This document shows, in pieces, positions 1-64,000 of a DNA stretch of 64,000 bases. The first letter of the stretch is position 1, and each line of letters begins with the position of its first letter. Source of the stretch: a marine gamma proteobacterium HTCC2080 (GTDB taxonomy: Bacteria; Pseudomonadota; Gammaproteobacteria; Pseudomonadales; Halieaceae); the NCBI GenBank assembly GCA_000169115.1, contig AAVV01000007.1, positions 62,001-126,000 on the forward strand. Direction: 5' to 3'. The notes beneath the pieces are model-generated. The model searched no databases. It saw only the letters and a list, made by a program, of their open reading frames with translations, and had not been told where the DNA came from. The position numbers were made by a program, and so were the translations under genes.

Positions 1-591
1 AAATCTCCAACACGGTTTACGCTAACCCCAAAAATCTGCCGTACTGGGTGTGCTGCCTGACATTGAGCAGCACGAAACGCGCTAAAGTCGTGCTCACCCA
101 ACAGAATCTGACTAGCATTGTGCATCGCAATGCATCTAGAGGCTGCGACAGTGGCTAACAAGGCCACAGTGATGAGGCGACTGAATAGCACTATTGCTGA
201 TGATATAGCGGTAATGCCGAGAAGCAGCGCTGAATCGCGCGTGAAAATCACATGACACAGAATGTGCCCACAACACTCGAACCGTTGAAGGAAGGTTTCG
301 ATTACACCCCATGACCCAAGCTTTTTGGGAGCGACCCACGGGATCATCAAAGTGCACAATCTGAGCGACTCCATGGACGCCGGTGTCAGTTCGTCCAGCA
401 CAATGAGTACTGACTGGCGTTGCAGCAACCTTACTCAGCGCCTGCTCTAAAGTTTTTTGAACCGTTGCTACCGGAAGGTGCGGCTGCGCCTGCCACCCGC
501 AAAAACCACCGCCATGGTAGCTAACGCACAATGCAATGCGTGTACCTGAGGGCCAGCTAACCGGGCTAAATGAGGGAAATGGTTCAGTCAA
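1..591 (-). CDS. truA: tRNA pseudouridine(38-40) synthase TruA, frameshifted and cut by the window edge
   Basis: TruA makes pseudouridine at positions 38-40 of the tRNA anticodon arm. The 5' part reads through the catalytic motif CAGRTDTGVHG (Asp nucleophile) to RHYRYIISN, then meets TAG at 136-138. Skipping one base there restores the expected frame, which reads ILLGEHDFSAFRA and AAQCQ down to base 1. The residue count between the RSL and MH positions then matches E. coli TruA. So either one base has been gained or the assembly is wrong. The start is uncertain: ATG at 636 would lie inside fimV, whereas TTG at 591 overlaps the fimV stop and would suit translational coupling. Placement after fimV is typical of pseudomonads. 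The family call is firm; whether the gene works is open. Confidence 0.85.
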
Positions 592-2926
592 TATTAAGGA
601 GAAGTTCGCGGGCCTCTGCCTGCTGGCGCAAATCACCCGCGGATATCACCTCCTTCAGTACAGGGCGCGCGCCATCCTCGTCCCCCATATCGATATAAGC
701 TCGGGCCAGATCCAACTGAGTATCTACAGGGTCTACCTCCGCAGCATAGACCAGTCCCTGGGGCTCATTATCCTCGTCTTGGACAGTTGGCGGAGGAACA
801 TCTGTACCCAGTACCGCGGCAAGTTCAGGCGGCAGCACATCGGCTTGCTCAAAGAACTGATCATCGGAAAGGAAGCCTTTATCATCAGATGAGAGGTCTT
901 GACCCACTGTGCCCGAGTTATCGCCGCCCAGTGGAGTTGACTCTGGCGCTGCAGAAAGATTCCCATCGGTTGACTCTGCGTACGGCATTATCTCATCGAG
1001 GACATCATCTTCCAGATCTAAGGTCAGGGGGACATCCGTCACCGGCTGAGCAAGCTCACCTAGATCAAGGCCTCTAGTTGGTGAGGTCACATCAGCAAGC
1101 ATTCGAGAGGCCTCGCCAAAGGCGAGCCCGTTGCCCATGCCCTCAAGTTTTTTGGCGGTGATCTTTGCCTCTTCCTGGCGATCGTTTTTGAGGTAGATCT
1201 CCACCATTTTTAACAGAGCCAGCGAATCTTCAGGATTAGCCTCTGCAGCAGACTCCAATAGATTCAGCGCTTGTTGATGCCGTCCATAAGCTATGTAGAT
1301 ATCTGCCTCGGCTATTGCATCAGCGACAACACCCTCGTCAACATAGTCATTATGCAGACGCTGTCCGTAACCTCGCTCGCCATCACTGGCAGGCTGCGGG
1401 GTTGGGTTCGCGCCTGTCTTTTCCTGCCCTGAGTTTACGGGCTCGGGTGCAGCCCGCGTCGGCGCAGGCGTACGAGCAGGTCTAGGGTCAAGTTCTTTGG
1501 GCCGATTAACCGTTGGCTCGCGTTCGGTGGGCAGGTTGCGCTTTAAAATCATCACGGGCTGCTGAACCCGACGCGAGTAGACCACTGCACCCACGGCCAG
1601 TAAGGCAACGCCCCCCAACGCAAAGGCCCACCAAGGAAAGCCTCGATCAATGGGCCCAGATGAACGAGGAGGCGTGGATATTGTATCGCCTGCAGCAGCG
1701 ACCTCCGTCGCCTCGCGCTGTGCCGCTAGCTGAGCCTCTAACGCTGCGATTTGCTGATCTTTTAATACGACCAAATTGCGCAAATTACCCATCTGCTCTG
1801 ACAGAGCTGTAAGCCGCGCCTGAATTTCTAAAAGCTCTCTCGAGTTTGGTCCCGCTGCTGTTGAAGCAGTATTGTCTTGCCCAACTGCAGGGCTAGCGGG
1901 TAACGCTTCTGGCGTATCTCCGGGTGCACTTGTCTCTTGCTCTGAACCCGCGGCAAGCACGCCGTCGTCGCTGCGTTGCGCAGAGCTGCTGCCTTCATCT
2001 TTGACCGCAAAATCGGCTTCAAACTCATCATCGGCCAGTACGTCGTCGTTGGCATCATCATCGGCCACAACGCGCAGCGCAGGCGTACGACGGACCCCAT
2101 TGCGCCAATCTCGGTTGGCCTGAGACACAGCCGTTAAGGCCTCGCGCTGTGACGTCAAAATATCGCCTACTGCTGGTAACTCCAGCACATAGCCGGCCTT
2201 CAAGCCGTTGATATTCCCCCCCATAAACGCATCTGTATTCATCTGCACCATCGCTAACATGGTCTGCTCAACAGTGGCTCCTTGGGGAGCAGCATCTAGA
2301 GCTATTTCCCAGAGTGTGTCAGCATGCTGTACCAAATAACGCCCGCCAACACTGGGGCGTACTGCGGTGTCACTGTCAAAGTTTCTATCAGGCTTGACGC
2401 CTTCTGGGCTTGGGTTGGCCAACTGGGAGACAGTAGCATCTAAAACTGCTCGATCTTGCTCTTCTGTAGACTCAACCGCACTGAAGCCACGGGATTGAGC
2501 ACTTGCCAGTGGTTGGGTTGGAAGATCGACTAGCACAGTGTACTCGCGAAGCAAACGGCCATCAGGCCAGCGAGTTTCCACTAAAAAGTCTAGGTAAGGT
2601 TCGAGCAGTGGCTTCGTCGTTGTTAAAAGAATGCGTGCAGCGCTGTCCTCAACAACCACTTCAAATTTAATACTAGTGAGAAAGTAGGCGCGCTCTACAC
2701 CGAGCCGATCAAAGGCGTCTTGCGTGCCCAGCCGCACCTTGATGTCATCCGCCGTGAGGTCTTGGATATCGAGTAGCAGCACTTCAGCGGACAGGGGCTC
2801 GTTGAGATAGGAGTTAAGGGTAATATCTCCCAAACCCAATCCCCAAGAGTAGGACGGCAGCAAAGCAGCCAAACCAGCGAGGCTACGCCAAAGTGCCCTT
2901 GCTCCAATTGTATACTGCTTACCCAA
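584..2926 (-). CDS. fimV: FimV/HubP-type polar scaffold protein with LysM and TPR parts
   Basis: FimV is an inner-membrane polar hub needed for type IV pilus assembly and twitching in pseudomonads. The 780-residue product has a hydrophobic N-terminus (about 12-30), the conserved FimV N-terminal domain (about 32-135), a LysM peptidoglycan-binding segment (about 195-250), a long acidic low-complexity linker and a predicted coiled coil (about 365-405). One membrane helix (about 430-452, FPWWAFALGG) follows. The cytoplasmic part carries TPR-like sequence (AIAEADIYIAYGRHQQAL) and the conserved C-terminal FimV motif near 735-775 (LDLARAYIDMGDEDGA). It lies between asd and truA, the classical gene order. 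The length is at the short end for the family. Confidence 0.93.
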   Translation of the reverse strand: MGKQYTIGARALWRSLAGLAALLPSYSWGLGLGDITLNSYLNEPLSAEVLLLDIQDLTADDIKVRLGTQDAFDRLGVERAYFLTSIKFEVVVEDSAARILLTTTKPLLEPYLDFLVETRWPDGRLLREYTVLVDLPTQPLASAQSRGFSAVESTEEQDRAVLDATVSQLANPSPEGVKPDRNFDSDTAVRPSVGGRYLVQHADTLWEIALDAAPQGATVEQTMLAMVQMNTDAFMGGNINGLKAGYVLELPAVGDILTSQREALTAVSQANRDWRNGVRRTPALRVVADDDANDDVLADDEFEADFAVKDEGSSSAQRSDDGVLAAGSEQETSAPGDTPEALPASPAVGQDNTASTAAGPNSRELLEIQARLTALSEQMGNLRNLVVLKDQQIAALEAQLAAQREATEVAAAGDTISTPPRSSGPIDRGFPWWAFALGGVALLAVGAVVYSRRVQQPVMILKRNLPTEREPTVNRPKELDPRPARTPAPTRAAPEPVNSGQEKTGANPTPQPASDGERGYGQRLHNDYVDEGVVADAIAEADIYIAYGRHQQALNLLESAAEANPEDSLALLKMVEIYLKNDRQEEAKITAKKLEGMGNGLAFGEASRMLADVTSPTRGLDLGELAQPVTDVPLTLDLEDDVLDEIMPYAESTDGNLSAAPESTPLGGDNSGTVGQDLSSDDKGFLSDDQFFEQADVLPPELAAVLGTDVPPPTVQDEDNEPQGLVYAAEVDPVDTQLDLARAYIDMGDEDGARPVLKEVISAGDLRQQAEARELLLNID

Positions 2927-3041
2927 ACAAACCTCTCAGCATGACCCGCTAGACCCCAACCTAGAAAATCTACGTGAACCTACGATACCCGTTTTTTTAC
3001 CCTTTGAAGCGGCCACTTCGAAAATTTAGCCGATTATCCGG

Positions 3042-4064
3042 TCAAAAATGCTCTTTCACCAGCAGCTCAGCAATTTGAATACTGTTTAAAGCCGCACCCT
3101 TGCGTAGATTATCCGCAACAACCCAAAGATTCAGGCCCGTTGGATGAGATATATCTTCCCTAATTCTGCCCACATAAACAGGATTACTCCCCGCACCATC
3201 GGTAACCGCAGTGGGATAGGCTCCATCCTCACGACCATCAGTTAAAGTCACACCCGGTGCGTCCTGCAATAGCTTTCGGGCGGCATCCGCGGTTATCTTG
3301 GTGTTCGTTTCGATGTGTACAGCTTCCGAATGCCCATAGAATACCGGTACTCGAACGCAAGTAGCGTTCACAGTGATGTCTGGATCCTCCAAAATCTTCT
3401 GCGTCTCCCACACCATCTTCATCTCTTCCCGGGTATAACCATTTTCTTCAAAGGTATCGATGTGAGGCAGGGCGTTAAAGGCAATCTGCTTGGAATAGAC
3501 CTTGGCTTCAGTCGGTTGACCGTTGAGTAACCTCGCGGTTTGCCCCGCAAGCTCCTCAATGGCCGCCTTGCCGGTACCACTCACGGCCTGATAGGTGGCG
3601 ACGTTGATTCTAGAAATACCCACCGCGTCGTAAATTGGCTTCAACGCAACCAACATCTGTATGGTCGAGCAATTGGGATTAGCAATGATGCGGGTTGATC
3701 GATACGCCGCTAACGCACCGGGGTTCACCTCGGGTACGACAAGAGGAATGTCTTCTTGGCGTCGAAAATGTGACGTGTTATCGATCACCACGCAACCCGA
3801 AGCCGCAGCGCGGGGCGCATGCTCCTCAGAGACACTCCCTCCGGCCGAAAACAGCGCAATTGCGGTTTTTGAGAAATCAAACTCGGCAAGATCAGAAACG
3901 GTAATTGACTTACCTCTAAATCGCACCGTTTTACCCGCGGAACGCTCAGACGCCAAAGCGTATAACTTTCCCACTGGAAACTCTCTTTGTTCGAGAATTT
4001 CCATCATGGCCTCGCCTACAGCTCCCGTCGCACCGACAACCGCAATGTCAATCGCTTCACTCAT
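3042..4064 (-). CDS. asd: aspartate-semialdehyde dehydrogenase
   Basis: The enzyme reduces beta-aspartyl phosphate to aspartate semialdehyde with NADPH, the branch point to lysine, methionine, threonine and diaminopimelate. The 340-residue product has the N-terminal NADP motif GATGAVG (11-17), the catalytic cysteine in NPNCSTIQ (Cys132), and the C-terminal [21 protein letters not shown] motif region. The length matches the bacterial family. The ATG overlaps the leuB stop by four bases (ATGA), so it is translationally coupled to the leucine genes. The combination leuCDB-asd is known from pseudomonads. Confidence 0.97.
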
Positions 4065-5158
4065 AACTGATTCCCTTGAGGGCCTTCAAGTGCATTGAGC
4101 ACCGCTGTACCCATCGCTTCTGTCCCAATGACAACATCGCCCTTAGCTGCGATATCTGCAGTCCTGCATCCCTGATCTAGCACCGCGGATACAGCGGCTT
4201 CCACTGCGATTGCGGCATCTGGGGCATCGAGGGAATAACGCAGCAGCATTGCCACTGACAGAATCGTCGCGAGAGGATTAGCGCAATCCTGCCCAGCAAT
4301 ATCGGGAGCCGAGCCATGCACAGGCTCATAAAGGCCCGCCGAATGTGCGTTAAGCGACGCCGAAGGCAGCATACCAATCGACCCTGTTAACATTGCCGCA
4401 GTGTCCGAAAGAATATCTCCGAAAATATTACCGGTAACTAAAACATCGAATTGTTTGGGCGCCCGCACAAGTTGCATCGCAGCGTTATCGACATACAGGT
4501 GGTCTAGGTCAACCTCTGGAAAATTCCCTGCCACGTTGGTAACAACCTCGCGCCAAAGCTGAGTTACCTCAAGTACATTGGCCTTGTCGACAGACGTTAA
4601 ACGACCACCACGCTTGGTTGCCAGCTCGAAAGCAAGCTTCGCTATGCGTTCGATTTCGCTTTCTCGATAGATATAAGTGTTGTAACCCTCTCGCTCACCG
4701 TCTTCGCGTGTGCGAATGCCTCGAGGCTCGCCGAAGTAAATACCACCGGTTAATTCTCTGACGATCAAAATATCGAGCCCCGCCACTAACTCAGGCTTCA
4801 AACTCGAGGCATCGGCCAACTGGGGGAACAATATGGCAGGTCGTAAATTTGCAAATAAATCCAAGTCTGCTCGGATAGCCAACAAACCCCGCTCGGGGCG
4901 CTCCTCAGCGGGTAAGCCATCCCATTGAGGGCCCCCTACGGCACCCAGCAACAATGCTGCCGCAGATCGCGCTTTTGCTTGAGTGCTTTCAGGATAAGCC
5001 TGCCCCTCACGGTCGATGGCGACACCGCCTAAGTTGGCTTCGTCGAGTTCAATGGTGAGCTTATATAAATCAGCCGCGCGCTCTAGAACGCGACGAGCTT
5101 GGGCGACGACTTCAGGCCCGATGCCATCACCGGGCAGCAGCAATATGGAATGGCTCAT
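4061..5158 (-). CDS. leuB: 3-isopropylmalate dehydrogenase
   Basis: LeuB oxidises and decarboxylates 3-isopropylmalate to 2-oxoisocaproate with NAD in leucine synthesis. Visible family features are [12 protein letters not shown] at the N-terminus, the substrate loop [14 protein letters not shown], the catalytic region [19 protein letters not shown], and the nucleotide-binding [13 protein letters not shown] near the C-terminus. The 365 residues match the family. Its ATG overlaps the leuD stop by one base (TGATG) and its stop overlaps asd, so leuC-leuD-leuB-asd is one coupled operon. Confidence 0.97.
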
Positions 5159-5808
5159 CAGACCTCCAAGGTCTCGAATACCCAGGGGCAGCGTGCTTGA
5201 TGCTGACGTTCAAAATCGCGAATAACTGCCTCATTCTGCAGCGTGATACCAATGTCATCGAGCCCTTCAAGCAAGCAGTTTCGACCAAACTCCTCAGTCT
5301 CAAAGGCAATCGTTTCGCCATCGGGCGTTTCGACAACCTGTTGCTCAAGATCGATAACCAAACTAAAGCCTTCGGTTTCATACATCTGAGCAAATAGCTG
5401 CTCGACACGTTCGGCCTCGAGTACTACGGGCAGCAGCCCATTTTTAAAACAGTTGGATCGGAAAATATCTGCAAAGCTGGGAGCGATAACCGCGCGAAAG
5501 CCCGCACCGTCCAAAGCCCAAGGCGCGTGTTCTCGACTCGAACCGCAGCCAAAATTTTCTCTAGTGAGAAGGATACTTGCACCCTCGTAACGGGGAAAAT
5601 TGAGCGGGAAATCAGCATTCAATGGACGCCCACTGCAGTCCGAATCGGGCTGCCCTTCATCAAGGTAGCGCAACTCATCAAACAAATTGGGGCCAAATCC
5701 CGTCCTGCGAATCGACTTGAGAAACTGCTTGGGAATAATGAGATCCGTATCCACATTGGCACGGTCCATAGGCGCCACTACACCTTCGAGTCGCTGAAAC
5801 GCCCTCAT
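5158..5808 (-). CDS. leuD: 3-isopropylmalate dehydratase small subunit
   Basis: LeuD forms the swivel domain of isopropylmalate isomerase and works with LeuC. The 216-residue product has the small-subunit motifs [14 protein letters not shown] and [16 protein letters not shown] and the LeuD-type tail. The length is normal. It overlaps leuC upstream by four bases (ATGA) and leuB downstream by one base, which supports equal translation of both isomerase subunits. Confidence 0.97.
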
Positions 5809-7235
5809 GATGTAGCCTCCATGACATCTCGCACATCGGTGAAATGCCCTGCCACCGCCGCTGCCGCCGCCATGGCCGGACTCACAAGGTGGGTTCTTCC
5901 ACCAAATCCCTGCCGCCCCTCAAAATTTCGATTTGATGTGCTCGCACATCTTTGGCCCGGCTCCAACTTGTCAGCATTCATAGCGAGACACATCGAACAC
6001 CCAGGCTCGCGCCATTCCATACCCGCATCCTTGAAAACCTGATCAAGCCCCTCTGCTTCGGCTTGTTTTTTAACCAAACCAGAGCCCGGCACCACTAAGG
6101 CCTGTGTAATATTCGCAGCAACTCGCTTCCCCTTGAGCACTGCAGCCGCCGCACGCATATCCTCAATACGAGAGTTAGTACAAGAGCCTATGAAAATAAC
6201 ATCCGGCCTTATGTCAGTAATGAGCATTCCGGGTTCGAGGCCCATATAAGACAGCGCACGTTCAAGCCCCTGTCGGGCGGTGTCTGTCTCCATATCCTCG
6301 GGCCTGGGAACTCGTCCAGATATAGCAGTGACCATTTCAGGCGAAGTTCCCCAAGTAACCTGAGGCTGAATCGCGGCGGCATCGAGAACAACCTCGCGAT
6401 CAAAAACTGCGTCAGCGTCGCTATGCAACGTACGCCAATAAGTCTCTGCTTGATCCCACTGAGCGTCCCGCGGCGCAAAGGGTGTTTGCGACACATATCG
6501 AAGCGTTTGGTCGTCAACAGCAACCAAGCCCGCACGAGCTCCAGCCTCAATTGCCATGTTGCACAGCGTCATCCGCCCCTCCATGGTAAGACCACGAACG
6601 GCCGAGCCGGCAAACTCTATAGCACAGCCAGTCCCCCCAGCAGTCCCGATTTCGCCGACGATTGCTAGCGCAATATCCTTTCCAGTGACACCAACAGGTA
6701 GTTCGCCCTCCACGCTCACACGAAAGTTCTTCATTTTGCGCTGTATCAAGCAACCGGTGGCCAATACATGCTCGACTTCGGAGGTACCGATACCGTGAGC
6801 CAAAGCGGCCATAGCGCCATGAGTGGACGTGTGAGAATCCCCGCAGACAATTGTCATCCCCGGTAAAGTTGCGCCCTGTTCTGGACCCATAACGTGCACA
6901 ATTCCCTGACGCACATCGTTAAGCGGGATTTCAGGAATCTGATATTCCGCACAATTGTCGTCCAGAGTCTGCAGTTGGATACGGGAAACTTGGTCTTTAA
7001 CCCCTGCTAAACCCTGAGCACGCTCTTTGGCCTTAGTTGACACATTGTGATCGGGCACTGCGATATTGGCGCTGATTCGCCAGGGCTGGCGCCCTGCAAG
7101 TCTCAAACCCTCAAAGGCCTGAGGCGATGTAACCTCATGCAGTAGTTGTCGGTCAATATAGATCAACGCGGTGCCGTCATCGCGGGCCTCTACCAAATGA
7201 CTTTCCCACAATTTGTCATATAAGGTTTTGCCCAT
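5805..7235 (-). CDS. leuC: 3-isopropylmalate dehydratase large subunit
   Basis: LeuC carries the [4Fe-4S] cluster of isopropylmalate isomerase. I start it at the ATG giving [13 protein letters not shown] (476 aa, close to the 466 of E. coli); a 14-residue upstream extension to 7277 has no family support. Visible motifs are [12 protein letters not shown] and the cluster cysteines in [13 protein letters not shown] and [10 protein letters not shown]. It is the first gene of the leuCDB-asd run. I found no convincing leucine-rich leader peptide in the 400 bases upstream. Confidence 0.96.
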
Positions 7236-7648
7236 AAGTCGTCTCCGGGACCAGTTTTGTTGGTAAAGCGCCTCCATCTTATGAAGGCCTTGATTTCAAA
7301 GGGTGTGCCAAAGTTGCTCGAGCACCTAATAGGCTTGGCGACTGAACAAGACCGCGTTGAAACATCGCCTGAAACTAATCACACAAATTTGGCGAGCGGA
7401 GTGTAACACCACAGCGCTGATTTTAGGACTGAAAAGTGCCATGAGACAGCTCAATAATCACACTTCACAAGGGCTGCGATCACCACATAACGTCAGGCAT
7501 TGAAACCTTTTTGGGCATCCTCGGTAGGCCCAGTGACTGCGACCGAAAAAGCAATGTACATCTGGGTAAATCAACGTCCTGAAACAGCACTCAGCCCTGA
7601 AGCTAAACCTCAGAGCCCGCAGGTTGTTTCACAGTCTGAGTCGAGCTA
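7236..7648. other. intergenic region upstream of leuC
   Basis: This 413-base stretch holds the leuC promoter region and the 3' end of the rlmKL transcript, both on the minus strand. I see no clear terminator with a T tract, no Leu-rich attenuator peptide on the minus strand and no strong inverted repeat. A 42-codon plus-strand frame beginning at 7278 lacks a ribosome binding site and is not called. Confidence 0.5.
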
Positions 7649-9835
7649 TTAAATGAGGTGCTGGAAACGCCAACAGTGATGAATATCTTTTCGACGTTTA
7701 AAGTCTTCTGGGATGGTCTGGCGGGTAATATCCTCCACTCGGTAACGTTGCTTCAAATCCTCCGCAAGCTCAAAGCGGCGGTGATTATTTGAAAAATAAA
7801 GCGTACCGTCCGAGTTGAGCACTGACATTGCAGCGTCTACTAACTCAGCTTGGTCCCGAATAATATCCAATGTTCCCTCGGTAGCTTTGGAGTTTGAGAA
7901 TGACGGCGGATCTAGAAGCACCAAATCAAATTTCCGATCACAAGCCTCTAACCAAGTTAGGCAATCGGCCCGCACCACACGATGCTGCCGTTCTGAAAGC
8001 CCATTTAACGCCAAATTATCTACTAACCATTTCAAATAGGTATTTGAAAGATCAACACTCGTCGACGTTGCCGCTCCACCTAGCGCTGCATGAATCGTGG
8101 CGGCGCCGGTATAACAGAAAAGATTGAGAAAATGCTTTCCCGCAGCCTCCTCACTTAGGGTTAGGCGCAGCGGTCGATGATCAAGAAATAAGCCTGTATC
8201 AAGATAATCGTTTAAATTGACCAGCAGTCGTGCCTGCCCTTCGTGAACGGTGATTCGCTCACCTGTTTGATCTAGTTTATTATATTGGCCGGCCCCCCGC
8301 TGACGCTGCCGTCGCTTCGCAGGGATCGGCTGGTCATCTGGCCATTGCAAGACCGAACGCACGGCGGCCAAAGCCTCCTGAAACCGATGCTCTGCTGCCT
8401 CTTCATCAATAGTTTTCGGTGGCGCGTATTCAGCCACATGAGGGACACCCTCATAAACATCGATCGCCACCGCATATTCTGGCATGTCAGCATCGTACAA
8501 TCGGTAACACGTTGTATGGCTGGACTTAAGCCACGATTTAAGGCGCCGTTTATTCTTAACCAATCGATTCGCCAGCATAGTTGCGCCGTCAGTCAAGGTT
8601 TCGGCTGCTAGGCTCACCTGGCCCGCGTTATTATTTTTTGTATGACCATCAGCGGGATCGGGAGCGAGTCGATTGCTAGAACTCAGGTCAAAGAGTAAGA
8701 GTTGAATATCGATTGAGCCATTGTTGAGCGCGTATTGTTTGTGGCTACGAAGGCCAACAGCTCTTCCCAATTCATTGTGAGCTGTCAAAATACCCGCTTT
8801 CCAACCCTGAAACTCTCGGTGGATTACCTGACCCAGTTCACGATAGAGCAACTGCATCGTAGACAACTGCCCCAAACGCTCGCCCCACGGCGGATTACAG
8901 ACAATCAGCCCCTCTTGCATTACTCGGTGGGTCGGCCTTGTCAGAGTGTTGAGAGCCTTCGGGCGCACCCGAATCAGATCCTCGAGGCCTAGCGCCGCTA
9001 TGCTGGCTTCCGCCCGCCTCACCGCACGAATATCACCATCATAACCGCGAAGCTCAACACCCTCTGGGGCGGGCCTCAAGCGATCTCTTCCATCGGCTTC
9101 AATAGTTTGCCACTGGGCTGGGCTATGACCTAGCCACCCCTGAAAACCCCAACGGTTACGGTCGAGTCCTGGCGGTCTTGCAGTCGCCATCATGGCGGCT
9201 TCGATCAAAAAAGTTCCCGAGCCACACATAGGGTCAACCAAAGGCTGACCCGCGGCCAAAAGCTCTGGCCAACCGCTTCGAATCAACACGGCTGCTGCTA
9301 GATTTTCCTTAAGGGGAGCTTTTCCGGGATCGGTGCGATAACCACGCTGGTGCAAACTGGTACCGGATAGATCAATACCCACACTCACCCGGCCTCGATG
9401 TAACCGAACATGAATCCGTAAGTCTGGAGCACGGGTATCAACATTAGGCCGGCTCAGCCCTCGGCTACGAAAAACGTCAACAATCGCGTCTTTACATCGC
9501 TGGGCCCCAAACTGGGTATTTCGGATATCTTCTGAACGTCCAGAAAAATCGATGGCAAGGGTACTACTGGGAGCCAGATGGTCACACCAGGGCAAATTCG
9601 CCATTCCGTCATATAAATCATCGGCACTGCTGGCAGCAAATTCACTGAGCTGCAAGATAATTCGATTAGCTAAGCGGCTGTGAAGACAGGCGCGGTATCC
9701 GACACCCAGCCCCCCATTAAAGGTGACCCCAGCAACAGTTTCCCGAACATCAAGCGCCCCTAAGTTACTCATCTCGGGTACTAGGAGGCTTCCCAATCCC
9801 TTGGGACTTGTTGCAAGAAAACGATACTGCGTCAC
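7649..9835 (-). CDS. rlmL: bifunctional 23S rRNA methyltransferase RlmKL (m2G2445 and m7G2069)
   Basis: The protein methylates 23S rRNA at G2445 (RlmL half) and G2069 (RlmK half). The 728-residue product has an N-terminal THUMP-type RNA-binding region, a first methyltransferase with DPMCGSGTFLIEAAMMA and the N2-guanine motif NPPWGERLG, and a second Rossmann methyltransferase with FLNLFCYTGAATIHAA and DLVLLDPPSFSNS. Length and two-domain order match the gammaproteobacterial fusion (about 700 aa). Its ATG overlaps the stop of the upstream lipoprotein gene by four bases. Confidence 0.95.
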   Translation of the reverse strand: MTQYRFLATSPKGLGSLLVPEMSNLGALDVRETVAGVTFNGGLGVGYRACLHSRLANRIILQLSEFAASSADDLYDGMANLPWCDHLAPSSTLAIDFSGRSEDIRNTQFGAQRCKDAIVDVFRSRGLSRPNVDTRAPDLRIHVRLHRGRVSVGIDLSGTSLHQRGYRTDPGKAPLKENLAAAVLIRSGWPELLAAGQPLVDPMCGSGTFLIEAAMMATARPPGLDRNRWGFQGWLGHSPAQWQTIEADGRDRLRPAPEGVELRGYDGDIRAVRRAEASIAALGLEDLIRVRPKALNTLTRPTHRVMQEGLIVCNPPWGERLGQLSTMQLLYRELGQVIHREFQGWKAGILTAHNELGRAVGLRSHKQYALNNGSIDIQLLLFDLSSSNRLAPDPADGHTKNNNAGQVSLAAETLTDGATMLANRLVKNKRRLKSWLKSSHTTCYRLYDADMPEYAVAIDVYEGVPHVAEYAPPKTIDEEAAEHRFQEALAAVRSVLQWPDDQPIPAKRRQRQRGAGQYNKLDQTGERITVHEGQARLLVNLNDYLDTGLFLDHRPLRLTLSEEAAGKHFLNLFCYTGAATIHAALGGAATSTSVDLSNTYLKWLVDNLALNGLSERQHRVVRADCLTWLEACDRKFDLVLLDPPSFSNSKATEGTLDIIRDQAELVDAAMSVLNSDGTLYFSNNHRRFELAEDLKQRYRVEDITRQTIPEDFKRRKDIHHCWRFQHLI

Positions 9836-10968
9836 AGACTGCCCTGCTCAATAGCGATAATTTGTCCGAGAATACGCCGCCATTGCGCGTACTGCTCATC
9901 AAGAGTGCCCCCAAGGCGCACTACATTTTCACCGACCTCTAAAACTGTCGGTGCGGTTTCATTGTCAAATCCAGTGGCCAGCTCAAATAAATCCTGTTCC
10001 TGTATGCGCACCGAGCGATAAGCTGAATAAACCTGTTGCATCGCTGCAAAGCTGCCTTGCTTTGCCTTCAGCTCCCGACCTGAGGCTCGCTCAGTATAGG
10101 CTTCCAGATATTCAGCTTGCTCAAGGCTAGACCGGCGCCACAAGCGATAGGTGGGGCCCAGCTCATCACCCAACTCGACATATTGCTCATCGACCGTGTC
10201 GATGAACAGCGCCTCCTGATTTCGTATCCGTGCGATCCGCGCCATCATTGGGTCAGAATCAGCAGGCAATCGATTGGGTCTGAGATAACCATTTTCCTCT
10301 ACCAAATATGATGAAAACGCATCAGGGGCAAGCTCTTGCGCGTAGCGCAAATCCGCAACTCCCATGAGTCTTGAAAGATTTTTAGGATCTAAATCTTCAG
10401 CGGCGCTTCGCAATCGATTGGCGATCGACACAAAAAGGTCTCGAAAGGGTTCTGCTGCGTGATCAAGGTAATCCTGATCCGACGCTTGGCTATGAAAGCG
10501 CGCTTCCAGCCACACGCGATTGGTGGCATCAACCGCCCTAATGTCGACCACAAAGTCCCTACCGTCTGAATGAATAATGACGCCAAATACGGTCAGCGCG
10601 GCAAAATGACTCGCCCCGGGCAAGACCCTTACCGCACCCCATTGTCCCGACTCAGTCAGGATATCGCGCAGGTAAGCCGCAGCAAGACGCGTCTCTACCG
10701 AGCGCAATTTGTCTCGTGCATCCCGGGCATCGGGGTTACGTATGCCCTCTTCAAAAACAACCACACCAACTTCCAATGGCAGCGGGTTGGGCTCGGTGCG
10801 TAAAACCGTTTTTGCAACTGGTGGTGGCCAATCGGAAGCATCAGCAGCCCCTGAACTAATACTCGGCACCAACCCCGTTGTCGATTCTCGAGAGCTGCTA
10901 CAGCCCAGGGCCAGCCCAGTGATGAGTAGTGCCAATAAAAGGAGAATCAATCGCGGCAGAGTTATCAT
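9832..10968 (-). CDS. putative lipoprotein of unknown function
   Basis: I do not recognise the family. The product (378 aa) begins with a hydrophobic helix and a lipobox, LALGC, so it is probably a lipid-anchored envelope protein. The body is alpha-helical and charged, with a segment that looks periplasmic (AAYLRDILTESGQWGAVRVL). I start it at the ATG at 10968 because that overlaps the upstream stop as ATGA; a start eight residues earlier would put charged residues before the signal. It sits between another lipoprotein gene and rlmKL with overlaps on both sides, so the three genes are probably co-transcribed. Confidence 0.75.
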   Translation of the reverse strand: MITLPRLILLLLALLITGLALGCSSSRESTTGLVPSISSGAADASDWPPPVAKTVLRTEPNPLPLEVGVVVFEEGIRNPDARDARDKLRSVETRLAAAYLRDILTESGQWGAVRVLPGASHFAALTVFGVIIHSDGRDFVVDIRAVDATNRVWLEARFHSQASDQDYLDHAAEPFRDLFVSIANRLRSAAEDLDPKNLSRLMGVADLRYAQELAPDAFSSYLVEENGYLRPNRLPADSDPMMARIARIRNQEALFIDTVDEQYVELGDELGPTYRLWRRSSLEQAEYLEAYTERASGRELKAKQGSFAAMQQVYSAYRSVRIQEQDLFELATGFDNETAPTVLEVGENVVRLGGTLDEQYAQWRRILGQIIAIEQGSL

Positions 10969-11642
10969 GCGGCGGGCTTCTCTGTGGTGCAAACCGTTCC
11001 CTTACTGAGAGTTTGTGTACAACGATATCCCGCTTTCGCTGGATCAAATCGAGAGTAGACGCGATTAACAATAAAGGGCTCGCGCACAGATGGTGAATAA
11101 ACTGCTGTCTGTAGCACTAGGGAATCAGCAAGTGCAGAGCGGGTCATGCGGTGGCGAATCGACAATCCATCTGGGAGCGTTATATCAAAAAACAGCTGAT
11201 GGCCATCCCATCCGCAGCGCTCTTCACCAAAAGGAGTTTGAGTCACTGTTGGGGGTGGGCGATCGGTAACGCAAATGAGAGCAAAACTATTTTCACGTTT
11301 TACTCTTACGGTATTGTCCGTCTGGATAACCTCCAGGAGTTCGGGCGCGGTGATAATTTCTGCCATCTCTGCGAGCGCCAGTAGCTCTCGACCTGACGAC
11401 ATCGGCGTTCCCGAATAAGTTTGGCCGCGCTCAGCCGCCCTAGCTCGACGCTCTGCCTCTTGCTGCAATTGTCTAATAATGGTGTTAAATCGGCGCTGTA
11501 TATTGTCACTGCGAGCGTAGTCAACCTCCCAGCTTCCTGTCATATCGATCGGATCTGCGGGCGCATATCGGGCAGGTTTGGGCCCATCGGCTTGACATCC
11601 GATGAGAAGTCCCACCAAAGCAAAGAATAAGTAGTTTTTCAT
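10965..11642 (-). CDS. putative lipoprotein of unknown function
   Basis: The 225-residue product starts with a short signal and lipobox (LLIGCQADG), predicting a lipid-modified envelope protein. Family not recognised. Visible parts are an acidic/aromatic segment (DMTGSWEVDYARSD), an arginine-rich helix (about 65-80), and a C-terminal beta-rich part (DGHQLFFDITLPDGLSIRHRM). It overlaps the next lipoprotein gene by four bases. The shared lipoprotein character suggests the two products act together, but this is inference. Confidence 0.75.
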   Translation of the reverse strand: MKNYLFFALVGLLIGCQADGPKPARYAPADPIDMTGSWEVDYARSDNIQRRFNTIIRQLQQEAERRARAAERGQTYSGTPMSSGRELLALAEMAEIITAPELLEVIQTDNTVRVKRENSFALICVTDRPPPTVTQTPFGEERCGWDGHQLFFDITLPDGLSIRHRMTRSALADSLVLQTAVYSPSVREPFIVNRVYSRFDPAKAGYRCTQTLSKGTVCTTEKPAA

Positions 11643-11808
11643 TGTACGTACTTTGGCCTACCTCCAGTCCAAAAATTCAAAGACTGCATTGCTTGTCGTA
11701 TAATCCATTGAGCTATTTATGCTGAGCAGGTTTTGCAACACCGAGCTAAGCATTTCACGGTGCGGCAGGGCGAAGTATTGGCTATCGAAGTTACAGAGGG
11801 TCCAAGCT

Positions 11809-11834
11809 AAAAAGCCCCTCGGTGCTTAGCACCG
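11809..11834 (-). terminator. rho-independent terminator after the methyltransferase gene
   Basis: Read on the minus strand, the perfect stem CGGTGC-TAA-GCACCG lies four bases past the stop at 11838 and is followed by AGGGGCTTTTT. Stem plus T tract is the standard intrinsic terminator shape. It ends the dienelactone hydrolase-methyltransferase operon. Confidence 0.75.
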
Positions 11835-11837
11835 CTA

Positions 11838-12458
11838 TTATTCTGGAAGCGCAGTACCCCAAACATTAAAGCCCGCCACTCGGGGAGTTCCGGGCAAGTA
11901 CATTTGATCAACATTGTCTAAACGAAACCCATTGCTATCGATAATATCGACAATGTTGCGATTGAGATTGCAGCCCCCGAAAAGCACCTTCCAAATAGGG
12001 TTCACGCGATTCTGCCACTTTGCTACGTTAGCATCAGGCGCTTCGCCATGTTCACAAAAAACCAGCTTTCCCGATGGCCGCAGAACGCGACGAGCCTCTT
12101 TGATCGCCGCGGCTGGGTCTGGAATCGTGCACAGCGCAAACGTCAGCAAAACGGTGTCAAAGCTTTCATCCTCTGCAGGGATATCTTCAGCCGAACCTGC
12201 CTTGAACTCCACATCAAAGGGTACGGCACGTACACGCGGTTTAGCCAATCGCCAAGATTCCTCACAGGGGTCAATACCAACCACACCGTCGACTTGCCGG
12301 TGATCGTAGTGGGGTAAATTGTGACCCGCACCCAAACCGATTTCTAAAATCCGTCCCTGAGCCTGAGGCACCACTTTTTGACGCTGACGAACGATCGGCC
12401 TCGTGCCACAAGCGCAGGTCACCAACCGCGGTACGACATAACGGCTATACAAACCCAC
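11838..12458 (-). CDS. class I SAM-dependent methyltransferase
   Basis: A 206-residue Rossmann methyltransferase with SAM motif I ILEIGLGAGHNLPHY, motif II region (VVGIDPC), and DTVLLTFALCTIPDP plus ARRVLRPSGKLVFCEHG typical of the Methyltransf_11/UbiE-like group. The substrate cannot be told from sequence. The start is GTG at 12458, overlapping the upstream stop as TAGTG, so it is coupled to the dienelactone-hydrolase-like gene. A CACGT-type cysteine pair near the N-terminus (TCACG) is a detail of this subgroup. Confidence 0.85.
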   Translation of the reverse strand: MGLYSRYVVPRLVTCACGTRPIVRQRQKVVPQAQGRILEIGLGAGHNLPHYDHRQVDGVVGIDPCEESWRLAKPRVRAVPFDVEFKAGSAEDIPAEDESFDTVLLTFALCTIPDPAAAIKEARRVLRPSGKLVFCEHGEAPDANVAKWQNRVNPIWKVLFGGCNLNRNIVDIIDSNGFRLDNVDQMYLPGTPRVAGFNVWGTALPE

Positions 12459-13174
12459 TACGACAGCACCTCACTCAAAAAGTCGTCCAACGCTCGGTAA
12501 GCACGACGGCTCGCTGTTGGACTGTAAACCGTTCCGAAGTCTGGGTCATTCGCCTCCGGGTTTGTAAACGCATGCAGAGTTTGTCCATAGGCGTGCAGCT
12601 GCCAGTCACAACCCGTGGCGGTCATTTCGGTAGTAAAGGCTAATAGCTGCTCCGGCGGAACCATGGGGTCGTCGTAGCCATGTAAAACCAAAACCTTCGC
12701 CTGTAAGTCTGGCTCTGGCACGTTGTCCGCAGGCAATAATAATCCGTGGAGTGAGACAACACCCGCTATGTCTTGCCTAGAACGGGCCAGATCGAGGACA
12801 CAGAGGCCGCCAAAACAAAAGCCAATAGCGGCAACCGGCTGGTCTAATGACTCAGGCTGCATTCTAATCGCGTCCACTGCCGCAGCAATCCGCGCTTGCA
12901 GCATAGCCCGATCTGACATCACAGGAGTCATCAACGCTGTACATTCCGCCTTGTCTGCACCGACTGCCCCACCACCATACATATCAACGGCCAAACCCAC
13001 ATAACCAAGACCAGCAAGTCGCAATGCTTGTGCACGTTCAAAATCCGTAGAACCCGCCCAAGTTGGCGCCACAAGTACCCCAGGCCTTGGACCCAGGGTG
13101 TCATCCCATGCCATGGTACTGTTAAAGGTGACTCCCGCCGATTCATAGGTCAACTCACGGGTCTGTATCGTCAT
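12458..13174 (-). CDS. dienelactone hydrolase family protein
   Basis: An alpha/beta-hydrolase of 238 residues. The nucleophile elbow GFCFGG (Cys120) shows the cysteine nucleophile of dienelactone hydrolases; Asp in HGYDDPMVPP and His in LHAFTNP complete the probable triad. In characterised relatives the reaction is hydrolysis of dienelactones or related small lactones, but many chromosomal members are uncharacterised. A ribosome binding site (AGGAG) precedes the ATG. It is coupled to the downstream methyltransferase. Confidence 0.88.
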   Translation of the reverse strand: MTIQTRELTYESAGVTFNSTMAWDDTLGPRPGVLVAPTWAGSTDFERAQALRLAGLGYVGLAVDMYGGGAVGADKAECTALMTPVMSDRAMLQARIAAAVDAIRMQPESLDQPVAAIGFCFGGLCVLDLARSRQDIAGVVSLHGLLLPADNVPEPDLQAKVLVLHGYDDPMVPPEQLLAFTTEMTATGCDWQLHAYGQTLHAFTNPEANDPDFGTVYSPTASRRAYRALDDFLSEVLS

Positions 13175-13308
13175 AGCTTGCTGCTCCTAAAAATAAATCA
13201 ACTCTGTGTCTGACCTAGCTCAAAGACACCCAGGGGTTCAATCGTTGAGCAAGTATACCTCTGTCTTCAATGTGTGTAGGAAGGTATTCGTTCGCGAATC
13301 TGCTTTGC

Positions 13309-14058
13309 TTACTTTTGGCGATACGCCAAGGGATCTATCACACGCATTTCAGACTCGATCCATGTCTCGACTCTCGCCATTAACTCTATTGGGGACTCAT
13401 CTGCCATTGCGGCCATGGGCTCACCGATGGACACATCGATAACGCCAGGTATGAACCGCCAACTTTTTCTTGGCCAACAACGACCTGAAGCAACCGCAAT
13501 AGGAATGATTTTTGCGCCAGTAGCCAGCGCCAGGCGCGCCGCACCGTTCTTATAATCTCCCTGCTGCCCTCTATGAGTTCGCGTACCTTCAGGGAACATG
13601 ATGACCCACTTGCCCTTATCCATCAGTTTGACACCCAAATCAGCTACTTTGCTCCAGGCCTGGCTTCGAGCGCTACGATCAATATGCACCATATCGAGTC
13701 TCGCCATCGCCCATCCAAAAAACGGTATTAAGAGCAGTTCGCGCTTAAAGACATAGGCTAAGGGGTGAGGCGTCATACTCGGGATAAAAAACGTTTCCCA
13801 AGTAGACTGGTGTTTTGGACACAGAATAATGCGCTGATTGTCGTCGATGTCAGGCAAGTTTTCTAACCCCAACACGCGATACTTGACCCCACCGACCCAG
13901 CGAACTACAAGAATTGCCGCGTAGAGATAGGGCTGAGCGAACCACCACCACAAACGCTCTGCACTGACAAACAGTGAAAAAATGAGCAAAAAAGTACCCA
14001 CTGGGATAACTGACAGTGCGATCCATGAAAATGTCAGCAGAGATCTAATTATTCTCAT
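13309..14058 (-). CDS. 1-acyl-sn-glycerol-3-phosphate acyltransferase (PlsC family)
   Basis: The enzyme transfers an acyl group to lysophosphatidic acid at the inner membrane. The 249-residue product has one or two N-terminal membrane helices (about 5-32 and 45-57), the acyltransferase motif as HQSTWE (His83, Glu88; HX4E in place of the common HX4D), and FPEGTRTHRG (about 155-164). The Glu variant is seen in a gammaproteobacterial subgroup. It is transcribed divergently from the small gene at 14206. Confidence 0.9.
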   Translation of the reverse strand: MRIIRSLLTFSWIALSVIPVGTFLLIFSLFVSAERLWWWFAQPYLYAAILVVRWVGGVKYRVLGLENLPDIDDNQRIILCPKHQSTWETFFIPSMTPHPLAYVFKRELLLIPFFGWAMARLDMVHIDRSARSQAWSKVADLGVKLMDKGKWVIMFPEGTRTHRGQQGDYKNGAARLALATGAKIIPIAVASGRCWPRKSWRFIPGVIDVSIGEPMAAMADESPIELMARVETWIESEMRVIDPLAYRQK

Positions 14059-14205
14059 ACTTGCACTACCCCGCTGCCTGATTCACCGACAGCTTCACCC
14101 CGGACTCCGAAACACGGCATTTAACCAGAAAAACCGACATGAAGGGCAATCCTTAACACAGCTATCGAATGATCTATCGGACAGGGGTCGCTATACTGCA
14201 CGGTA

Positions 14206-14544
14206 ATGAAGCGCGAAATCTACAAACACAAGGCCAACAAAGCCGATTTACGCAACGACCTAGATCGAGATATCGAGTCTTTTCTCGCTAAGGGTGGACA
14301 AATTGTAAATGTTGAGGCTGGCGAGACCGCACTCGAATCTAGGGTGGCCCCTCTGCGCACGCCTATTTTTAACGAACCCCGAACATCTCGTACGCCACTA
14401 GACGATGTCGTCGCCACCTTAGATGAACGACGCAAAGCCCAATCGAGGCGCCTCCCTAAACGCGGGCTTAAACCCCAGCCAAAAAAACGTGTGATCTACG
14501 ATGATTTTGGTGAGGCCGTTCGAACAGTCTGGTCCGAGGACTAA
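14206..14544 (+). CDS. small basic protein, weakly SutA-like
   Basis: A 112-residue, highly charged protein without a membrane segment. The stretch ESFLAKGGQIVNVEAG resembles the core of pseudomonad SutA (EEFLSRGGKVQEIEP), a small RNA-polymerase-binding regulator active in slow growth, but the rest is not clearly similar. The basic C-terminal half (RRLPKRGLKPQPKKR) could bind nucleic acid. It stands alone, divergent from plsC. I am sure it is a gene of a conserved marine type, less sure of the SutA link. Confidence 0.65.
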   Translation: MKREIYKHKANKADLRNDLDRDIESFLAKGGQIVNVEAGETALESRVAPLRTPIFNEPRTSRTPLDDVVATLDERRKAQSRRLPKRGLKPQPKKRVIYDDFGEAVRTVWSED

Positions 14545-14611
14545 GATCAAGGTGAACTACTAACCGGGACTGATCGTAACCTCCTGCATCCCACATTCCT
14601 CTCAGGCATTC

Positions 14612-16021
14612 ATGATCACACTCCACGAAGAAATCGCGGTCCAAAGAAGTATTGAAGACTGTTTCCGATATGTCTCGGACTTTAGGACCGTTGCCGAATG
14701 GGATGCTACTGCCATTGCCTCCAAAAAGTGCACGCCCGGCCCGATAGGATTGGGGACGCGCTTTATCGTTCACTGTTTAGTCGGCCCGACAAAATTGCGA
14801 CTTGAATACGAGATCGTCGAATATTGTCCTTGGGCATCGATTGTTTTGGTGGGAAAGAGTCGATTTTTTGAAGTACGGGACGTGATTGTTTTTACAGAAA
14901 AGGGTGCTCAAACTCACATCAGTTACACCGCTGAATTTAAGTACCATCTGGGAATTGGTTCGTTTGAAAATCAGCTTGAAGCTGGCATGCGAGACATGGG
15001 CAGTCAGAGCCTGCAAGGTTTGAAAGAAGCCCTCGACAATAACCCTTCACCACCCACACTCTCTGACTGTACGGCTCGGGCAGATCGCTGGGTCGCCCCA
15101 GGCGTTGCTATGTTTTCAAAATGGGGATACCGCCGAAGCCTCGCTCGAAGAAAACCCGACTCGAGTTTTCTCGATGGTCAGCACGTTGTCCTAACCGGCG
15201 CAAACAGCGGGTTGGGCCTGGCCACCTGTATTGCGCTGGCCGAAGCGGGGGCAGACTTGACCCTTGTTATCCGGAACCCCGCAAAGCAGGAAGCGTTGCT
15301 GCAGGTCCTTGAATCAGAGACCGGCAGAACCGATATCACTATTGAGATCGCCGATCTTTCCCTGATGGCTGACGTGACAGCGCTCTCAGATCGCTTGCTG
15401 CGCAAAGGCACGCCTATTGACGTGCTGATAAACAACGCGGGCGCACTTTTCAATGACTATGCGCTGACTAGCGAAGGGCTAGAGCAAAGCTTCGCGTTAC
15501 TACTTGCCAGCCCATCGCTGCTGACCCATAAGCTACGCCCTCTGCTCAAGGGTCACCACACACCCTCAAGGGTAATCAACGTCGTGTCAGGGGGCATGTA
15601 TACCGAAAAGTTGGTCTGTGAACGGCTGATTATGACCCCGCCCCACTATCAGGGGGCAAAAGCCTATGCACGAGCCAAACGCGCATTAACCGTATTGAGC
15701 GAGCTCTGGGCAGAGCAGTGGCGTAAAGACGGCATTATCGTCAATGCAATGCACCCTGGCTGGGCGGATACTCCGGGGGTAGCCTCAGCACTGCCCACCT
15801 TTCGCAGTATCACAAGACGAATTCTTCGAACTTCTGAGGAAGGTGCAGACACCATCATCTGGCTTGCAAAAGCCAAGGAGGCCGGTGGCCTTTCAGGACG
15901 ACTTTTTCTCGATAGAGAGCCTCGAACACCCTACCTACTCTCAAAAACACAAGAACCTGCGGCGCAGCGTGCCCAACTTGAGGCCTTCATCGATGCGCAG
16001 ATCGAGGCCGCACAAGCGTAA
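14612..16021 (+). CDS. SRPBCC domain-short-chain dehydrogenase fusion
   Basis: The 469-residue protein joins an N-terminal SRPBCC/polyketide-cyclase-like domain (about 1-145, ligand-binding fold) to a C-terminal SDR domain (about 188-430). The SDR part shows the cofactor motif TGANSGLG, NNAG (INNAGAL), serine in VVSGG and the YxxxK pair as YARAK; its closest type is the DHRS12-like group. The SRPBCC domain could bind a hydrophobic substrate and present it to the dehydrogenase. A start at 14612 puts the SRPBCC N-terminus (MITLHEEIAV) in the usual position. It precedes an epoxide hydrolase gene. Confidence 0.85.
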   Translation: MITLHEEIAVQRSIEDCFRYVSDFRTVAEWDATAIASKKCTPGPIGLGTRFIVHCLVGPTKLRLEYEIVEYCPWASIVLVGKSRFFEVRDVIVFTEKGAQTHISYTAEFKYHLGIGSFENQLEAGMRDMGSQSLQGLKEALDNNPSPPTLSDCTARADRWVAPGVAMFSKWGYRRSLARRKPDSSFLDGQHVVLTGANSGLGLATCIALAEAGADLTLVIRNPAKQEALLQVLESETGRTDITIEIADLSLMADVTALSDRLLRKGTPIDVLINNAGALFNDYALTSEGLEQSFALLLASPSLLTHKLRPLLKGHHTPSRVINVVSGGMYTEKLVCERLIMTPPHYQGAKAYARAKRALTVLSELWAEQWRKDGIIVNAMHPGWADTPGVASALPTFRSITRRILRTSEEGADTIIWLAKAKEAGGLSGRLFLDREPRTPYLLSKTQEPAAQRAQLEAFIDAQIEAAQA

Positions 16022-16170
16022 TAAACCGCTTTAGCCCGAACATAGAACGATGGACCGCGGATGACAGAGCCTCGAGCTCACTTGGTCGGCGACCTGCCCT
16101 AGCTAGCGCTGGCTTGGACTCTCATCTGAAGATAAGCTGCGGGTCTTGTTTTGTATTGTGAGAGCGTTCC

Positions 16171-17343
16171 ATGGAATCACCCATTACTCCATTTACACCC
16201 AGCCTTGACGACGCGGCGATTGCTGACCTCAAGCGACGCTTAGAACTCACGCGCTATCCAGACGAGGAAACGGTCGAGGATTGGAGCCAAGGCGTTCCCC
16301 TTGCTTATGTCAGAGAGCTTACCGACTATTGGGTTTCGCAATACGATATGACCAGGGTCTCGAATACCCTGAACAACTGGCCTAATTTCCAGACTGAAAT
16401 CGAAGGTTTAGATATTCACTTTATTTATCAGCGGTCGCCCCATACCAATGCAACACCACTATTACTTACCCATGGGTGGCCCGGTTCAGTCCTTGAGTTT
16501 AGACACCTCATCGATCGTCTTAGCAACCCCACTGAGCACGGTGGCAGCGCAGAAAATGCATTCCATGTCGTTGTCCCCGCCCTCCCGGGCTACGGCTTTT
16601 CTGGCAAGCCTAGGGCGGCAGGAACCAGCGTGCAAAAAATTGCTGACCTCTGGATTGCGCTAATGCAACGCCTGGGGCACGCGAAATTTCTCGCTCATGG
16701 CGGTGATTGGGGTTCCTTAGTCACTCAAGCAATAGCCACCGCGCCCAACACACCCTGCGCAGGCATTCACATCACCTTACCCGTTGTAGCTCCTGACCCT
16801 GAGACACTCGAATCTTTGCTGCCTGAAGAGGTCAAAGCGCTTGAGGCATTCAATTTTTATCAAGACTGGGACTCCGGATACTCGAAACAACAGAGCACCC
16901 GTCCACAGACCTTGGGTTATGGCTTGGCGGACTCTCCCACTGGGCAGATGGCCTGGATTATAGAAAAATATGCTCAGTGGTGTGACTGCGAGGTCAACGG
17001 ACTACGACACCCGGAAAATGCCATAAACCGCGATGAGCTTTTAGATACTGTGATGCTTTACTGGTTAACTAATACAGGGGCAAGCTCGGCACGCTTGTAT
17101 TGGGAAAGTTTTAATAACCCGGACATGTCTGAGGTCCAGTTATCAACCGCCATTTCTCTCTTCCCCAATGAAATTTTTCGGTCCAGCGAGCGCTGGGCGC
17201 GCAAAAAATTCATCAACTTGCATTACTTCAATGATCAAATCGCGAAAGGTGGTCATTTCTCTGCGCTTGAGGTGCCCGACATACTGGCACACGAATTATG
17301 GCAATGGCGCGAACAACTTCGCTCACGAGAGATTTTAGGTTAA
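16171..17343 (+). CDS. epoxide hydrolase (microsomal/EHN type)
   Basis: The enzyme hydrolyses epoxides to vicinal diols. The 390-residue product begins with the EHN N-terminal domain (FTPSLDDAAIADLKRRLELTRYP), then an alpha/beta-hydrolase fold with oxyanion motif HGWPGS (101-106), nucleophile Asp179 in HGGDWGSLVT and catalytic His362 in KGGHFSALEVPD. Lid tyrosines are plausible. The order of domains and length match microsomal and juvenile-hormone epoxide hydrolases and their bacterial relatives. Its TAA overlaps the next ATG (TAATG), so it is coupled to the thioesterase gene. Confidence 0.92.
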   Translation: MESPITPFTPSLDDAAIADLKRRLELTRYPDEETVEDWSQGVPLAYVRELTDYWVSQYDMTRVSNTLNNWPNFQTEIEGLDIHFIYQRSPHTNATPLLLTHGWPGSVLEFRHLIDRLSNPTEHGGSAENAFHVVVPALPGYGFSGKPRAAGTSVQKIADLWIALMQRLGHAKFLAHGGDWGSLVTQAIATAPNTPCAGIHITLPVVAPDPETLESLLPEEVKALEAFNFYQDWDSGYSKQQSTRPQTLGYGLADSPTGQMAWIIEKYAQWCDCEVNGLRHPENAINRDELLDTVMLYWLTNTGASSARLYWESFNNPDMSEVQLSTAISLFPNEIFRSSERWARKKFINLHYFNDQIAKGGHFSALEVPDILAHELWQWREQLRSREILG

Positions 17344-18005
17344 TGGACAAGAGCTACACATCTCCCTTCATCACCGAAGACATTGATCAAGATAATGACG
17401 AGTATTGGACGGCTCGCCGGCAAATTTCCACTGCCGTAAACAGGCTAATTGAAGCCGCCACTACCAGCGATATCGATCCATCTACGGCCAGTGCTATCGC
17501 AAAAAATATCGACACCATTACCGCGCAACTCAAAGGCTGCAGGCAACTCAAGGGGGTTATTGCACACGCCAATATTTATGGCAGCTACCCCGTGGCCAAT
17601 CACGAAATGTTATGTGTGGGAGGAGCGAGTCACCCCATGTCGCCGGGACTACGCCACTGGTTTGACGGAGACAAGGTTTACGGTGCCGTTACGTTCAATT
17701 GGTCCTACGAGGGTCCACCTAACCACGTACACGGTGGTTGGGTGGCTGCGATTCTCGATCATTTTATGGGCATGGCCCAAGTCCGCGCGGGCAATGCCGG
17801 TATGACCGGAGGACTAGATATTCGCTACCGACGGCCAACTCCACTCAATTGTGAATTGGATCTCGTAGCGAGTCTCACTCCCCTATCCGAACGCAAGATG
17901 AAAGTCGACGCTGAGCTGAGCCACCAAGGCCAACTTACGGCTTCAGCGAGCGCGGTTTTTGTGAAGCCCCGCAGCGCCATCTTCACTGAGGGTACTAGCA
18001 CCTAG
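17343..18005 (+). CDS. PaaI/THEM4-type hotdog thioesterase
   Basis: The 220-residue product has an N-terminal helical extension of about 90 residues and a hotdog domain with PPNHVHGGWVAAILDH, the usual active-site region of PaaI/THEM4 acyl-CoA thioesterases, followed by GGLDIRYRRPTPL. The ATG at 17343 overlaps the stop of the epoxide hydrolase; an upstream in-frame start would lie wholly inside that gene. It probably hydrolyses an acyl-CoA, substrate unknown. Confidence 0.87.
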   Translation: MDKSYTSPFITEDIDQDNDEYWTARRQISTAVNRLIEAATTSDIDPSTASAIAKNIDTITAQLKGCRQLKGVIAHANIYGSYPVANHEMLCVGGASHPMSPGLRHWFDGDKVYGAVTFNWSYEGPPNHVHGGWVAAILDHFMGMAQVRAGNAGMTGGLDIRYRRPTPLNCELDLVASLTPLSERKMKVDAELSHQGQLTASASAVFVKPRSAIFTEGTST

Positions 18006-18027
18006 GCCCTAAAAATCAAAAGCCGCC

Positions 18028-20499
18028 CTACCAATTCAGACGCATACCGCCCTCAATACCAATCGTTTCGGGCTCACCATAGAACGACATCATCCACAGA
18101 TTGGCCACGGGCAGGTCACCCACCCGGTATCGCTTGTCCGTGAGGTTTTTGCCGTACAGCCTTACCCACCAGCGTCCATCCTGAGCAGTATAGGTCGCCG
18201 AGGCATTGACCAGCGTGCGTTCATCGGTAAGGCCGTTATCTGAGCCTGGCACCGAGGTATAGGCATAAACGGCCTCATCCTCGTAATTCACGTTCAAAGC
18301 CAAATCAAGATGGCCACCGGCCAACGGAAGATTATAAAGAAAATCGAGGTTCAAGGTACTTTCTGGCGCCCTCGCAACAGGACTTCCTGTGAGATCAATA
18401 TCAATATTGCCGTCAAAATTAGTGTCGGCCTCAAAGGACTTAAACTCGGCATCTAAGGTGCCAAGACTTCCCATCACGGTGAAGTTGTCGGTTAACAGCC
18501 AGGCTGCCTCAACCTCTACGCCAGTGACTTCGATCTCAGCGGCATTGAAGTAGCGGGTCTCTTGAAACTCGCTTTCATCAATACCATCACCGTCTCTATC
18601 AGCCGTGATTCGGGCCAGCAGTTGCTGTTGAGAGTCATCGTAGGTGACATAAAATCCCGTTAGATTGAGACGCAAACGGTTATCGAGGAACTCCGAACGC
18701 AGCCCCAGCTCAAATGAGTCTGCAATTTCTGGATCCGTCGGGCGCGCCTGCAAAGGTTCAATGGGGTTACCACTAGTTCCGGTCTGGTCGTTATAGCCAC
18801 CGCTTTTAAAGCCTCGAGAGTAGGTGGCGTAGGTGTAAAGGTCATCGGTAGCCTGATATCCCAAATTCAAGCGCCAAGTGGGCTCACTCCAGCTTTCTTC
18901 ATCCTCTACCACGCCAACAGGGTATTTATTGAAGTCTGCCGCCGCGATGGGTTCTCCAAGAACCTGCCAAGTCAGCGCAGGATCGAAGCCTCCTGTTAGG
19001 GCCTGGGTGAACACTTGGTTTCGCCCCTTCCATTTTTTCTTTTCATGGGTATAGCGAATGCCTGCTCCCAGAGTCAGCTTCTCAGTAACGTCAAAGGTGC
19101 CATCCAAATACACTGCCTCAGCCGAGGCATCCTGCCCGTTAGAAAGCACCTGTGGGTTGTTGTTGAAGTAAAAGGGGTCACCAAAGGCCAGAGCCGAGGG
19201 AATGGTCATATCGACAAAGCCCAGTACCTGTGCCACTGTAAATATCGTGTCATCTTGTTGGTAAAAGACACCACCTACCCAATTAAAAGCACCGTCTAGG
19301 TCGGAAGCAACACGAAGTTCCAACTGAGTCGTTTCCCGAATATCTTGACGATTAGCGTCAAACAATGACACGGGGCCGACCTCTCCGGTATAAGTGCTGG
19401 GAAGCTGCGAATCTGTCTCTCTATAACCTGCGAAAGCACTCACTGTGTAATCGCTGTTGAGATCCCAATCGACGTTTAAGTAATAACCGTCTACATCGAT
19501 TTGGTGACCTGCCTCCATGTTTAACAGCACATCATTGCGGTTAGTAATCGCCGCATTATCTAGGGGATCACCAGCATCCCGAGTGAACCCCAAAGTATTC
19601 CAGAGATAGCCCGTATTAGGTGGAGTATTGTTGTAGGACGGGGGAGCATCGCTGTCGTCTCGTACCATTTCGTACGCAAGGTTAATATCTAGTGCATCGG
19701 TGGGCTGCCAACGTAACTTAAATCGGCCGCTGAACACGTCGTCTCCACCCACATCAGCACCGTCCCCCTGCCCTGAGGTTCCAGCCAATGGGAAGCCCAC
19801 ACCAAAGTCAGCAACCGGTCCGTAGGCCGCACTGTTGGAGTACCAGCCGTCTGACTTCATGTACACACCAGCGGCTCTAAAAGCCAGGTTATCGCCAATA
19901 GCGAGGTTGAGAATGCCCTGTCCCTCATAGCGCCCATACTCAGCAACTTGACCTCGCAATTCGAGAGAGCTCTGATTAAGTTCGGGGCGATTGGTTTTGA
20001 CGTTGATAGCCCCCCCGGTAGTGTTTTTGCCAAACAGCGTACCTTGGGGGCCTCTTAGAATTTCAACGCTGGCGATATCGAGCATTTCAATATTCGCAGT
20101 TTGGATATGAGGGATCACAAAGTCATCGACAATGACAGCCACTTGGTTTTCGTAGTACAAAATAATGCCATTTTGACCCACACCCCGAATCGCAAAGTTT
20201 GCCGAGTTGAAGCCCGGTTGCTTGCCTGCCACCACATTGGGAGCGAATGTTGCAACGTCCAGCAAGTCTCGAGGTACTGCTCGTTGTATTTGCTCAGCAC
20301 TCACTTGAGTCACTGCAATTGGCGTTGACTGAATATCCGTCTCGGCCCGACGCGTAGCCGTCACCAACACCTCTTCAAGCTTGGCGTCATCTTGCGCAGA
20401 GGCCTGCATAGCGGTCGCCAACAGAGCGGGTACCATCGCGGCTGCCAACGGCGTCATTTTGAAGACTGACTTGATCTGAAACATTTTCGCTGTTGCCAT
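18028..20499 (-). CDS. TonB-dependent outer-membrane receptor
   Basis: An 823-residue receptor with a signal peptide (cleavage near ASAQ, about residue 35), a TonB-box-like segment EEVLVTATRR, a plug domain with VEILRGPQGTLFGKNTTGG, and a long beta-barrel ending in aromatic W. Its type (IQSTPIAVTQVSAEQI) is that of the large catabolic TonB receptor family of marine and sphingomonad bacteria, not a clear siderophore receptor. It converges on the thioesterase gene and is divergent from the quinoprotein operon. The ligand is unknown. Confidence 0.92.
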   Translation of the reverse strand: MATAKMFQIKSVFKMTPLAAAMVPALLATAMQASAQDDAKLEEVLVTATRRAETDIQSTPIAVTQVSAEQIQRAVPRDLLDVATFAPNVVAGKQPGFNSANFAIRGVGQNGIILYYENQVAVIVDDFVIPHIQTANIEMLDIASVEILRGPQGTLFGKNTTGGAINVKTNRPELNQSSLELRGQVAEYGRYEGQGILNLAIGDNLAFRAAGVYMKSDGWYSNSAAYGPVADFGVGFPLAGTSGQGDGADVGGDDVFSGRFKLRWQPTDALDINLAYEMVRDDSDAPPSYNNTPPNTGYLWNTLGFTRDAGDPLDNAAITNRNDVLLNMEAGHQIDVDGYYLNVDWDLNSDYTVSAFAGYRETDSQLPSTYTGEVGPVSLFDANRQDIRETTQLELRVASDLDGAFNWVGGVFYQQDDTIFTVAQVLGFVDMTIPSALAFGDPFYFNNNPQVLSNGQDASAEAVYLDGTFDVTEKLTLGAGIRYTHEKKKWKGRNQVFTQALTGGFDPALTWQVLGEPIAAADFNKYPVGVVEDEESWSEPTWRLNLGYQATDDLYTYATYSRGFKSGGYNDQTGTSGNPIEPLQARPTDPEIADSFELGLRSEFLDNRLRLNLTGFYVTYDDSQQQLLARITADRDGDGIDESEFQETRYFNAAEIEVTGVEVEAAWLLTDNFTVMGSLGTLDAEFKSFEADTNFDGNIDIDLTGSPVARAPESTLNLDFLYNLPLAGGHLDLALNVNYEDEAVYAYTSVPGSDNGLTDERTLVNASATYTAQDGRWWVRLYGKNLTDKRYRVGDLPVANLWMMSFYGEPETIGIEGGMRLNW

Positions 20500-20594
20500 G
20501 ATGTGCTGACCTCTTTGTTATTATGGAGCACCTGTAAAGTCGTAGCTCTATGGTTATCGCCAAAAAAAGGTCTCTCGTCAACCTACCGCTTCGT

Positions 20595-20610
20595 TCAAAG
20601 CAAAGTTTGA
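20595..20610. promoter_or_regulatory. inverted repeat TCAAA-N6-TTTGA
   Basis: Five-base perfect half-sites six bases apart, about 95 bases upstream of the TonB receptor start. It has the size of a TetR-type operator but is not the same motif as the repeats at 45-63 kb. Possible operator only. Confidence 0.25.
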
Positions 20611-20880
20611 GTCAAATCGTCAAAAATAACCTCCTACCTCGGCGTTTCACTGGCCTCCTTTGAGATGAGGTAACCCTAAAAGCAACACGCCTATCGGAAG
20701 GCAAATATTTACGGTCGCTAATGCCCTAAACGCTCTGAGGTCAGTGACTCTCGAAAATCTCGAACTGTGACGTCGGCGAATCAGGACTTCAGCTAAACGA
20801 CGCGACCAGTCAATGTCTGCGCTCAATAGTTGATCATAATTTCCGATGCCGGTGGAAAATTCTTGGTAACTTAGTCAGAT

Positions 20881-20892
20881 CGCGATATCGCG
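20881..20892. promoter_or_regulatory. perfect 12-base palindrome CGCGATATCGCG
   Basis: A perfect palindrome about 125 bases upstream of the carboxymuconolactone-decarboxylase-like gene, in a divergent promoter region. It is a candidate operator, or could be chance given the many CG/GC steps in this genome. Confidence 0.3.
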
Positions 20893-21016
20893 CTTCTCCT
20901 AGTAAGACCAAGGGCCTCAATACACCGGGGCCACGCAGCACAGGACAGCATGACTGCGAGGCGGGTTTAGGCTGCCTCCGAACTTACCCGAACAATGACT
21001 TATATTGGGATTAACA

Positions 21017-21607
21017 ATGAGCAGACTAAGTTTCGTACCTACCGACAAGTGGCCCCAGGAACTCCGCGACTTTGTTCAAGCTGATAGGGCTAGCGAGATC
21101 GAACTTGGGATTACGCGAATGCTGGCCCATGCGCCCAAAGCCGCTTTGGGACCGCTTCAGTTCGGCGCTGCCTTGGGAGTCAACAGGACATTACCCGAAA
21201 GACTCATTGAGCTCCTGCGCTTGCGTATAGCGTTCCACAACCAGTGCCGCAGTTGTATGGCCATTCGCTACTCAGCAGCAGAGGGAAGCTTCGACGAAGC
21301 CACAGCTTGCGCCTTGGAACAACCCGAAATTCCAAGCACCCTGTCAAAACCCGAACGACTGGCTATTGAGCTGGGAGACCGATTTGCAACACAGCACCTG
21401 ACCATTGATGGTGGTTTTTTTGAGCAATTAAAAGCTCAATTTACAGAAGCAGAAATCATTGAACTCCTGATGCACTGTGCCCTTTACGTTGGTATGGGAC
21501 GCCTTGCCGCCGTCTTGGACATGACCGAAAATTTGCCGAACGGTTTCTCCAAACCCTTTGGCGAAAGCGTTAAACTCTCGGACGACAAACCCTTTACCGT
21601 ATCGTGA
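21017..21607 (+). CDS. carboxymuconolactone decarboxylase (AhpD-like) family protein
   Basis: The 196-residue helical product has the family motif around CRSC (Cys77, Cys80) in AFHNQCRSCMAIRY. In AhpD-type peroxidase members the CxxC is followed by a histidine three residues on; here that place is Arg84, so classical AhpD activity is doubtful. ATG at 21017 is chosen over an upstream TTG at 21005. The gene overlaps the start of the PQQ dehydrogenase gene (GTGA), so the two are coupled; the protein may act on or protect against the quinoprotein product. Confidence 0.8.
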   Translation: MSRLSFVPTDKWPQELRDFVQADRASEIELGITRMLAHAPKAALGPLQFGAALGVNRTLPERLIELLRLRIAFHNQCRSCMAIRYSAAEGSFDEATACALEQPEIPSTLSKPERLAIELGDRFATQHLTIDGGFFEQLKAQFTEAEIIELLMHCALYVGMGRLAAVLDMTENLPNGFSKPFGESVKLSDDKPFTVS

Positions 21608-23634
21608 GCGTGACTATGAAGACCCGACCGTCGTCAATTATCGCTACATGTTGGCTTGCGTGCCTTTTTTGCGGCACTGCCGTTGGCCAAAATGCCGACT
21701 GGCCTCTGCCCAGCGGTCAGGCTGGCGGCGGCCATTTCAGCACAGCGACGACCATCACGCCGGAGAACGTCAGCCGTCTCAAAGTCGCGTGGACCCACCG
21801 ATCTGGAGATTTTCGCAAAGGGGCGAATTTTCGTGACGGGCTGAAGTCCGAAGACCCCCTGCAATCTTCCTGGCAGGCGACGCCCATATTAGCTGGCGAC
21901 AACCTCGTAATTTGCACACCCTTTAATCGGATTATCGCGGTCAATGCTGCAACTGGCGAACAACAGTGGAGTTACACCCCCGACATTAATCTGGATGACT
22001 ACCCCATGCCTCGCTGCAGGGGCGTTACTCAGTGGCAGCATCCCAAGAACAACTCGAGTCTCACCTGCCAGACCATCATCATAGCGCCGCTAATGAATGC
22101 CAAGGTCATCGGTTTAGATGCCCGCACGGGGGAGCGCTGCAATTTTGGCGCTGTCGCTGAGATAAACTTACGCGAAGGCCTACGCCCCCATGCTCCAGGC
22201 GACTACACGTTAAATACACCTCCGGCGATTCTTGGCAACTTAATAATAACGGGGGCATCCGTAGCAGATAATATTTCGACCGACGTCCCGAGTGGCGTAG
22301 TACGAGCCTATAACCTACTCACCGGCCAGCTAACCTGGGACTGGGAACCGATCCCACCAACTCGGATCGCTGATGATCAACTATCTTTAGCGGACGACGC
22401 CCTTACCAAAATCGCGGCTGAACCGGCCTCAGAAACACAGGGCGGTCCATATGAACCAGGGACCAGTAATGTTTGGTCCTATATATCGATCGACGAGAAG
22501 CTTAATCGAGTCTACGTGCCTACGGGTAATACATCTCCAGATTACTATGGGGGGCACAGGGCCGGCTCTGACTTTTACTCCAGTTCGGTCGTCGCTCTAG
22601 AGGGTAATACCGGCAAGGTCATCTGGCATTACCAAACCGTTCATCACGATATTTGGGACTTCGACGTACCGTCACAACCCACATTATTTGATGTCACCAC
22701 AGAAGGCGGCGTAGTCCACGGCTTAGCCCAAACCACCAAACAGGGCTATGTGTTTCTTCTAGATCGGACTACGGGGAAGCCGCTTTTCCCAGTCATTGAG
22801 CAACCGATGCCACAGGGCACTGTGGCTGGCGACTATACGGCAGCCACGCAACCTGTTCCCAGCAAGCCACGATCACTGCTGGATCTGCCGGGAGACCAGG
22901 ACGAGGTCTGGGGACTGACTTTCTGGGACCGTAAAGCCTGCGCTCAAGTGTTGGAAGGTTTGCGCTACGAAGGTCCTTTTACTCCAGCGTCTTTGGAGGG
23001 CTCCTTACACATGCCAAGTGCATTTGGCGGGCAGAACTGGGGTGGCCCGGCTCTAGACCCCAAGCGAAACTTGCTTATCGTTAATACCCAGCATGTCGGG
23101 ACGGTTGTGCAGTTGTTACCCCGCGAAGACTGCGATGCTGACACCGGCCCTGCCCCCGTCGCCCACGGTCCATATCTTCAAGAACCTTCAGAAGGAACAC
23201 CTTACTGCGATCGGCGTTGGTTAGGCTTTGTCTCGCCACTTGGCGCACCCTGCTCTCCTCCACCCTGGGGCACTCTCGCTGGCATAGACCTTGTCACTGG
23301 GGAAGTGCAATGGCAGGTACCACTGGGAACCTCTCGCGATATGGCACCCTTCCCATTTTGGTATATCAAAGGCTCGCCTAATATTGGGGGGCCGGTCACA
23401 ACAGCATCTGGCCTCACTTTCATCGCTGCGACAACTGATCGCTACGTCAGGGCTTTTGCCACCGAGACCGGCGATGAGCTTTGGAAAGGACGGCTGCCCA
23501 CGACCTCCCATGGACTACCGATTACCTACGAGTTGTCGAACGGGGAGCAATACGTTGTTGTTGCTGCTGGGGGCCATGCCGCATTGGGAACGCCCCCGGG
23601 AGACCACCTAATCGCGTTCAAACTTAAGCCTTAA
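21604..23634 (+). CDS. periplasmic PQQ-dependent dehydrogenase (glucose/quinate-dehydrogenase-like propeller)
   Basis: The 676-residue product has a signal peptide (cleavage near TAVG, about residue 28) and an eight-bladed PQQ propeller without the membrane-anchor domain of E. coli Gcd. Recognisable parts are NVWSYISIDEKLNRVYVPTGN, HHDIWDFDVPSQPTLF and the C-terminal GGHAALGTPPGDHLIAFKL, all characteristic of the membrane-GDH/quinate-type group. It should oxidise a sugar, polyol or alcohol in the periplasm and pass electrons to the respiratory chain; the substrate is unknown. The start is GTG at 21604 or ATG at 21616. Confidence 0.88.
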   Translation: MSVTMKTRPSSIIATCWLACLFCGTAVGQNADWPLPSGQAGGGHFSTATTITPENVSRLKVAWTHRSGDFRKGANFRDGLKSEDPLQSSWQATPILAGDNLVICTPFNRIIAVNAATGEQQWSYTPDINLDDYPMPRCRGVTQWQHPKNNSSLTCQTIIIAPLMNAKVIGLDARTGERCNFGAVAEINLREGLRPHAPGDYTLNTPPAILGNLIITGASVADNISTDVPSGVVRAYNLLTGQLTWDWEPIPPTRIADDQLSLADDALTKIAAEPASETQGGPYEPGTSNVWSYISIDEKLNRVYVPTGNTSPDYYGGHRAGSDFYSSSVVALEGNTGKVIWHYQTVHHDIWDFDVPSQPTLFDVTTEGGVVHGLAQTTKQGYVFLLDRTTGKPLFPVIEQPMPQGTVAGDYTAATQPVPSKPRSLLDLPGDQDEVWGLTFWDRKACAQVLEGLRYEGPFTPASLEGSLHMPSAFGGQNWGGPALDPKRNLLIVNTQHVGTVVQLLPREDCDADTGPAPVAHGPYLQEPSEGTPYCDRRWLGFVSPLGAPCSPPPWGTLAGIDLVTGEVQWQVPLGTSRDMAPFPFWYIKGSPNIGGPVTTASGLTFIAATTDRYVRAFATETGDELWKGRLPTTSHGLPITYELSNGEQYVVVAAGGHAALGTPPGDHLIAFKLKP

Positions 23635-23640
23635 GAGGAA

Positions 23641-24078
23641 ATGAATGTGACTCAGAAAGGAATTACCACCTCGGCGCACGGCGATATTCTTGCAGACACG
23701 ACCGTAATGGACTGGCTTGACGTTGGCGGTGGGACACACTTTCAAGTACTGCGACTTTGTGAGCAAACCGGACAGTGGGCGCTATATGTCCACATGGCTC
23801 CCGGTGCCCGCTTTCAGGCACATCGTCATGAAGGCACGGGCCAGTTTTTTGTAACCAAAGGTGAGCTTATCTACGACGCCGGACGTGCCAAACCAGGCAC
23901 TTATGGTTTCGAACCCATTTTTGGCACACATGTCGACGCTCATTGCGTCGAAGAAACCGAGATGTTATTTCTAGGCGAGGGTGCCGTGACCTACTTTAAA
24001 GAAGACGGCAGCGTTGACTATGTTTTTAATGCTCGCACATTAGGCGACGCGTTAGCTCAACAAAAGAAGTCCTCGTAG
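23641..24078 (+). CDS. cupin-domain protein (ChrR/dihydroxyacetophenone-dioxygenase-like)
   Basis: A single-domain cupin of about 145 residues. The metal motif is visible in FQAHRHEGTGQFFVTKGELIY (His, His, Glu) with a second-motif histidine in GTHVDAHCVEE. The closest recognised types are ChrR-like cupins and 2,4'-dihydroxyacetophenone or beta-diketone dioxygenases, which cleave C-C bonds with Fe(II). It begins seven bases after the quinoprotein stop, in the same operon. GTG at 23647 has better ribosome-binding spacing (AGAGGAA) than ATG at 23641. Confidence 0.75.
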   Translation: MNVTQKGITTSAHGDILADTTVMDWLDVGGGTHFQVLRLCEQTGQWALYVHMAPGARFQAHRHEGTGQFFVTKGELIYDAGRAKPGTYGFEPIFGTHVDAHCVEETEMLFLGEGAVTYFKEDGSVDYVFNARTLGDALAQQKKSS

Positions 24079-24098
24079 CGCGCTTACTCACAGGTCGA

Positions 24099-25271
24099 CT
24101 AGCTCTGCACGAAATCTGCCAACGCCTTCAAAAACTGAGCGCCCTGCGCACCGTTTACCCAGCGATGATCGCACCCCAAAGTCACGTCTAGGCACTCTTT
24201 GGGCACAAAAGCTTGCAGATCTTCATTCCAGATCGGCTGAGTTTGAACCATGCCGACGGAGAGCACCATGACCTGGGGTGGCGTCACCATAGCCGTAAAA
24301 GCCGTGACGTCGTACATGCCCAAATTGCTAATCGTAATCGCTGCTGGCAGCTGATCTGAGGCTGTAAGCTTGCCTTGACGAGCTCTGTCAACGATCTCGG
24401 CAACCCGCTGTGCTAACTGTGGAACGGCTTCGTCGGGCTCGTCGCCAACCACTGGCGCAGATACCGCGCCATCGGAGCGAGAAACGGCCAGGGCAACATT
24501 GAATGTTGGGACGGGACGTACCGTGTCTCCCTGGAACTCAACATTTAGTTCAGGGTGTCGAGCCAGCGCAGCACGTAGCCCCTTAATTAGTAAAAGCGTG
24601 ATCACGCTCTTCAAATTTGGATTTTCACGCTTTAACGCTGCGATAGCTTGGCCTACGTCAAGACGACGTTGAAGGTGAAACAGAGGCACTGTATTTTGCG
24701 CACCTACCAGAGTTTGGGCGACGCGACTCTGCGTTGGCGAAAGCGCCTTCCCACTGGCACCGGGGTCTGATGCCGCACTCGCCACAGCCCGATCAATATC
24801 TTCTTTCAGAATGCGGCCATCATGACCAGTGCCGGTAACGTCAGCAGCAGAAAGCCCTGCCTTTTCGAGCTTTCGCCTCAGTGCTGGACTAATTTTGATA
24901 GGGGCGGTGTTCGCCAGCGACGCCGGCGACTCAACATTTTGGGCCATCGTCGCAGGCTCTGGGACCGCCGCCTCAGCAAGCTTCTGCTTGGCGATAAATG
25001 CCTCCAGCTCTGCGGGCTGAAAGTCAGTCATTGCGAGCACACCAATTAGGGTCCCCACGGGTAATTCTTCGCCCTCAGGCACTAGAATTTTCACCAAAGA
25101 TCCCGCAACTCGGGCTTCAAAGCTGTTAACAATTTTGTCGGTTTCAATGTCTACAAGCTCGGCTCCCGCGGCTATCTGCTCGCCTTCGCTATAGCGCCAA
25201 GCGACAATTCTGCCATGGGTCATCTCAATGCCCCATTTTGGAATTGTTACTGCTTCAAACTGCTTACTCAC
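24099..25271 (-). CDS. dihydrolipoamide acyltransferase (E2) of an acetoin/pyruvate-dehydrogenase-like complex
   Basis: E2 carries the acyl group from E1 to CoA. The 390-residue product has one lipoyl domain (1-80; lipoyl-lysine Lys46 in ETDKIVNSFEA), an E3-binding domain (126-162, ISPALRRKLEKAGL), and a catalytic domain. The catalytic motif, normally HRxxDG, reads HRWVNG (His369, Asn373): the usual aspartate is replaced by asparagine, so activity may be altered. Its start overlaps the PQQ-dehydrogenase gene by eight bases. No E3 gene is in the window; the housekeeping E3 probably serves. Confidence 0.9.
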   Translation of the reverse strand: MSKQFEAVTIPKWGIEMTHGRIVAWRYSEGEQIAAGAELVDIETDKIVNSFEARVAGSLVKILVPEGEELPVGTLIGVLAMTDFQPAELEAFIAKQKLAEAAVPEPATMAQNVESPASLANTAPIKISPALRRKLEKAGLSAADVTGTGHDGRILKEDIDRAVASAASDPGASGKALSPTQSRVAQTLVGAQNTVPLFHLQRRLDVGQAIAALKRENPNLKSVITLLLIKGLRAALARHPELNVEFQGDTVRPVPTFNVALAVSRSDGAVSAPVVGDEPDEAVPQLAQRVAEIVDRARQGKLTASDQLPAAITISNLGMYDVTAFTAMVTPPQVMVLSVGMVQTQPIWNEDLQAFVPKECLDVTLGCDHRWVNGAQGAQFLKALADFVQS

Positions 25272-27162
25272 TCGCTAACCCCTCAGCAACTTCGGTGGAC
25301 TTTAGACCGAAAACTAATAAAACGTTGCCGGGCATACGACTGCCAAACTGATAACCCGAATTTACTAACAGGTGCCCGTTAGCAACAACCGGGCCGTCTG
25401 ATTCAATGGACCCACCGCGACCCAGCTCTCCCGATACTGTGTCAAACTCCCCCAGAGAATTATATTTCCAGAGAACCTCACCCGAGGTTGCGTTGTAGGC
25501 GCGTAAAAGACCATCGAACCCCCCTGTAAATATCAATTGATTCGAGCTCGTTGCCGCAGCAGACAGCCCTGGGTCGCAAGCTGGCTTCCTATTTTCTGGG
25601 CACTCATCCAGTGCTGGCGCGTACCAGCGAAGCTCACCTGTCAAGGGGTCAAGTGCATGTAAGCCCGGAAAAGCGGGGTCATTTGGAAGGCCTGGGAAAT
25701 GGGTGTCTGCGATAGGGACAAACAGCGCATCTTGATTTGCCGTCATACCCCAGTGGACACCACCAGCATACCCCCCTCGACCTAACTTTTTATGCCAAAC
25801 GGTTTGCCCGCCCGCATTGGGATCGAGGGCGTAGACATCACCGCTTTTTTGCCCGACGAACAGCAAATCACGTGCATCACCCCGCCAAAGAATCGTGGCG
25901 GCACCAATGTCTAGGTCCGGACCATTCTCCTCAGGGCAGTTGCCACCGCCACCAATAAAGCAGGCCATATTCCAGGCATCACCCGCGAGGAGTTGCTGCG
26001 ACCAAACAATACCGCCGTCCTCTAAACGCATCGCGACAACAGCATCACTCATCGTTACGGCCGGAGAGGTATATCCCTCACCCGTCCCGACATAAAGCAG
26101 CCCTCGCTCGGCATCAATTGTCGGGGAATTCCATACTGGCGCGCCCGCGGGTGCCATCCGCTTCGCACCCGCCGGATTGGTTTCACCCGTTTCCTGCGGC
26201 GCTGTAGGAATGACAAAACTGTTCCAAAACAAGCTGCCATCATTTGCATCCAGGGCGGCAACACTACCGCGAAACGTACAGCAGGGATAACCGGGGTCGG
26301 CCGCTGTTGCCCATTCAGAGGACGAGATGGGTACATAAAGACGCTGCTCATGATACTTAACAGATCCCGTGATCGTGGCGTCAGCGTGGGTCCCTACCGA
26401 TTTTTGCCAGAGAGCAGCCCCGGTTCGCGCGGAAACCGCATGGACCCGCGCTTTAAAATCTCCAAAAAATAGCACCGGGGCTGATTGATTTTCCAGCATC
26501 GCTACCGTGATGCCATTACGAACCTCAGCTCCGGCTTCGTACTGCCAATGGGAACAGCCGCTGGTTAGATCCAACGCGTAGACCGTGCCCTTTTGAGAAC
26601 CCACAAAAACCGTGTTGCCATGGACTAGCGGCTGGGAACGTGCACGGGTGGCACCCGGGTAGGCGAAAGCCCACTTGAGTTCTAACTCACCTACCGTATC
26701 CGGGCCCAGACCCGCTGAATCGGCATCTTGAAAGCGCTGGTTTCTAATACCACCACCCCAACCACTCCATCCAGGGTCGTTCTCTGCCAGAACCGGCATA
26801 AGATCGTTATCGCACGCCTTAACCTCTTCGGAGGCCGTATCTACCGACTCGCTAAGATACCGTGCAATTTGAATACGCTCCTCTTGCGACAAATGTGCCG
26901 CCTGCTGACGCATCACCCCCTCTGATATTGCAGTGACAATACTGGCAGTGGACATCATGTTGAAGCTAATAGCGTGAGGGGCTTTAGGGACTGAACCGTT
27001 GTGACAATGCAGGCAATTATTTTGGAATAAGCTGGCGCCCGACGCCGCTTCTGTGATCGACCCACTGGCAGCTGAGCTGTTTTCAATAACTCCGACGGCA
27101 GAACTCACTGACGCCAAACCGCAGAGTGTCATGGCCACCAACCATTTCATCAGAACTTTCAT
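25264..27162 (-). CDS. quinohaemoprotein (cytochrome c-PQQ) alcohol dehydrogenase, polyvinyl-alcohol-dehydrogenase-like
   Basis: The 632-residue product has a signal peptide (about 1-22), an N-terminal cytochrome c domain with haem motif CLHCH (Cys50, Cys53, His54), and a PQQ propeller (about 125-620) with vicinal cysteines Cys294-Cys295 (PGYPCCTFRGS) and tryptophan-docking-type repeats. The haem-first order and the CC-containing segment are those of polyvinyl alcohol dehydrogenases and relatives. It would oxidise an alcohol in the periplasm and pass electrons to cytochromes. The gene stands between E1-beta (35-base gap) and E2 (eight-base overlap), an unusual place for an exported enzyme. 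Confidence 0.88.
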   Translation of the reverse strand: MKVLMKWLVAMTLCGLASVSSAVGVIENSSAASGSITEAASGASLFQNNCLHCHNGSVPKAPHAISFNMMSTASIVTAISEGVMRQQAAHLSQEERIQIARYLSESVDTASEEVKACDNDLMPVLAENDPGWSGWGGGIRNQRFQDADSAGLGPDTVGELELKWAFAYPGATRARSQPLVHGNTVFVGSQKGTVYALDLTSGCSHWQYEAGAEVRNGITVAMLENQSAPVLFFGDFKARVHAVSARTGAALWQKSVGTHADATITGSVKYHEQRLYVPISSSEWATAADPGYPCCTFRGSVAALDANDGSLFWNSFVIPTAPQETGETNPAGAKRMAPAGAPVWNSPTIDAERGLLYVGTGEGYTSPAVTMSDAVVAMRLEDGGIVWSQQLLAGDAWNMACFIGGGGNCPEENGPDLDIGAATILWRGDARDLLFVGQKSGDVYALDPNAGGQTVWHKKLGRGGYAGGVHWGMTANQDALFVPIADTHFPGLPNDPAFPGLHALDPLTGELRWYAPALDECPENRKPACDPGLSAAATSSNQLIFTGGFDGLLRAYNATSGEVLWKYNSLGEFDTVSGELGRGGSIESDGPVVANGHLLVNSGYQFGSRMPGNVLLVFGLKSTEVAEGLASE

Positions 27163-27197
27163 TGCGGGATTCCCTCTATTAAAAACGTTTTATCGGG

Positions 27198-28175
27198 TTA
27201 GTACGCCAGCGCTTTCTTTGCCGCACGAACGATATCGGCAACACTTGGGACATAGTCCTTTTCCAGACAAGGTGTTGCGGGAACCGGAGTGTGTGGCGCC
27301 GTAACACGTTGTACAGGCGCATCGAGATAGTCGAACCCGAACTCAGCCACCATACCGGAAATCTCGCTCGCCATGCTGCATAAAGGGTTAGATTCATCCA
27401 CCACAACTAGCCGCCCGGTTTTCGATACGCTGGCAAGAATCGACTCCTCATCCAAGGGCGACAGGGTACGCGGATCAATCACCTCAGCGCTAATACCCTC
27501 CGCCGCCAACTCCGCCGCGGCTTGATCAGCTAACACCGCCATGCGTGACAGTCCGCACAAAGTAATGTCCGTTCCCTGCACTACCGTTCTCGCCTTACCA
27601 AAGGGAATCACATAATCCCCCTCAGGCACCTCACATTCATCCATGTAAAGTGCTTTGTGCTCGCAAAAGACCACCGGATCATCCTGCCGAATAGCCTCAG
27701 CAAGCAACCCTTTTGCATCCGCGGCATTAGAGGGTGCGACCACTTTAATACCCGGTATCGCCGCAAGCATGGGATACAAAATTTGTGAGTGCTGGGGCCC
27801 CGTGCCCTCACCCGCACCAATCATAGTTCTTATCACTAAGGGCGTACGCGCTTGCCCGCCAAACATGTAGCGGAATTTTGCAATTTGGTTGAGTAACTGG
27901 TCTAGGCAGACGCCTAGAAAGTCGATAAACATGAGCTCCGCCACTGGGCGCAACCCGGTTAGCGCAGCGCCGCCGGCAGCTCCCACGATAGCGCTCTCCG
28001 TAATGGGCGTATCGATAACTCGAGCCACACCAAACTTCTCTGTGAGGCCAGCCGTGACGCCGTATACCCCACCCTGACCGCTGGCCACATCTTCACCCAT
28101 AATCACCACTCGGGGGTCCCGCGCCATTTCCTCGTGGAGAGTCAGATTAATGGCCTCGCGCACAGACATTTTCAT
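27198..28175 (-). CDS. 2-oxo acid/acetoin dehydrogenase E1 component, beta subunit
   Basis: The 325-residue product is the transketolase-like beta chain of a thiamine-pyrophosphate E1. Features are the N-terminal LTLHEEMARDPRVVIMGEDV, GVTAGLTEKFG, and the C-terminal transketolase domain with EVIDPRTLSPLDEESI. Together with E1-alpha it decarboxylates a 2-oxo acid or cleaves acetoin. Length and separate subunits match the AcoA/AcoB type. The ATG overlaps the E1-alpha stop by four bases (ATGA). Confidence 0.92.
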   Translation of the reverse strand: MKMSVREAINLTLHEEMARDPRVVIMGEDVASGQGGVYGVTAGLTEKFGVARVIDTPITESAIVGAAGGAALTGLRPVAELMFIDFLGVCLDQLLNQIAKFRYMFGGQARTPLVIRTMIGAGEGTGPQHSQILYPMLAAIPGIKVVAPSNAADAKGLLAEAIRQDDPVVFCEHKALYMDECEVPEGDYVIPFGKARTVVQGTDITLCGLSRMAVLADQAAAELAAEGISAEVIDPRTLSPLDEESILASVSKTGRLVVVDESNPLCSMASEISGMVAEFGFDYLDAPVQRVTAPHTPVPATPCLEKDYVPSVADIVRAAKKALAY

Positions 28176-29149
28176 TGCATTGCCCTCCCTTCGTAGTTCA
28201 CATAAACATCGGTATAGAGCTTTTCGGGGGTTGGATCGGCCGCTGCCAACGCGAATTCAACGGTGCGATCAAGTTCGGCAAAGATCGAGCTGTCGATTTC
28301 CGCAATAAGACTTGCATCTAGTGCGGCCACTCTCGAGTCGGCTAAAAAATGTGGCAAAGGATCTCCAGCCTCGCGCTGGCTACGCAGTTCATCGTCGTCG
28401 CGATAGGCCTGAGGGTCCCCTTCAAAGTGGCCGTAATAACGTGCCGACACCGCCTCTATGGCCGTTGGGCCACCACCATTTCGGCCGCGCTCAATCGCCT
28501 CACGACAAGCGGCATGCACAGCAAAGAAATCAGAGCCATCAACCACAGTTGAGGGCATACCAAACGCCCCCGCCCGCTCTGCAATGCGACCTTCTGGCTT
28601 AGGGTTACGGGTGAATTCTGCATAGAAATTGTTTTCGTACATAAAAATCATGGGTAACTGTAAGACAACCGCCAAATTCAATGCCTCAGCAACCGTCCCC
28701 TGATCTGACGCGCCATCACCAATAAATGCCATCGACACACCACCGGTCTGCAGTGTTTTTGCTGTCAGTGCGGCACCCGCTGCGATCGGTGGCCCGCCAC
28801 CGACAATAGCATTGGCGCCCAACATACCTTTCGTCATGTCAGCGATATGCATCGAGCCACCTTTACCATTACATAGGCCATCCTGCTTACACGCCAACTC
28901 CAACATCATGCCCTCAAGCTCACAGCCCTTGGCAATGCAGTGTCCATGGCCTCGGTGAGTACTTGCGATGTAATCATCATTCCTCATGTCGAGACAGGCA
29001 CCGACAGCAATGGCCTCCTGGTTCCGATACATGTGAATGAAGCCTGGCAGCTTGCCCTGCTGATATTCAGATCGTATTCGCTCCTCGAATTCGCGAATGG
29101 TCTTCATTAACCGGTAGGCACGGGTCAGTTCGTCAAGGTTGTAATCCAT
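28172..29149 (-). CDS. 2-oxo acid/acetoin dehydrogenase E1 component, alpha subunit
   Basis: The 325-residue thiamine-pyrophosphate-binding subunit has the TPP motif GDGASDQG (144-151) with the closing NN at 173-174, and the conserved STHRGHGHCIAKG (63-75) and GKGGSMH (96-102). The short length fits acetoin-dehydrogenase AcoA better than pyruvate dehydrogenase E1-alpha. It is the first gene of the E1-alpha, E1-beta, quinohaemoprotein, E2 operon; a terminator separates it from the TonB receptor upstream. Confidence 0.92.
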   Translation of the reverse strand: MDYNLDELTRAYRLMKTIREFEERIRSEYQQGKLPGFIHMYRNQEAIAVGACLDMRNDDYIASTHRGHGHCIAKGCELEGMMLELACKQDGLCNGKGGSMHIADMTKGMLGANAIVGGGPPIAAGAALTAKTLQTGGVSMAFIGDGASDQGTVAEALNLAVVLQLPMIFMYENNFYAEFTRNPKPEGRIAERAGAFGMPSTVVDGSDFFAVHAACREAIERGRNGGGPTAIEAVSARYYGHFEGDPQAYRDDDELRSQREAGDPLPHFLADSRVAALDASLIAEIDSSIFAELDRTVEFALAAADPTPEKLYTDVYVNYEGRAMQ

Positions 29150-29171
29150 GGCGAGTCCTCATCACAATTAG

Positions 29172-29200
29172 AAAGAAAAAAAAGGGCCCTCGCGGGCCCT
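29172..29200 (-). terminator. rho-independent terminator after the second TonB receptor
   Basis: On the minus strand the perfect stem AGGGCCC-GCGA-GGGCCCT follows the receptor stop (29219) by 18 bases and runs into a T-rich tract (seven to eight Ts). It is a strong intrinsic terminator. Read-through into the E1-alpha gene would give lower expression of the enzyme genes than of the receptor. Confidence 0.88.
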
Positions 29201-29218
29201 TGCAACTGTACTCGGATT

Positions 29219-31750
29219 TTAGAAGTTGTAGCCAATCTGAATACCGTACTCACGAGGCGCACCGTGGCGAGTAAAATTCCACAGGGTTGCCACAGGGTTC
29301 GCAGCGACACGGTAGGTCTCATTGCCAAGGTTTTTACCGTACACAGAAACTTCAACACCACCGTTAGGTCCGGTGTAGGTAATGTAGCCATTCACCAGCG
29401 TACGTTCCTCCATCTGCGTGTTGGCCTTCTGCACAATAATGGGGGAACCACTGGCATCCGCGCCCTGGAAATTTGCCGGGAACGGACTGGTTTCCGCATC
29501 GTCCTGATAGTGCATATTTAAATTATACGTAAGCGTGGCACCGTTGCGGAGATCCTGAAAGAAAGTTGCCCCCAAGGCGTAAGTCAGCTCTGGAGAAAAT
29601 GGCACTCGCAGGCCTGACAAATCTGGATTGATCGCATCACCTGCCGGCAAACCAAGATCCGCTGGGTTGATGCCCGGGCGGTAGTCGTCGTATTCATGAT
29701 CGAGGTAGCCCATCATGCCATCGAGGCGGAAGTTGTCAGTTACCGCCCACTGGAATTCAGCTTCAACACCCCGGGCAGTCGATGTGCCCTCGTTAACGGA
29801 AACCGTCTCTTGGAAGGTATTACCCGCGGCGTCCTGAATTGTTACCACGGTGTCACGCTGCAAGTTTTCATACTCGGTATTAAACGCCGCCAGGTTCAGG
29901 CGCAGCGTTCCATCCAATAAATCAGACTTCAAACCAACCTCAAAGTTCTCGTTTTCTTCACTGTCATACGGCGAGCATGAAAACGCAGAACCGCAAGTTT
30001 CCGAGAAACCACCGGCGACAAAGCCCGTCGCAAAACTGGCGTAGGCCATGATTTCGTCGGTAAACCGATAATCCGCCACCAACCGGTAGGTCACCTTGTC
30101 AAAGGTCTTCGAGTTTTTCTGCACGTTGCCAAATGCGGACTCTGGCAGAGGGTTGATGTAGGGCCCCTGATATTGATCAAGATCAATAATATTACTCACG
30201 GGATTATCTGCAGTGCCCAAGTTAAACCGCTGAAAGTCTTTCTTGTCTTCGGTGTAACGCACGCCGGCACTAATAGTCAGCTGCTCAGTTACATCGAAAG
30301 AGCCATCAACATAGGCTGCCCACGCAGTACGATCCTGCGTGGTCTCCTGCACTTCGTAACGATTATCGTAAAAATTGGTTGCCGCGAGCGGGCCAAAGAA
30401 GCCTAAGTTGCCGAACACGATGAATTCAACGTCATCGCGGTAAGCGGCCACGCCACCAACCCAGTTAAAGGGTCCGTCGAACTGACTGGCCAAGCGGAAT
30501 TCCTGCTGGAATTGCTCACGTTTGGTATTTCGGCTGGCGTCATAGAGTGACGTGTACGCCTCACCCGTGTAGGTGCTCGCCAAGATCTCATCTTGATCGC
30601 GCATACCCGTAATCGACTTGAGCTGGTAGTCACCCAATGTAAATGCCTGATTCAGGTAAATACCTGAGGCCTCAACCTGGTGACCGCCACTCATGTTAAT
30701 AATTGCGTTCTGAGTGTAGGACTGACCCGTTGTAAAAGGACTGTCAACGCCAGCAGCTTCAATTCCCGGGAAACCAATCGCAGGCCAAACATAACCTTCA
30801 TTCCCGGGAGTCTCGTTAGCCGTCGCAACGGTTTCAGATTGGTCATCTAAGTATTCAAAAATTAAATCCGCTTCATACCAATCTGAGGGCTCCCAGCGGA
30901 ACTTAAGCTTGCCTGCCAGTACATCTTTGCCGCCAATATCGGAGCCATCGCCCGTTGTCGGATAGGTACTTTTGATTTCGGCCGTGCTGGGATTCCCTGG
31001 CGTCGGGAATAAACCATCGCTACAGACGAAACAGGTAAACGTGCCTCCCATAGGTTTGGTGTTGGAGTAGTAACCATCAGAGTAGTCACGAATGACTGAT
31101 ATGCGGGCCGCCAACGTGTCGGTCAAGGGCACATTGAGGGCGAATTTAAATTTGTTCAAGTCGCTGTCATTGCTCGCGTAGCGACCAAAGTTCACTTCGA
31201 CATTACCCGCAACTTCGCCACCGACATCGGGCTTCACAGTGGTAAAGGCGATAGCACCGGCCGTGGTGTTTTTACCAAACAGCGTGCCTTGGGGGCCACG
31301 GAAAATCTCTACCTGCTCAATGTCGAAGACTTCGATGAACTGCGACTGCACGTGGTTAAAAGCAAAGTCATCGACGGTAATGCCAACCGAGGGATCTTTT
31401 GTCACCAAAATCGAAATGAAGCCAGTACCTCGCATGCCACCAGCTATCGCATTGAAACCGTTTTGCGGCGTCAAGGTAACGTTGGGTGCAAATTGGGCGA
31501 GTTCGGTAACTGAGTTCTGGAAGGTTTTGCTGAGTTGCTCTGCAGTGATGGTACTGACGGCAATCGGAAGATCTTGCTGGCTGATATCACGCTTAGTGCC
31601 AGTGACTACGACTTCTTCCAGGGCAGCGGCTCCAGAACCACTCTCCTCTTGAGCAACAGCTACTGAGCTAGCGACGGTTGCCGCTACAGCTGTCGCAAGC
31701 ACCGAGCGCCTTAAAATATTGATGTGCTTACGTGAATTGGGAAATTCCAT
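29219..31750 (-). CDS. TonB-dependent outer-membrane receptor
   Basis: An 843-residue receptor with a signal peptide (cleavage near AVAQ, about residue 34), TonB-box-like EEVVVTGTKRD, plug motif VEIFRGPQGTLFGKNTTAG, and a barrel ending in aromatic F (QIGYNF). It is of the same broad catabolic type as the receptor at 18.0 kb but clearly not a recent copy. It shares the plug signature PQGTLFGKNTT and the DVTEQLTISAGVRYTEDK barrel motif. It probably imports the compound handled by the operon downstream, or by the island upstream, since its promoter carries the repeat also found at 42.7 kb. Confidence 0.92.
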   Translation of the reverse strand: MEFPNSRKHINILRRSVLATAVAATVASSVAVAQEESGSGAAALEEVVVTGTKRDISQQDLPIAVSTITAEQLSKTFQNSVTELAQFAPNVTLTPQNGFNAIAGGMRGTGFISILVTKDPSVGITVDDFAFNHVQSQFIEVFDIEQVEIFRGPQGTLFGKNTTAGAIAFTTVKPDVGGEVAGNVEVNFGRYASNDSDLNKFKFALNVPLTDTLAARISVIRDYSDGYYSNTKPMGGTFTCFVCSDGLFPTPGNPSTAEIKSTYPTTGDGSDIGGKDVLAGKLKFRWEPSDWYEADLIFEYLDDQSETVATANETPGNEGYVWPAIGFPGIEAAGVDSPFTTGQSYTQNAIINMSGGHQVEASGIYLNQAFTLGDYQLKSITGMRDQDEILASTYTGEAYTSLYDASRNTKREQFQQEFRLASQFDGPFNWVGGVAAYRDDVEFIVFGNLGFFGPLAATNFYDNRYEVQETTQDRTAWAAYVDGSFDVTEQLTISAGVRYTEDKKDFQRFNLGTADNPVSNIIDLDQYQGPYINPLPESAFGNVQKNSKTFDKVTYRLVADYRFTDEIMAYASFATGFVAGGFSETCGSAFSCSPYDSEENENFEVGLKSDLLDGTLRLNLAAFNTEYENLQRDTVVTIQDAAGNTFQETVSVNEGTSTARGVEAEFQWAVTDNFRLDGMMGYLDHEYDDYRPGINPADLGLPAGDAINPDLSGLRVPFSPELTYALGATFFQDLRNGATLTYNLNMHYQDDAETSPFPANFQGADASGSPIIVQKANTQMEERTLVNGYITYTGPNGGVEVSVYGKNLGNETYRVAANPVATLWNFTRHGAPREYGIQIGYNF

Positions 31751-31820
31751 ACCGTGCTCCTGTTTATTTTTTTATGGTCCTGATGAAGAGATAATCAGCC
31801 CCTCTATTTGCACACTTGCT

Positions 31821-31835
31821 TGTGCGTAACAAGAA
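31821..31835. promoter_or_regulatory. inverted repeat CTTGTGCGTAACAAG, candidate operator
   Basis: Perfect five-base half-sites CTTGT/ACAAG with a five-base centre, 70 bases upstream of the TonB receptor start. Fourteen of fifteen bases are identical to the repeat at 42741. It lies one base downstream of a candidate -10 hexamer, where a repressor would block transcription. Confidence 0.55.
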
Positions 31836-31836
31836 T

Positions 31837-31865
31837 ACTATACAGTGGCCGAGAGCGATGCAACA
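31837..31865 (-). promoter_or_regulatory. candidate sigma-70 promoter of the TonB receptor
   Basis: On the minus strand TTGCAT and TAGTAT are 17 bases apart, about 85 bases before the receptor start. The match to consensus is moderate (3/6 and 4/6). The adjoining inverted repeat supports the placement, but this is a weak prediction. Confidence 0.3.
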
Positions 31866-32285
31866 CAGAAGAATAAAGCCTTCCGAAAAGCATTTTTAAA
31901 AATTTACTTTAATGTTCTTTTACAATTACTTACGGATGAAATATAAGCTTAAATAGACGAAAAAAATCGCCTTAAGGGGCAACCAAAAACAGGGCATTTT
32001 GCCGGGGTCAATGCAAGTCATCTTACAAGTTAGTCGCTGAGCACCCTTAAATTCGCCCACGACCTCTAACGCTTTAATCGCCACGCCAGTCTACGAGCGG
32101 AAAATGCCCTGACAATAACCACCAGTGGCATTTATCGGGGCAGTAAATTACCGAGCTACGTTATGAAACACACCTTCTCGATCTGCTAAGACTGTTGCGC
32201 ATTCCTCTAAACGTCTTGCTCTCATTCCTCAAAGGTCCTTACTCTACTGCCACAGGTGGTTAACAAGTCCCAACCCTGCTATCGA

Positions 32286-33107
32286 CTACTGGGCGGTGTA
32301 ACCCCCATCAACCATCATTTCAGAACCGGTCATAAACCGAGACAGGTCTGATGCCAAAAACACAATGGCGTCTGCAATTTCATCACCTTGAGCCATATCA
32401 CCGATTGGGTGCGCTGCCCGAATAGCCGCCCTAGCCTCGGCAGGACTTGGGGCAAAGCCTGCCTCACCAAGCTCCGTCAAACACTGTGCAGCAAAAGCCG
32501 TGTCTACCGTCCCCGGGTGAATGGAATTAATGCGCAGCTGTAATCCCAATGTGCCAAACTCCACTGCTGCAGCTTTGGTAAACATGCGCACCGCCCCCTT
32601 GGTTGCCGAGTAAGCACTCTGAAAGGCGACGCCTACGTTGCCACAAATGGACGACATATTGATGATAGAGCTGCGTACGCCGCCCGCTTGACCCGCGGCA
32701 TGCAGGTCATCGAGGAAGCATTGTGTTCCCAAAAACATGCCAGTGCTGTTTACCCGAAATAACCGATCCCAATCAGCCAAAGAAGTGTCAGCGACACTTT
32801 TTACAACATCGATGCCTGCATTGTTTACGAGAATCGATAGCGGACCCCAGGAATCAAATACCTGCTGTCTTGCCTGTTGCCAACTTTCAGGGTCACCCAC
32901 ATCCAAAGCGGCCGCCATAGCTTCGCCGCCCTCAGCGCGGATCTCATCTACCAGCGCACTCAACGCAGCCTCATTGACATCGGTGACCATGACTTTTGCG
33001 CCATGGTTCGACAATGCCTTGGCTGTAGCAGAGCCTATGCCGCCAGCGGCGCCAGTGACCAATGCTGTGCGACATGTCCCGTCTTTTAACTGAAGTAATT
33101 TATTCAT
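32286..33107 (-). CDS. short-chain dehydrogenase/reductase
   Basis: A 273-residue classical SDR: cofactor motif TGAAGGIG (about 19-26), NNAG (VNNAGID), catalytic Ser in INMSS and the YSATK motif, ending in MTGSEMMVDGGYTAQ. Reaction: NAD(P)-dependent oxidation of a secondary alcohol or the reverse; substrate unknown. The ATG at 33107 is preferred to 33122 because GGAG stands eight bases upstream. It is the last gene of the minus-strand operon that includes the GSTs, DUF3604 and Rieske genes. Confidence 0.9.
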   Translation of the reverse strand: MNKLLQLKDGTCRTALVTGAAGGIGSATAKALSNHGAKVMVTDVNEAALSALVDEIRAEGGEAMAAALDVGDPESWQQARQQVFDSWGPLSILVNNAGIDVVKSVADTSLADWDRLFRVNSTGMFLGTQCFLDDLHAAGQAGGVRSSIINMSSICGNVGVAFQSAYSATKGAVRMFTKAAAVEFGTLGLQLRINSIHPGTVDTAFAAQCLTELGEAGFAPSPAEARAAIRAAHPIGDMAQGDEIADAIVFLASDLSRFMTGSEMMVDGGYTAQ

Positions 33108-33125
33108 ACTGAGTTGCTCCATGAT

Positions 33126-34049
33126 TCATGCTCGATGTAGATCATATCCCTGCCGCGGAAAGTGAACATGCCTGACAGGCAGGTTATCTCCTTCGACTCT
33201 AAGTGTGGTAAATCGGTCGCCCTGCCCCACTAAAATTCCCGTCACGTGGCCCCTATCAGCGTCGATAGCAGAAACCTCCACTGATGCGTCCCACCAAGCA
33301 TTAAGGCGACTACTGCGCGCTCTAGCCCCGGGTAACCCTGCAGGATCGACGGGTAGGTGTCTCAATGCGGCTCTTGCCTCGTCGTAACTTGAAACTTGTC
33401 GGGCTCCTGCACCCAAACTTTCCATGCGGTTTATCCACCGCGTAAGGCGCTCAAGTCCTAGCAGATCTTCTGCAACATGAGGAAGCCCACTTTGGACAAA
33501 CCATAGTATTCCCCAGCAGTGAACATCGGCCAAGCTACACTCATCCCCATCTAAGTAGCGTCGCCCATCCGAAAGCTGTGCGGCCAACTGTCGGGCTAAC
33601 TGCGTAATTCTGGCCGCCATAGGCTCTTTGGCCTCAGGCAGCGTCGAAAAATCGAGCGCTGGAAATACTGCCGCTCGATCATTGTAAAAGTGCTCATCCC
33701 AGTCGGCGGCATAAAGTGCAACCGCTGAACCCAGCACAGGAGCGAATAGGTTATCAGCCCATAAACCCATCGCATCGCTGAACAGCTTGGCGTCATCGGT
33801 CAACGCTGTGGTTTGGGGAAAAAAATGATCGAGCGCATCCGCTATAGCAACCGTATCGATAAACACATCACTGCCTATTTGTAGAACTGGTGTGCCTCGA
33901 TAACCACCTGTTATTGCCTCTAGATCAGGTTTGGGAGCCGTCATTGGCATTTCCACCGAATGCCAAGGTAACTGCTTAATGCCTAGCATTTTTTGGGCTT
34001 TTTGAGAAAACGGTGACGCATCGTAATGATGAAGGATGAGATCAAGCAT
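33126..34049 (-). CDS. glutathione S-transferase-like protein with a C-terminal extension
   Basis: The 307-residue product has a thioredoxin-fold GST N-terminal domain (MLDLILHHYDASPFSQKAQKML, with a PVL cis-proline region at TPVLQIGSDVF), a helical GST C-domain (to about 215), and an additional C-terminal domain of about 80 residues that is beta-rich (GHVTGILVGQGDRFTTLRVEG). Ser in ASPFSQK is the probable glutathione-activating residue. The tail is unusual for a GST. It lies between an SDR and a second GST gene. Confidence 0.82.
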   Translation of the reverse strand: MLDLILHHYDASPFSQKAQKMLGIKQLPWHSVEMPMTAPKPDLEAITGGYRGTPVLQIGSDVFIDTVAIADALDHFFPQTTALTDDAKLFSDAMGLWADNLFAPVLGSAVALYAADWDEHFYNDRAAVFPALDFSTLPEAKEPMAARITQLARQLAAQLSDGRRYLDGDECSLADVHCWGILWFVQSGLPHVAEDLLGLERLTRWINRMESLGAGARQVSSYDEARAALRHLPVDPAGLPGARARSSRLNAWWDASVEVSAIDADRGHVTGILVGQGDRFTTLRVEGDNLPVRHVHFPRQGYDLHRA

Positions 34050-34065
34050 AATTTCTCCTTAAATT

Positions 34066-34776
34066 TTAAGAGGGTTTTAAGGCATCGGCCCGCTGATTCA
34101 GTAAAACCTCGTAGTCTTCAGGAGCAATCTCACGGGTGGGGTAAGCCGCCCAGGCAGCGGTCACCGCCGAGCGAGATTGCATCGCTTGGTACCATCGCGA
34201 CAAGGCGGGAAAGTCAGCGACCGACTGACCTTGCCAATCGGCATGTACCAGCCAAGGCCAAACGGCCATATCTGCTATTGAATAAGGCCCTGCTAACCAC
34301 GGCACAAGGGACAGCCGTTGGTTTAAGACACCGTAAAGCCGATTAGTCTCATCGGTATAACGCCGAATGCCATAAGGAACTTTTTCTGGCGCAAATTTGC
34401 GAAAATGATGTGCCTGCCCAGCAACTGGACCTAGCGCGGACATTTGCCAATACAGCCATTGTTTACACTGCCAGCGTTCGCTCTCATTGGCACCCAGGAA
34501 ATTACCGTTTCGCTCGGCTAAAAACTCTAGGATGGCGCCAGACTCAAAAAGAACATCGCCGACGCTCGACTCAAGCACCGGTACTTTTTTATTTGGATTC
34601 ATCGCTGTAAAAGCTGGCGCCAGTTGTTCGCCAGCCGCCAGATCAACAACGCGTCCCTCCCACTCAAGCTCAAGCTCATGGAGCAAAATGATCACCTTGA
34701 GAGAGTTCGGAGAAGGGTAATAATGCAGTACGTAGCGCACTGCAGATTGAGTTGTGTTATTTGAGTTTAAGTTCAC
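34066..34776 (-). CDS. glutathione S-transferase
   Basis: A 236-residue bacterial GST (YfcG/GstB-like). The N-terminal domain reads YVLHYYPSPNSLKVIILLHE and has the conserved MNPNKKVPVLE and SGAILEFLAER segments; the C-terminal helical domain has SIADMAVWPWL. It would conjugate, isomerise or reductively cleave an electrophilic intermediate with glutathione. The neighbouring gene encodes another, distantly related GST, and both follow a DUF3604 gene in the same direction. Confidence 0.9.
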   Translation of the reverse strand: MNLNSNNTTQSAVRYVLHYYPSPNSLKVIILLHELELEWEGRVVDLAAGEQLAPAFTAMNPNKKVPVLESSVGDVLFESGAILEFLAERNGNFLGANESERWQCKQWLYWQMSALGPVAGQAHHFRKFAPEKVPYGIRRYTDETNRLYGVLNQRLSLVPWLAGPYSIADMAVWPWLVHADWQGQSVADFPALSRWYQAMQSRSAVTAAWAAYPTREIAPEDYEVLLNQRADALKPS

Positions 34777-34795
34777 CTGGAATCAGTACAGTTCA

Positions 34796-36625
34796 TCACT
34801 GCCGGAGCACATCGGCTTGGTACCAGATTGGGGAACTGTATGCCCTGTCCTGAATAAATTCGGGAGCTTCATCAGGCCGCTTAACACCGAAGAAATCAGC
34901 ATCCCGGGTCGTCCACCTAGGGCGTGGAACCTCAATCACACGAGCGTAGTAAACCGCGTCCTTGACCGCGCTAAAGTTCGGATCCATCCAGACGGCCCTC
35001 ATAGATGCACGACCATCAGCCTCCTCGACACCGGCGAGCGCCACATCATAGACCTGCTCTTTTGGCTTACCCTGATCATCTATCCAGGCCTTAACAATTT
35101 GTATCGCATGAAGATCGGGCCCGTCAGGCTCCTTCATTGCCAGCACAATAAAACGGGGGGCTGTAGCTTCTGACACTTGGCCAGCGGGCAACAACAGCGA
35201 ACTTCCCATCGGCACACCCCGCTGATAACCGACAGACGAGATGGGAACTGCACTCAGATCTTGCTCCGTGAAGTCCCAGCCCCCGAAAAAGCGCAGCTGA
35301 ATTCTCGAACCCGTGGTCGCATAAACTTCCTTTCGTTGCAAAGCATCAAACAGAGCTTCACGTGTATTTTCTGTCGCCCATACGCCCGTAAGTCCCGATG
35401 CGCTCAGCCGCCAGTTTTCATTAAGTACCTGTGCCATCTTTGTAAACATACGCTCTGCGGACGGTTCGGTAGAACGAAATTTACCAAAGAAATTATCCTC
35501 TGAAACAGCGCTATACCCCGTGTGGGAATCTGTCGCCCCTATCAAACCAAACTGGTAAGGATTGGCACCGAGACTCTGACGATATGCCAGTCCTTTTGCC
35601 AGCGCTGGGCGCGCATACTCCTGAGCAAACATCCAATCGGCTTTGTCGGCAGTGAGAGCAATGTTACCTTCATCCCAGCGCTCAAAGTCTGCATAGCGAT
35701 CATTGGGGGACACGAACGGATGGGTTTCAGAATCACCTTTAACCTGAGTGACCTCTAAAAGCGGCTCCCAACGCACCCTAGCTTCAGCGTATTCTCGACT
35801 TAACGGAATGCCCGATAGCGTTCTGGGGGCAAACATGCGTCCATTACTGACATTGGAGTTGTGCGGAATAGCCAGCGTTGACCCCTTCGTCACGGATTCG
35901 TAGCGTGCCATGGCCGCCCAAAGATCCTCAGGATCGTTACTATCCTGAGAGGAGAATGGAACCAGCTGATCTGCATGACCGCGCCCCTCCCGATAGAGAA
36001 CAACACGATGCAAGTTGTCTCCGGAAATCGTTGAGGTCCACTCGTAAGCTGGGAACGCTGTAAACAAGTGTGGCTGGTTGTAACGATCCGCAGTCGCGAC
36101 TGCGTCCTGCCAAGCGGCAGATACGACCTCTGGAGGCGTCATTTTTTCCGGGGTAGGATTTTGAAATGCATCAGAGAAGGCCATCGTCAGCTCCCCCATA
36201 CGATCACTGCGTAAAAGCGCCAGCCAGTCATCCCCCAGCGCCCAACCTTTCAGCCGCGAATCTTCGGCATCAAGAAGTCGATAGACCGAGAGATATTCAG
36301 CATGATCGCTAATCGCAAGAAAATCATGGCGATAACGCGGGCGAACCGACATACCGTTGCCCGCCTGCACCACTTCACCTCTGGCGAATCGGTAGGCCGT
36401 TTCCGGGGTTATCCGCGAACCCATAGTGTAGGCATCGGCTGAGTTACTGGTGTGAAGATGTAAATCACCCCAATAGAGCTGGGTGCGATCGGAATCTGGA
36501 TTAGGGGAATAGCTATCATTGGCGGCCAACGCCAGTGATAGGGTGCCTATACCGAGCGCACCGGCTATCTTGCAGCAAGCTTTGAGCGGTGCGGTCCCCC
36601 GCGGCCCACTGCCTACTAACTTCAT
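34796..36625 (-). CDS. DUF3604 protein (PHP-like metallohydrolase fold), exported
   Basis: The 609-residue product has an N-terminal signal-like segment (about 14-36) and the DUF3604 core starting QLYWGDLHLHTSNSADAYT. The HxH pair, DHAEY, PHNSNVSNGRMF and ATDSHTGY supply histidines and aspartates expected of a PHP-type metal site. Catalytic function is not established for this family as far as I know. The ATG overlaps the Rieske oxygenase stop by four bases, so the two are coupled. A paralogue lies at 58149 in a parallel cassette. Confidence 0.88.
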   Translation of the reverse strand: MKLVGSGPRGTAPLKACCKIAGALGIGTLSLALAANDSYSPNPDSDRTQLYWGDLHLHTSNSADAYTMGSRITPETAYRFARGEVVQAGNGMSVRPRYRHDFLAISDHAEYLSVYRLLDAEDSRLKGWALGDDWLALLRSDRMGELTMAFSDAFQNPTPEKMTPPEVVSAAWQDAVATADRYNQPHLFTAFPAYEWTSTISGDNLHRVVLYREGRGHADQLVPFSSQDSNDPEDLWAAMARYESVTKGSTLAIPHNSNVSNGRMFAPRTLSGIPLSREYAEARVRWEPLLEVTQVKGDSETHPFVSPNDRYADFERWDEGNIALTADKADWMFAQEYARPALAKGLAYRQSLGANPYQFGLIGATDSHTGYSAVSEDNFFGKFRSTEPSAERMFTKMAQVLNENWRLSASGLTGVWATENTREALFDALQRKEVYATTGSRIQLRFFGGWDFTEQDLSAVPISSVGYQRGVPMGSSLLLPAGQVSEATAPRFIVLAMKEPDGPDLHAIQIVKAWIDDQGKPKEQVYDVALAGVEEADGRASMRAVWMDPNFSAVKDAVYYARVIEVPRPRWTTRDADFFGVKRPDEAPEFIQDRAYSSPIWYQADVLRQ

Positions 36626-37983
36626 GACTGCTGAATACCCAAGCGCTTTTCAAGCTCAACGTGAAAGTGACGCAAGCGCTGTTCCTGCTCACCCCAGAGT
36701 TGACCCTGAAAAGCTTTGCTACTCATTCCTTCCTGAACGGAGGGTAAAAATGCCGCATCTTGCCCCAGCACCAGACCAAGACCGGGATCCTCATCCTTTA
36801 GGTAACTCTCAGTAGGCGCCCTGTTCCGACCCGTGACATCGGTGTTTTCAGGCAGGCCCATCCATGCCGGTGGGCAATAGTTAGGGTCATCCACTGGGAA
36901 CATTAACGTCATCGTGTCGTACCAAAATTTTTGCGGGTCGGTGTCGTGGGGCAAAAAACGCATAAGGAATATAGCTTCCGGGTGACAGCCAATTTGAATA
37001 TTAGGGAAGATTCCTGTCGCCCAGCTGTCCGATAGCTGCCCATCGGTAAATCGTTCATAACCCAATCCCAAGCGCAATGAACGTTCGCGCTTGCCTTGCT
37101 GAATCGCAGAACGCACATCTAAGGCAGTTCCAGTAAAAGATTCAGGATCGACACCGGCCTCACGCAGCATAAACTGCAGGCCCTCGTTCACCGTTGTCTG
37201 ATCGGGGAAGCGTGGACTCGGTTGACCTAAAGGCACAATCATACGACTAGCCCCCTTTGGATAAAGGTCATACTGAACGTTTAAATCACTCATAACACCC
37301 CGAGTCTCTGGATGAACGGCATGCAGGTGATAGCTTTCATAAAACGCTTCAACCCCTACCTTCCAGTTAGAGCACCACTCACTGCGAACATGTCGAACCA
37401 CCTTCATCTGATCAATCTGATAATTTTCTAAGTAACCCTCTGGCAAGCCAATCTCTTCACTAACAGGTGCCGCGTCGTCATCCATGTTGATAAAAATCAG
37501 GCCCGCATGAACCTCGCAACGTGCTCGCTTCAGGCTGGGACGATGGCTCACCACCTCAGGCTTAAAAGTCTCCTCATCGGTAATGCTTCGAAGGGCACCG
37601 CCATTGGTGAAGCTCCAGCTGTGAAACGGACAAACAAAAACTTTGCGATTACCCCGCTCCTCCGACAACAGGCGCGAGCCCCGATGAGGGCAGACATTAT
37701 AAAAGGCGACAACACCCTCCGGCGTGTTCGAAATGATGAAAGACTCGTGTCGGATACGAAATAAAAAGTAATCGCCAGTGTTTGGTAAGTCGCTGACGAC
37801 ACCCGCCAATAACCAGCTGCGAGTCCAAATATCGTCCCACTCTCGCGCCATATAATCCTGAGAAAAATAGCCGCTTTTATCGTGAATAGCGGTGCCGTTG
37901 TCGATATCAGGCTGCTTAGCCTCCAGGCTATCGCTGGGTGCATCCGGATTGATGACCGCTGTTGGTATCAATTTGCTATTCAA
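36622..37983 (-). CDS. Rieske non-haem iron oxygenase, alpha subunit
   Basis: The 453-residue product has the Rieske [2Fe-2S] ligands Cys98-x-His100 and Cys118-xx-His121 (CPHRGSRLL and VCPFHSW) and a catalytic domain with the mononuclear iron histidines in EAFYESYHLHAVHPE (about 212-226). Such enzymes hydroxylate or dihydroxylate aromatic rings, or hydroxylate and demethylate steroid-like or amine substrates. No beta-subunit gene lies next to it, which suggests an alpha-only enzyme. It is coupled to the DUF3604 gene downstream. Confidence 0.93.
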   Translation of the reverse strand: MNSKLIPTAVINPDAPSDSLEAKQPDIDNGTAIHDKSGYFSQDYMAREWDDIWTRSWLLAGVVSDLPNTGDYFLFRIRHESFIISNTPEGVVAFYNVCPHRGSRLLSEERGNRKVFVCPFHSWSFTNGGALRSITDEETFKPEVVSHRPSLKRARCEVHAGLIFINMDDDAAPVSEEIGLPEGYLENYQIDQMKVVRHVRSEWCSNWKVGVEAFYESYHLHAVHPETRGVMSDLNVQYDLYPKGASRMIVPLGQPSPRFPDQTTVNEGLQFMLREAGVDPESFTGTALDVRSAIQQGKRERSLRLGLGYERFTDGQLSDSWATGIFPNIQIGCHPEAIFLMRFLPHDTDPQKFWYDTMTLMFPVDDPNYCPPAWMGLPENTDVTGRNRAPTESYLKDEDPGLGLVLGQDAAFLPSVQEGMSSKAFQGQLWGEQEQRLRHFHVELEKRLGIQQS

Positions 37984-38013
37984 AAAAACCTCCTCACTTC
38001 GAGATGCGAGTTT

Positions 38014-38403
38014 TCAGCTGACTTCTGCTCGTAAAAAGACAGGCCGAATATCGGCCCCGCCCACCGGTCTAAATGCCACCCTTACGGCCATACCACTTGC
38101 CACTTGCTCGGGCTCCACATCAACAAGGTGACTCATCATCGTTACGCCCTCTTCCAACGTGATGAGAGCAACGATATAGGGCGCCTCAAATTCGGCGGAA
38201 ACACCTCGGCGAACGACACTAAAACTGGCCACCCGCCCACGACCCGACGCCGAAATCCACTTAAGCTGCTCACTGCCACAGTGCTTACAAACTACCCTCG
38301 GATAAAATTGGTGCGCACCACAGTCGCTACATTGCTGGACGCGCAGCTGACCATCAGCCACGCCTTCAAAAAAAATCTGATCAAGCTGATCAACTCCAGC
38401 CAT
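38014..38403 (-). CDS. DUF35 OB-fold protein with zinc ribbon
   Basis: The 129-residue protein has a rubredoxin-like zinc ribbon (Cys25, Cys28, Cys39, Cys42) and an OB-fold (about 50-125). DUF35 proteins form complexes with thiolase-like enzymes; in the ChsH2-Ltp2 system this domain joins the hydratase to the side-chain-cleaving aldolase. The thiolase-like gene lies immediately upstream (12-base gap), and a MaoC pair precedes it, matching that module. Confidence 0.9.
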   Translation of the reverse strand: MAGVDQLDQIFFEGVADGQLRVQQCSDCGAHQFYPRVVCKHCGSEQLKWISASGRGRVASFSVVRRGVSAEFEAPYIVALITLEEGVTMMSHLVDVEPEQVASGMAVRVAFRPVGGADIRPVFLRAEVS

Positions 38404-38415
38404 TTGTAAGCCTCA

Positions 38416-39576
38416 TTAGTTTGCTCGCCCTAATACTACGGTCGCATGGCTCGACATGATGCCGCCTTGCGCGTGAAGCAATGTGTGCTCGAGATGTGCC
38501 AACTGCCGCTCTTTGGCCTCCCCACGATACTGGCGGATAGCCTCAGTCAATCCGAATATTGCGCCCGGATTTCCAGGGTGACAATGCGACAACATTCCTC
38601 CATGGGTGTTAACCGGGAGGTTACCTCCAGGTCGAGTCGCTCCACTGGCTAAAAACTCCCCACCAGTCCCTTTTTCACAAAAACCTAAATCTTCGAGCTG
38701 AATCAGCAAAGCCGGCGAAAAACAATCATAGAGCTGAGCAAGCTGGATGTCGGCGGGCTCTATCCCTGCTCCAGCAAGTGCAGCCTTGCCGGAATCAGCC
38801 GCCGCTGATTTGGTGAGATCTTTGGCCTGACTTATGTGCTCATAGTGATGGCCCTCTCCGTAGCCCTTCAGCACAATGGGAGCATGGGGCAGGTCACGTG
38901 CTCGCTCAAGCGTCGTCAGCACTACAGCAGCGCCACCATCAGAGACAATGGAGCAGTCGAGTAATTTTAAAGGGTCGGCAATAGGTTTGGAGGCAAGAAC
39001 GTCATCAACAGTGACCCGCTCGCGATACTGTGCCGTCGGATTTAGGTGTGCCCAAGCTCTCGATGACACCATCGCCTCAGCAAATTGTGCTTCGGTGGTC
39101 CCGTATGTGTCCATGTGTGCACGAGCTATCAATGCATAGTAAGCTGGAACTGTAGGACCGTAAGGTTGCTCAAAGAGCGGATGCCCGGAGCTGGACTGTA
39201 CCGCCATCGCACGATCTCTGGTCATAAAACTTCGCATGCTGTCTGCCATAGACACCACCACGGTCGTGGCTAAACCAGTCTGGATAGCGGCTGCGGCATA
39301 ACGTAAAGCCGTATAGGTTGTACCGCCACCGGTGCCAACGCTCAAACAATGGCCCGGCGTGAGTCCAGCGTACTCAGCGGTAGCCTCTGCGTGATACATA
39401 ACTGGGGTAACTAGGGAGTTACAGGTAATTAATCCATCAATCGCGCTGGCTTGAAGCCCAGCATCAGCAATAGCGCCCAGCGTTGCCTGAACCCCAAGAG
39501 CCATAGGACCGCGATCAGTCACCACACCAAGGTCAGTTTCAAAACTTCCGACTATCGCAACATTAGAAAGATCCAT
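38416..39576 (-). CDS. thiolase-like (SCP2/Ltp2-type) aldolase or lipid-transfer protein
   Basis: A 386-residue thiolase-fold protein, beginning NVAIVGSFETDLG and ending SSHATVVLGRAN. At the place of the nucleophilic cysteine (NGC in the paralogue at 54780) it reads TGG (Gly84 by ungapped alignment), so it cannot act as an ordinary thiolase. Family members without this cysteine include Ltp2-type retro-aldolases of steroid side-chain degradation. Position between a MaoC pair and a DUF35 gene supports the aldolase role. Confidence 0.85.
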   Translation of the reverse strand: MDLSNVAIVGSFETDLGVVTDRGPMALGVQATLGAIADAGLQASAIDGLITCNSLVTPVMYHAEATAEYAGLTPGHCLSVGTGGGTTYTALRYAAAAIQTGLATTVVVSMADSMRSFMTRDRAMAVQSSSGHPLFEQPYGPTVPAYYALIARAHMDTYGTTEAQFAEAMVSSRAWAHLNPTAQYRERVTVDDVLASKPIADPLKLLDCSIVSDGGAAVVLTTLERARDLPHAPIVLKGYGEGHHYEHISQAKDLTKSAAADSGKAALAGAGIEPADIQLAQLYDCFSPALLIQLEDLGFCEKGTGGEFLASGATRPGGNLPVNTHGGMLSHCHPGNPGAIFGLTEAIRQYRGEAKERQLAHLEHTLLHAQGGIMSSHATVVLGRAN

Positions 39577-39579
39577 AAG

Positions 39580-39996
39580 TCAGTCCGCCGCTGCAAATAG
39601 CTTTGCACCGATAGTGCCCGGTGCGACAATGTCACCGGCCTCGTTACGAATGCCTACGTCGATCTCTAATACGCCACTGGCCGCATCATAGGCAGTTATG
39701 GAAGCCGTCGCCGTCAACGTCTCACCCACATAGGTGGCACCTCGATTTGAGTAGGACACGGAAGTAATCATGCCCGCATCTCCCAGCCATTCATCGACGG
39801 TCTGGTACAACCAGTCACCCAGCATTGGGCCCGCAAGCACTAGGCCGGGATACCCCTCAACCTCGGTTGCATAGGGCAGGTCAAAATGAATGCGGTGTCC
39901 GTTCCAAAGTGACGCGTTATAAAGCATGAGTTGAACGTTGTCGGGGGTGTGTTGCCGCTCAGGCAGCGCAACACCGACTGCAGGTTCTGGGGTCAT
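39580..39996 (-). CDS. MaoC-like enoyl-CoA hydratase, catalytic-type subunit
   Basis: The 138-residue hotdog protein has the hydratase signature in NGHRIHFDLPYATEVEGYP, followed by GLVLAGPMLGDW. This is the type seen in HTD2-like and mesaconyl-CoA hydratases. It overlaps the upstream FAS1-like dehydratase gene by four bases, so the two probably form a heteromer with one hotdog from each. It would hydrate an enoyl-CoA before cleavage by the thiolase-like enzyme three bases downstream. Confidence 0.87.
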   Translation of the reverse strand: MTPEPAVGVALPERQHTPDNVQLMLYNASLWNGHRIHFDLPYATEVEGYPGLVLAGPMLGDWLYQTVDEWLGDAGMITSVSYSNRGATYVGETLTATASITAYDAASGVLEIDVGIRNEAGDIVAPGTIGAKLFAAAD

Positions 39997-40448
39997 CGCA
40001 GAATTCTCGTAGTCTTTTCGCGAATGACTAGTTCTTCATCGTCATTGCGGATATCCATAATAATCTCGTAAAAAATAAGCGAGCCAGAGCGCCCCGCCTT
40101 TTCATAAATGGCGGTGAGCGTCCGACGCGATGTTAGCCAATCTCCCGGGCGGATAGGTTTCAGGTATTCAATATCTAGCCCCCCAGCCATTGCTCGCTCC
40201 AGTGGAAATTTGGGCAGCAATGTATCGATGGATACACCATCGGGGGTAAGCTGATCGAGCTCAACAACATCCCAGAACAGCGGCACATGAAACATAGGCG
40301 GAGCGATATCTCCGTCGAGATACTTACGCTGACGGTTACCTGTGGCAACCGCATATTTACGAATGTCTCGGCGGGTTACGATCTCTCGCTGCGGTTTACT
40401 CTGCCGGCCAATATTGGTGAGCAATTCCTCAGAAATTAACCCCGTCAT
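39993..40448 (-). CDS. MaoC N-terminal-type (FAS1-like) dehydratase subunit
   Basis: The 151-residue product is the partner hotdog: IGRQSKPQREIVTRRDIRKYAVATGN at its N-terminus is the FAS1-like dehydratase start, then PPMFHVPLFWDV and GLDIEYLKPIRPGD. I start it at ATG 40448, which overlaps the ligase stop (ATGA). It lacks the His/Asp hydratase motif and probably gives structure to the MaoC subunit downstream. Confidence 0.87.
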   Translation of the reverse strand: MTGLISEELLTNIGRQSKPQREIVTRRDIRKYAVATGNRQRKYLDGDIAPPMFHVPLFWDVVELDQLTPDGVSIDTLLPKFPLERAMAGGLDIEYLKPIRPGDWLTSRRTLTAIYEKAGRSGSLIFYEIIMDIRNDDEELVIREKTTRILR

Positions 40449-42001
40449 ACGGAACGCTCCTGCACTTGCCAATAAGGATCACGCAACTCACGCTTCAGAA
40501 TTTTGCCGGTGGGTGCCTTAGGAAGCGCTTCCACAAAATCAACACTCTTGGGTTTTTGATAAGAGGCCAAATGCTCGCTGGCAACGGCAATAATATCTGC
40601 AGCAGTCGCCGTCTGGTCCGGTTTTAGGACGACGACCGCTTTCACCGCCTCACCCCAAGTATCATCGGGAATACCAAACACTGCGGATTCCAATACTGCC
40701 GGATGCTGATGAATGGCAGCCTCAACTTGTGTGCTGTAAATATTTTCCCCGCCTGAGATGATCATGTCTTTCGCACGATCCACAATGAATAGGTAGCCCT
40801 GTGTATCCCATACCGCGATGTCACCGGTCCACATCCAGCCATCTCGCAGTATTTCTGCAGTAAGTTCAGGTCGCTGCCAATAACCCACCATGTTGGCCTC
40901 AGAGCGCACGACAATCTCTCCGGGTGTTTTGCTATCTTTGGGAACAGGAACACCTGACGAGTCCACCACCTGCACCTCAGTGACAAAACCGGGACGACCA
41001 CAGGAACTAAGGCGTTCTCCATGACGCCCATGCAAAGCGTCGATATGATCTTCTTGAGTCAGAAAAGTCATGGTCATACCCTCGGTCTGACCATAGCCTT
41101 GAATTAGAGTACAGGGGAACGCTTTCATCGCCGCCTCTACCACGGAACGGGGCATGGGCCCGCCCCCGTACTGAAAGTTACGCAGACTGCTGAGGTCGTA
41201 GTCGGAAAAACCCTCCACCGCCATCATCCAATTGATCATCGTCGTGATGCCTAAAAAGGCAGATACGCGCTCTCTCTGAATAACCTCTAGTGCGAGCTTG
41301 GCCTCAAAATTTATCAACACAACCGGACATCCGTGGGCCATGTAGTTCATTGCCAGCGCTACAGGGATGTGGAACATCTGACCCGTCAACATATAAACAT
41401 CGGTAGGTACAATTCGCTCAGCTACCGTTTGATTAATCATTCCCATGTAAAGCGAGTGATGCGTATGCAAAGCGCCCTTGGAGAGCCCTGTAGTACCCCC
41501 CGTGTACAGAATGAGTACAGGATCATCGGCAGAAACCTGCGCAGCTGCAGTAGGTTCATCACTCGATGCTGCTGCGATTAAATGCTCATAGTTATCCTCA
41601 GGCTGGTCTTCGAAAATAAACCAATGATCAATGTGAATCTTCTGGCGGAGGCGCTCAGCCATCTCTCGATACTCGGCTGAAACAACAATCACACGGGGCT
41701 CACCATCTTCAAGTAGGCGCAGCAATTCCACATCACTTAGGCGCCAGTTCAATGGCAATGCGATCAACCCGCAACGCGCAGCACCGTAAAACACTTCCAT
41801 GTATTGAATGCAGTTTTTAGACAGGATGGCCACCCTGTCACCCTTAGACAGCCCAAGATCATCTCGCAACGCATTGGCAAGGCGTCTCACACGCTCATCT
41901 AGCTCGCCAAAGGTAATTCGGCGCTCGTTAGGAACATCGACCAATGCCTCCCGCTGAGGTTCTAGGCTCGCGGTTTTTGCTGGGATCCTTCCAATATTCA
42001 C
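40445..42001 (-). CDS. AMP-forming acyl-CoA synthetase
   Basis: The 518-residue enzyme has the P-loop YTGGTTGLSKG, the motif GYGQTEGMT, the hinge region GWMWTGDIA and the C-terminal catalytic lysine in PTGKILKREL. It activates a carboxylic acid to its CoA ester. GTG at 42001 has GAGGG seven bases upstream and is preferred to the ATG at 42037, which has no ribosome binding site and would overlap the upstream gene. It is the first core enzyme of a cassette with MaoC, thiolase-like and DUF35 genes. Confidence 0.92.
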   Translation of the reverse strand: MNIGRIPAKTASLEPQREALVDVPNERRITFGELDERVRRLANALRDDLGLSKGDRVAILSKNCIQYMEVFYGAARCGLIALPLNWRLSDVELLRLLEDGEPRVIVVSAEYREMAERLRQKIHIDHWFIFEDQPEDNYEHLIAAASSDEPTAAAQVSADDPVLILYTGGTTGLSKGALHTHHSLYMGMINQTVAERIVPTDVYMLTGQMFHIPVALAMNYMAHGCPVVLINFEAKLALEVIQRERVSAFLGITTMINWMMAVEGFSDYDLSSLRNFQYGGGPMPRSVVEAAMKAFPCTLIQGYGQTEGMTMTFLTQEDHIDALHGRHGERLSSCGRPGFVTEVQVVDSSGVPVPKDSKTPGEIVVRSEANMVGYWQRPELTAEILRDGWMWTGDIAVWDTQGYLFIVDRAKDMIISGGENIYSTQVEAAIHQHPAVLESAVFGIPDDTWGEAVKAVVVLKPDQTATAADIIAVASEHLASYQKPKSVDFVEALPKAPTGKILKRELRDPYWQVQERSV

Positions 42002-42011
42002 GCGCAAACCC

Positions 42012-42425
42012 TCAGTAGGCGCTATCGAGGTCAACATGGCGGGTTGCAATGCGCCATTGATTATCGACCTGACGAATCGTGTCGCGATATAAGCCGGTGC
42101 TGAGCAGCTGTGTCTTACCGTCTTCAGTGGCAAATAACGTGAGATTAGACGTCACTTCAACCACGCCATCCAACGCTGAAAAGAAAGAATTCGATACAAC
42201 ATGTCGCCGAACGTCATTTTGAGACGCCATAGCATCACGGTACAACTGCATCACGTTTTCACGGCCCTCGAAAGGTCCCACAAGGTCACCGCCCGCGATG
42301 CACAAGCTTACAACGGCATCCTCGCAGAAGCCTGATTCGAGCAATTCAAGGTCACGTTGATCGTAGGCATATGAGGCCCGAGCGAGTAATTCGTTGATAG
42401 CAACTTTGTCATCAGCAGAGAGCAT
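42012..42425 (-). CDS. SnoaL/NTF2-like protein
   Basis: A 137-residue cystatin-like-fold protein (INELLARASYAYDQRDLELL, then HVVSNSFF and a WRIATRHVDLD end). The fold is shared by SnoaL-type isomerases and by beta subunits of ring-hydroxylating oxygenases, so it might serve as a partner of a Rieske enzyme or as an isomerase. ATG 42425 has GGAG nine bases upstream; a longer start to 42518 is poorly supported. It begins the ligase operon. Confidence 0.75.
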   Translation of the reverse strand: MLSADDKVAINELLARASYAYDQRDLELLESGFCEDAVVSLCIAGGDLVGPFEGRENVMQLYRDAMASQNDVRRHVVSNSFFSALDGVVEVTSNLTLFATEDGKTQLLSTGLYRDTIRQVDNQWRIATRHVDLDSAY

Positions 42426-42816
42426 TATTGGAGACTCCATTTTCTTTGGAAGGATCCACTGGTTGAAAATCAGCGGAGTTAAAAGCGCGGACAATAGGCT
42501 GGCAGCCCTGGCGAGCAAAACGAGTGAGTGGCGCCACCTTACTCGAGGAAATCGGGTTATTTTTGGCTATTTCGCCGAATTCAAGCACCTACTGCAATCC
42601 TCAATAATGGCCGCTCCCGGGCACCTAGCGGCATCGGGGGCATTTTTATTTCATGGCCCTGCCTTCGCTAGGCTTAGGCCCATATCCGACATTTTGTTGA
42701 TCAGAATAGTCGGCAGTTGCCTTCAAGAGTATTACGGTTACTTGTGCCTAACAAGTCTTATGGAGAAATCGAACCAGAGGCCCAGATACATGGGCCTGCG
42801 AAATACAGAGGCTTTA
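42426..42816. other. intergenic region upstream of the ligase operon
   Basis: 391 bases between two minus-strand genes. It contains the 15-base inverted repeat at 42741 and is the likely promoter region of the operon running down to about 32.3 kb. A 154-codon plus-strand frame crossing it overlaps genes on both sides and has no recognisable sequence. Confidence 0.5.
42741..42755. promoter_or_regulatory. inverted repeat CTTGTGCCTAACAAG, candidate operator
   Basis: Five-base perfect half-sites, 14 of 15 bases identical to the repeat at 31821 and extended by a flanking A and T to a six-base arm. It stands about 315 bases before the SnoaL start, so the promoter may have a long leader. A shared regulator for the TonB receptor and ligase operons is inferred. 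Confidence 0.5.
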
Positions 42817-43281
42817 TTATTCCGTCGCGGCTACCCACTCAGCGATCACCGGCTGTAATGCCGTACCGACTAACTCGATGATCAAGCCCCCGTTGGGTGG
42901 CATTAAGTAGCAAATCAGGCCATAACCATCATCGGGTGAGGCACCCGCAGCCAGCGCTCGCCAACCCTGAGATTGCAGGGCATTGGCAGCATTAGCCAAA
43001 TCTTCGGTCCAAAAACCGATGTGACGACTGTCGGGCAACGTAGAAGGGTCATAAAAGGGTGAACTGCCCTGACAAAGCTCTAGGTGAACAGGACCCTCTC
43101 TGCTGTAACACGCGTGAACCACTATCTCGTGCTCCCCTGCTTCAGGCGTCCAGAAAGGCAGTGGGTCAAAGCTTCGCACCGGACTCCATTCGACTCCCAG
43201 GCTCTGACCCAAAGAATCACGCGCCGAGTGGATATCTGCTACTGCGATACCGTTATGGAAACAATCGCTCATCTTTAACAT
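42817..43281 (-). CDS. VOC-family (glyoxalase/bleomycin-resistance-like) protein
   Basis: The 154-residue product has two beta-alpha-beta-beta-beta repeats: FHNGIAVADIHSARDSLGQS first and RHIGFWTEDLANAANALQSQ second. Family members are lyases, isomerases, epimerases or extradiol dioxygenases with a metal site, so the function is open. The start MLKMSDC at 43281 follows a strong AGGAGG six bases upstream. It lies just downstream of the P450 gene in the same direction. Confidence 0.85.
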   Translation of the reverse strand: MLKMSDCFHNGIAVADIHSARDSLGQSLGVEWSPVRSFDPLPFWTPEAGEHEIVVHACYSREGPVHLELCQGSSPFYDPSTLPDSRHIGFWTEDLANAANALQSQGWRALAAGASPDDGYGLICYLMPPNGGLIIELVGTALQPVIAEWVAATE

Positions 43282-43323
43282 ACATTCCCTCCTCGGGATC
43301 ACCATCATGACTTTACGAGGGGC

Positions 43324-44541
43324 CTACTGGGTGGCCCATTGAAGATCAACAGGCAAGGTATCAAGCCCCATAGTTGTTCCCCCATGACCTACAATTTTGC
43401 GGTCTGAGCTTAGAGAGACTGAACTCACTCTTCGACAAAACTCCTCAAGAACCACTCGAACCTCAAGTTTCGCAAGGTGTAAACCAATGCATTTGTGAGC
43501 ACCTGCGCCGAACGCATGATGCCGATTTTGCTCCCCGCGGCTTCGCTCGGGATCAAAAGTGTCGGGCGCTCCGAACACCAAAGGGTCCCGGGACGTTATC
43601 GCGCTGGGAATGACCACGTTATCGCCCGCTTTAATCAGCACACCATCAATTTCGGTATCTTGTTCGCATATGCGATTTAAACTAATAAACGCATTCAGTC
43701 GCAGAAACTCGTCAACCGAAGCAGTGACCTTTTCAGGATTTTGGTGCAACTGCGCGTATTGGTGCGGATTTCGAGCGAGCTGAAGAATGGTGAACGACAG
43801 CATAGAGGCAACGGTATCAATACCCGCTAAGAATAGTAAATAAGCCACGCCCTGCACTTCCTCAGGGGTTAGACGCTCTCCCTCCACCTCAGCGGCCAGC
43901 AGCAAATCGACAATATCCTCCGACCCCGACCGCTTCTGGTGTTGCTCTACGACTTGCTGCAGGTGCAGCGCTATTTGCTGACCACAGGCAAGCCGCTCTT
44001 CAAGGGTCGACGCTCGATAGAAACCTGTTTCCCATTCATAAAACTGCGGCAACATTGCCGCCTCCAGGCCCATCTGCTCAGCAAAAACTTGGGTTGGAAT
44101 GGGCTTGGCTATATCTTTTAAAAAATCAATTTTTTCTTCACCTGCGGCAGCGTCAAGCACCGCACAAGTTTGTGCCCGAATGCCTGACTCCATTTTTTTT
44201 ACGACATCTGGCTGAAATACCGGCAAGAGCAAACGCCGATAACGGCGATGTTCATCGGGCCCACTTTCTAGGGGAATCAACCTCGGGCGTTGTTCATGAT
44301 TAGCGGGAACGCCGATGGGGAACGACCCGAAACTTTTAGCATCGCAAAGCACCGTGTGGGCCAAGTTATGGCTGAAGATGACCCAGTGCCCACCGTTATG
44401 GGGTGTATAGGCTAAAGGGCGCTGTTCTTGTTCCAACCAAGCCAGCATACAAGCCTGTGGATCCCCGCCAAGGGCAGGATCCGCCACGATGTCAATATCA
44501 CAACGAAGGTGCTCCGGCACATCGACCCAGTTAGTCGGCAT
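43324..44541 (-). CDS. cytochrome P450
   Basis: A 405-residue soluble bacterial P450. Visible features are the I-helix oxygen-binding AGIDTVAS, the K-helix EFLRL (ExxR), and the haem loop HHAFGAGAHKCIG with ligand Cys351. It belongs to the CYP101/CYP108-like bacterial class that takes electrons from a [2Fe-2S] ferredoxin; the adrenodoxin-type ferredoxin at 62217 is a candidate partner, but no ferredoxin reductase gene is in view. It lies directly downstream of an MDR reductase gene (four-base gap). Confidence 0.93.
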   Translation of the reverse strand: MPTNWVDVPEHLRCDIDIVADPALGGDPQACMLAWLEQEQRPLAYTPHNGGHWVIFSHNLAHTVLCDAKSFGSFPIGVPANHEQRPRLIPLESGPDEHRRYRRLLLPVFQPDVVKKMESGIRAQTCAVLDAAAGEEKIDFLKDIAKPIPTQVFAEQMGLEAAMLPQFYEWETGFYRASTLEERLACGQQIALHLQQVVEQHQKRSGSEDIVDLLLAAEVEGERLTPEEVQGVAYLLFLAGIDTVASMLSFTILQLARNPHQYAQLHQNPEKVTASVDEFLRLNAFISLNRICEQDTEIDGVLIKAGDNVVIPSAITSRDPLVFGAPDTFDPERSRGEQNRHHAFGAGAHKCIGLHLAKLEVRVVLEEFCRRVSSVSLSSDRKIVGHGGTTMGLDTLPVDLQWATQ

Positions 44542-44545
44542 CTTA

Positions 44546-45553
44546 TTAATCCTCTAAAACAACCAGACATTTACCCCGAGAGGCGCCACTCATCATGTCG
44601 CAAAAAGCAGTGGGCGTCTGCTCAATGCCTTGATAGCACTGATCAAAGGTTTTTAGCTCGCCCGCTCTTAGCAACTTTTCCATCGCCTCAATCACTGCAG
44701 GAAATTCATCGGTGTAATCCGAAAACATAAAGCCTTCCATGCGGGCACGTTTGGTAATGAGCTCCCAGGTATGCGACACCGGTTCTACTTCAGCCTCGTA
44801 TTGCGATATAGCACCGCAAAGGACGAGTCGCGCACCCTCTTGTAAATGTTGCATAACGGTATTCAGTACAGACCCACCCACGTTATCAAAAAATATATCG
44901 ATGCCCTCGGGGGCCGCTTCAATCAAAGCCTGTGCGAGATCAGGGTGCGCTTCTCTCGATATTGCAAGATCGTAACCCACCTCGTCAGTCAGCCACTGCG
45001 CCTTAGCTGCCGAACTTACCAATCCGATCGTGCGACAACCTGCAGCTTTGGCCAACTGCCCCACAATGGTACCGACAGCACCCCCAGCTGCGCTGACCAC
45101 GACGACATCACCAGGTTTTGGCTGACCAATATGATTTAAGCCCAGCCACGCTGTCATCCCGGTAGGCCCCAATGTTGACATGTATTCGGACAGGGGCAGA
45201 TCTTCAGCGGCCAGTAAAGGTGAGCAGAGATCCGTCCCGTCCAACAAACTCATCTCCTCCCACGCCGTTCTTGCATTAACTAGGGTTCCTACCTCGAAGT
45301 CTGGATGCCGAGACTCAACAACCTCGCCCAAAACAATACTTTGCACCGGCTCATTTAGTTGCATACCAGTCAAATAGTTGTCTCCTGCGCCCGCAGACAT
45401 CCACTGCCGAAAACCTGCATCCAGAGAAAAGACCCTATTTTTGATAAGAAACCAGCCCTCGGGAACCTCTGGACGAGGCGCTTCAACCACTTCGAAGTCT
45501 TCTGGCCTAACAGCTCCCGTGGGGTGTCTGGCTAAATTAACTGCTCGCGGCAT
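44546..45553 (-). CDS. MDR-family NADP-dependent oxidoreductase (LTB4DH-like)
   Basis: A 335-residue medium-chain reductase without the zinc-binding ligands of alcohol dehydrogenases. It has GPTGMTAWLGLNHIG and VVVSAAGGAVGTIVGQLAKA for the cofactor site, and FFDNVGGSVLNTVM, typical of the leukotriene B4/curcumin-reductase group. It probably reduces an enone or enoyl double bond. A paralogue of almost the same length lies at 47828. An operator-like repeat stands 75-95 bases upstream. Confidence 0.9.
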   Translation of the reverse strand: MPRAVNLARHPTGAVRPEDFEVVEAPRPEVPEGWFLIKNRVFSLDAGFRQWMSAGAGDNYLTGMQLNEPVQSIVLGEVVESRHPDFEVGTLVNARTAWEEMSLLDGTDLCSPLLAAEDLPLSEYMSTLGPTGMTAWLGLNHIGQPKPGDVVVVSAAGGAVGTIVGQLAKAAGCRTIGLVSSAAKAQWLTDEVGYDLAISREAHPDLAQALIEAAPEGIDIFFDNVGGSVLNTVMQHLQEGARLVLCGAISQYEAEVEPVSHTWELITKRARMEGFMFSDYTDEFPAVIEAMEKLLRAGELKTFDQCYQGIEQTPTAFCDMMSGASRGKCLVVLED

Positions 45554-45624
45554 TTTGTTTCTCCTTCCAATTTCAGTTCTTACTCAGGCAAAGCTTGAGA
45601 ATATCGCACAGGGTAAAACCAATA

Positions 45625-45646
45625 ACAAACAGATTTGAATGTTTGT
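45625..45646. promoter_or_regulatory. operator-like inverted repeat, member of the CAAAC...TTG family
   Basis: ACAAACA and TGTTTGT are perfect seven-base arms eight bases apart; the inner CAAACAGATTTG (45626-45637) aligns with the core of the five repeats at 47753-62716, with TTTG in place of CTTG. It lies about 72 bases upstream of the MDR reductase start. This is the most divergent of the six sites. Confidence 0.45.
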
Positions 45647-45675
45647 ATTTTTCGTCCCAGAAAAACAAAACACAG

Positions 45676-45692
45676 CCACTATAAAATAGTGG
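45676..45692. promoter_or_regulatory. perfect inverted repeat CCACTAT-AAA-ATAGTGG
   Basis: Seven-base perfect arms around AAA; the centre reads TATAAAAT, so it could be an operator overlapping a -10 box. About 125 bases upstream of the MDR gene. Not followed by a T tract, so not a terminator. Confidence 0.45.
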
Positions 45693-45932
45693 TGAATCTG
45701 ATAATGCGCATAGGAGTGCGTACAAGCCTTTAAACCTTATCGACAAGGCACCGGAACTTCTGTTTTCATTGCAGTCAGGTGCCAGAAATTACACGCCGCA
45801 CCGCAGTAGCCCCATAATCAACGGCAATGCGTGGGCCACCAAAATTTCCTAGCAATGGGTGAGTTGTGGCAAGGTTTATCATCTACGTCGCACAACTGGC
45901 GACGTCAGACAACAGCAATTAAGGAGACCATG

Positions 45933-46340
45933 ATGGCTAGCGGCGGGTGTTTGTGTGGAGACATTACTTATGAATACGACCAGCAACAATCTACCGCAGC
46001 ACTGCATTGCCACTGTCGCGACTGTCAGAAAGTCACGGGGTCTGGCAAAGCCACCATCGTGCTCTTTCCCGAAGATGCGGTGCAAATTACCGGCAAGTTC
46101 AAACAATATGGCGCCTTGGGTTCTGATGGATCCCACGTCAATCGTGGCTTTTGCTCCCGCTGTGGCAGCCAGATGTTTACACATATTGAAGAGATGCCCG
46201 GACTCATTTTCGTAAAGGCCGGCACTCTTGATGATTCGTCTTGGGTACAAGTTTCCCTCAACTGCTGGGAATCAACTGCATCCCAATGGTCACCGGCAAA
46301 CAGTGAACTTCCCGGCGCAGAAAAAAATCCAAATCTATAA
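45933..46340 (+). CDS. GFA-family (glutathione-dependent formaldehyde-activating-like) protein
   Basis: A 135-residue zinc-binding beta-fold protein with the family cysteines in GCLCGDI, CHCRDCQKVTGS and CSRCGSQ. Despite the family name, most members have unknown reactions; binding of glutathione adducts is typical. ATG 45933 has AAGGAG six bases upstream; an ATG three bases earlier is too close. It stands alone before an SDR gene. Confidence 0.85.
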   Translation: MASGGCLCGDITYEYDQQQSTAALHCHCRDCQKVTGSGKATIVLFPEDAVQITGKFKQYGALGSDGSHVNRGFCSRCGSQMFTHIEEMPGLIFVKAGTLDDSSWVQVSLNCWESTASQWSPANSELPGAEKNPNL

Positions 46341-46500
46341 AGGCTGTCGCGAACCACTAACCCCACCCAAGGATGGGCAGAAAAAGCCACGAGGCATCGA
46401 CATACATCGAACAAAAATTCAGCGGCAACAATTTTCAGCATTGCCTTAAAAATTTAGGGCTTAAAATTTCAAGAGAAATTTCCAGCAGAGGAATGTCACT

Positions 46501-47256
46501 ATGTTTTCAGAGTTGAAAGGAAAAGTTGCTGTTGTTACGGGTGGCGGTGCTGGCATCGGCCTTGCTTGCGCGGCACGGCTTGCAGAAGCTGGTGTCGCAG
46601 TGGGCGTCGCAGACATTGATAGCGCTGCGGCGCATCAAGCCGCTGCAGACTTAACGTCCCAAGGTCATCGTTGCGTGGCGATAGTTACCGATGTCAGCAA
46701 GGCCAAAGAGGTTGAAAAGTTATTTCAAATAACCAACGAAGCTTTTGGCCCTATCAACATTGCTGTCAACAATGCAGGGGTTGGCGCGCCACTAACACCG
46801 CTTGGTGATACTGAGGAGGAAGATTTTGACCGAGTCATGGCTGTCAATTTGAAAGGGGTATGGCTGTGCATGAGGGCAGCATTGCGTCACATGGCACCGC
46901 AAAAATCAGGCTCCATTATCAACATGGCGTCGGCACTGAGTACCACCACATTTCCAGGCAGCGGCCTTTACACAGCAAGTAAGCACGGTGTCGCGGGACT
47001 GACTCGAAGCGCTGCCGTCGAGTATGGCGAGAGTGGTATCCGTATAAATGCTATCTGCCCCGGCTTCATTTCCACGCCACTGCTGCACAGCACAGTTACC
47101 GAGGAGGCGGCCAAATCGATGGCGGCAAGGCACCCTATGAACCGCTTAGGCACCCCAGCAGAAATCGCTGACGCGGTTACTTACTTGGCATCAGATGCCT
47201 CGTCATTCGTCACTGGCAGCCTATTCTCAATTGATGGCGGCTGGACAGCGACCTAA
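46501..47256 (+). CDS. short-chain dehydrogenase/reductase
   Basis: A 251-residue classical SDR: TGGGAGIG (about 13-20), NNAGVG, INMASA and catalytic YTASK (LYTASKHGVAG), ending VTGSLFSIDGGWTAT. The type resembles glucose/3-oxoacyl reductase-like enzymes, and the product is soluble. It follows the GFA gene by 160 bases, without overlap. Confidence 0.92.
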   Translation: MFSELKGKVAVVTGGGAGIGLACAARLAEAGVAVGVADIDSAAAHQAAADLTSQGHRCVAIVTDVSKAKEVEKLFQITNEAFGPINIAVNNAGVGAPLTPLGDTEEEDFDRVMAVNLKGVWLCMRAALRHMAPQKSGSIINMASALSTTTFPGSGLYTASKHGVAGLTRSAAVEYGESGIRINAICPGFISTPLLHSTVTEEAAKSMAARHPMNRLGTPAEIADAVTYLASDASSFVTGSLFSIDGGWTAT

Positions 47257-47374
47257 GCAAAGTAACGGTTAGCGGCGCAGTCAGTTTGGGTCCAAGCGAT
47301 GCCGCAATGAGATCAGCAAGTTGTAGGGGTTGAGGAGACCGAAGCATTTAACGCCGTTACTGCCTAAGCATTTC

Positions 47375-47686
47375 TTAACCGGCTTTTACCCCAATCATGC
47401 CACCTTCAATCTGCACATCGAAAGTTTTCAGAGCAACTCGCGTTAGCTGACCAACGGGTTCGCCTGTGCTCAGCTTAAAGCGCACACCATGCAGCGGACA
47501 AGATACATGGCCTCGGCGTATGCGCCCGCCCGCAAGAGATTCCTGTTGATGCGAACATCGACTCTCAATTGCAAAGATGTCTCCATCAGCATTACATAGC
47601 AGTACCTCACAACCATTAACCGTGACTACCTCACTGGTATTTGGTGACAGGGCCTGCAGCTCCAGCACTGGTATGTAATCATCCAT
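47375..47686 (-). CDS. Rieske [2Fe-2S] ferredoxin
   Basis: A 103-residue Rieske protein with ligands Cys44-x-His46 and Cys63-xx-His66 (RCSHQQESL and SCPLHGVRF). This small soluble form carries electrons to aromatic-ring oxygenases (BphF/NirD-like). It could feed the three Rieske alpha subunits of this island. It is divergent from the MDR gene at 47828, with an operator-like repeat in the gap. Confidence 0.92.
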   Translation of the reverse strand: MDDYIPVLELQALSPNTSEVVTVNGCEVLLCNADGDIFAIESRCSHQQESLAGGRIRRGHVSCPLHGVRFKLSTGEPVGQLTRVALKTFDVQIEGGMIGVKAG

Positions 47687-47749
47687 CGGATCATCTCTCT
47701 AAAAGACACCTGGTCACCAAAGGTAAGCAACGCAATCAGTAATAGCAAC

Positions 47750-47767
47750 AAACAAACGTGCTTGCTT
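47750..47767. promoter_or_regulatory. operator-like inverted repeat AAACAAACGTGCTTGCTT
   Basis: Arms AARCAARC and GYTTGYTT are inverted; the site lies between the divergent Rieske ferredoxin (64 bases) and MDR (61 bases) starts. It agrees with the site before the TetR gene in 17 of 18 bases. Confidence 0.65.
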
Positions 47768-47827
47768 CTTTTCCAAACCGCGGCTAGCTTAGCACTACCT
47801 TAATAAGATTTTTGGAGAGAATACGCC

Positions 47828-48838
47828 GTGCTACCGATGACAAAACAACAATGGACCCTGAAAGCGCGCCCGCAGGGAATACCTGATCGCAGCGAAGTCG
47901 ATATCGAAACGCGCACGATTGATCATGTGCCGGACGAACATTTGCTCATTGAATGCCTCTATTTTTCGATGGACCCCGCAATAAGGGGGTGGATGTCAGA
48001 CGTACCTAATTATTTACCTCCAATTCCCTTAGGTGACTCAGTTCGTTCCTCAGTCGTTGGGAAAGTATTGCAGAGCGAGGCAGACGGCTTCAGCACCGGT
48101 GATCTCGTTGTTGGAACCGGTGGCTGGGAAACTCATGGCGTTGTGCCAGCGGCCTACTTCTCGGTTATACCCCCAGACAGCCCCTTCCCTGCTCACTACT
48201 ACCTGAGCGCTCTTGGCGCAGTGGGCCTGACACCTTACTTCGGTCTCCTACGGGCGGGTAAAGCTGCCGCAGGGCAAACGCTGCTGATGAGTGCAGCTGC
48301 GGGCGCTGTGGGATCGATTGGCGGACAGATTGGCAAAATTCTGGGACAAAGGGTTGTCGGAATCGCCGGCAGTGACGAAAAATGCCGATGGGTGACTGAT
48401 GAACTAGGCTTCGATAGCTGCATCAACTACAAAACCTGTGGTGATATGGAGCAGGCGATTCGGGGTGCTTGTCCAGAAGGGGTCGATCTATTTTTCGATA
48501 ACGTTGGCGGTGAAATTTTGGATGCCGCGCTGATGAATCTAAATAAAGATGCCAACATTGTTTTCTGTGGCAGCATCAGTAATTACAACGCAACCGAGCC
48601 CGTGCCTGGACCCTACAACTGGTGGCAAGTACTGGCGAGAAGCGTGACGGTTCAGGGCTACCTTATCAGCGACTATCTTTCCGAGTTCCCGGAAGGACAA
48701 GCGCAGATTTCCGAGTGGATTAATTCAGGACAACTTAAGTTCAAAGAACATATTGTCGATGGCTTCGAAAACACCCTCGACGCCTATAACTTGCTCTTCG
48801 AGGGCAAGAATGACGGCAAGTTAATGGTCAAAGTCTAG
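47828..48838 (+). CDS. MDR-family NADP-dependent oxidoreductase
   Basis: The 336-residue product is a paralogue of the one at 44546. It has GAVGLTPYFGLL, LMSAAAGAVGSIGGQIGKI and FFDNVGGEILDAAL. It is a zinc-free reductase of the LTB4DH/curcumin-reductase group. The start is GTG at 47828, with GGAGAG about eight bases upstream; an ATG three codons on has worse spacing. A terminator follows directly after the stop. Confidence 0.9.
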   Translation: MLPMTKQQWTLKARPQGIPDRSEVDIETRTIDHVPDEHLLIECLYFSMDPAIRGWMSDVPNYLPPIPLGDSVRSSVVGKVLQSEADGFSTGDLVVGTGGWETHGVVPAAYFSVIPPDSPFPAHYYLSALGAVGLTPYFGLLRAGKAAAGQTLLMSAAAGAVGSIGGQIGKILGQRVVGIAGSDEKCRWVTDELGFDSCINYKTCGDMEQAIRGACPEGVDLFFDNVGGEILDAALMNLNKDANIVFCGSISNYNATEPVPGPYNWWQVLARSVTVQGYLISDYLSEFPEGQAQISEWINSGQLKFKEHIVDGFENTLDAYNLLFEGKNDGKLMVKV

Positions 48839-48844
48839 CCGCTC

Positions 48845-48872
48845 GGGGGAGTCCAACTCCCCCAAAGTTTTT
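48845..48872 (+). terminator. rho-independent terminator after the MDR gene
   Basis: The perfect stem GGGGGAGT-CCA-ACTCCCCC lies six bases past the stop and is followed by AAAGTTTTT. It sits between convergent genes; on the minus strand there is no T tract, so it mainly serves the plus strand. Confidence 0.8.
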
Positions 48873-50043
48873 AAAGGCTGGGGAATTCGCCCTCGCCGCC
48901 CTCGGCGTAGTACTCAATACAGCGATGAGCAAACTGATTCCCACTTTCGTTCTTGCCAAAAATCACGTCCGCCAAATGACCTGACTGCAAACCGCGTTGC
49001 ACCTGCAAACCCACTTGGTAATCTTCCTCGTCTACAACCTGCATAAGCCAATCAGCCATCTGCTCCAAACCCGCGATCTCTTCGGCATCTTCTGGCTTGG
49101 TATGATGAATAAAATGCAGCACAGTTGTATTTTCGAGTGGCCCAGGGCCCGGGATCAGCTGAGCGATCTGAGTAATTTCAGGCGCCACAAAGATCGAGAC
49201 GTTGGGGAAGAACAGGCGAATGAAGTCGTAACCGTCGTTTTCATGCTGCCACAACTCATCCTTAGGAATATCTTTCAATTTTTCAATGGTTTTCGCTGGA
49301 TAGCCCACTAGCATATGCGGCCCATAAGCCTCGAATGCCATAACGTTAGTGTAGGTTCTAGGCGCAATGGTCTCTGGGTGGGCTGCCTGAAAATGATACC
49401 CCTCTAAGTAACCATCAAGTGCCACCTTCCAGTTAGCACCATGAATCACTCGCTGGCCAACGTAGTACCAATCTTCAAAATGCTTCTCCGCAATATCGCT
49501 CATCATTTCACCGAGGAAGCCACGAATATCACATTCAGATGCGGGATCGAGTACTGCAAAGATGAGCCCACCCTCTTCGTGACAAGGAAAAGCGATAAGA
49601 TCACGATCACCTCGGCAATCCTCGCCGAATTTGACGACATCTGCGACGCCTCTTAGTCGACCGTCACCACCATAAGTCCAGGCATGATAAGGACAGCTAA
49701 AGGTCTTTTTGTTACCGGCGGGTCGAGATTCAAGAATCATTCCCCTGTGGCTGCAAACATTCATCAAGACTTTGGCGGAACCATCAGCTTGCCGACAAAT
49801 CAGCAAAGGCATCCCCAAAATATCCAGAGTTTTGAAATCGCCCTTTTCGGGAAGCTCATGTGAGAGCCCAACTAAGATCGGCAAGCTCTTAAATATGCCG
49901 TCCATTTCCTTCTGCCAAACATCGCCGTCGGTGTACTGTGTCGCAGGAACCCGCAGCGTATCTATAGCGCTATCGGTAGTTCCGTTGGCAACGTGATCAC
50001 GTAATCGGTCTGCCATCTGATTGTAAAGTGCGTGCCTGTCCAT
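48871..50043 (-). CDS. Rieske non-haem iron oxygenase, alpha subunit
   Basis: A 390-residue oxygenase with Rieske ligands Cys97-x-His99 and Cys117-xx-His120 (VCSHRGMIL and SCPYHAW) and mononuclear iron histidines in LEGYHFQAAHPE. It is shorter than the other two alpha subunits and only distantly similar. It is divergent from the SDR at 50298, with an operator-like repeat in the gap. No beta subunit is adjacent. Confidence 0.93.
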   Translation of the reverse strand: MDRHALYNQMADRLRDHVANGTTDSAIDTLRVPATQYTDGDVWQKEMDGIFKSLPILVGLSHELPEKGDFKTLDILGMPLLICRQADGSAKVLMNVCSHRGMILESRPAGNKKTFSCPYHAWTYGGDGRLRGVADVVKFGEDCRGDRDLIAFPCHEEGGLIFAVLDPASECDIRGFLGEMMSDIAEKHFEDWYYVGQRVIHGANWKVALDGYLEGYHFQAAHPETIAPRTYTNVMAFEAYGPHMLVGYPAKTIEKLKDIPKDELWQHENDGYDFIRLFFPNVSIFVAPEITQIAQLIPGPGPLENTTVLHFIHHTKPEDAEEIAGLEQMADWLMQVVDEEDYQVGLQVQRGLQSGHLADVIFGKNESGNQFAHRCIEYYAEGGEGEFPSL

Positions 50044-50154
50044 TGCCGACTCCCGACTCTTATCAAAAATAAATCACCAAACGGGGCTACCATGTGTCGA
50101 GCACACCCGTTCGGCAACTGTCTAAAGTCCGAGGCTAGAATTGACCCCATAAAA

Positions 50155-50172
50155 AGTCAAGCATGCTTGCTT
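50155..50172. promoter_or_regulatory. operator-like inverted repeat with core CAAGCATGCTTG
   Basis: The 12-base core is a perfect palindrome. It lies between the divergent Rieske oxygenase (112 bases) and SDR (126 bases) starts and is the most symmetrical member of the family. Confidence 0.65.
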
Positions 50173-50297
50173 TTTTCTGGTCGCTTACATACCCTAACCT
50201 CGGTGAGTTGCTGACACGTCAATTGTGTGACCGCCGGTAACATAACATCAATGCGCTCTCAGCCAATCCGGCCATGAGCGCAGCAAAGGACGATCCT

Positions 50298-51083
50298 ATG
50301 GGCGACAAACTCGCTGGCAAAGTGGCACTTATCACTGGCGGAACCAATGGCATTGGTAAAGCCACCGTAGAGCGCTTCATGGCAGAGGGAGCTGCGGGTG
50401 TCGTATTTACCGGCAACAATATTGAGGCGGGTAACGCCATTTCTGCAGCAACGGGTGCAGACTTCATTCAACATGCCGTTCAAGATATTCAAGGCTGGTC
50501 AGGGGTAAAAGATTTTATTCAAAACAAGTTTGCTCGCCTCGATATCGCCTTCGCGAACGCCGGCACTAACGCAGGTGACAGCAACATTGAAGATGTGACC
50601 CCAGAGGCTTGGCAAAATCTACTCGATATCAATCTGACAGGGCCCATGATGACGATTAAGGCCGCAGCGGAACTCATGCGCGCCAACCCTGAAGGCCCTG
50701 GAGGTTCGATTGTTCTGAACAGCTCAATCAATGGCATCTTGGCACTCGCGGGAGACGTCACTTATTCAACAACCAAAGGTGCCATGCGGTTACTCGCTAA
50801 GTCGAGTGCGGTGCATTTGGCCAAGAACAACACCAACATCCGCGTTAACACAATTCACCCCGGGGTCATTGGCACACCGCTTATTGAAGGCGCTATCAAT
50901 GGCGCGCCAGATCCATTAGCAGCTCGATCTATGCTGGAAGGCATAGCCCCCATGGGACGGTTGGGGCAAATGGAAGAGGTCGTCAATCTTTTGCTTTATC
51001 TGGGATCAGACGAATCGCGCTTTATGACGGGTTCTGAGTTGGTCATCGACGGCGGCTCAACCGCCGGCCTGCCAGGCGTTTAG
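50298..51083 (+). CDS. short-chain dehydrogenase/reductase
   Basis: A 261-residue classical SDR: TGGTNGIG, NAGTN, LNSSI and catalytic YSTTK (VTYSTTKGAMRL), ending MTGSELVIDGGSTAG. ATG 50298 follows AAAGGA seven bases upstream and is preferred to 50274. It is divergent from the Rieske oxygenase at 48871, suggesting joint expression, perhaps as dehydrogenase for the product diol or alcohol. Confidence 0.92.
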   Translation: MGDKLAGKVALITGGTNGIGKATVERFMAEGAAGVVFTGNNIEAGNAISAATGADFIQHAVQDIQGWSGVKDFIQNKFARLDIAFANAGTNAGDSNIEDVTPEAWQNLLDINLTGPMMTIKAAAELMRANPEGPGGSIVLNSSINGILALAGDVTYSTTKGAMRLLAKSSAVHLAKNNTNIRVNTIHPGVIGTPLIEGAINGAPDPLAARSMLEGIAPMGRLGQMEEVVNLLLYLGSDESRFMTGSELVIDGGSTAGLPGV

Positions 51084-51104
51084 GTCAAAGAAACACTGAC
51101 CCCC

Positions 51105-51506
51105 CTACTCTCCGTGTAAGACTCGAAACCGTCTCAATGAGAATTTCCACTCTCCGTTCTCACGGATGCACTCATCCTCGTACTCACCTCTAGGCTCAAT
51201 TTGAGTGCCATCCTGCATAACAGCAACCTCACTGGTGTAGCTGCGCATGACCGCATGGTCGCCATCAATAGAAATGTACCCAGGCTGTGCCATCATGTTA
51301 ACAAAGGGAAAAAGCTGCATAGCTTCTAACCATGCCGAAACAATGTTATCTCGTCCGGTGATACCGGACATTTCCAAATGCGGCAGTTCCCAAACCGCGT
51401 CATTTGCCCAGGTACTACCCCAGATCTCAGCATCGCGTTGGTTCACACCATCGCAGTAGCGCTCGAGTAAGGCGCGAATTTCTAACTGGTCCTCAAAATT
51501 ATTCAT
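51105..51506 (-). CDS. SnoaL/NTF2-like protein
   Basis: A 133-residue cystatin-like-fold protein (IRALLERYCDGVNQRDAEIW, and KFSLRRFRVLHGE at the end). It resembles the SnoaL_4 group and small-subunit-like proteins of ring oxygenases. ATG 51506 has GGAGAGG immediately upstream. It is downstream of the SDR at 51587 in the same direction, while converging with the SDR at 50298. Confidence 0.8.
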   Translation of the reverse strand: MNNFEDQLEIRALLERYCDGVNQRDAEIWGSTWANDAVWELPHLEMSGITGRDNIVSAWLEAMQLFPFVNMMAQPGYISIDGDHAVMRSYTSEVAVMQDGTQIEPRGEYEDECIRENGEWKFSLRRFRVLHGE

Positions 51507-51586
51507 GACCTCTCCAAACGACTCTTTGTGACCGCAGCAATGCCTGGCGCGACACGCATTATCAGTGACGCCAGGTCGGCAAACTG

Positions 51587-52351
51587 TCACTGATTAATAA
51601 TGCCCCCATCAACGACCAACTGTGTTCCGGTGATGTAAGCCGAAAGATCGCTAGCCAGGAACAGAGCCGCATCGCCAATGGTCTTTGGAGCCCCCATGTA
51701 CCCCATAGGAATCGTCGACACCAGCGCATCGTACTCATCAGTGTTTTCTGTCGAGGCTTGCACGTTCATATTGGTCGCAATCATGCCTGGGTGAATCGTA
51801 TTGCAACGTATGCCCTCTGGGGCGGTCTCAGCAGCGACTGCTTTGGTAAAGCCAAGGACCCCACCCTTACTGGCCGCATAGGCGCTGACGCCTATTACTC
51901 CTATGAGTGCGGCGATGGATGACATATTGATAATAGACCCTTTTGTGCCAGTTTCTCGCATCATTGCAACCGCCGACTGCGTACCTAAAAACAGGCTTGT
52001 CATATTCACCACCATCTGACGGTTATAGTCTTCGAGGGTGATATCTTCCAATTTTTTGAGCACGGCGATTCCCGCGTTATTGACCAGGGTATCTATGCGT
52101 CCATGATCGTCTCTAATGCGACCCATTGTGGCCTTCCAACCTTCCGGATCTGTGACGTCTTGTCGCCAGGCCGTCGCCGAACCGCCTGCTGCGTTAATGC
52201 TTTCGGCCGTGGCCTCCGCACCATTGAGGTCGACATCAGTCGCAATAACGGTCGCACCCTCTGCACCAAAACAGTGTGCAATTGCGTGACCCAGCCCCGG
52301 ATTTGAAGCCGCACCTGTTACCAAACAAACTTTGCCGCTAAGCAACCCCAT
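51587..52351 (-). CDS. short-chain dehydrogenase/reductase
   Basis: A 254-residue classical SDR with a slightly altered cofactor loop, TGAASNPGLG, then NNAGIAV, INMSSI and catalytic YAASK (VSAYAASKGGVLGF), ending ITGTQLVVDGGIINQ. Substrate unknown. It follows the SDR at 52396 in the same direction with a gap of 44 bases, so the two and the SnoaL gene probably share one transcript. Confidence 0.92.
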   Translation of the reverse strand: MGLLSGKVCLVTGAASNPGLGHAIAHCFGAEGATVIATDVDLNGAEATAESINAAGGSATAWRQDVTDPEGWKATMGRIRDDHGRIDTLVNNAGIAVLKKLEDITLEDYNRQMVVNMTSLFLGTQSAVAMMRETGTKGSIINMSSIAALIGVIGVSAYAASKGGVLGFTKAVAAETAPEGIRCNTIHPGMIATNMNVQASTENTDEYDALVSTIPMGYMGAPKTIGDAALFLASDLSAYITGTQLVVDGGIINQ

Positions 52352-52395
52352 GATGAATTCTCCTTTTTATCAAAATTATTAGTTACTCGAAAAAT

Positions 52396-53211
52396 CTACT
52401 CTGGCGCAGGAATTTCACCCGCCGCGATCATCGCTTCCTCTAATTCATGAGCCCGAGGATTTCGACGCAAACACAGGCCACCATTAACCTGTAAGTTCTC
52501 TCCAGTCATAAAACAGTCTTCACTCGCCAAAAAAAGCGCCGCAGCGGCGATATCATCTGAGGTGCCGTAGCGTCCCATGGGATAACACTGCGAGAAAGCT
52601 TTAGCTAAGGCCGGGCTTTGCAATGCGTCAGCAGTCATGGGGGTATCGGTCAGCCCCGGAGAAATCGTGTTCGCCCTGATGCCCTTCGTGCCAAACTCGT
52701 TAGCGACGGTACGAATGACGTGATCTATTCCCGCCTTCGTGCCCATATAAGCTGCATGATTATCCAACATGATCTTTGCCGTAGCAGACGAGATTTGAAT
52801 AATACAGCCCTGACCCTGAACCGACATAACCTCAACTAAACGTTGGAGCCAGATAAAAGGGCCCTTGAATTGAAGATCAACCATACGATCCAGTTCATCT
52901 TCCGAGGTCTCACAAAACCCATTCAGAAGCCCCCAACCTGTGGCATTGATGGCCACATCAATACTCCCATGCCGCTTCTGAACCTCGGTCACCATATGAC
53001 CAATAGAAGCACGATCACAGAAATCGCAAGCGACCCAATCACCATCGATCGATGATGCTAGATCAGCCAAAACATCCGTTCGACGGCCAGACACCACAAC
53101 CTTAGCGCCCGCTTCTGCAAAACGGCGCGCCATTATCTGACCCATATTGCCCGGAGATCCAGCCCCCACAATAGAAACCACTTTGCCTGCGCCAGAGAAA
53201 CTTCCAAACAT
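52396..53211 (-). CDS. short-chain dehydrogenase/reductase with a variant cofactor loop
   Basis: A 271-residue SDR. The N-terminal loop reads VGAGSPGNMGQ, where most classical SDRs have TGxxxGxG; the active-site region shows ISSATAK and YMGTK (YxxxK). It ends MTGENLQVNGGLCLRR. ATG 53211 has GGAG five bases upstream. An operator-like repeat lies 39 bases upstream. The first gene of the SDR-SDR-SnoaL unit. Confidence 0.9.
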   Translation of the reverse strand: MFGSFSGAGKVVSIVGAGSPGNMGQIMARRFAEAGAKVVVSGRRTDVLADLASSIDGDWVACDFCDRASIGHMVTEVQKRHGSIDVAINATGWGLLNGFCETSEDELDRMVDLQFKGPFIWLQRLVEVMSVQGQGCIIQISSATAKIMLDNHAAYMGTKAGIDHVIRTVANEFGTKGIRANTISPGLTDTPMTADALQSPALAKAFSQCYPMGRYGTSDDIAAAALFLASEDCFMTGENLQVNGGLCLRRNPRAHELEEAMIAAGEIPAPE

Positions 53212-53249
53212 ACGCACTCCGCTCAATGACTTTGGTGCTTCAGAAACTT

Positions 53250-53267
53250 AAACAAATGTACTTGCTA
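53250..53267. promoter_or_regulatory. operator-like inverted repeat with core CAAATGTACTTG
   Basis: It lies 39 bases before the SDR at 52396 and about 30 bases downstream of the TetR stop. The core matches CAAACNTGCTTG at nine of the eleven defined positions. Placement right before a start codon fits a repressor site. Confidence 0.6.
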
Positions 53268-53297
53268 GCAAACCACAAGCGCCTGCGAGACAACGCC

Positions 53298-54005
53298 TTA
53301 TAAAGACTCCAATTTGTAAATCGAAACCAACTGATCGGTGACCAAATCGATAATGCTGTCTGCTCGCTTCTTTCTCTTGCTACATCGATAAGTCGTCGCC
53401 ATACCATGCATAGCAAAATGCACCAGATCATGGGCTGCCTGCAGTGACTTAACACCGCGCCACTGAGGAAAAACTGTTTTAGCCGTCAGTAAAAATTGCT
53501 TCTCAAAGTCCTTTTCGAACTCTTCGATAACCTCACCAAGCTCGTCATCGGTTCGAGCCGCAGATACGAGCTCCTGATAAGCAACAAACGACGGTAAATT
53601 ATGGTATTCCCAGGCAGCTTCAACTGAGCGCCGAACATCAGCCCTGGTGATTTTTTTTGCGATATTTTTCTCGCCCATTAGCTGGCGATACTCATCAAGT
53701 CTCCGCTCGTGCAAGAACGCAATTACCACCTTAATCACCTCTGCTCTGGCGGAAAAGTGATGCATCATTGCGCCTCTGGAAACCCCAGCCTCTGAGGCAA
53801 TCATCGCTGTTGTCGTTTTGTTATAGCCCTCTTTGACTAAACAACGAACAGCCGCCTCAAGGATGGCTTTCCGAGTCATCGCGCTTTTCTCTGCTTGCCA
53901 ACCATCGCCGGTTCGAGTGCCGTTTGAGGATGCTGCCGCCTTCTTCACCGGCGCCCTCGTTCGCTTTTTTGCGCTCGAGCCTAGAGAAGTTGTCGTTTTA
54001 CTCAT
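53298..54005 (-). CDS. TetR-family transcriptional regulator
   Basis: A 235-residue regulator. The N-terminal 40 residues are a lysine- and alanine-rich tail; the TetR helix-turn-helix is at about 63-87 (TTAMIASEAGVSRGAMMHHF) and the ligand-binding C-terminal domain follows. The start is ATG at 54005; a longer start to 54029 is possible. It is the only regulator gene in the catabolic island. A near-perfect operator-like repeat stands about 95 bases upstream, which suggests autoregulation. The ligand is probably an acyl-CoA or pathway intermediate, by analogy with catabolic TetR regulators. Confidence 0.92.
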   Translation of the reverse strand: MSKTTTSLGSSAKKRTRAPVKKAAASSNGTRTGDGWQAEKSAMTRKAILEAAVRCLVKEGYNKTTTAMIASEAGVSRGAMMHHFSARAEVIKVVIAFLHERRLDEYRQLMGEKNIAKKITRADVRRSVEAAWEYHNLPSFVAYQELVSAARTDDELGEVIEEFEKDFEKQFLLTAKTVFPQWRGVKSLQAAHDLVHFAMHGMATTYRCSKRKKRADSIIDLVTDQLVSIYKLESL

Positions 54006-54351
54006 AGTAATTTTCGCAAGTCTAGCCACAATTGATGGCGATAAAGATTGAGAATCCTATAAAGTGCGCTGAAACGCAATGGATGGAAGGATAATATCAA
54101 ACAAACCTGCTTGCTTTTTTTTATGAGCGTTCCTAGTATCACACGCAAGCACAAAAAATCAGAGGTCTTGGCTGTAGCTGGTGAGCTTTCTTCAGACTCA
54201 CGGACTGCAGACCGCGCAAACCGAACACGCCACACAAAGAGCACGGATCTCACGCTAATTTACCATTAAAAAAAACCTGTGACCTTGGCCATCAGCAATC
54301 AAAAAATACGCAAGAAAATCTGGTCGCGAGCACATGGGGGGGAGTTAAAAA
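54006..54351. other. divergent promoter region of the TetR gene and the DUF35 operon
   Basis: 346 bases with the operator-like repeat at 54099. The part next to the DUF35 gene is A-rich (54265-54310). A clear ribosome binding site (GGAG, eight bases before ATG 54352) serves the operon. No gene-like frame seen. Confidence 0.5.
54099..54116. promoter_or_regulatory. operator-like inverted repeat AAACAAACCTGCTTGCTT
   Basis: It lies between the TetR gene (93 bases) and the DUF35-thiolase operon (235 bases). It agrees with the site at 47750 in 17 of 18 bases and is followed by a run of Ts. Confidence 0.7.
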
Positions 54352-54783
54352 ATGCAGACTCAGCAACCACTTCACCCAGGCTTGTTTAGCTGGCCAGACT
54401 CACCATCACAGTTATTGGGTAGCCGTTGCAAAGACTGCGGTGAACATGCGTTTCCCAGCCAAGACAGCTGTCGTGCCTGTGGCAGCGAACGCACTGAAGT
54501 TGTGAAGCTGGGCAATGCCGGGAAGCTCTGGACATGGACAATACAAAGCTTTATGCCCAAGGCCCCCTACTTAACCGATGAGACTCCTGAAACTTTCCGT
54601 CCTTATGGTGTGGGCTATGTGGAACTGGCCTGTGGCATCAAGGTAGAGAGCCGATTACATGAAAATTCAGCCAACTCCTTACGAATCGGACTACCCATGG
54701 AGCTTGAAATAGTGCCTGTTCGTATTGATGAGAACGGTAGCCAGCTAATGACCTTTCAATTTCGCAGTGCGGAGGCGCTATGA
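54352..54783 (+). CDS. DUF35 OB-fold protein with zinc ribbon
   Basis: A 143-residue partner protein for a thiolase-like enzyme. The zinc ribbon has Cys26, Cys29, Cys40 and Cys43, then the OB-fold follows (about 55-135). It overlaps the thiolase-like gene downstream by four bases (ATGA). It is a paralogue of the protein at 38014, where gene order is reversed. Confidence 0.9.
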   Translation: MQTQQPLHPGLFSWPDSPSQLLGSRCKDCGEHAFPSQDSCRACGSERTEVVKLGNAGKLWTWTIQSFMPKAPYLTDETPETFRPYGVGYVELACGIKVESRLHENSANSLRIGLPMELEIVPVRIDENGSQLMTFQFRSAEAL

Positions 54784-55925
54784 CAGACGTAGCCATTGTC
54801 GGGTTAGGACTTCATCCATTTGGCCGCAGCCCTAGCCTCTCGGGTTTAGAACAGGGCGCAATAGCCGCCAGAGCGGCCATTGCCGACGCCGGTACCGAGT
54901 TTAAAGCAATGGAATTTGCATTTGGTGGGAGCCAAGACGGCGGAAATGCTGACTCGCTGGTGAACTTGTTGGGCTTAACGGGACTGCAATTTACCAACAT
55001 TTGGAATGGCTGCGCGACCGGTGGTAGCTCACTGAATGCTGCTTACTCTGCAATCAAATCCGGTCAGTATGATATGGGACTCGTTGTCGGTTTTGATAAG
55101 CACGCCCGGGGCGCGTTCAACCCCCAACCAAAAGACTGGGGGCTTGACGACTGGTATGGGGAAACAGGGCTCATGCTGACTACGCAATACTTCGCCATGA
55201 AAATTCAACGATATATGCACGACCATGAAATCTCTCGAGAGACCTTAGTGCGTGTTGCGGAGAAGGCTTTTCGCAATGGCTCCATAACCCCTACTGCGTG
55301 GCGACAAACTGCCTTGACGGCAGAGGACATTGAACAGGCGCCCATGGTCAGCGAACCCCTCAATAAATATATGTTCTGCTCCCCCGCAGAGGGCGGCTGC
55401 GCCCTTGTGCTGTGTCGCGCTGACATTGCCAAAAACTACACCAACAACCCGGTACTGCTGAGAAGTGCGGTTGTTCGGTCGCGGCACTATGGCAGTTTTG
55501 AAGTTTTCAGCCCATCACAAGCACCTGTCGTTGCTCCCTCGCCGACTGTCACGGCATCACGTGCAGCCTTTGAATTTGCGGGTATCGGCCCAAAAGATGT
55601 CGATGTCGCCCAGCTTCAGGATACCGAGGTTGGCGCTGAAATCATGCATCTGGCAGAAAATGGATTCTGTGAACACGGCGAACAAGAACGGTGGATCAAA
55701 GAGGGGGCCACAGAGATCAATGGGATTCTCCCGGTGAATACCGACGGTGGTTGCTTAGCTAATGGCGAACCAGTAGGTGCGTCGGGTTTAAGGCAGGTTT
55801 ATGAAATCTGTCATCAGCTGCGTGGCACTGCGGGCCAGCGCCAGGTCCCCAATGCGCCAAAAGTAGGTTATACCCATGTTTATGGTGCGCCCGGTATCAG
55901 TGGGGTCAATATTCTGACAACCTAA
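54780..55925 (+). CDS. thiolase-like (SCPx-type) enzyme with nucleophilic cysteine
   Basis: A 381-residue thiolase-fold protein with the N-terminal VAIVGLGLHPFG and a cysteine at the thiolase nucleophile position (NGCATGG, Cys78). The C-terminal half has HVYGAPGISG. It could cleave a 3-oxoacyl-CoA, unlike the Gly84 paralogue at 38416. It starts on the last bases of the DUF35 gene and is followed by a Rieske gene. Confidence 0.87.
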   Translation: MTDVAIVGLGLHPFGRSPSLSGLEQGAIAARAAIADAGTEFKAMEFAFGGSQDGGNADSLVNLLGLTGLQFTNIWNGCATGGSSLNAAYSAIKSGQYDMGLVVGFDKHARGAFNPQPKDWGLDDWYGETGLMLTTQYFAMKIQRYMHDHEISRETLVRVAEKAFRNGSITPTAWRQTALTAEDIEQAPMVSEPLNKYMFCSPAEGGCALVLCRADIAKNYTNNPVLLRSAVVRSRHYGSFEVFSPSQAPVVAPSPTVTASRAAFEFAGIGPKDVDVAQLQDTEVGAEIMHLAENGFCEHGEQERWIKEGATEINGILPVNTDGGCLANGEPVGASGLRQVYEICHQLRGTAGQRQVPNAPKVGYTHVYGAPGISGVNILTT

Positions 55926-55962
55926 AGGCTTGTCATTAAAACGGATCGATCAGGAGAGGTCT

Positions 55963-57345
55963 ATGAACAAAGCAGAAGACAAGAAACAGGGTGATGGCGG
56001 CCGTTTTAAAGGCACGACATTTCAGGATCTCCTAGACCAGGAAACTGTCGAAGTTCCGGAATTTTTGCGATTGCAAAGCAATCCCCCGCTTGGCGATGAG
56101 GACTTATCGGTAGATCGCTATATTAGTCAGGAGTTTTTTGACCTTGAAAAGGACCGCATGTGGTCCAAAGTGTGGCAAATGGTCTGCCGAGAGGAAGACA
56201 TTGCCGAGCCGGGCGACCATCATGTTTACAACATTATCGACAATAGCGTCATTATTACCCGAACACCCTCTCACTCAATTCGAGGATACATAAACAGCTG
56301 CCTGCATCGCGGGCGCTGCCTTCGCGATGAGTCTGGGTCTGTCACTGAATTCCGCTGCCCCTTTCACGGCGCAACTTGGAACCTTGATGGCGAGTTTCAA
56401 GGCATACCTTGCCAGTGGGACTTTGATCACCTTGCTGATCGCGACATGGCCCTTCCCGAAGTGAAAACGGCCACATGGGGCGGCTTTGTATTCATCAACT
56501 TTGACCCTGAATGTGCGCCCCTCGAAAAATACATGGAGGTGATGCCAGAGCATTTCTCTCGGTACCCCCTCGAGAAGTACTTTAAAGGTGTGCACGTTCA
56601 GCGAGTGATGAAATGTAATTGGAAGGTCGGTGCGGAAGCTTTCATGGAATCTTGGCACACCCTAGAAACGCACAAACAGATACTTACATTCACTGGTGAT
56701 GAAAACTCTCAATACGATACCTTTGGCGCAAATGTCAGTCGCTCCGTGACCCCCATGGCCGTACATAGCCCCCACTTAAATAACATCTCAGATGAAGCGA
56801 TTATCAGAGACATACTAAAACTTTCTGGGCGAATGGCCTTGGACAGTGATGAAGGCGTAGAAATGCCAGAAGGAATATCTGCACGCCGCTATGTCGCTGA
56901 TATGAATCGCGAAATGTTTGAGGAAGCCTCGGGCCAAGATCTATCAGACGCCACAATGGCAGAGCTAGAAGATGCGATTTTATATAGCCTATTTCCTAAC
57001 TTCCAAGTTTGGGTGGGTTACAACGGCAATATTGTTTATCGATTTCTTCCCAATGGGGATGACCCCCACAGCTGTATTTTTGATGTCATGATTCTTTTGC
57101 GCTACCCAGAAGGTAGTGAACGACCTGACCCCGCAGATTGCATTGTAATCCCGGAAACTGAGTCCTTTTCATCGGTGCCTGAACTCGGTGCACTAGGCCC
57201 CGTTTTCGATCAGGATGATGCCAACTTACCTGCGGTACAACGTGGTATGAAGGCATCAAAAAAGGGCGCTGTCAGCTTAGCCAGCTATCAAGAGAGTCGA
57301 ATACGACACCTACATGCGACTCTAGATAACTATATTAAGTCCTGA
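55963..57345 (+). CDS. Rieske non-haem iron oxygenase, alpha subunit
   Basis: A 460-residue oxygenase with Rieske ligands Cys113-x-His115 and Cys132-xx-His135 (SCLHRGRCL and RCPFHGATW) and the mononuclear iron site in EAFMESWHTLETHKQ. ATG 55963 follows AGGAGAGG. It is in a plus-strand operon with DUF35, thiolase-like, ThuA-like and DUF3604 genes. It is about the same length as the one at 36622, and the two occupy the same place in parallel cassettes. Confidence 0.93.
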   Translation: MNKAEDKKQGDGGRFKGTTFQDLLDQETVEVPEFLRLQSNPPLGDEDLSVDRYISQEFFDLEKDRMWSKVWQMVCREEDIAEPGDHHVYNIIDNSVIITRTPSHSIRGYINSCLHRGRCLRDESGSVTEFRCPFHGATWNLDGEFQGIPCQWDFDHLADRDMALPEVKTATWGGFVFINFDPECAPLEKYMEVMPEHFSRYPLEKYFKGVHVQRVMKCNWKVGAEAFMESWHTLETHKQILTFTGDENSQYDTFGANVSRSVTPMAVHSPHLNNISDEAIIRDILKLSGRMALDSDEGVEMPEGISARRYVADMNREMFEEASGQDLSDATMAELEDAILYSLFPNFQVWVGYNGNIVYRFLPNGDDPHSCIFDVMILLRYPEGSERPDPADCIVIPETESFSSVPELGALGPVFDQDDANLPAVQRGMKASKKGAVSLASYQESRIRHLHATLDNYIKS

Positions 57346-57355
57346 GGAGGTCTTC

Positions 57356-58165
57356 ATGAGTGAAGCTCGAACAGCCGGTCGCATCAATGGCATCTTAGTT
57401 GCTAGCGGATCTTGGCATGATATTGATTTTGCCCGGCTTGAACTGCTCAAACTGCTTGCCGAGTTTGATCGTGTTCGCATTCGAGTGTTTGAGGATTATG
57501 AGAATCTCGAAGCCCTTGCAGAGGCTGATTTTTTGGTGAGCTATACCTGTAATGTGGTGCCCTCCCTGCCCGCTCAAGAAGCCCTTAAAAGCTGGGTTCA
57601 GGAGGGTGGACGCTGGTATGCACTTCATGGCACCAATTCTATTATCAGACTGATGTCTGACGGTATATTTGAAACACCCGATTGGGCGCCGCTCTTTGTC
57701 GATACCCTGGGCTCCATGTTTCGGTCACATCCACCCATCGAACCGTACACCGTGAACGTTGCCGATACTGACCATCCGCTGGTCGCGGGCCTAGAGTCCT
57801 TCCAAGCTACAGATGAACAATACTTGATGCAGACCTTTGGCGATCTCAAAGTGCTCCTAGAAACTGAGTACGGTGGCGATGCGCCGGGCTTCAGAGAAGA
57901 TCATTGGGAAAAGGCTAAACATCCCGTGTTTTACATAAAGGAACAGGGTAAGGGCGCCGTGTTGTATCTCACGCTCGGTCACTGCCGCCACCATTATGAT
58001 ATGCAGCCGCTGATGGACTACTGGCCCAACATCGAACGCTGCGCCTGGGATACGCCCCAGTTTTATGAACTACTTCGAAGAGGTTTGCAGTGGGCAATGG
58101 AGCCCGTTGATCAGGCCAGCTTAACCGCCGCCGCAGAGGCTCGCAAAAATGCACCGGAACTCTAA
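57356..58165 (+). CDS. ThuA-like domain protein
   Basis: The 269-residue product has a class-I-glutamine-amidotransferase-like ThuA fold: GGRWYALHGTNSI and DHPLVAGLESFQATDEQYLM, and GKGAVLYLTLGHCRHH near the end. ThuA proteins are linked with sugar-like substrates, but many are uncharacterised. It starts 10 bases after the Rieske stop and overlaps the DUF3604 gene by 17 bases, so it is part of the operon. The first cassette (34-40 kb) has no counterpart. Confidence 0.82.
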   Translation: MSEARTAGRINGILVASGSWHDIDFARLELLKLLAEFDRVRIRVFEDYENLEALAEADFLVSYTCNVVPSLPAQEALKSWVQEGGRWYALHGTNSIIRLMSDGIFETPDWAPLFVDTLGSMFRSHPPIEPYTVNVADTDHPLVAGLESFQATDEQYLMQTFGDLKVLLETEYGGDAPGFREDHWEKAKHPVFYIKEQGKGAVLYLTLGHCRHHYDMQPLMDYWPNIERCAWDTPQFYELLRRGLQWAMEPVDQASLTAAAEARKNAPEL

Positions 58166-60086
58166 CCAATACTTAGCAGGCCACACCCCAGAACCTGCGT
58201 CCCAACAACGGCGTAATAAACGTCTCAATGCACTCTGGATTGCGCTTGCAGTCGGTGCCGCCACGACTCAGGCATGGGCATCTACCCCGGGTGAAACACT
58301 AATCTCTCCATCTGCTTACTCCGCGCCAATCGCCAACAATGAGCGTCAGCTCCTATGGGGTGATACACACCTACATTCCAACGTTTCAGCAGATGCCTTC
58401 ACCCTTGGCTCGCGATTGGGGCCCGACCAGGCCTACCGTTTCGCTATGGGCTTACCGGTCACCAATGAATTGGGGCAGACCGCACGACTGCGTGCGCCCT
58501 TGGACTTCCTCGCAGTCACCGACCACGCGGAGTACCACGGCGTTTTTCCGCTACTGGAGGAGCGCGACGCCCAGCTAGATGGCTGGCCCTTAGGCCAGCA
58601 AATGGCTGACCTGCTTCAGGCTGACAAAAACATTGAACTTGCCAAGTTATTTTCGGATGCGATCCAAAGTACCGACCCGGCACTTCGAACGCCCGGAGCA
58701 CTTGTTCAGAGCGCTTGGCATGCCAGTATTGACGCCGCCGAGGCTGCGTATACACCCGGAGTCTTTACAACGTTAATCGGGTACGAATGGACATCAATGG
58801 TAACCGGTGACAATTTACACCGAGTGGTTCTTTTTCGCGAAGGCTCAGAACACACCCGTAAAGTGATTCCTTTTTCCGCTCAGGACAGCACCGACCCCGA
58901 GGCACTCTGGTCTGCGCTTTCCGACTATGAAGCTGCGACCGGCGGACGGGTTATGGCCATCCCCCACAATGGCAATTTGAGTAATGGCCGAATGTTTGCT
59001 CCGACGCGCAACAACGGTGACGCAATCGATGCCGACTACGCAAAACGGAGGCGTTACTGGGAACCGCTCTATGAGATGACGCAGGTCAAAGGAGACTCAG
59101 AGACACACCCAGCCCTATCGCCTGAGGATTCCTTTGCAGACTTTGAAACTTGGGACGATGGCAACATTACATTGACGACTGCAAAAGAGCCCGAGATGCT
59201 ACCCTACGAATATGCTCGCTCGGCACTGGGATTAGGTCTTGCTCATCGTGAGCAGCTGAGTGTAAACCCCTTTGATTTTGGCATGATTGGCTCCAGCGAT
59301 ATCCACACTGCATTGGCCACAACCGAAGAAGATAACTACTTTGGTAAATTCCTTCATGACGGCCCAGCCCCTGGTCGCACCGAGTTAAAAATGGCGGGCC
59401 AACTTCAACAAATTTGGCGCATGGTTTCATCGGGGCTCGCCGGAGTTTGGTCAACGCAAAATACCCGAGAAGCTATCTTTGATGCCATGCAACGAAAAGA
59501 AGTCTTCGCGACCACGGGCAGCCGAATTCGAGTGCGTTTCTTCGCTGGCTGGAACTTTGATGATGGCACCCTGCAGGACTCGCAGTGGACTCAAAAAGGC
59601 TATGCCCAAGGCGTTCCAATGGGCGGTCAATTACCGGCCACATCGGATGCTGACCTTGCACCTACCCTCATGATTAAAGCGCAGAAAGATCCAAATGCAG
59701 CACATCTTGATCGCATTCAAGTGATCAAGGGCTGGCTAGACGCTGAAGGAAAACACCATGAAAGAATTTATGACGTGGTGGCCTCAGGAAAGCGGGTACG
59801 AAATTCCTCTAATGGGCTCTTTGAACCGGTAAAAGACACGACAAACCTCGCCACAGCAACCTACAGCAATGCGGAGGGCGCGGCTCAACTCGAGGGAATT
59901 TGGCGCGACCCCGATTTTGAATTGAACCAAGCCGCGTTTTATTACGTGAGAGTGCTTGAAATACCGACACCACGCTGGACCAGCTTTGATGCTCTGCGGT
60001 TCCAAGAAGATAGGGCCGCGGGGGATGACGGTAAGCTGCAAGAGCGAGCTTACACTTCGGCCGTGTGGTATTACCCCGAAGGCTGA
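58149..60086 (+). CDS. DUF3604 protein (PHP-like metallohydrolase fold), exported
   Basis: A 645-residue paralogue of the protein at 34796. A signal peptide (about 28-45, cleavage near AWA) precedes QLLWGDTHLHSNVSADAFT. Possible metal ligands lie in the HxH pair, DHAEY, PHNGNLSNGRMF and SSDIHTAL. By eye the two proteins share roughly half their residues in the first 150 positions. The function of the family is not established. It is the last gene of the cassette. Confidence 0.88.
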   Translation: MHRNSNQYLAGHTPEPASQQRRNKRLNALWIALAVGAATTQAWASTPGETLISPSAYSAPIANNERQLLWGDTHLHSNVSADAFTLGSRLGPDQAYRFAMGLPVTNELGQTARLRAPLDFLAVTDHAEYHGVFPLLEERDAQLDGWPLGQQMADLLQADKNIELAKLFSDAIQSTDPALRTPGALVQSAWHASIDAAEAAYTPGVFTTLIGYEWTSMVTGDNLHRVVLFREGSEHTRKVIPFSAQDSTDPEALWSALSDYEAATGGRVMAIPHNGNLSNGRMFAPTRNNGDAIDADYAKRRRYWEPLYEMTQVKGDSETHPALSPEDSFADFETWDDGNITLTTAKEPEMLPYEYARSALGLGLAHREQLSVNPFDFGMIGSSDIHTALATTEEDNYFGKFLHDGPAPGRTELKMAGQLQQIWRMVSSGLAGVWSTQNTREAIFDAMQRKEVFATTGSRIRVRFFAGWNFDDGTLQDSQWTQKGYAQGVPMGGQLPATSDADLAPTLMIKAQKDPNAAHLDRIQVIKGWLDAEGKHHERIYDVVASGKRVRNSSNGLFEPVKDTTNLATATYSNAEGAAQLEGIWRDPDFELNQAAFYYVRVLEIPTPRWTSFDALRFQEDRAAGDDGKLQERAYTSAVWYYPEG

Positions 60087-60233
60087 CCGAACTGGCCAAA
60101 AAGCACTTACTCTCTAGCGATAAAAGCCAGTGAGAAAATGTGACAACAACCTAGTCTCACTTCGTCGCGCAGTGAAGTCACTCCACTGCCGAACTTCAGG
60201 CGGCTAGGTTAAGACCTATCGAGCAACAAACCC

Positions 60234-60260
60234 TGCACCTAGCAAAAGCGCGTAGGTGCA
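60234..60260. repeat. inverted repeat TGCACCTA/TAGGTGCA between convergent genes
   Basis: Perfect eight-base arms around an 11-base loop, between the convergent DUF3604 and NTF2-like genes. It could form a transcript hairpin that ends either strand, but there is no long T tract. Confidence 0.4.
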
Positions 60261-60290
60261 GCTGCACATCATACTAGCGCCTAATAACGC

Positions 60291-60698
60291 TCAGCGACTT
60301 TGCTTCGCTTTAAACGCCTCATGGGCTGCTCTCAGTGGTGCCGCATCGAAATAATAGGGCCTAATTTCACACACCTTTCCATCGCGGAACCTGAACATTT
60401 CGCAAAGGTGCGCAGGCTCAAGGCCGTCAGCGAATTCAAAATGAAGGATAGTCACCACGTAATCACCGCCACTGGTCATTTCAGTACGCACCACGTTGGT
60501 GACCTCAAGCATGCCGAATACTTGGGCATAGAGATCCCTCAACGCCGTTATACCGGTAAAGGTGCCGGCCATGGGCGTATCGTCGGCCTCTACTATAAAA
60601 AAGTCGTCCGTTAGCAGGGTTTCGCAGGTGTCAAAATCACCGACTGCAGACCGTTCGTACAGCCGGTTCACGATGGCTAGTTTCTCGTCGTCTGTCAT
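60291..60698 (-). CDS. NTF2/SnoaL-like protein
   Basis: A 135-residue cystatin-like-fold protein of the SnoaL_2-like type (MTDDEKLAIVNRLYERSAVGDFD, and ALRDLYAQVFGMLEV). Reaction unknown. ATG 60698 follows GAGGA ten bases upstream and lies 14 bases past the acyl-CoA dehydrogenase stop; the two are likely co-transcribed. Confidence 0.8.
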   Translation of the reverse strand: MTDDEKLAIVNRLYERSAVGDFDTCETLLTDDFFIVEADDTPMAGTFTGITALRDLYAQVFGMLEVTNVVRTEMTSGGDYVVTILHFEFADGLEPAHLCEMFRFRDGKVCEIRPYYFDAAPLRAAHEAFKAKQSR

Positions 60699-60711
60699 AT
60701 CTAAATTATCC

Positions 60712-61935
60712 TCACTGATTAGAAAATCGCTCAATAATTTGTTTACCCAAGGCCATTTGGTGAACCTCATCGGGGCCATCGGCCTGACGACACCACCGCG
60801 CGTAATTGAAGTTCTCGGCCATAGACCAATCCTCCGTCAGCCCGCCAGCACCATGCATCTGCATACACCGATCAATTACAGTCTGAATAACGAGTGGCAC
60901 GGTTGTTTTTGTCGATGCAATCATTGGAATTGAAGCCTTCACACCTTGATTATCGATCGTCCAACAGGTTTTCTGAACCAGCAAACGTGCCATCTCTATT
61001 TCTGAAAAACATTTGGAAATGTTTTCCCGGATCGACTGATGCTTACTTAGAGGGCGACCAAAAGTCTGGCGATCGGTAACCCGTTGGCAGGCATTTTCTA
61101 GGGCCTGCTGGCCCGCGCCAATTAGGCGCATACAGTGATGCATGCGCCCCGGTGCCAAACGGGTCTGAGCGATTTCAAAACCACGCCCCTCGCCTGCAAG
61201 AACGTTGTCTAACGGCACTCTTACATCATCGAACACAATTTCTGCGTGACCCAGAGGCGCATCGTCGTAGCCCAAGGTCGTAAGCGGTCTAATTATGTTG
61301 ACCCCTGGAGTATTTTTAGGCACTAAAATTTGACTCTGTTGTAGGTGACGACTGCTATTTTCAGGGTCACTTTTTCCCATAACGATCAGAATTTTACACC
61401 GGTCATAGAGCGCGCCAGTGATAAACCATTTTCTCCCATTCAGCACCCAAGAATCGCCATCTTTACGAATACTGAGCTGAACATTAGTGGCGTCACTAGA
61501 GGCGACTTGGGGCTCTGTCATCGCATAGGATGAGCGAATTTCACCTGCCAATAGCGGCACCAACCATTCAGCCTTTTGCGCCTCGGTACCGAAATTCATG
61601 AACACTTCCATGTTGCCGGTATCAGGGGCATTGCAGTTAAATACCTCTGCAGACCAAATCACGCGACCCATCTCCTCAGCTAAGGGCGCATACTCCAAAA
61701 AACTTAAACCGCCCTGCTCACTAAATTCAGCATGGTCAGGTGGCACAAACAAATTCCACAGACCCTGATCCCTTGCCTTACGCTTAAGTTCATCCATAAG
61801 TGGCAAGGGTGCAAAACGATTCTCTGCGGAAGCCAATCCATGGCGATAAGCGAGCTCATTAGGAAAAATAAACTCAGCCATGAAGGCCTTCAGGCTTGCC
61901 AATAAGGCTTCAGATTTTTCGGAAACAGTATGCAT
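60712..61935 (-). CDS. acyl-CoA dehydrogenase (ACAD10/11-like)
   Basis: The 407-residue FAD enzyme has SSYAMTEPQVASSDATN, KWFITGA, RQTFGRPLSKHQSI and the C-terminal MHGAGGLTEDW. It introduces a double bond into an acyl-CoA. The type resembles ACAD10/11 and phosphate-linked 4-hydroxyacyl branches, but substrate is unknown. ATG 61935 (MHTVSEK) is preferred to 61986. It is followed by the NTF2-like gene. Confidence 0.9.
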   Translation of the reverse strand: MHTVSEKSEALLASLKAFMAEFIFPNELAYRHGLASAENRFAPLPLMDELKRKARDQGLWNLFVPPDHAEFSEQGGLSFLEYAPLAEEMGRVIWSAEVFNCNAPDTGNMEVFMNFGTEAQKAEWLVPLLAGEIRSSYAMTEPQVASSDATNVQLSIRKDGDSWVLNGRKWFITGALYDRCKILIVMGKSDPENSSRHLQQSQILVPKNTPGVNIIRPLTTLGYDDAPLGHAEIVFDDVRVPLDNVLAGEGRGFEIAQTRLAPGRMHHCMRLIGAGQQALENACQRVTDRQTFGRPLSKHQSIRENISKCFSEIEMARLLVQKTCWTIDNQGVKASIPMIASTKTTVPLVIQTVIDRCMQMHGAGGLTEDWSMAENFNYARWCRQADGPDEVHQMALGKQIIERFSNQ

Positions 61936-62216
61936 AGTAGTTTGGACAACCCTTTTTAAAGCTGTGTTTTGGCAAATGTGTAGCATGCTTCACCAACATC
62001 CCACCCGACTCACCATTTTTTCGTTAATTTATCGTAATGGCCCAAAATTCTGAAGACCACCTCTATCTATCTACTTAACCCTGACCGCCGCCAACAGGCT
62101 CTTTGAAACTGTAAAACCCGGCATTGGGGCGCAGCTGTTTCTTCAGCACGGGCGGACTCAATGGATGAGACAACTACAGCCCTAACGATCAGGGCATCAC
62201 TCTCTCGTCGTATTTT

Positions 62217-62546
62217 TTATTCCTCCGGCGCTATCTCTAGAACCAAACCATTCAGCTCGGACGTCATGGATATCTGGCAGCTCAAGCGTGACCGACCGCT
62301 GTCGAAATGATCTGAATAGGTAAGCAATAAATCTTCAACCTGTTCACGAGGGGGTAAGCGCGACACCCATTCCTCAGCAATATAGACGTGACAGGTGGCA
62401 CAAGACGCACAACCACCGCAGGCCGCTTCCACCCCTTGGTCATTTTCAAAGAGCAATTGCATCAATGTGGCTTGCCCCGCGCTTTGTTCCAGCGTGCTGG
62501 TTACACCATCGCGCGAAATGACCGTGATTTTCGGTAAATCAGACAT
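62217..62546 (-). CDS. adrenodoxin-type [2Fe-2S] ferredoxin
   Basis: A 109-residue plant/adrenodoxin-type ferredoxin. Cluster ligands are Cys43, Cys49, Cys52 and Cys90 in ACGGCASCATCHVY and SRLSCQI; an extra Cys46 lies inside the loop. Such ferredoxins donate electrons to P450s, so the P450 at 43324 is a candidate partner. It is divergent from an AMP-ligase gene across a region rich in inverted repeats. Confidence 0.92.
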   Translation of the reverse strand: MSDLPKITVISRDGVTSTLEQSAGQATLMQLLFENDQGVEAACGGCASCATCHVYIAEEWVSRLPPREQVEDLLLTYSDHFDSGRSRLSCQISMTSELNGLVLEIAPEE

Positions 62547-62641
62547 CGTAAAAACATCTCCTAACTATTAAGCACCAGTAGCAAAGTCATTATCATAACC
62601 CTGAAGGCCTCACCCATTTGTAGCGTACAAAATCGGTAAAA

Positions 62642-62660
62642 GCGCTGTTCAAGGCAGCGC
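62642..62660. promoter_or_regulatory. inverted repeat GCGCTG-N7-CAGCGC
   Basis: Six-base perfect arms in the ferredoxin/ligase divergent region, nearer the ferredoxin gene. One of three inverted repeats in 80 bases. Possible operator. Confidence 0.3.
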
Positions 62661-62675
62661 GCAATCTTCATTAAT

Positions 62676-62694
62676 CAGTGGCACAATGCCACTG
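62676..62694. promoter_or_regulatory. inverted repeat CAGTGGC-ACAAT-GCCACTG
   Basis: Seven-base perfect arms eight bases upstream of the operator-like repeat at 62702. No T tract follows, so an operator or a leader hairpin is more likely than a terminator. Confidence 0.4.
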
Positions 62695-62701
62695 TTCGTG
62701 A

Positions 62702-62719
62702 ACACAAACAATCTTGTTT
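62702..62719. promoter_or_regulatory. operator-like inverted repeat with core CAAACAATCTTG
   Basis: It lies between the divergent ferredoxin and AMP-ligase genes, 155 and 112 bases from their starts. The flanks extend to a perfect ACAAAC-N6-GTTTGT repeat. The core keeps CAAAC, T and CTTG of the consensus family. Confidence 0.55.
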
Positions 62720-62831
62720 GTTTGCTTAATGCAGATTGCGATACCCTTGTAACACCACCCCACTGCGTCGGGCAGCTAAAAGCGGACGCTGATGCGATGA
62801 TAATAATAGGTTTAGGCGCGACAGGAGCTCC

Positions 62832-64000
62832 ATGTCTCAGGACACATATCGAAACACCACGCTAGCAAGGGCAGCCCAAAAATTGTCTCAGGATTGCCCT
62901 GACGAGATTGCTATACACTTTGATGATGGCTCAAACATCACCTACGGCGAAGCGTGGGCTTCCGGTGCAGCCCTCGCCTCGGCTTTACTTGCCCGAAAAA
63001 TAAATCCGGGCGATACCGTGAGCTTTCAGCTTCCCAACAGCCGATTTTCCGTCATTGTCATGCTAGCCGCGGCCATTGGCGGATTCGTCATAAACCCCAT
63101 TGTGCCCATTTATCGCAATAAAGAGGTGGGTTACATCCTGCGCCATGCGAAAACTCGCGCTCTTTTTATTCCTGCTGAATTACGTGGCTTTAATTACGTA
63201 GCCATGACTGAGCAACTTATGGGCGACTGCCCCGACCTGCGTCAGGTAATTTATTTAGGTGAATTACAAGATTTACCCGACAACTTTGAAACATTCAATC
63301 AGGTACTCGGATCAGGCAAAAATCAGCGCATAGATCCCGTTCAAGCCGATCCAGACGAGACCAAAATACTGCTCTACACTTCGGGAACAACGGGCAACCC
63401 CAAACAGGTACGCCACAGCCACAACACCCTTACCGCCGCCCTCGATAACGGAGTTGAAGGCTGGCAGCTAACAGACAAAGACCTCATGCTGATGCCCTCT
63501 CCAGTGACTCATATCACGGGATACGTTAATGGTATGGAAATGCCCTTTTTGACCGGCATTAAGACGCTGCTTATGTCTCAGTGGGATGTCACAGAAGCCA
63601 TCAAACTGATAGAAAATTACGGCGCCACCGCTTGCGTTAGCGCGACTCCATTTCTTAAAGAGCTGGTGGACACCTGTCAGCAACAAGGGAAGACCTTACC
63701 GGGCTTTCGTTTGTTTGCCTGCGGTGGCGCTTCAGTACCTTCAGCCCTGATTCATTCTGCTTGGGATACCCTTGATAATTGCCGGGCCGTGCGAGTTTAT
63801 GGCTCAACCGAAGTTCCTTTAGTTACTGTGGGTTTCCTGGGGTCCGAACAACGGAGTCTGGCCGCCGAAACTGACGGCCGAGTTGCCAACTATGACGTAA
63901 TGATTGTTGATGATCAGGGCAACGAGTTGGGCCTCGATAACGATGGGGAGATTCTAGCCAAGGGCCCCGCAATGATGCTGGGATACAGCGACAAGGAGCA
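62832..64000 (+). CDS. AMP-forming acyl-CoA synthetase, 3' end outside the window
   Basis: The reading frame is open from ATG 62832 (ACAGGAG five bases upstream) to the window end, 389 codons. It has the P-loop TSGTTGNPKQVRHSH, where the residue after PK is Gln in place of the usual Gly, and ACGGASVPSALIHSAW, VYGSTEVP and the AKGPAMMLGY region. The type resembles medium-chain and cyclohexanecarboxylate-CoA ligases. It is divergent from the ferredoxin gene and is expected to continue for about 130 codons. Confidence 0.9.
   Translation, partial: MSQDTYRNTTLARAAQKLSQDCPDEIAIHFDDGSNITYGEAWASGAALASALLARKINPGDTVSFQLPNSRFSVIVMLAAAIGGFVINPIVPIYRNKEVGYILRHAKTRALFIPAELRGFNYVAMTEQLMGDCPDLRQVIYLGELQDLPDNFETFNQVLGSGKNQRIDPVQADPDETKILLYTSGTTGNPKQVRHSHNTLTAALDNGVEGWQLTDKDLMLMPSPVTHITGYVNGMEMPFLTGIKTLLMSQWDVTEAIKLIENYGATACVSATPFLKELVDTCQQQGKTLPGFRLFACGGASVPSALIHSAWDTLDNCRAVRVYGSTEVPLVTVGFLGSEQRSLAAETDGRVANYDVMIVDDQGNELGLDNDGEILAKGPAMMLGYSDKE

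Follow-up and report, generated by a model that had tools for sequence, protein, structure and literature searches.

We identified a four-site operator family linked to a local TetR gene in the window, that is, the whole 64,000-nucleotide stretch analysed. The family is real, and it is smaller and better defined than earlier described. Its members are near-palindromic switches within an uncharacterised catabolic cluster, very probably bound by the regulator that the cluster encodes, and they overlie putative promoters that would presumably be shut off by the predicted binding (Table 1). In the reading we favour, at a probability of about 0.85, the TetR protein (53298-54005) would be a local autorepressor that closes divergent catabolic promoters via their -35 boxes until an inducer binds. 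This reading is based on the conservation of the sites, their co-inheritance with the TetR gene, and the fixed spacing to TAnnnT boxes.

Table 1. Regulator gene, putative operators, doubtful elements, and candidate target genes in the window
Feature	Position	Strand	Location or product	Score or basis
tetR	53298..54005	-	TetR-family regulator, 235 aa, presumed repressor of the operators	
Putative operator 1, AAACAAACCTGCTTGCTT	54099..54116		between tetR and OB/thiolase/RieskeC/ThuA/DUF3604 genes	26.2 bits
Putative operator 2, AGTCAAGCATGCTTGCTT	50155..50172		between RieskeB and SDR2	23.9 bits
Putative operator 3, AAACAAACGTGCTTGCTT	47750..47767		between Rieske ferredoxin and reductase CurR2	25.3 bits
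Putative operator 4, AAACAATCTTGTTTGTTT	62706..62723		between Fer2 ferredoxin and acyl-CoA ligase	23.9 bits
Doubtful, degenerate element, AAACAAATGTACTTGCTA	53250..53267		upstream of SDR4	~0 bits (matrix)
Conserved inverted repeat of other spacing, CAATAACAAACNGATTTGNATGTTTGTATT	45620..45649		between CurR1 and GFA gene	-2 bits (matrix)
Rieske ferredoxin	47375..47686	-	one side of operator 3	Pfam
CurR2	47828..48838	+	curcumin-reductase-like MDR enzyme	Pfam
Rieske oxygenase B (RieskeB)	48871..50043	-		Pfam
SDR2	50274..51083	+	opposite side of operator 2 from RieskeB	Pfam
SDR4-SDR3-SnoaL unit	51105..53226	-	upstream only the degenerate 53250 element	Pfam
ChsH2-type OB protein, lipid-transfer-type thiolase, Rieske oxygenase C, ThuA, DUF3604	54352..60086	+		Pfam
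Fer2 ferredoxin, acyl-CoA dehydrogenase, SnoaL-like protein	60291..62546	-	downstream of operator 4	Pfam
Acyl-CoA ligase	62832..64000	+	open ORF past window edge	Pfam AMP-binding

The initial annotation had described six inverted repeats of one type. All six were intergenic and lay within 4 bp of where it had placed them, but those at 45626 and 53250 did not conform to the matrix derived here. The 18-mer AAACAAACNTGCTTGCTT, allowing up to three mismatches, gave six matches (at five places) in the window versus 0.23 expected from shuffles. Five of the six repeats had been said to fit it; an exact fit was found only at 47750 and 54099, three mismatches were needed at 50155, 53250, and 62706, and 45626 fell outside the 18-mer even with three mismatches. 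The repeat assigned to 62702 scored better in the overlapping register 4 bp away at 62706 (13.2 versus 23.9 bits). Five repeats, rather than four, stood between divergent genes, the exception being 53250, between the co-directional tetR and SDR4. The improved consensus, AARCAARCNNGYTTGYTT, was an 18-bp purine/pyrimidine palindrome, from which 50155 deviated at two flank letters (AGTC) that were invariant in 26 loci.

The matrix was built from 91 sites of four promoter types with at most two mismatches and no N; the G010 registers containing N and the G037 RieskeB/SDR2 site (three mismatches) were left out. Scored with a matrix from other genomes, the sites at 47750, 50155, 54099, and 62706 reached 24-26 bits, and the best-scoring unrelated place elsewhere in the window about 10. 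When the window's own genome was omitted from the matrix, these four ranked 1 to 4 in the window, whereas 53250 came 35th and 45623, the register scored for 45626, came 49th, a ranking that is not fully independent because the matrix sites were chosen by motif likeness. Within 28 close loci (780 kb), 113 of 132 matches with at most two mismatches lay outside the ORFs of a simple model, a fraction comprising 11% of the bases, and the reversed pattern gave 4 matches. With at most one mismatch, 8 of 58 matches fell in a model ORF and none inside any match to a window gene. The motif also adjoined the TetR gene in all 28 close orthologous loci. Both tests run on the initial annotation's picture of one TetR, an operator set, and a local catabolic regulon, namely intergenic rather than coding position and proximity to TetR orthologues, therefore came out in its favour, while two of its six sites were non-members by the matrix, 53250 nevertheless lying where relatives carry a variant element.

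Conservation of the individual sites was examined in the same loci. Operator 1 was present with at most two mismatches in 28 of 28, operator 2 in 26, and operator 3 in 18, and the ACAD or Fer2/ligase promoter of operator 4 held a site in 19. In four of the five intergenic regions that were aligned, the operator overlapped the 18-bp window of highest conservation; this included operator 1 (23 aligned regions), and operator 3 was itself the best conserved window among 20. In the 3.58-Mb genome, three sites with at most one mismatch were found, all within the window. A distal regulon in this genome was unsupported, as two mismatches yielded 15 forward versus 12 reversed-control matches.

New here is that the operator half-sites coincide with what would be -35 hexamers. 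The right half of operator 1, TTGCTT (54111-54116), was 17 bp from TAGTAT (54134-54139), and TTGCTT of operator 3 (47762-47767) was 17 bp from TAGCTT (47785-47790). Operator 2 had this arrangement in both directions, with 17 bp separating TTGCTT (50167-50172) from TACCCT (50190-50195) and, on the minus strand, TTGACT (50160-50155) from TAGCCT (50137-50132). Across the loci, both halves between RieskeB and SDR2 occupied -35 positions, with TAnnnT exactly 17 bp off in 25/26 and 26/26, so that one dimer would shut both promoters. Spacing elsewhere was less uniform. On the OB side of operator 1 (28 loci), it was 17 bp in 12 and 18 bp in 16, and 16 loci also had a TAnnnT at 13 bp; among 18 CurR2 loci, it was 17 bp in 8 and 21 bp in 8.

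Half-sites on -35 positions at fixed spacing would also be seen if the conserved 18-mers were shared promoter sequence (-35 regions) and not repressor operators. We consider this highly improbable, since the palindrome includes a half facing a side without a conserved TAnnnT box (the tetR side of operator 1), and since the genome copies with at most one mismatch are confined to the cluster, unlike general promoter sequence. The TAnnnT boxes are putative promoters, and a generic promoter scan listed none of them because they are weak compared with the E. coli consensus. Such weakness would suit a TetR protein that activates the cluster promoters, or both activates and represses them, and PsrA, of the same family, is described in the available part of PMC13104628 as a repressor that also activates rpoS. 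Because the operators cover the -35 position, polymerase would presumably be blocked by protein bound there, and activation appears improbable; it partly overlaps our preferred explanation, and the odds of the readings do not sum to one.

The proposed repression, which like TetR binding and metabolite induction is predicted from sequence, would operate as follows. A TetR dimer would bind the 18-bp consensus at four divergent promoters within the cluster, each operator placing at least one half-site on a -35 position 17-18 bp before a TAnnnT box. Between RieskeB and SDR2, two back-to-back promoters would be shut by a single dimer that excludes RNA polymerase. A pathway metabolite or CoA ester would then release TetR, and the oxygenases, ferredoxins, dehydrogenases, acyl-CoA ligase, and thiolase/OB pair would be switched on together.

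The TetR protein matched Pfam TetR_N (PF00440) at 1.9e-13, with 50.4 bits versus a cut-off of 24. Its AlphaFold2 model was all-helical (mean pLDDT 78.8, pTM 0.69), and each of the best 50 PDB fold matches was annotated as a transcription regulator, many belonging to the TetR family. The recognition-helix region, VSRGAMMHHF, was identical in the 26 genus orthologues and in G071 and G133. The TetR gene had been called the only regulator gene of the region, which held for the 20 proteins scanned at 43.3-62.5 kb; a second, different TetR gene was located 11.1 kb past the window end. Six matches to the cluster TetR at E <= 0.001 in its own genome indicated that other TetR genes are present. Another regulator, encoded elsewhere in the genome, might bind the sites, the cluster TetR gene being a mere neighbour or target. 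This is unlikely: the helix of the second TetR differs (YSRGLASYRF), and the 20 kb around its gene held no site above 4.3 bits, so we rejected it as the binder; the sites and cluster are inherited together with the cluster TetR gene, and related sites accompany its relatives in other families.

Inheritance was followed in 57 genus genomes, with relatedness and draft incompleteness left uncorrected in the Fisher tests. A TetR orthologue was found in 26, all of which had at least one site with at most one mismatch, versus 10 of the 31 TetR-negative genomes (p = 2e-8). RieskeB (E <= 1e-60) occurred in 29 genomes, comprising 26/26 TetR-positive and 3/31 TetR-negative (p = 3e-13). In those three, the contig stops 0.1-1.1 kb upstream of RieskeB, so that a lost tetR is indistinguishable from a missing one. 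The 10 TetR-negative genomes held 14 sites with at most one mismatch; of five examined, one was in a coding gene and four were beside cluster fragments. Carotenoid oxygenase was rejected as a genus marker of the regulon, being present in 54 of 57 genomes and absent from G041, which has the TetR gene.

DNA was compared from the 26 TetR-positive genus genomes, 32 of 34 matching genomes elsewhere in the family (G129 and G130 omitted), and 15 of 16 further genomes of the order (G426 omitted); these loci are related to one another, and counts from them are not independent. Site variants were found in deeper Halieaceae as well as beyond the family. The deeper group comprised 39 loci (G109 gave two), six stretches without a TetR gene being omitted. 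Operator-like sites preceded CurR2 in 20 of the 22 testable loci and SnoaLb in 16 of 17, with about 0.2 expected each, and the CurR2 operator had TAnnnT at 17 bp on both sides in 20/20. The recognition helix in this group mostly differed by one residue (MM to ML), and the sites of the group had mostly GACTGTTT, GACTGATT, or GGTTGACT on the right. Only 18 of the 39 loci had a site upstream of tetR that passed the null, and in some of the others tetR begins where the upstream gene ends; autoregulation is thus not universal.

Relatives have, at each of the places marked by 53250 and 45626, an element that is conserved but of different build. The SDR4 promoter of 12 close loci carried AAACATGCTGTA[TA]TGT on the minus strand in five and near variants in three, and out-of-family loci carried AAACAGACATG[CT]ATGTTT in 4/6. 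Control of the SDR4-SDR3-SnoaL unit by the cluster TetR in its own genome is uncertain. The 45620..45649 element was kept in 4/4 loci having both flanking genes side by side; judged by its sequence, it lies outside the 18-mer family, and we did not assign it to the cluster TetR. Among the candidate targets, the OB-to-DUF3604 gene order downstream of operator 1 was shared with relatives, many of which were without ThuA and DUF3604 and some of which had extra genes interposed. The best NCBIfam match of CurR2, 324 bits, was below the cut-off of 440.

The comparisons below follow the available parts of the cited articles. The initial annotation had likened the half-sites to those of KstR2, also a TetR repressor in its own catabolic cluster (mycobacteria, Rhodococcus), with three palindromic operators in divergent intergenic regions (PMC3068626). 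The hint was superficial. The half-site AAGCAAG of the cluster does recur in one published KstR2 probe, but the KstR2 motif AnCAAGnnCTTGnT has a centre two bases shorter than the four bases between CAAG and CTTG here (PMC3068626), and protein similarity was weak. KstR2 orthology was rejected (phmmer E 1.8e-4, with many other TetR proteins ranking higher; fold rank 24, TM 0.48), and CAAGNNCTTG had a single match in the window, at 10329, which is not in the cluster region. PsrA (Pseudomonas) and Smlt2053 (Stenotrophomonas), likewise of the TetR family, have the operator G/CAAAC(N2-4)GTTTG/C, resembling CAARCNNGYTTG; Smlt2053 autoregulates, and PsrA is linked with fatty-acid metabolism rather than with Rieske and thiolase/OB genes (PMC13104628, PMC10304680). 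None of the four operators contained that operator exactly, each being one or two letters off, and PsrA membership was rejected (NF053516, Vibrio PsrA, 27.2 bits versus a cut-off of 300). The TetR-like repressor EdcR of Caenibius tardaugens, also proteobacterial, adjoins a catabolic cluster with divergent operons, and its putative palindromic operators cover core promoter elements as in our cluster, but their sequence, TnnCnnTACnAnTnGTAnnGnnA, is unrelated and overlaps the -10 rather than the -35 (PMC8700777). EthR2/Rv0078 (PDB 6hrz, 5wm9, 6c31), compared by fold alone, were among the best fold matches at about 22% identity, a likeness of the general TetR fold (TM about 0.55).

We found no published description of the regulon in literature on Luminiphilus TetR, Halieaceae regulons, and DUF3604/Rieske clusters. 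The accessible part of PMC10100682, from the Luminiphilus/TetR literature, held nothing on the cluster; searches combining DUF3604 with Rieske, or Halieaceae with regulon, returned no match; and for GCTTGCTT with TetR, KstR2 was the sole related system among the matches listed.

A broader view, which we offer as speculative, is that an old TetR-operator pair, perhaps exchanged, persists in several families of marine Gammaproteobacteria, in which one 18-bp operator doubles as two divergent -35 boxes and controls a catabolic pathway not yet described. An enzyme of the carotenoid oxygenase family is encoded immediately behind one operator in the deeper group. The pathway might accordingly break down algal apocarotenoids or related alkenes, the thiolase/OB pair perhaps cutting the side chain. 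The regulon joins poorly understood genes, namely DUF3604, ThuA-like, lipid-transfer-type thiolase with its OB partner, and several Rieske oxygenases, in a single pathway, probably co-regulated, in coastal marine bacteria. The TetR inducer should be a substrate or intermediate of that pathway, which provides a testable handle, and the operator matrix offers a means to locate this pathway's clusters in further genomes.

We searched for the inverted-repeat family of the initial annotation, in which six sites were proposed. Its 18-mer was found in exact copy at operators 1 and 3 (positions of all features are in the table) and at 3 mismatches in three further places of the window, and it did not fit 45626; for this motif 6 matches were counted in the window versus 0.23 expected by chance. 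The palindrome form, AARCAARCNNGYTTGYTT, matched operators 1 and 3 with no mismatch, operator 4 with 1, and operator 2 with 2. At ≤1 mismatch the whole 3.58 Mb HTCC2080 genome contained 3 sites, every one in the window and within 15 kb. At 2 mismatches there were 15 forward matches versus 12 with the reversed pattern, and therefore no distal regulon members can be claimed. The window was also scored with a matrix of sites from other genomes, leaving out HTCC2080 alone or together with G032, G017, and G052. The four operators ranked 1-4 (23.5-26.1 bits), next came their own shifted registers, and no unrelated position scored above 10-11 bits; since the matrix sites had been picked for likeness to the motif, this test was not fully independent. 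One and the same 18-mer, AAACAGACCTGCAAGCTT, was present at two distant genome places and is possibly part of a repeated element.

Positions of the regulator, candidate operators, and other features (bare coordinates are window positions)
Feature	Location	Remark
tetR	53298..54005 (-)	TetR family, 235 aa
Operator 1	54099	tetR / OB-thiolase-RieskeC genes
Operator 2	50155	RieskeB/SDR2
Operator 3	47750	Rieske ferredoxin/CurR2
Operator 4	62706	Fer2 ferredoxin / acyl-CoA ligase
First module	34796-42133	genes named partly by reading translations
Second module	54352-60086
E1 alpha-like gene	28172-29149	no operator site near
2-oxoacid dehydrogenase set	L047/L048, L049, L062/L063, L092, L093/L094	G005, G041, G056, G071, G133
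Second TetR gene	L075:11144-11806	11.1 kb beyond window end
Carotenoid-oxygenase family gene	L122:13770-15212	deeper group
TetR match with TAA	L128 (G293:C6:82470-83132)
AAACAGACCTGCAAGCTT, first place	G000:C17:94776 (L005)	HTCC2080
AAACAGACCTGCAAGCTT, second place	G000:C18:127572 (L006)	HTCC2080

Named matches to the window TetR protein came from seven metagenome genomes of Luminiphilus or Halieaceae, with 61-94% identity in the best segments. A TetR orthologue was present in 26 of the 57 genus genomes, the window's own counted, with the remaining 25 copies 56-95% identical, and the gene order around tetR was mostly common to relatives, with gains and losses. All 26 tetR-positive genomes had at least one site at ≤1 mismatch (70 forward matches in total, overlapping registers counted). 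Such sites occurred in 10 of the 31 tetR-negative genomes, 14 altogether, and the reversed-pattern control gave 8 matches across the 57 genomes. Three of these 10 tetR-negative genomes were inspected: sites adjoined pieces of the cluster in G039 and G043, and lay inside a coding gene in G047. RieskeB was found in 26/26 tetR-positive genomes and in three tetR-negative ones (G016, G022, and G043), where a contig end lay 0.1-1.1 kb upstream of it.

In the close group (28 loci: the 26 genus loci, G071, and G133), every locus had a site at ≤2 mismatches beside tetR. The RieskeB/SDR2 promoter carried one in 26 loci, the Rieske ferredoxin/CurR2 promoter in 18, and the ACAD or Fer2/ligase promoter in 19, some fetched stretches reaching fewer than four promoters. 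The sites thus accompanied orthologues of tetR and recurred before the same genes in relatives, as the initial annotation would have it. Their intergenic placement was likewise upheld, with 113 of 132 pooled matches (≤2 mismatches) outside simple-model ORFs; at ≤1 mismatch, 8/58 lay within such an ORF, and matches to window genes contained none. Five intergenic regions were aligned. In four of them (23, 25, 20, and 4 loci) the 18-bp stretch of highest conservation overlapped the operator, and in one of these the two coincided exactly; in the remaining region (8 loci) conservation was higher around TAnnnT than at the operator. Upstream of the ligase gene, TACTATATAGT[CT]ATC was strongly conserved in 13 of 19 close loci (such as L060 and L055, from G009 and G029), mostly 17 bp after the operator, and was the best conserved stretch of this promoter in 8 aligned loci.

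Two proposed members fell outside the family by the leave-out matrix, on which 53250 ranked 35-36 and 45626 (register 45623) ranked 49-52. The CurR1/GFA element around 45626 was conserved in all 4 loci where the two genes were adjacent, its spacing differing from that of the operators. In the SDR4 promoter, AAACATGCTGTA[TA]TGT occurred in 5/12 close loci, with near variants in 3, and was lacking in the window as well as in its three closest relatives. The CurR1/GFA and SDR4 elements may be modified operators of the cluster's TetR, or another factor may bind there.

At E ≤ 1e-20, 60 of 140 family genomes contained a TetR relative, as did 24 of 341 sampled order genomes at E ≤ 1e-22. The proteins of the deeper group (39 loci) were mostly 34-45% identical. 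Sites above the 99% shuffle level lay upstream of deeper-group tetR in 18/39 loci, CurR2 in 20/22, and SnoaLb in 16/17; in seven out-of-family loci (51-57% identity) they preceded tetR in 5/7 and SDR4 in 6/6. The TetR helix VSRGAMMHHF was invariant in the close group; most deeper-group proteins had VSRGAMLHHF, a few diverging more, and deeper-group operators ended mostly in GACTGATT, GACTGTTT, or GGTTGACT, versus GCTTGCTT. The MM to ML change and the altered operator ends are consistent with helix and operator having changed together but do not prove it. In L128, one TAA fell within the span of the TetR match, and the upstream operator was a near-perfect palindrome, AAACAATCACGATTGTTT.

Among the published passages compared, none of the KstR2, PsrA, or EdcR operators matched those of the cluster. 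In its working layout the system resembles KstR2, a TetR gene standing within the cluster and a small number of operators lying in divergent promoters, but the regulator is not KstR2 by the tests made. No description of the regulon was found in the literature searched. The second TetR gene, between alpha/beta-hydrolase-like and acyl-CoA-ligase-like genes (named by reading), had a different recognition helix.

By Pfam and NCBIfam, the putative targets were Rieske oxygenases and ferredoxins, SDRs, curcumin-reductase-like MDR enzymes, an acyl-CoA ligase and dehydrogenase, and an OB/thiolase pair of the ChsH2/lipid-transfer kind. Two similar modules of the window each carried DUF3604, a Rieske oxygenase, an OB protein, and a lipid-transfer-type thiolase, and an operator of the type described here preceded only the second. 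A 2-oxoacid dehydrogenase set (E1 alpha, E1 beta, E2, and in some loci E3, named by reading translations) separated the OB gene from operator 1 in five close loci, where operator 1 would therefore drive it; an E1 alpha gene also adjoined tetR in two out-of-family loci. Directly behind the SnoaLb-side operator, many deeper-group loci had a carotenoid-oxygenase family gene, its best NCBIfam model being an apo-carotenoid cleaving enzyme (300 bits versus a cut-off of 675). As a guess, the pathway substrate could be an apocarotenoid. Loci like L122 had aldehyde dehydrogenase, LLM-class, and molybdopterin oxidoreductase genes near tetR.

Promoter spacing was measured on loci aligned at the operator. 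At operator 2, TAnnnT lay 17 bp past the right half TTGCTT on the SDR2 side in 25/26 and 17 bp past the left half read backwards (TTGACT) on the RieskeB side in 26/26. Toward the OB gene, operator 1 had its TAnnnT at 17 bp (12/28) or 18 bp (16/28), with an additional TAnnnT at 13 bp in 16/28. At operator 3, toward CurR2, the distance was 17 (8/18) or 21 bp (8/18), the register used being displaced by 4 bp in the latter case. The deeper-group CurR2 operator AAACAATCAGG[GT]TTGACT was flanked on each side by TAnnnT at 17 bp (20/20); for the SnoaLb/carotenoid-oxygenase operator the distance was 18 bp, on one side (16/16). No fixed TAnnnT spacing was found on the tetR side of operator 1 or at the 10 deeper-group tetR operators found. 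A generic promoter scan listed none of the proposed operator-linked promoters, and the promoter claim therefore rests on conserved spacing and not on consensus strength. We propose that AGTC of operator 2 is invariant despite breaking the palindrome because it would serve RieskeB as its -35. One operator doubling as two -35 positions would be the most distinctive feature of the system.
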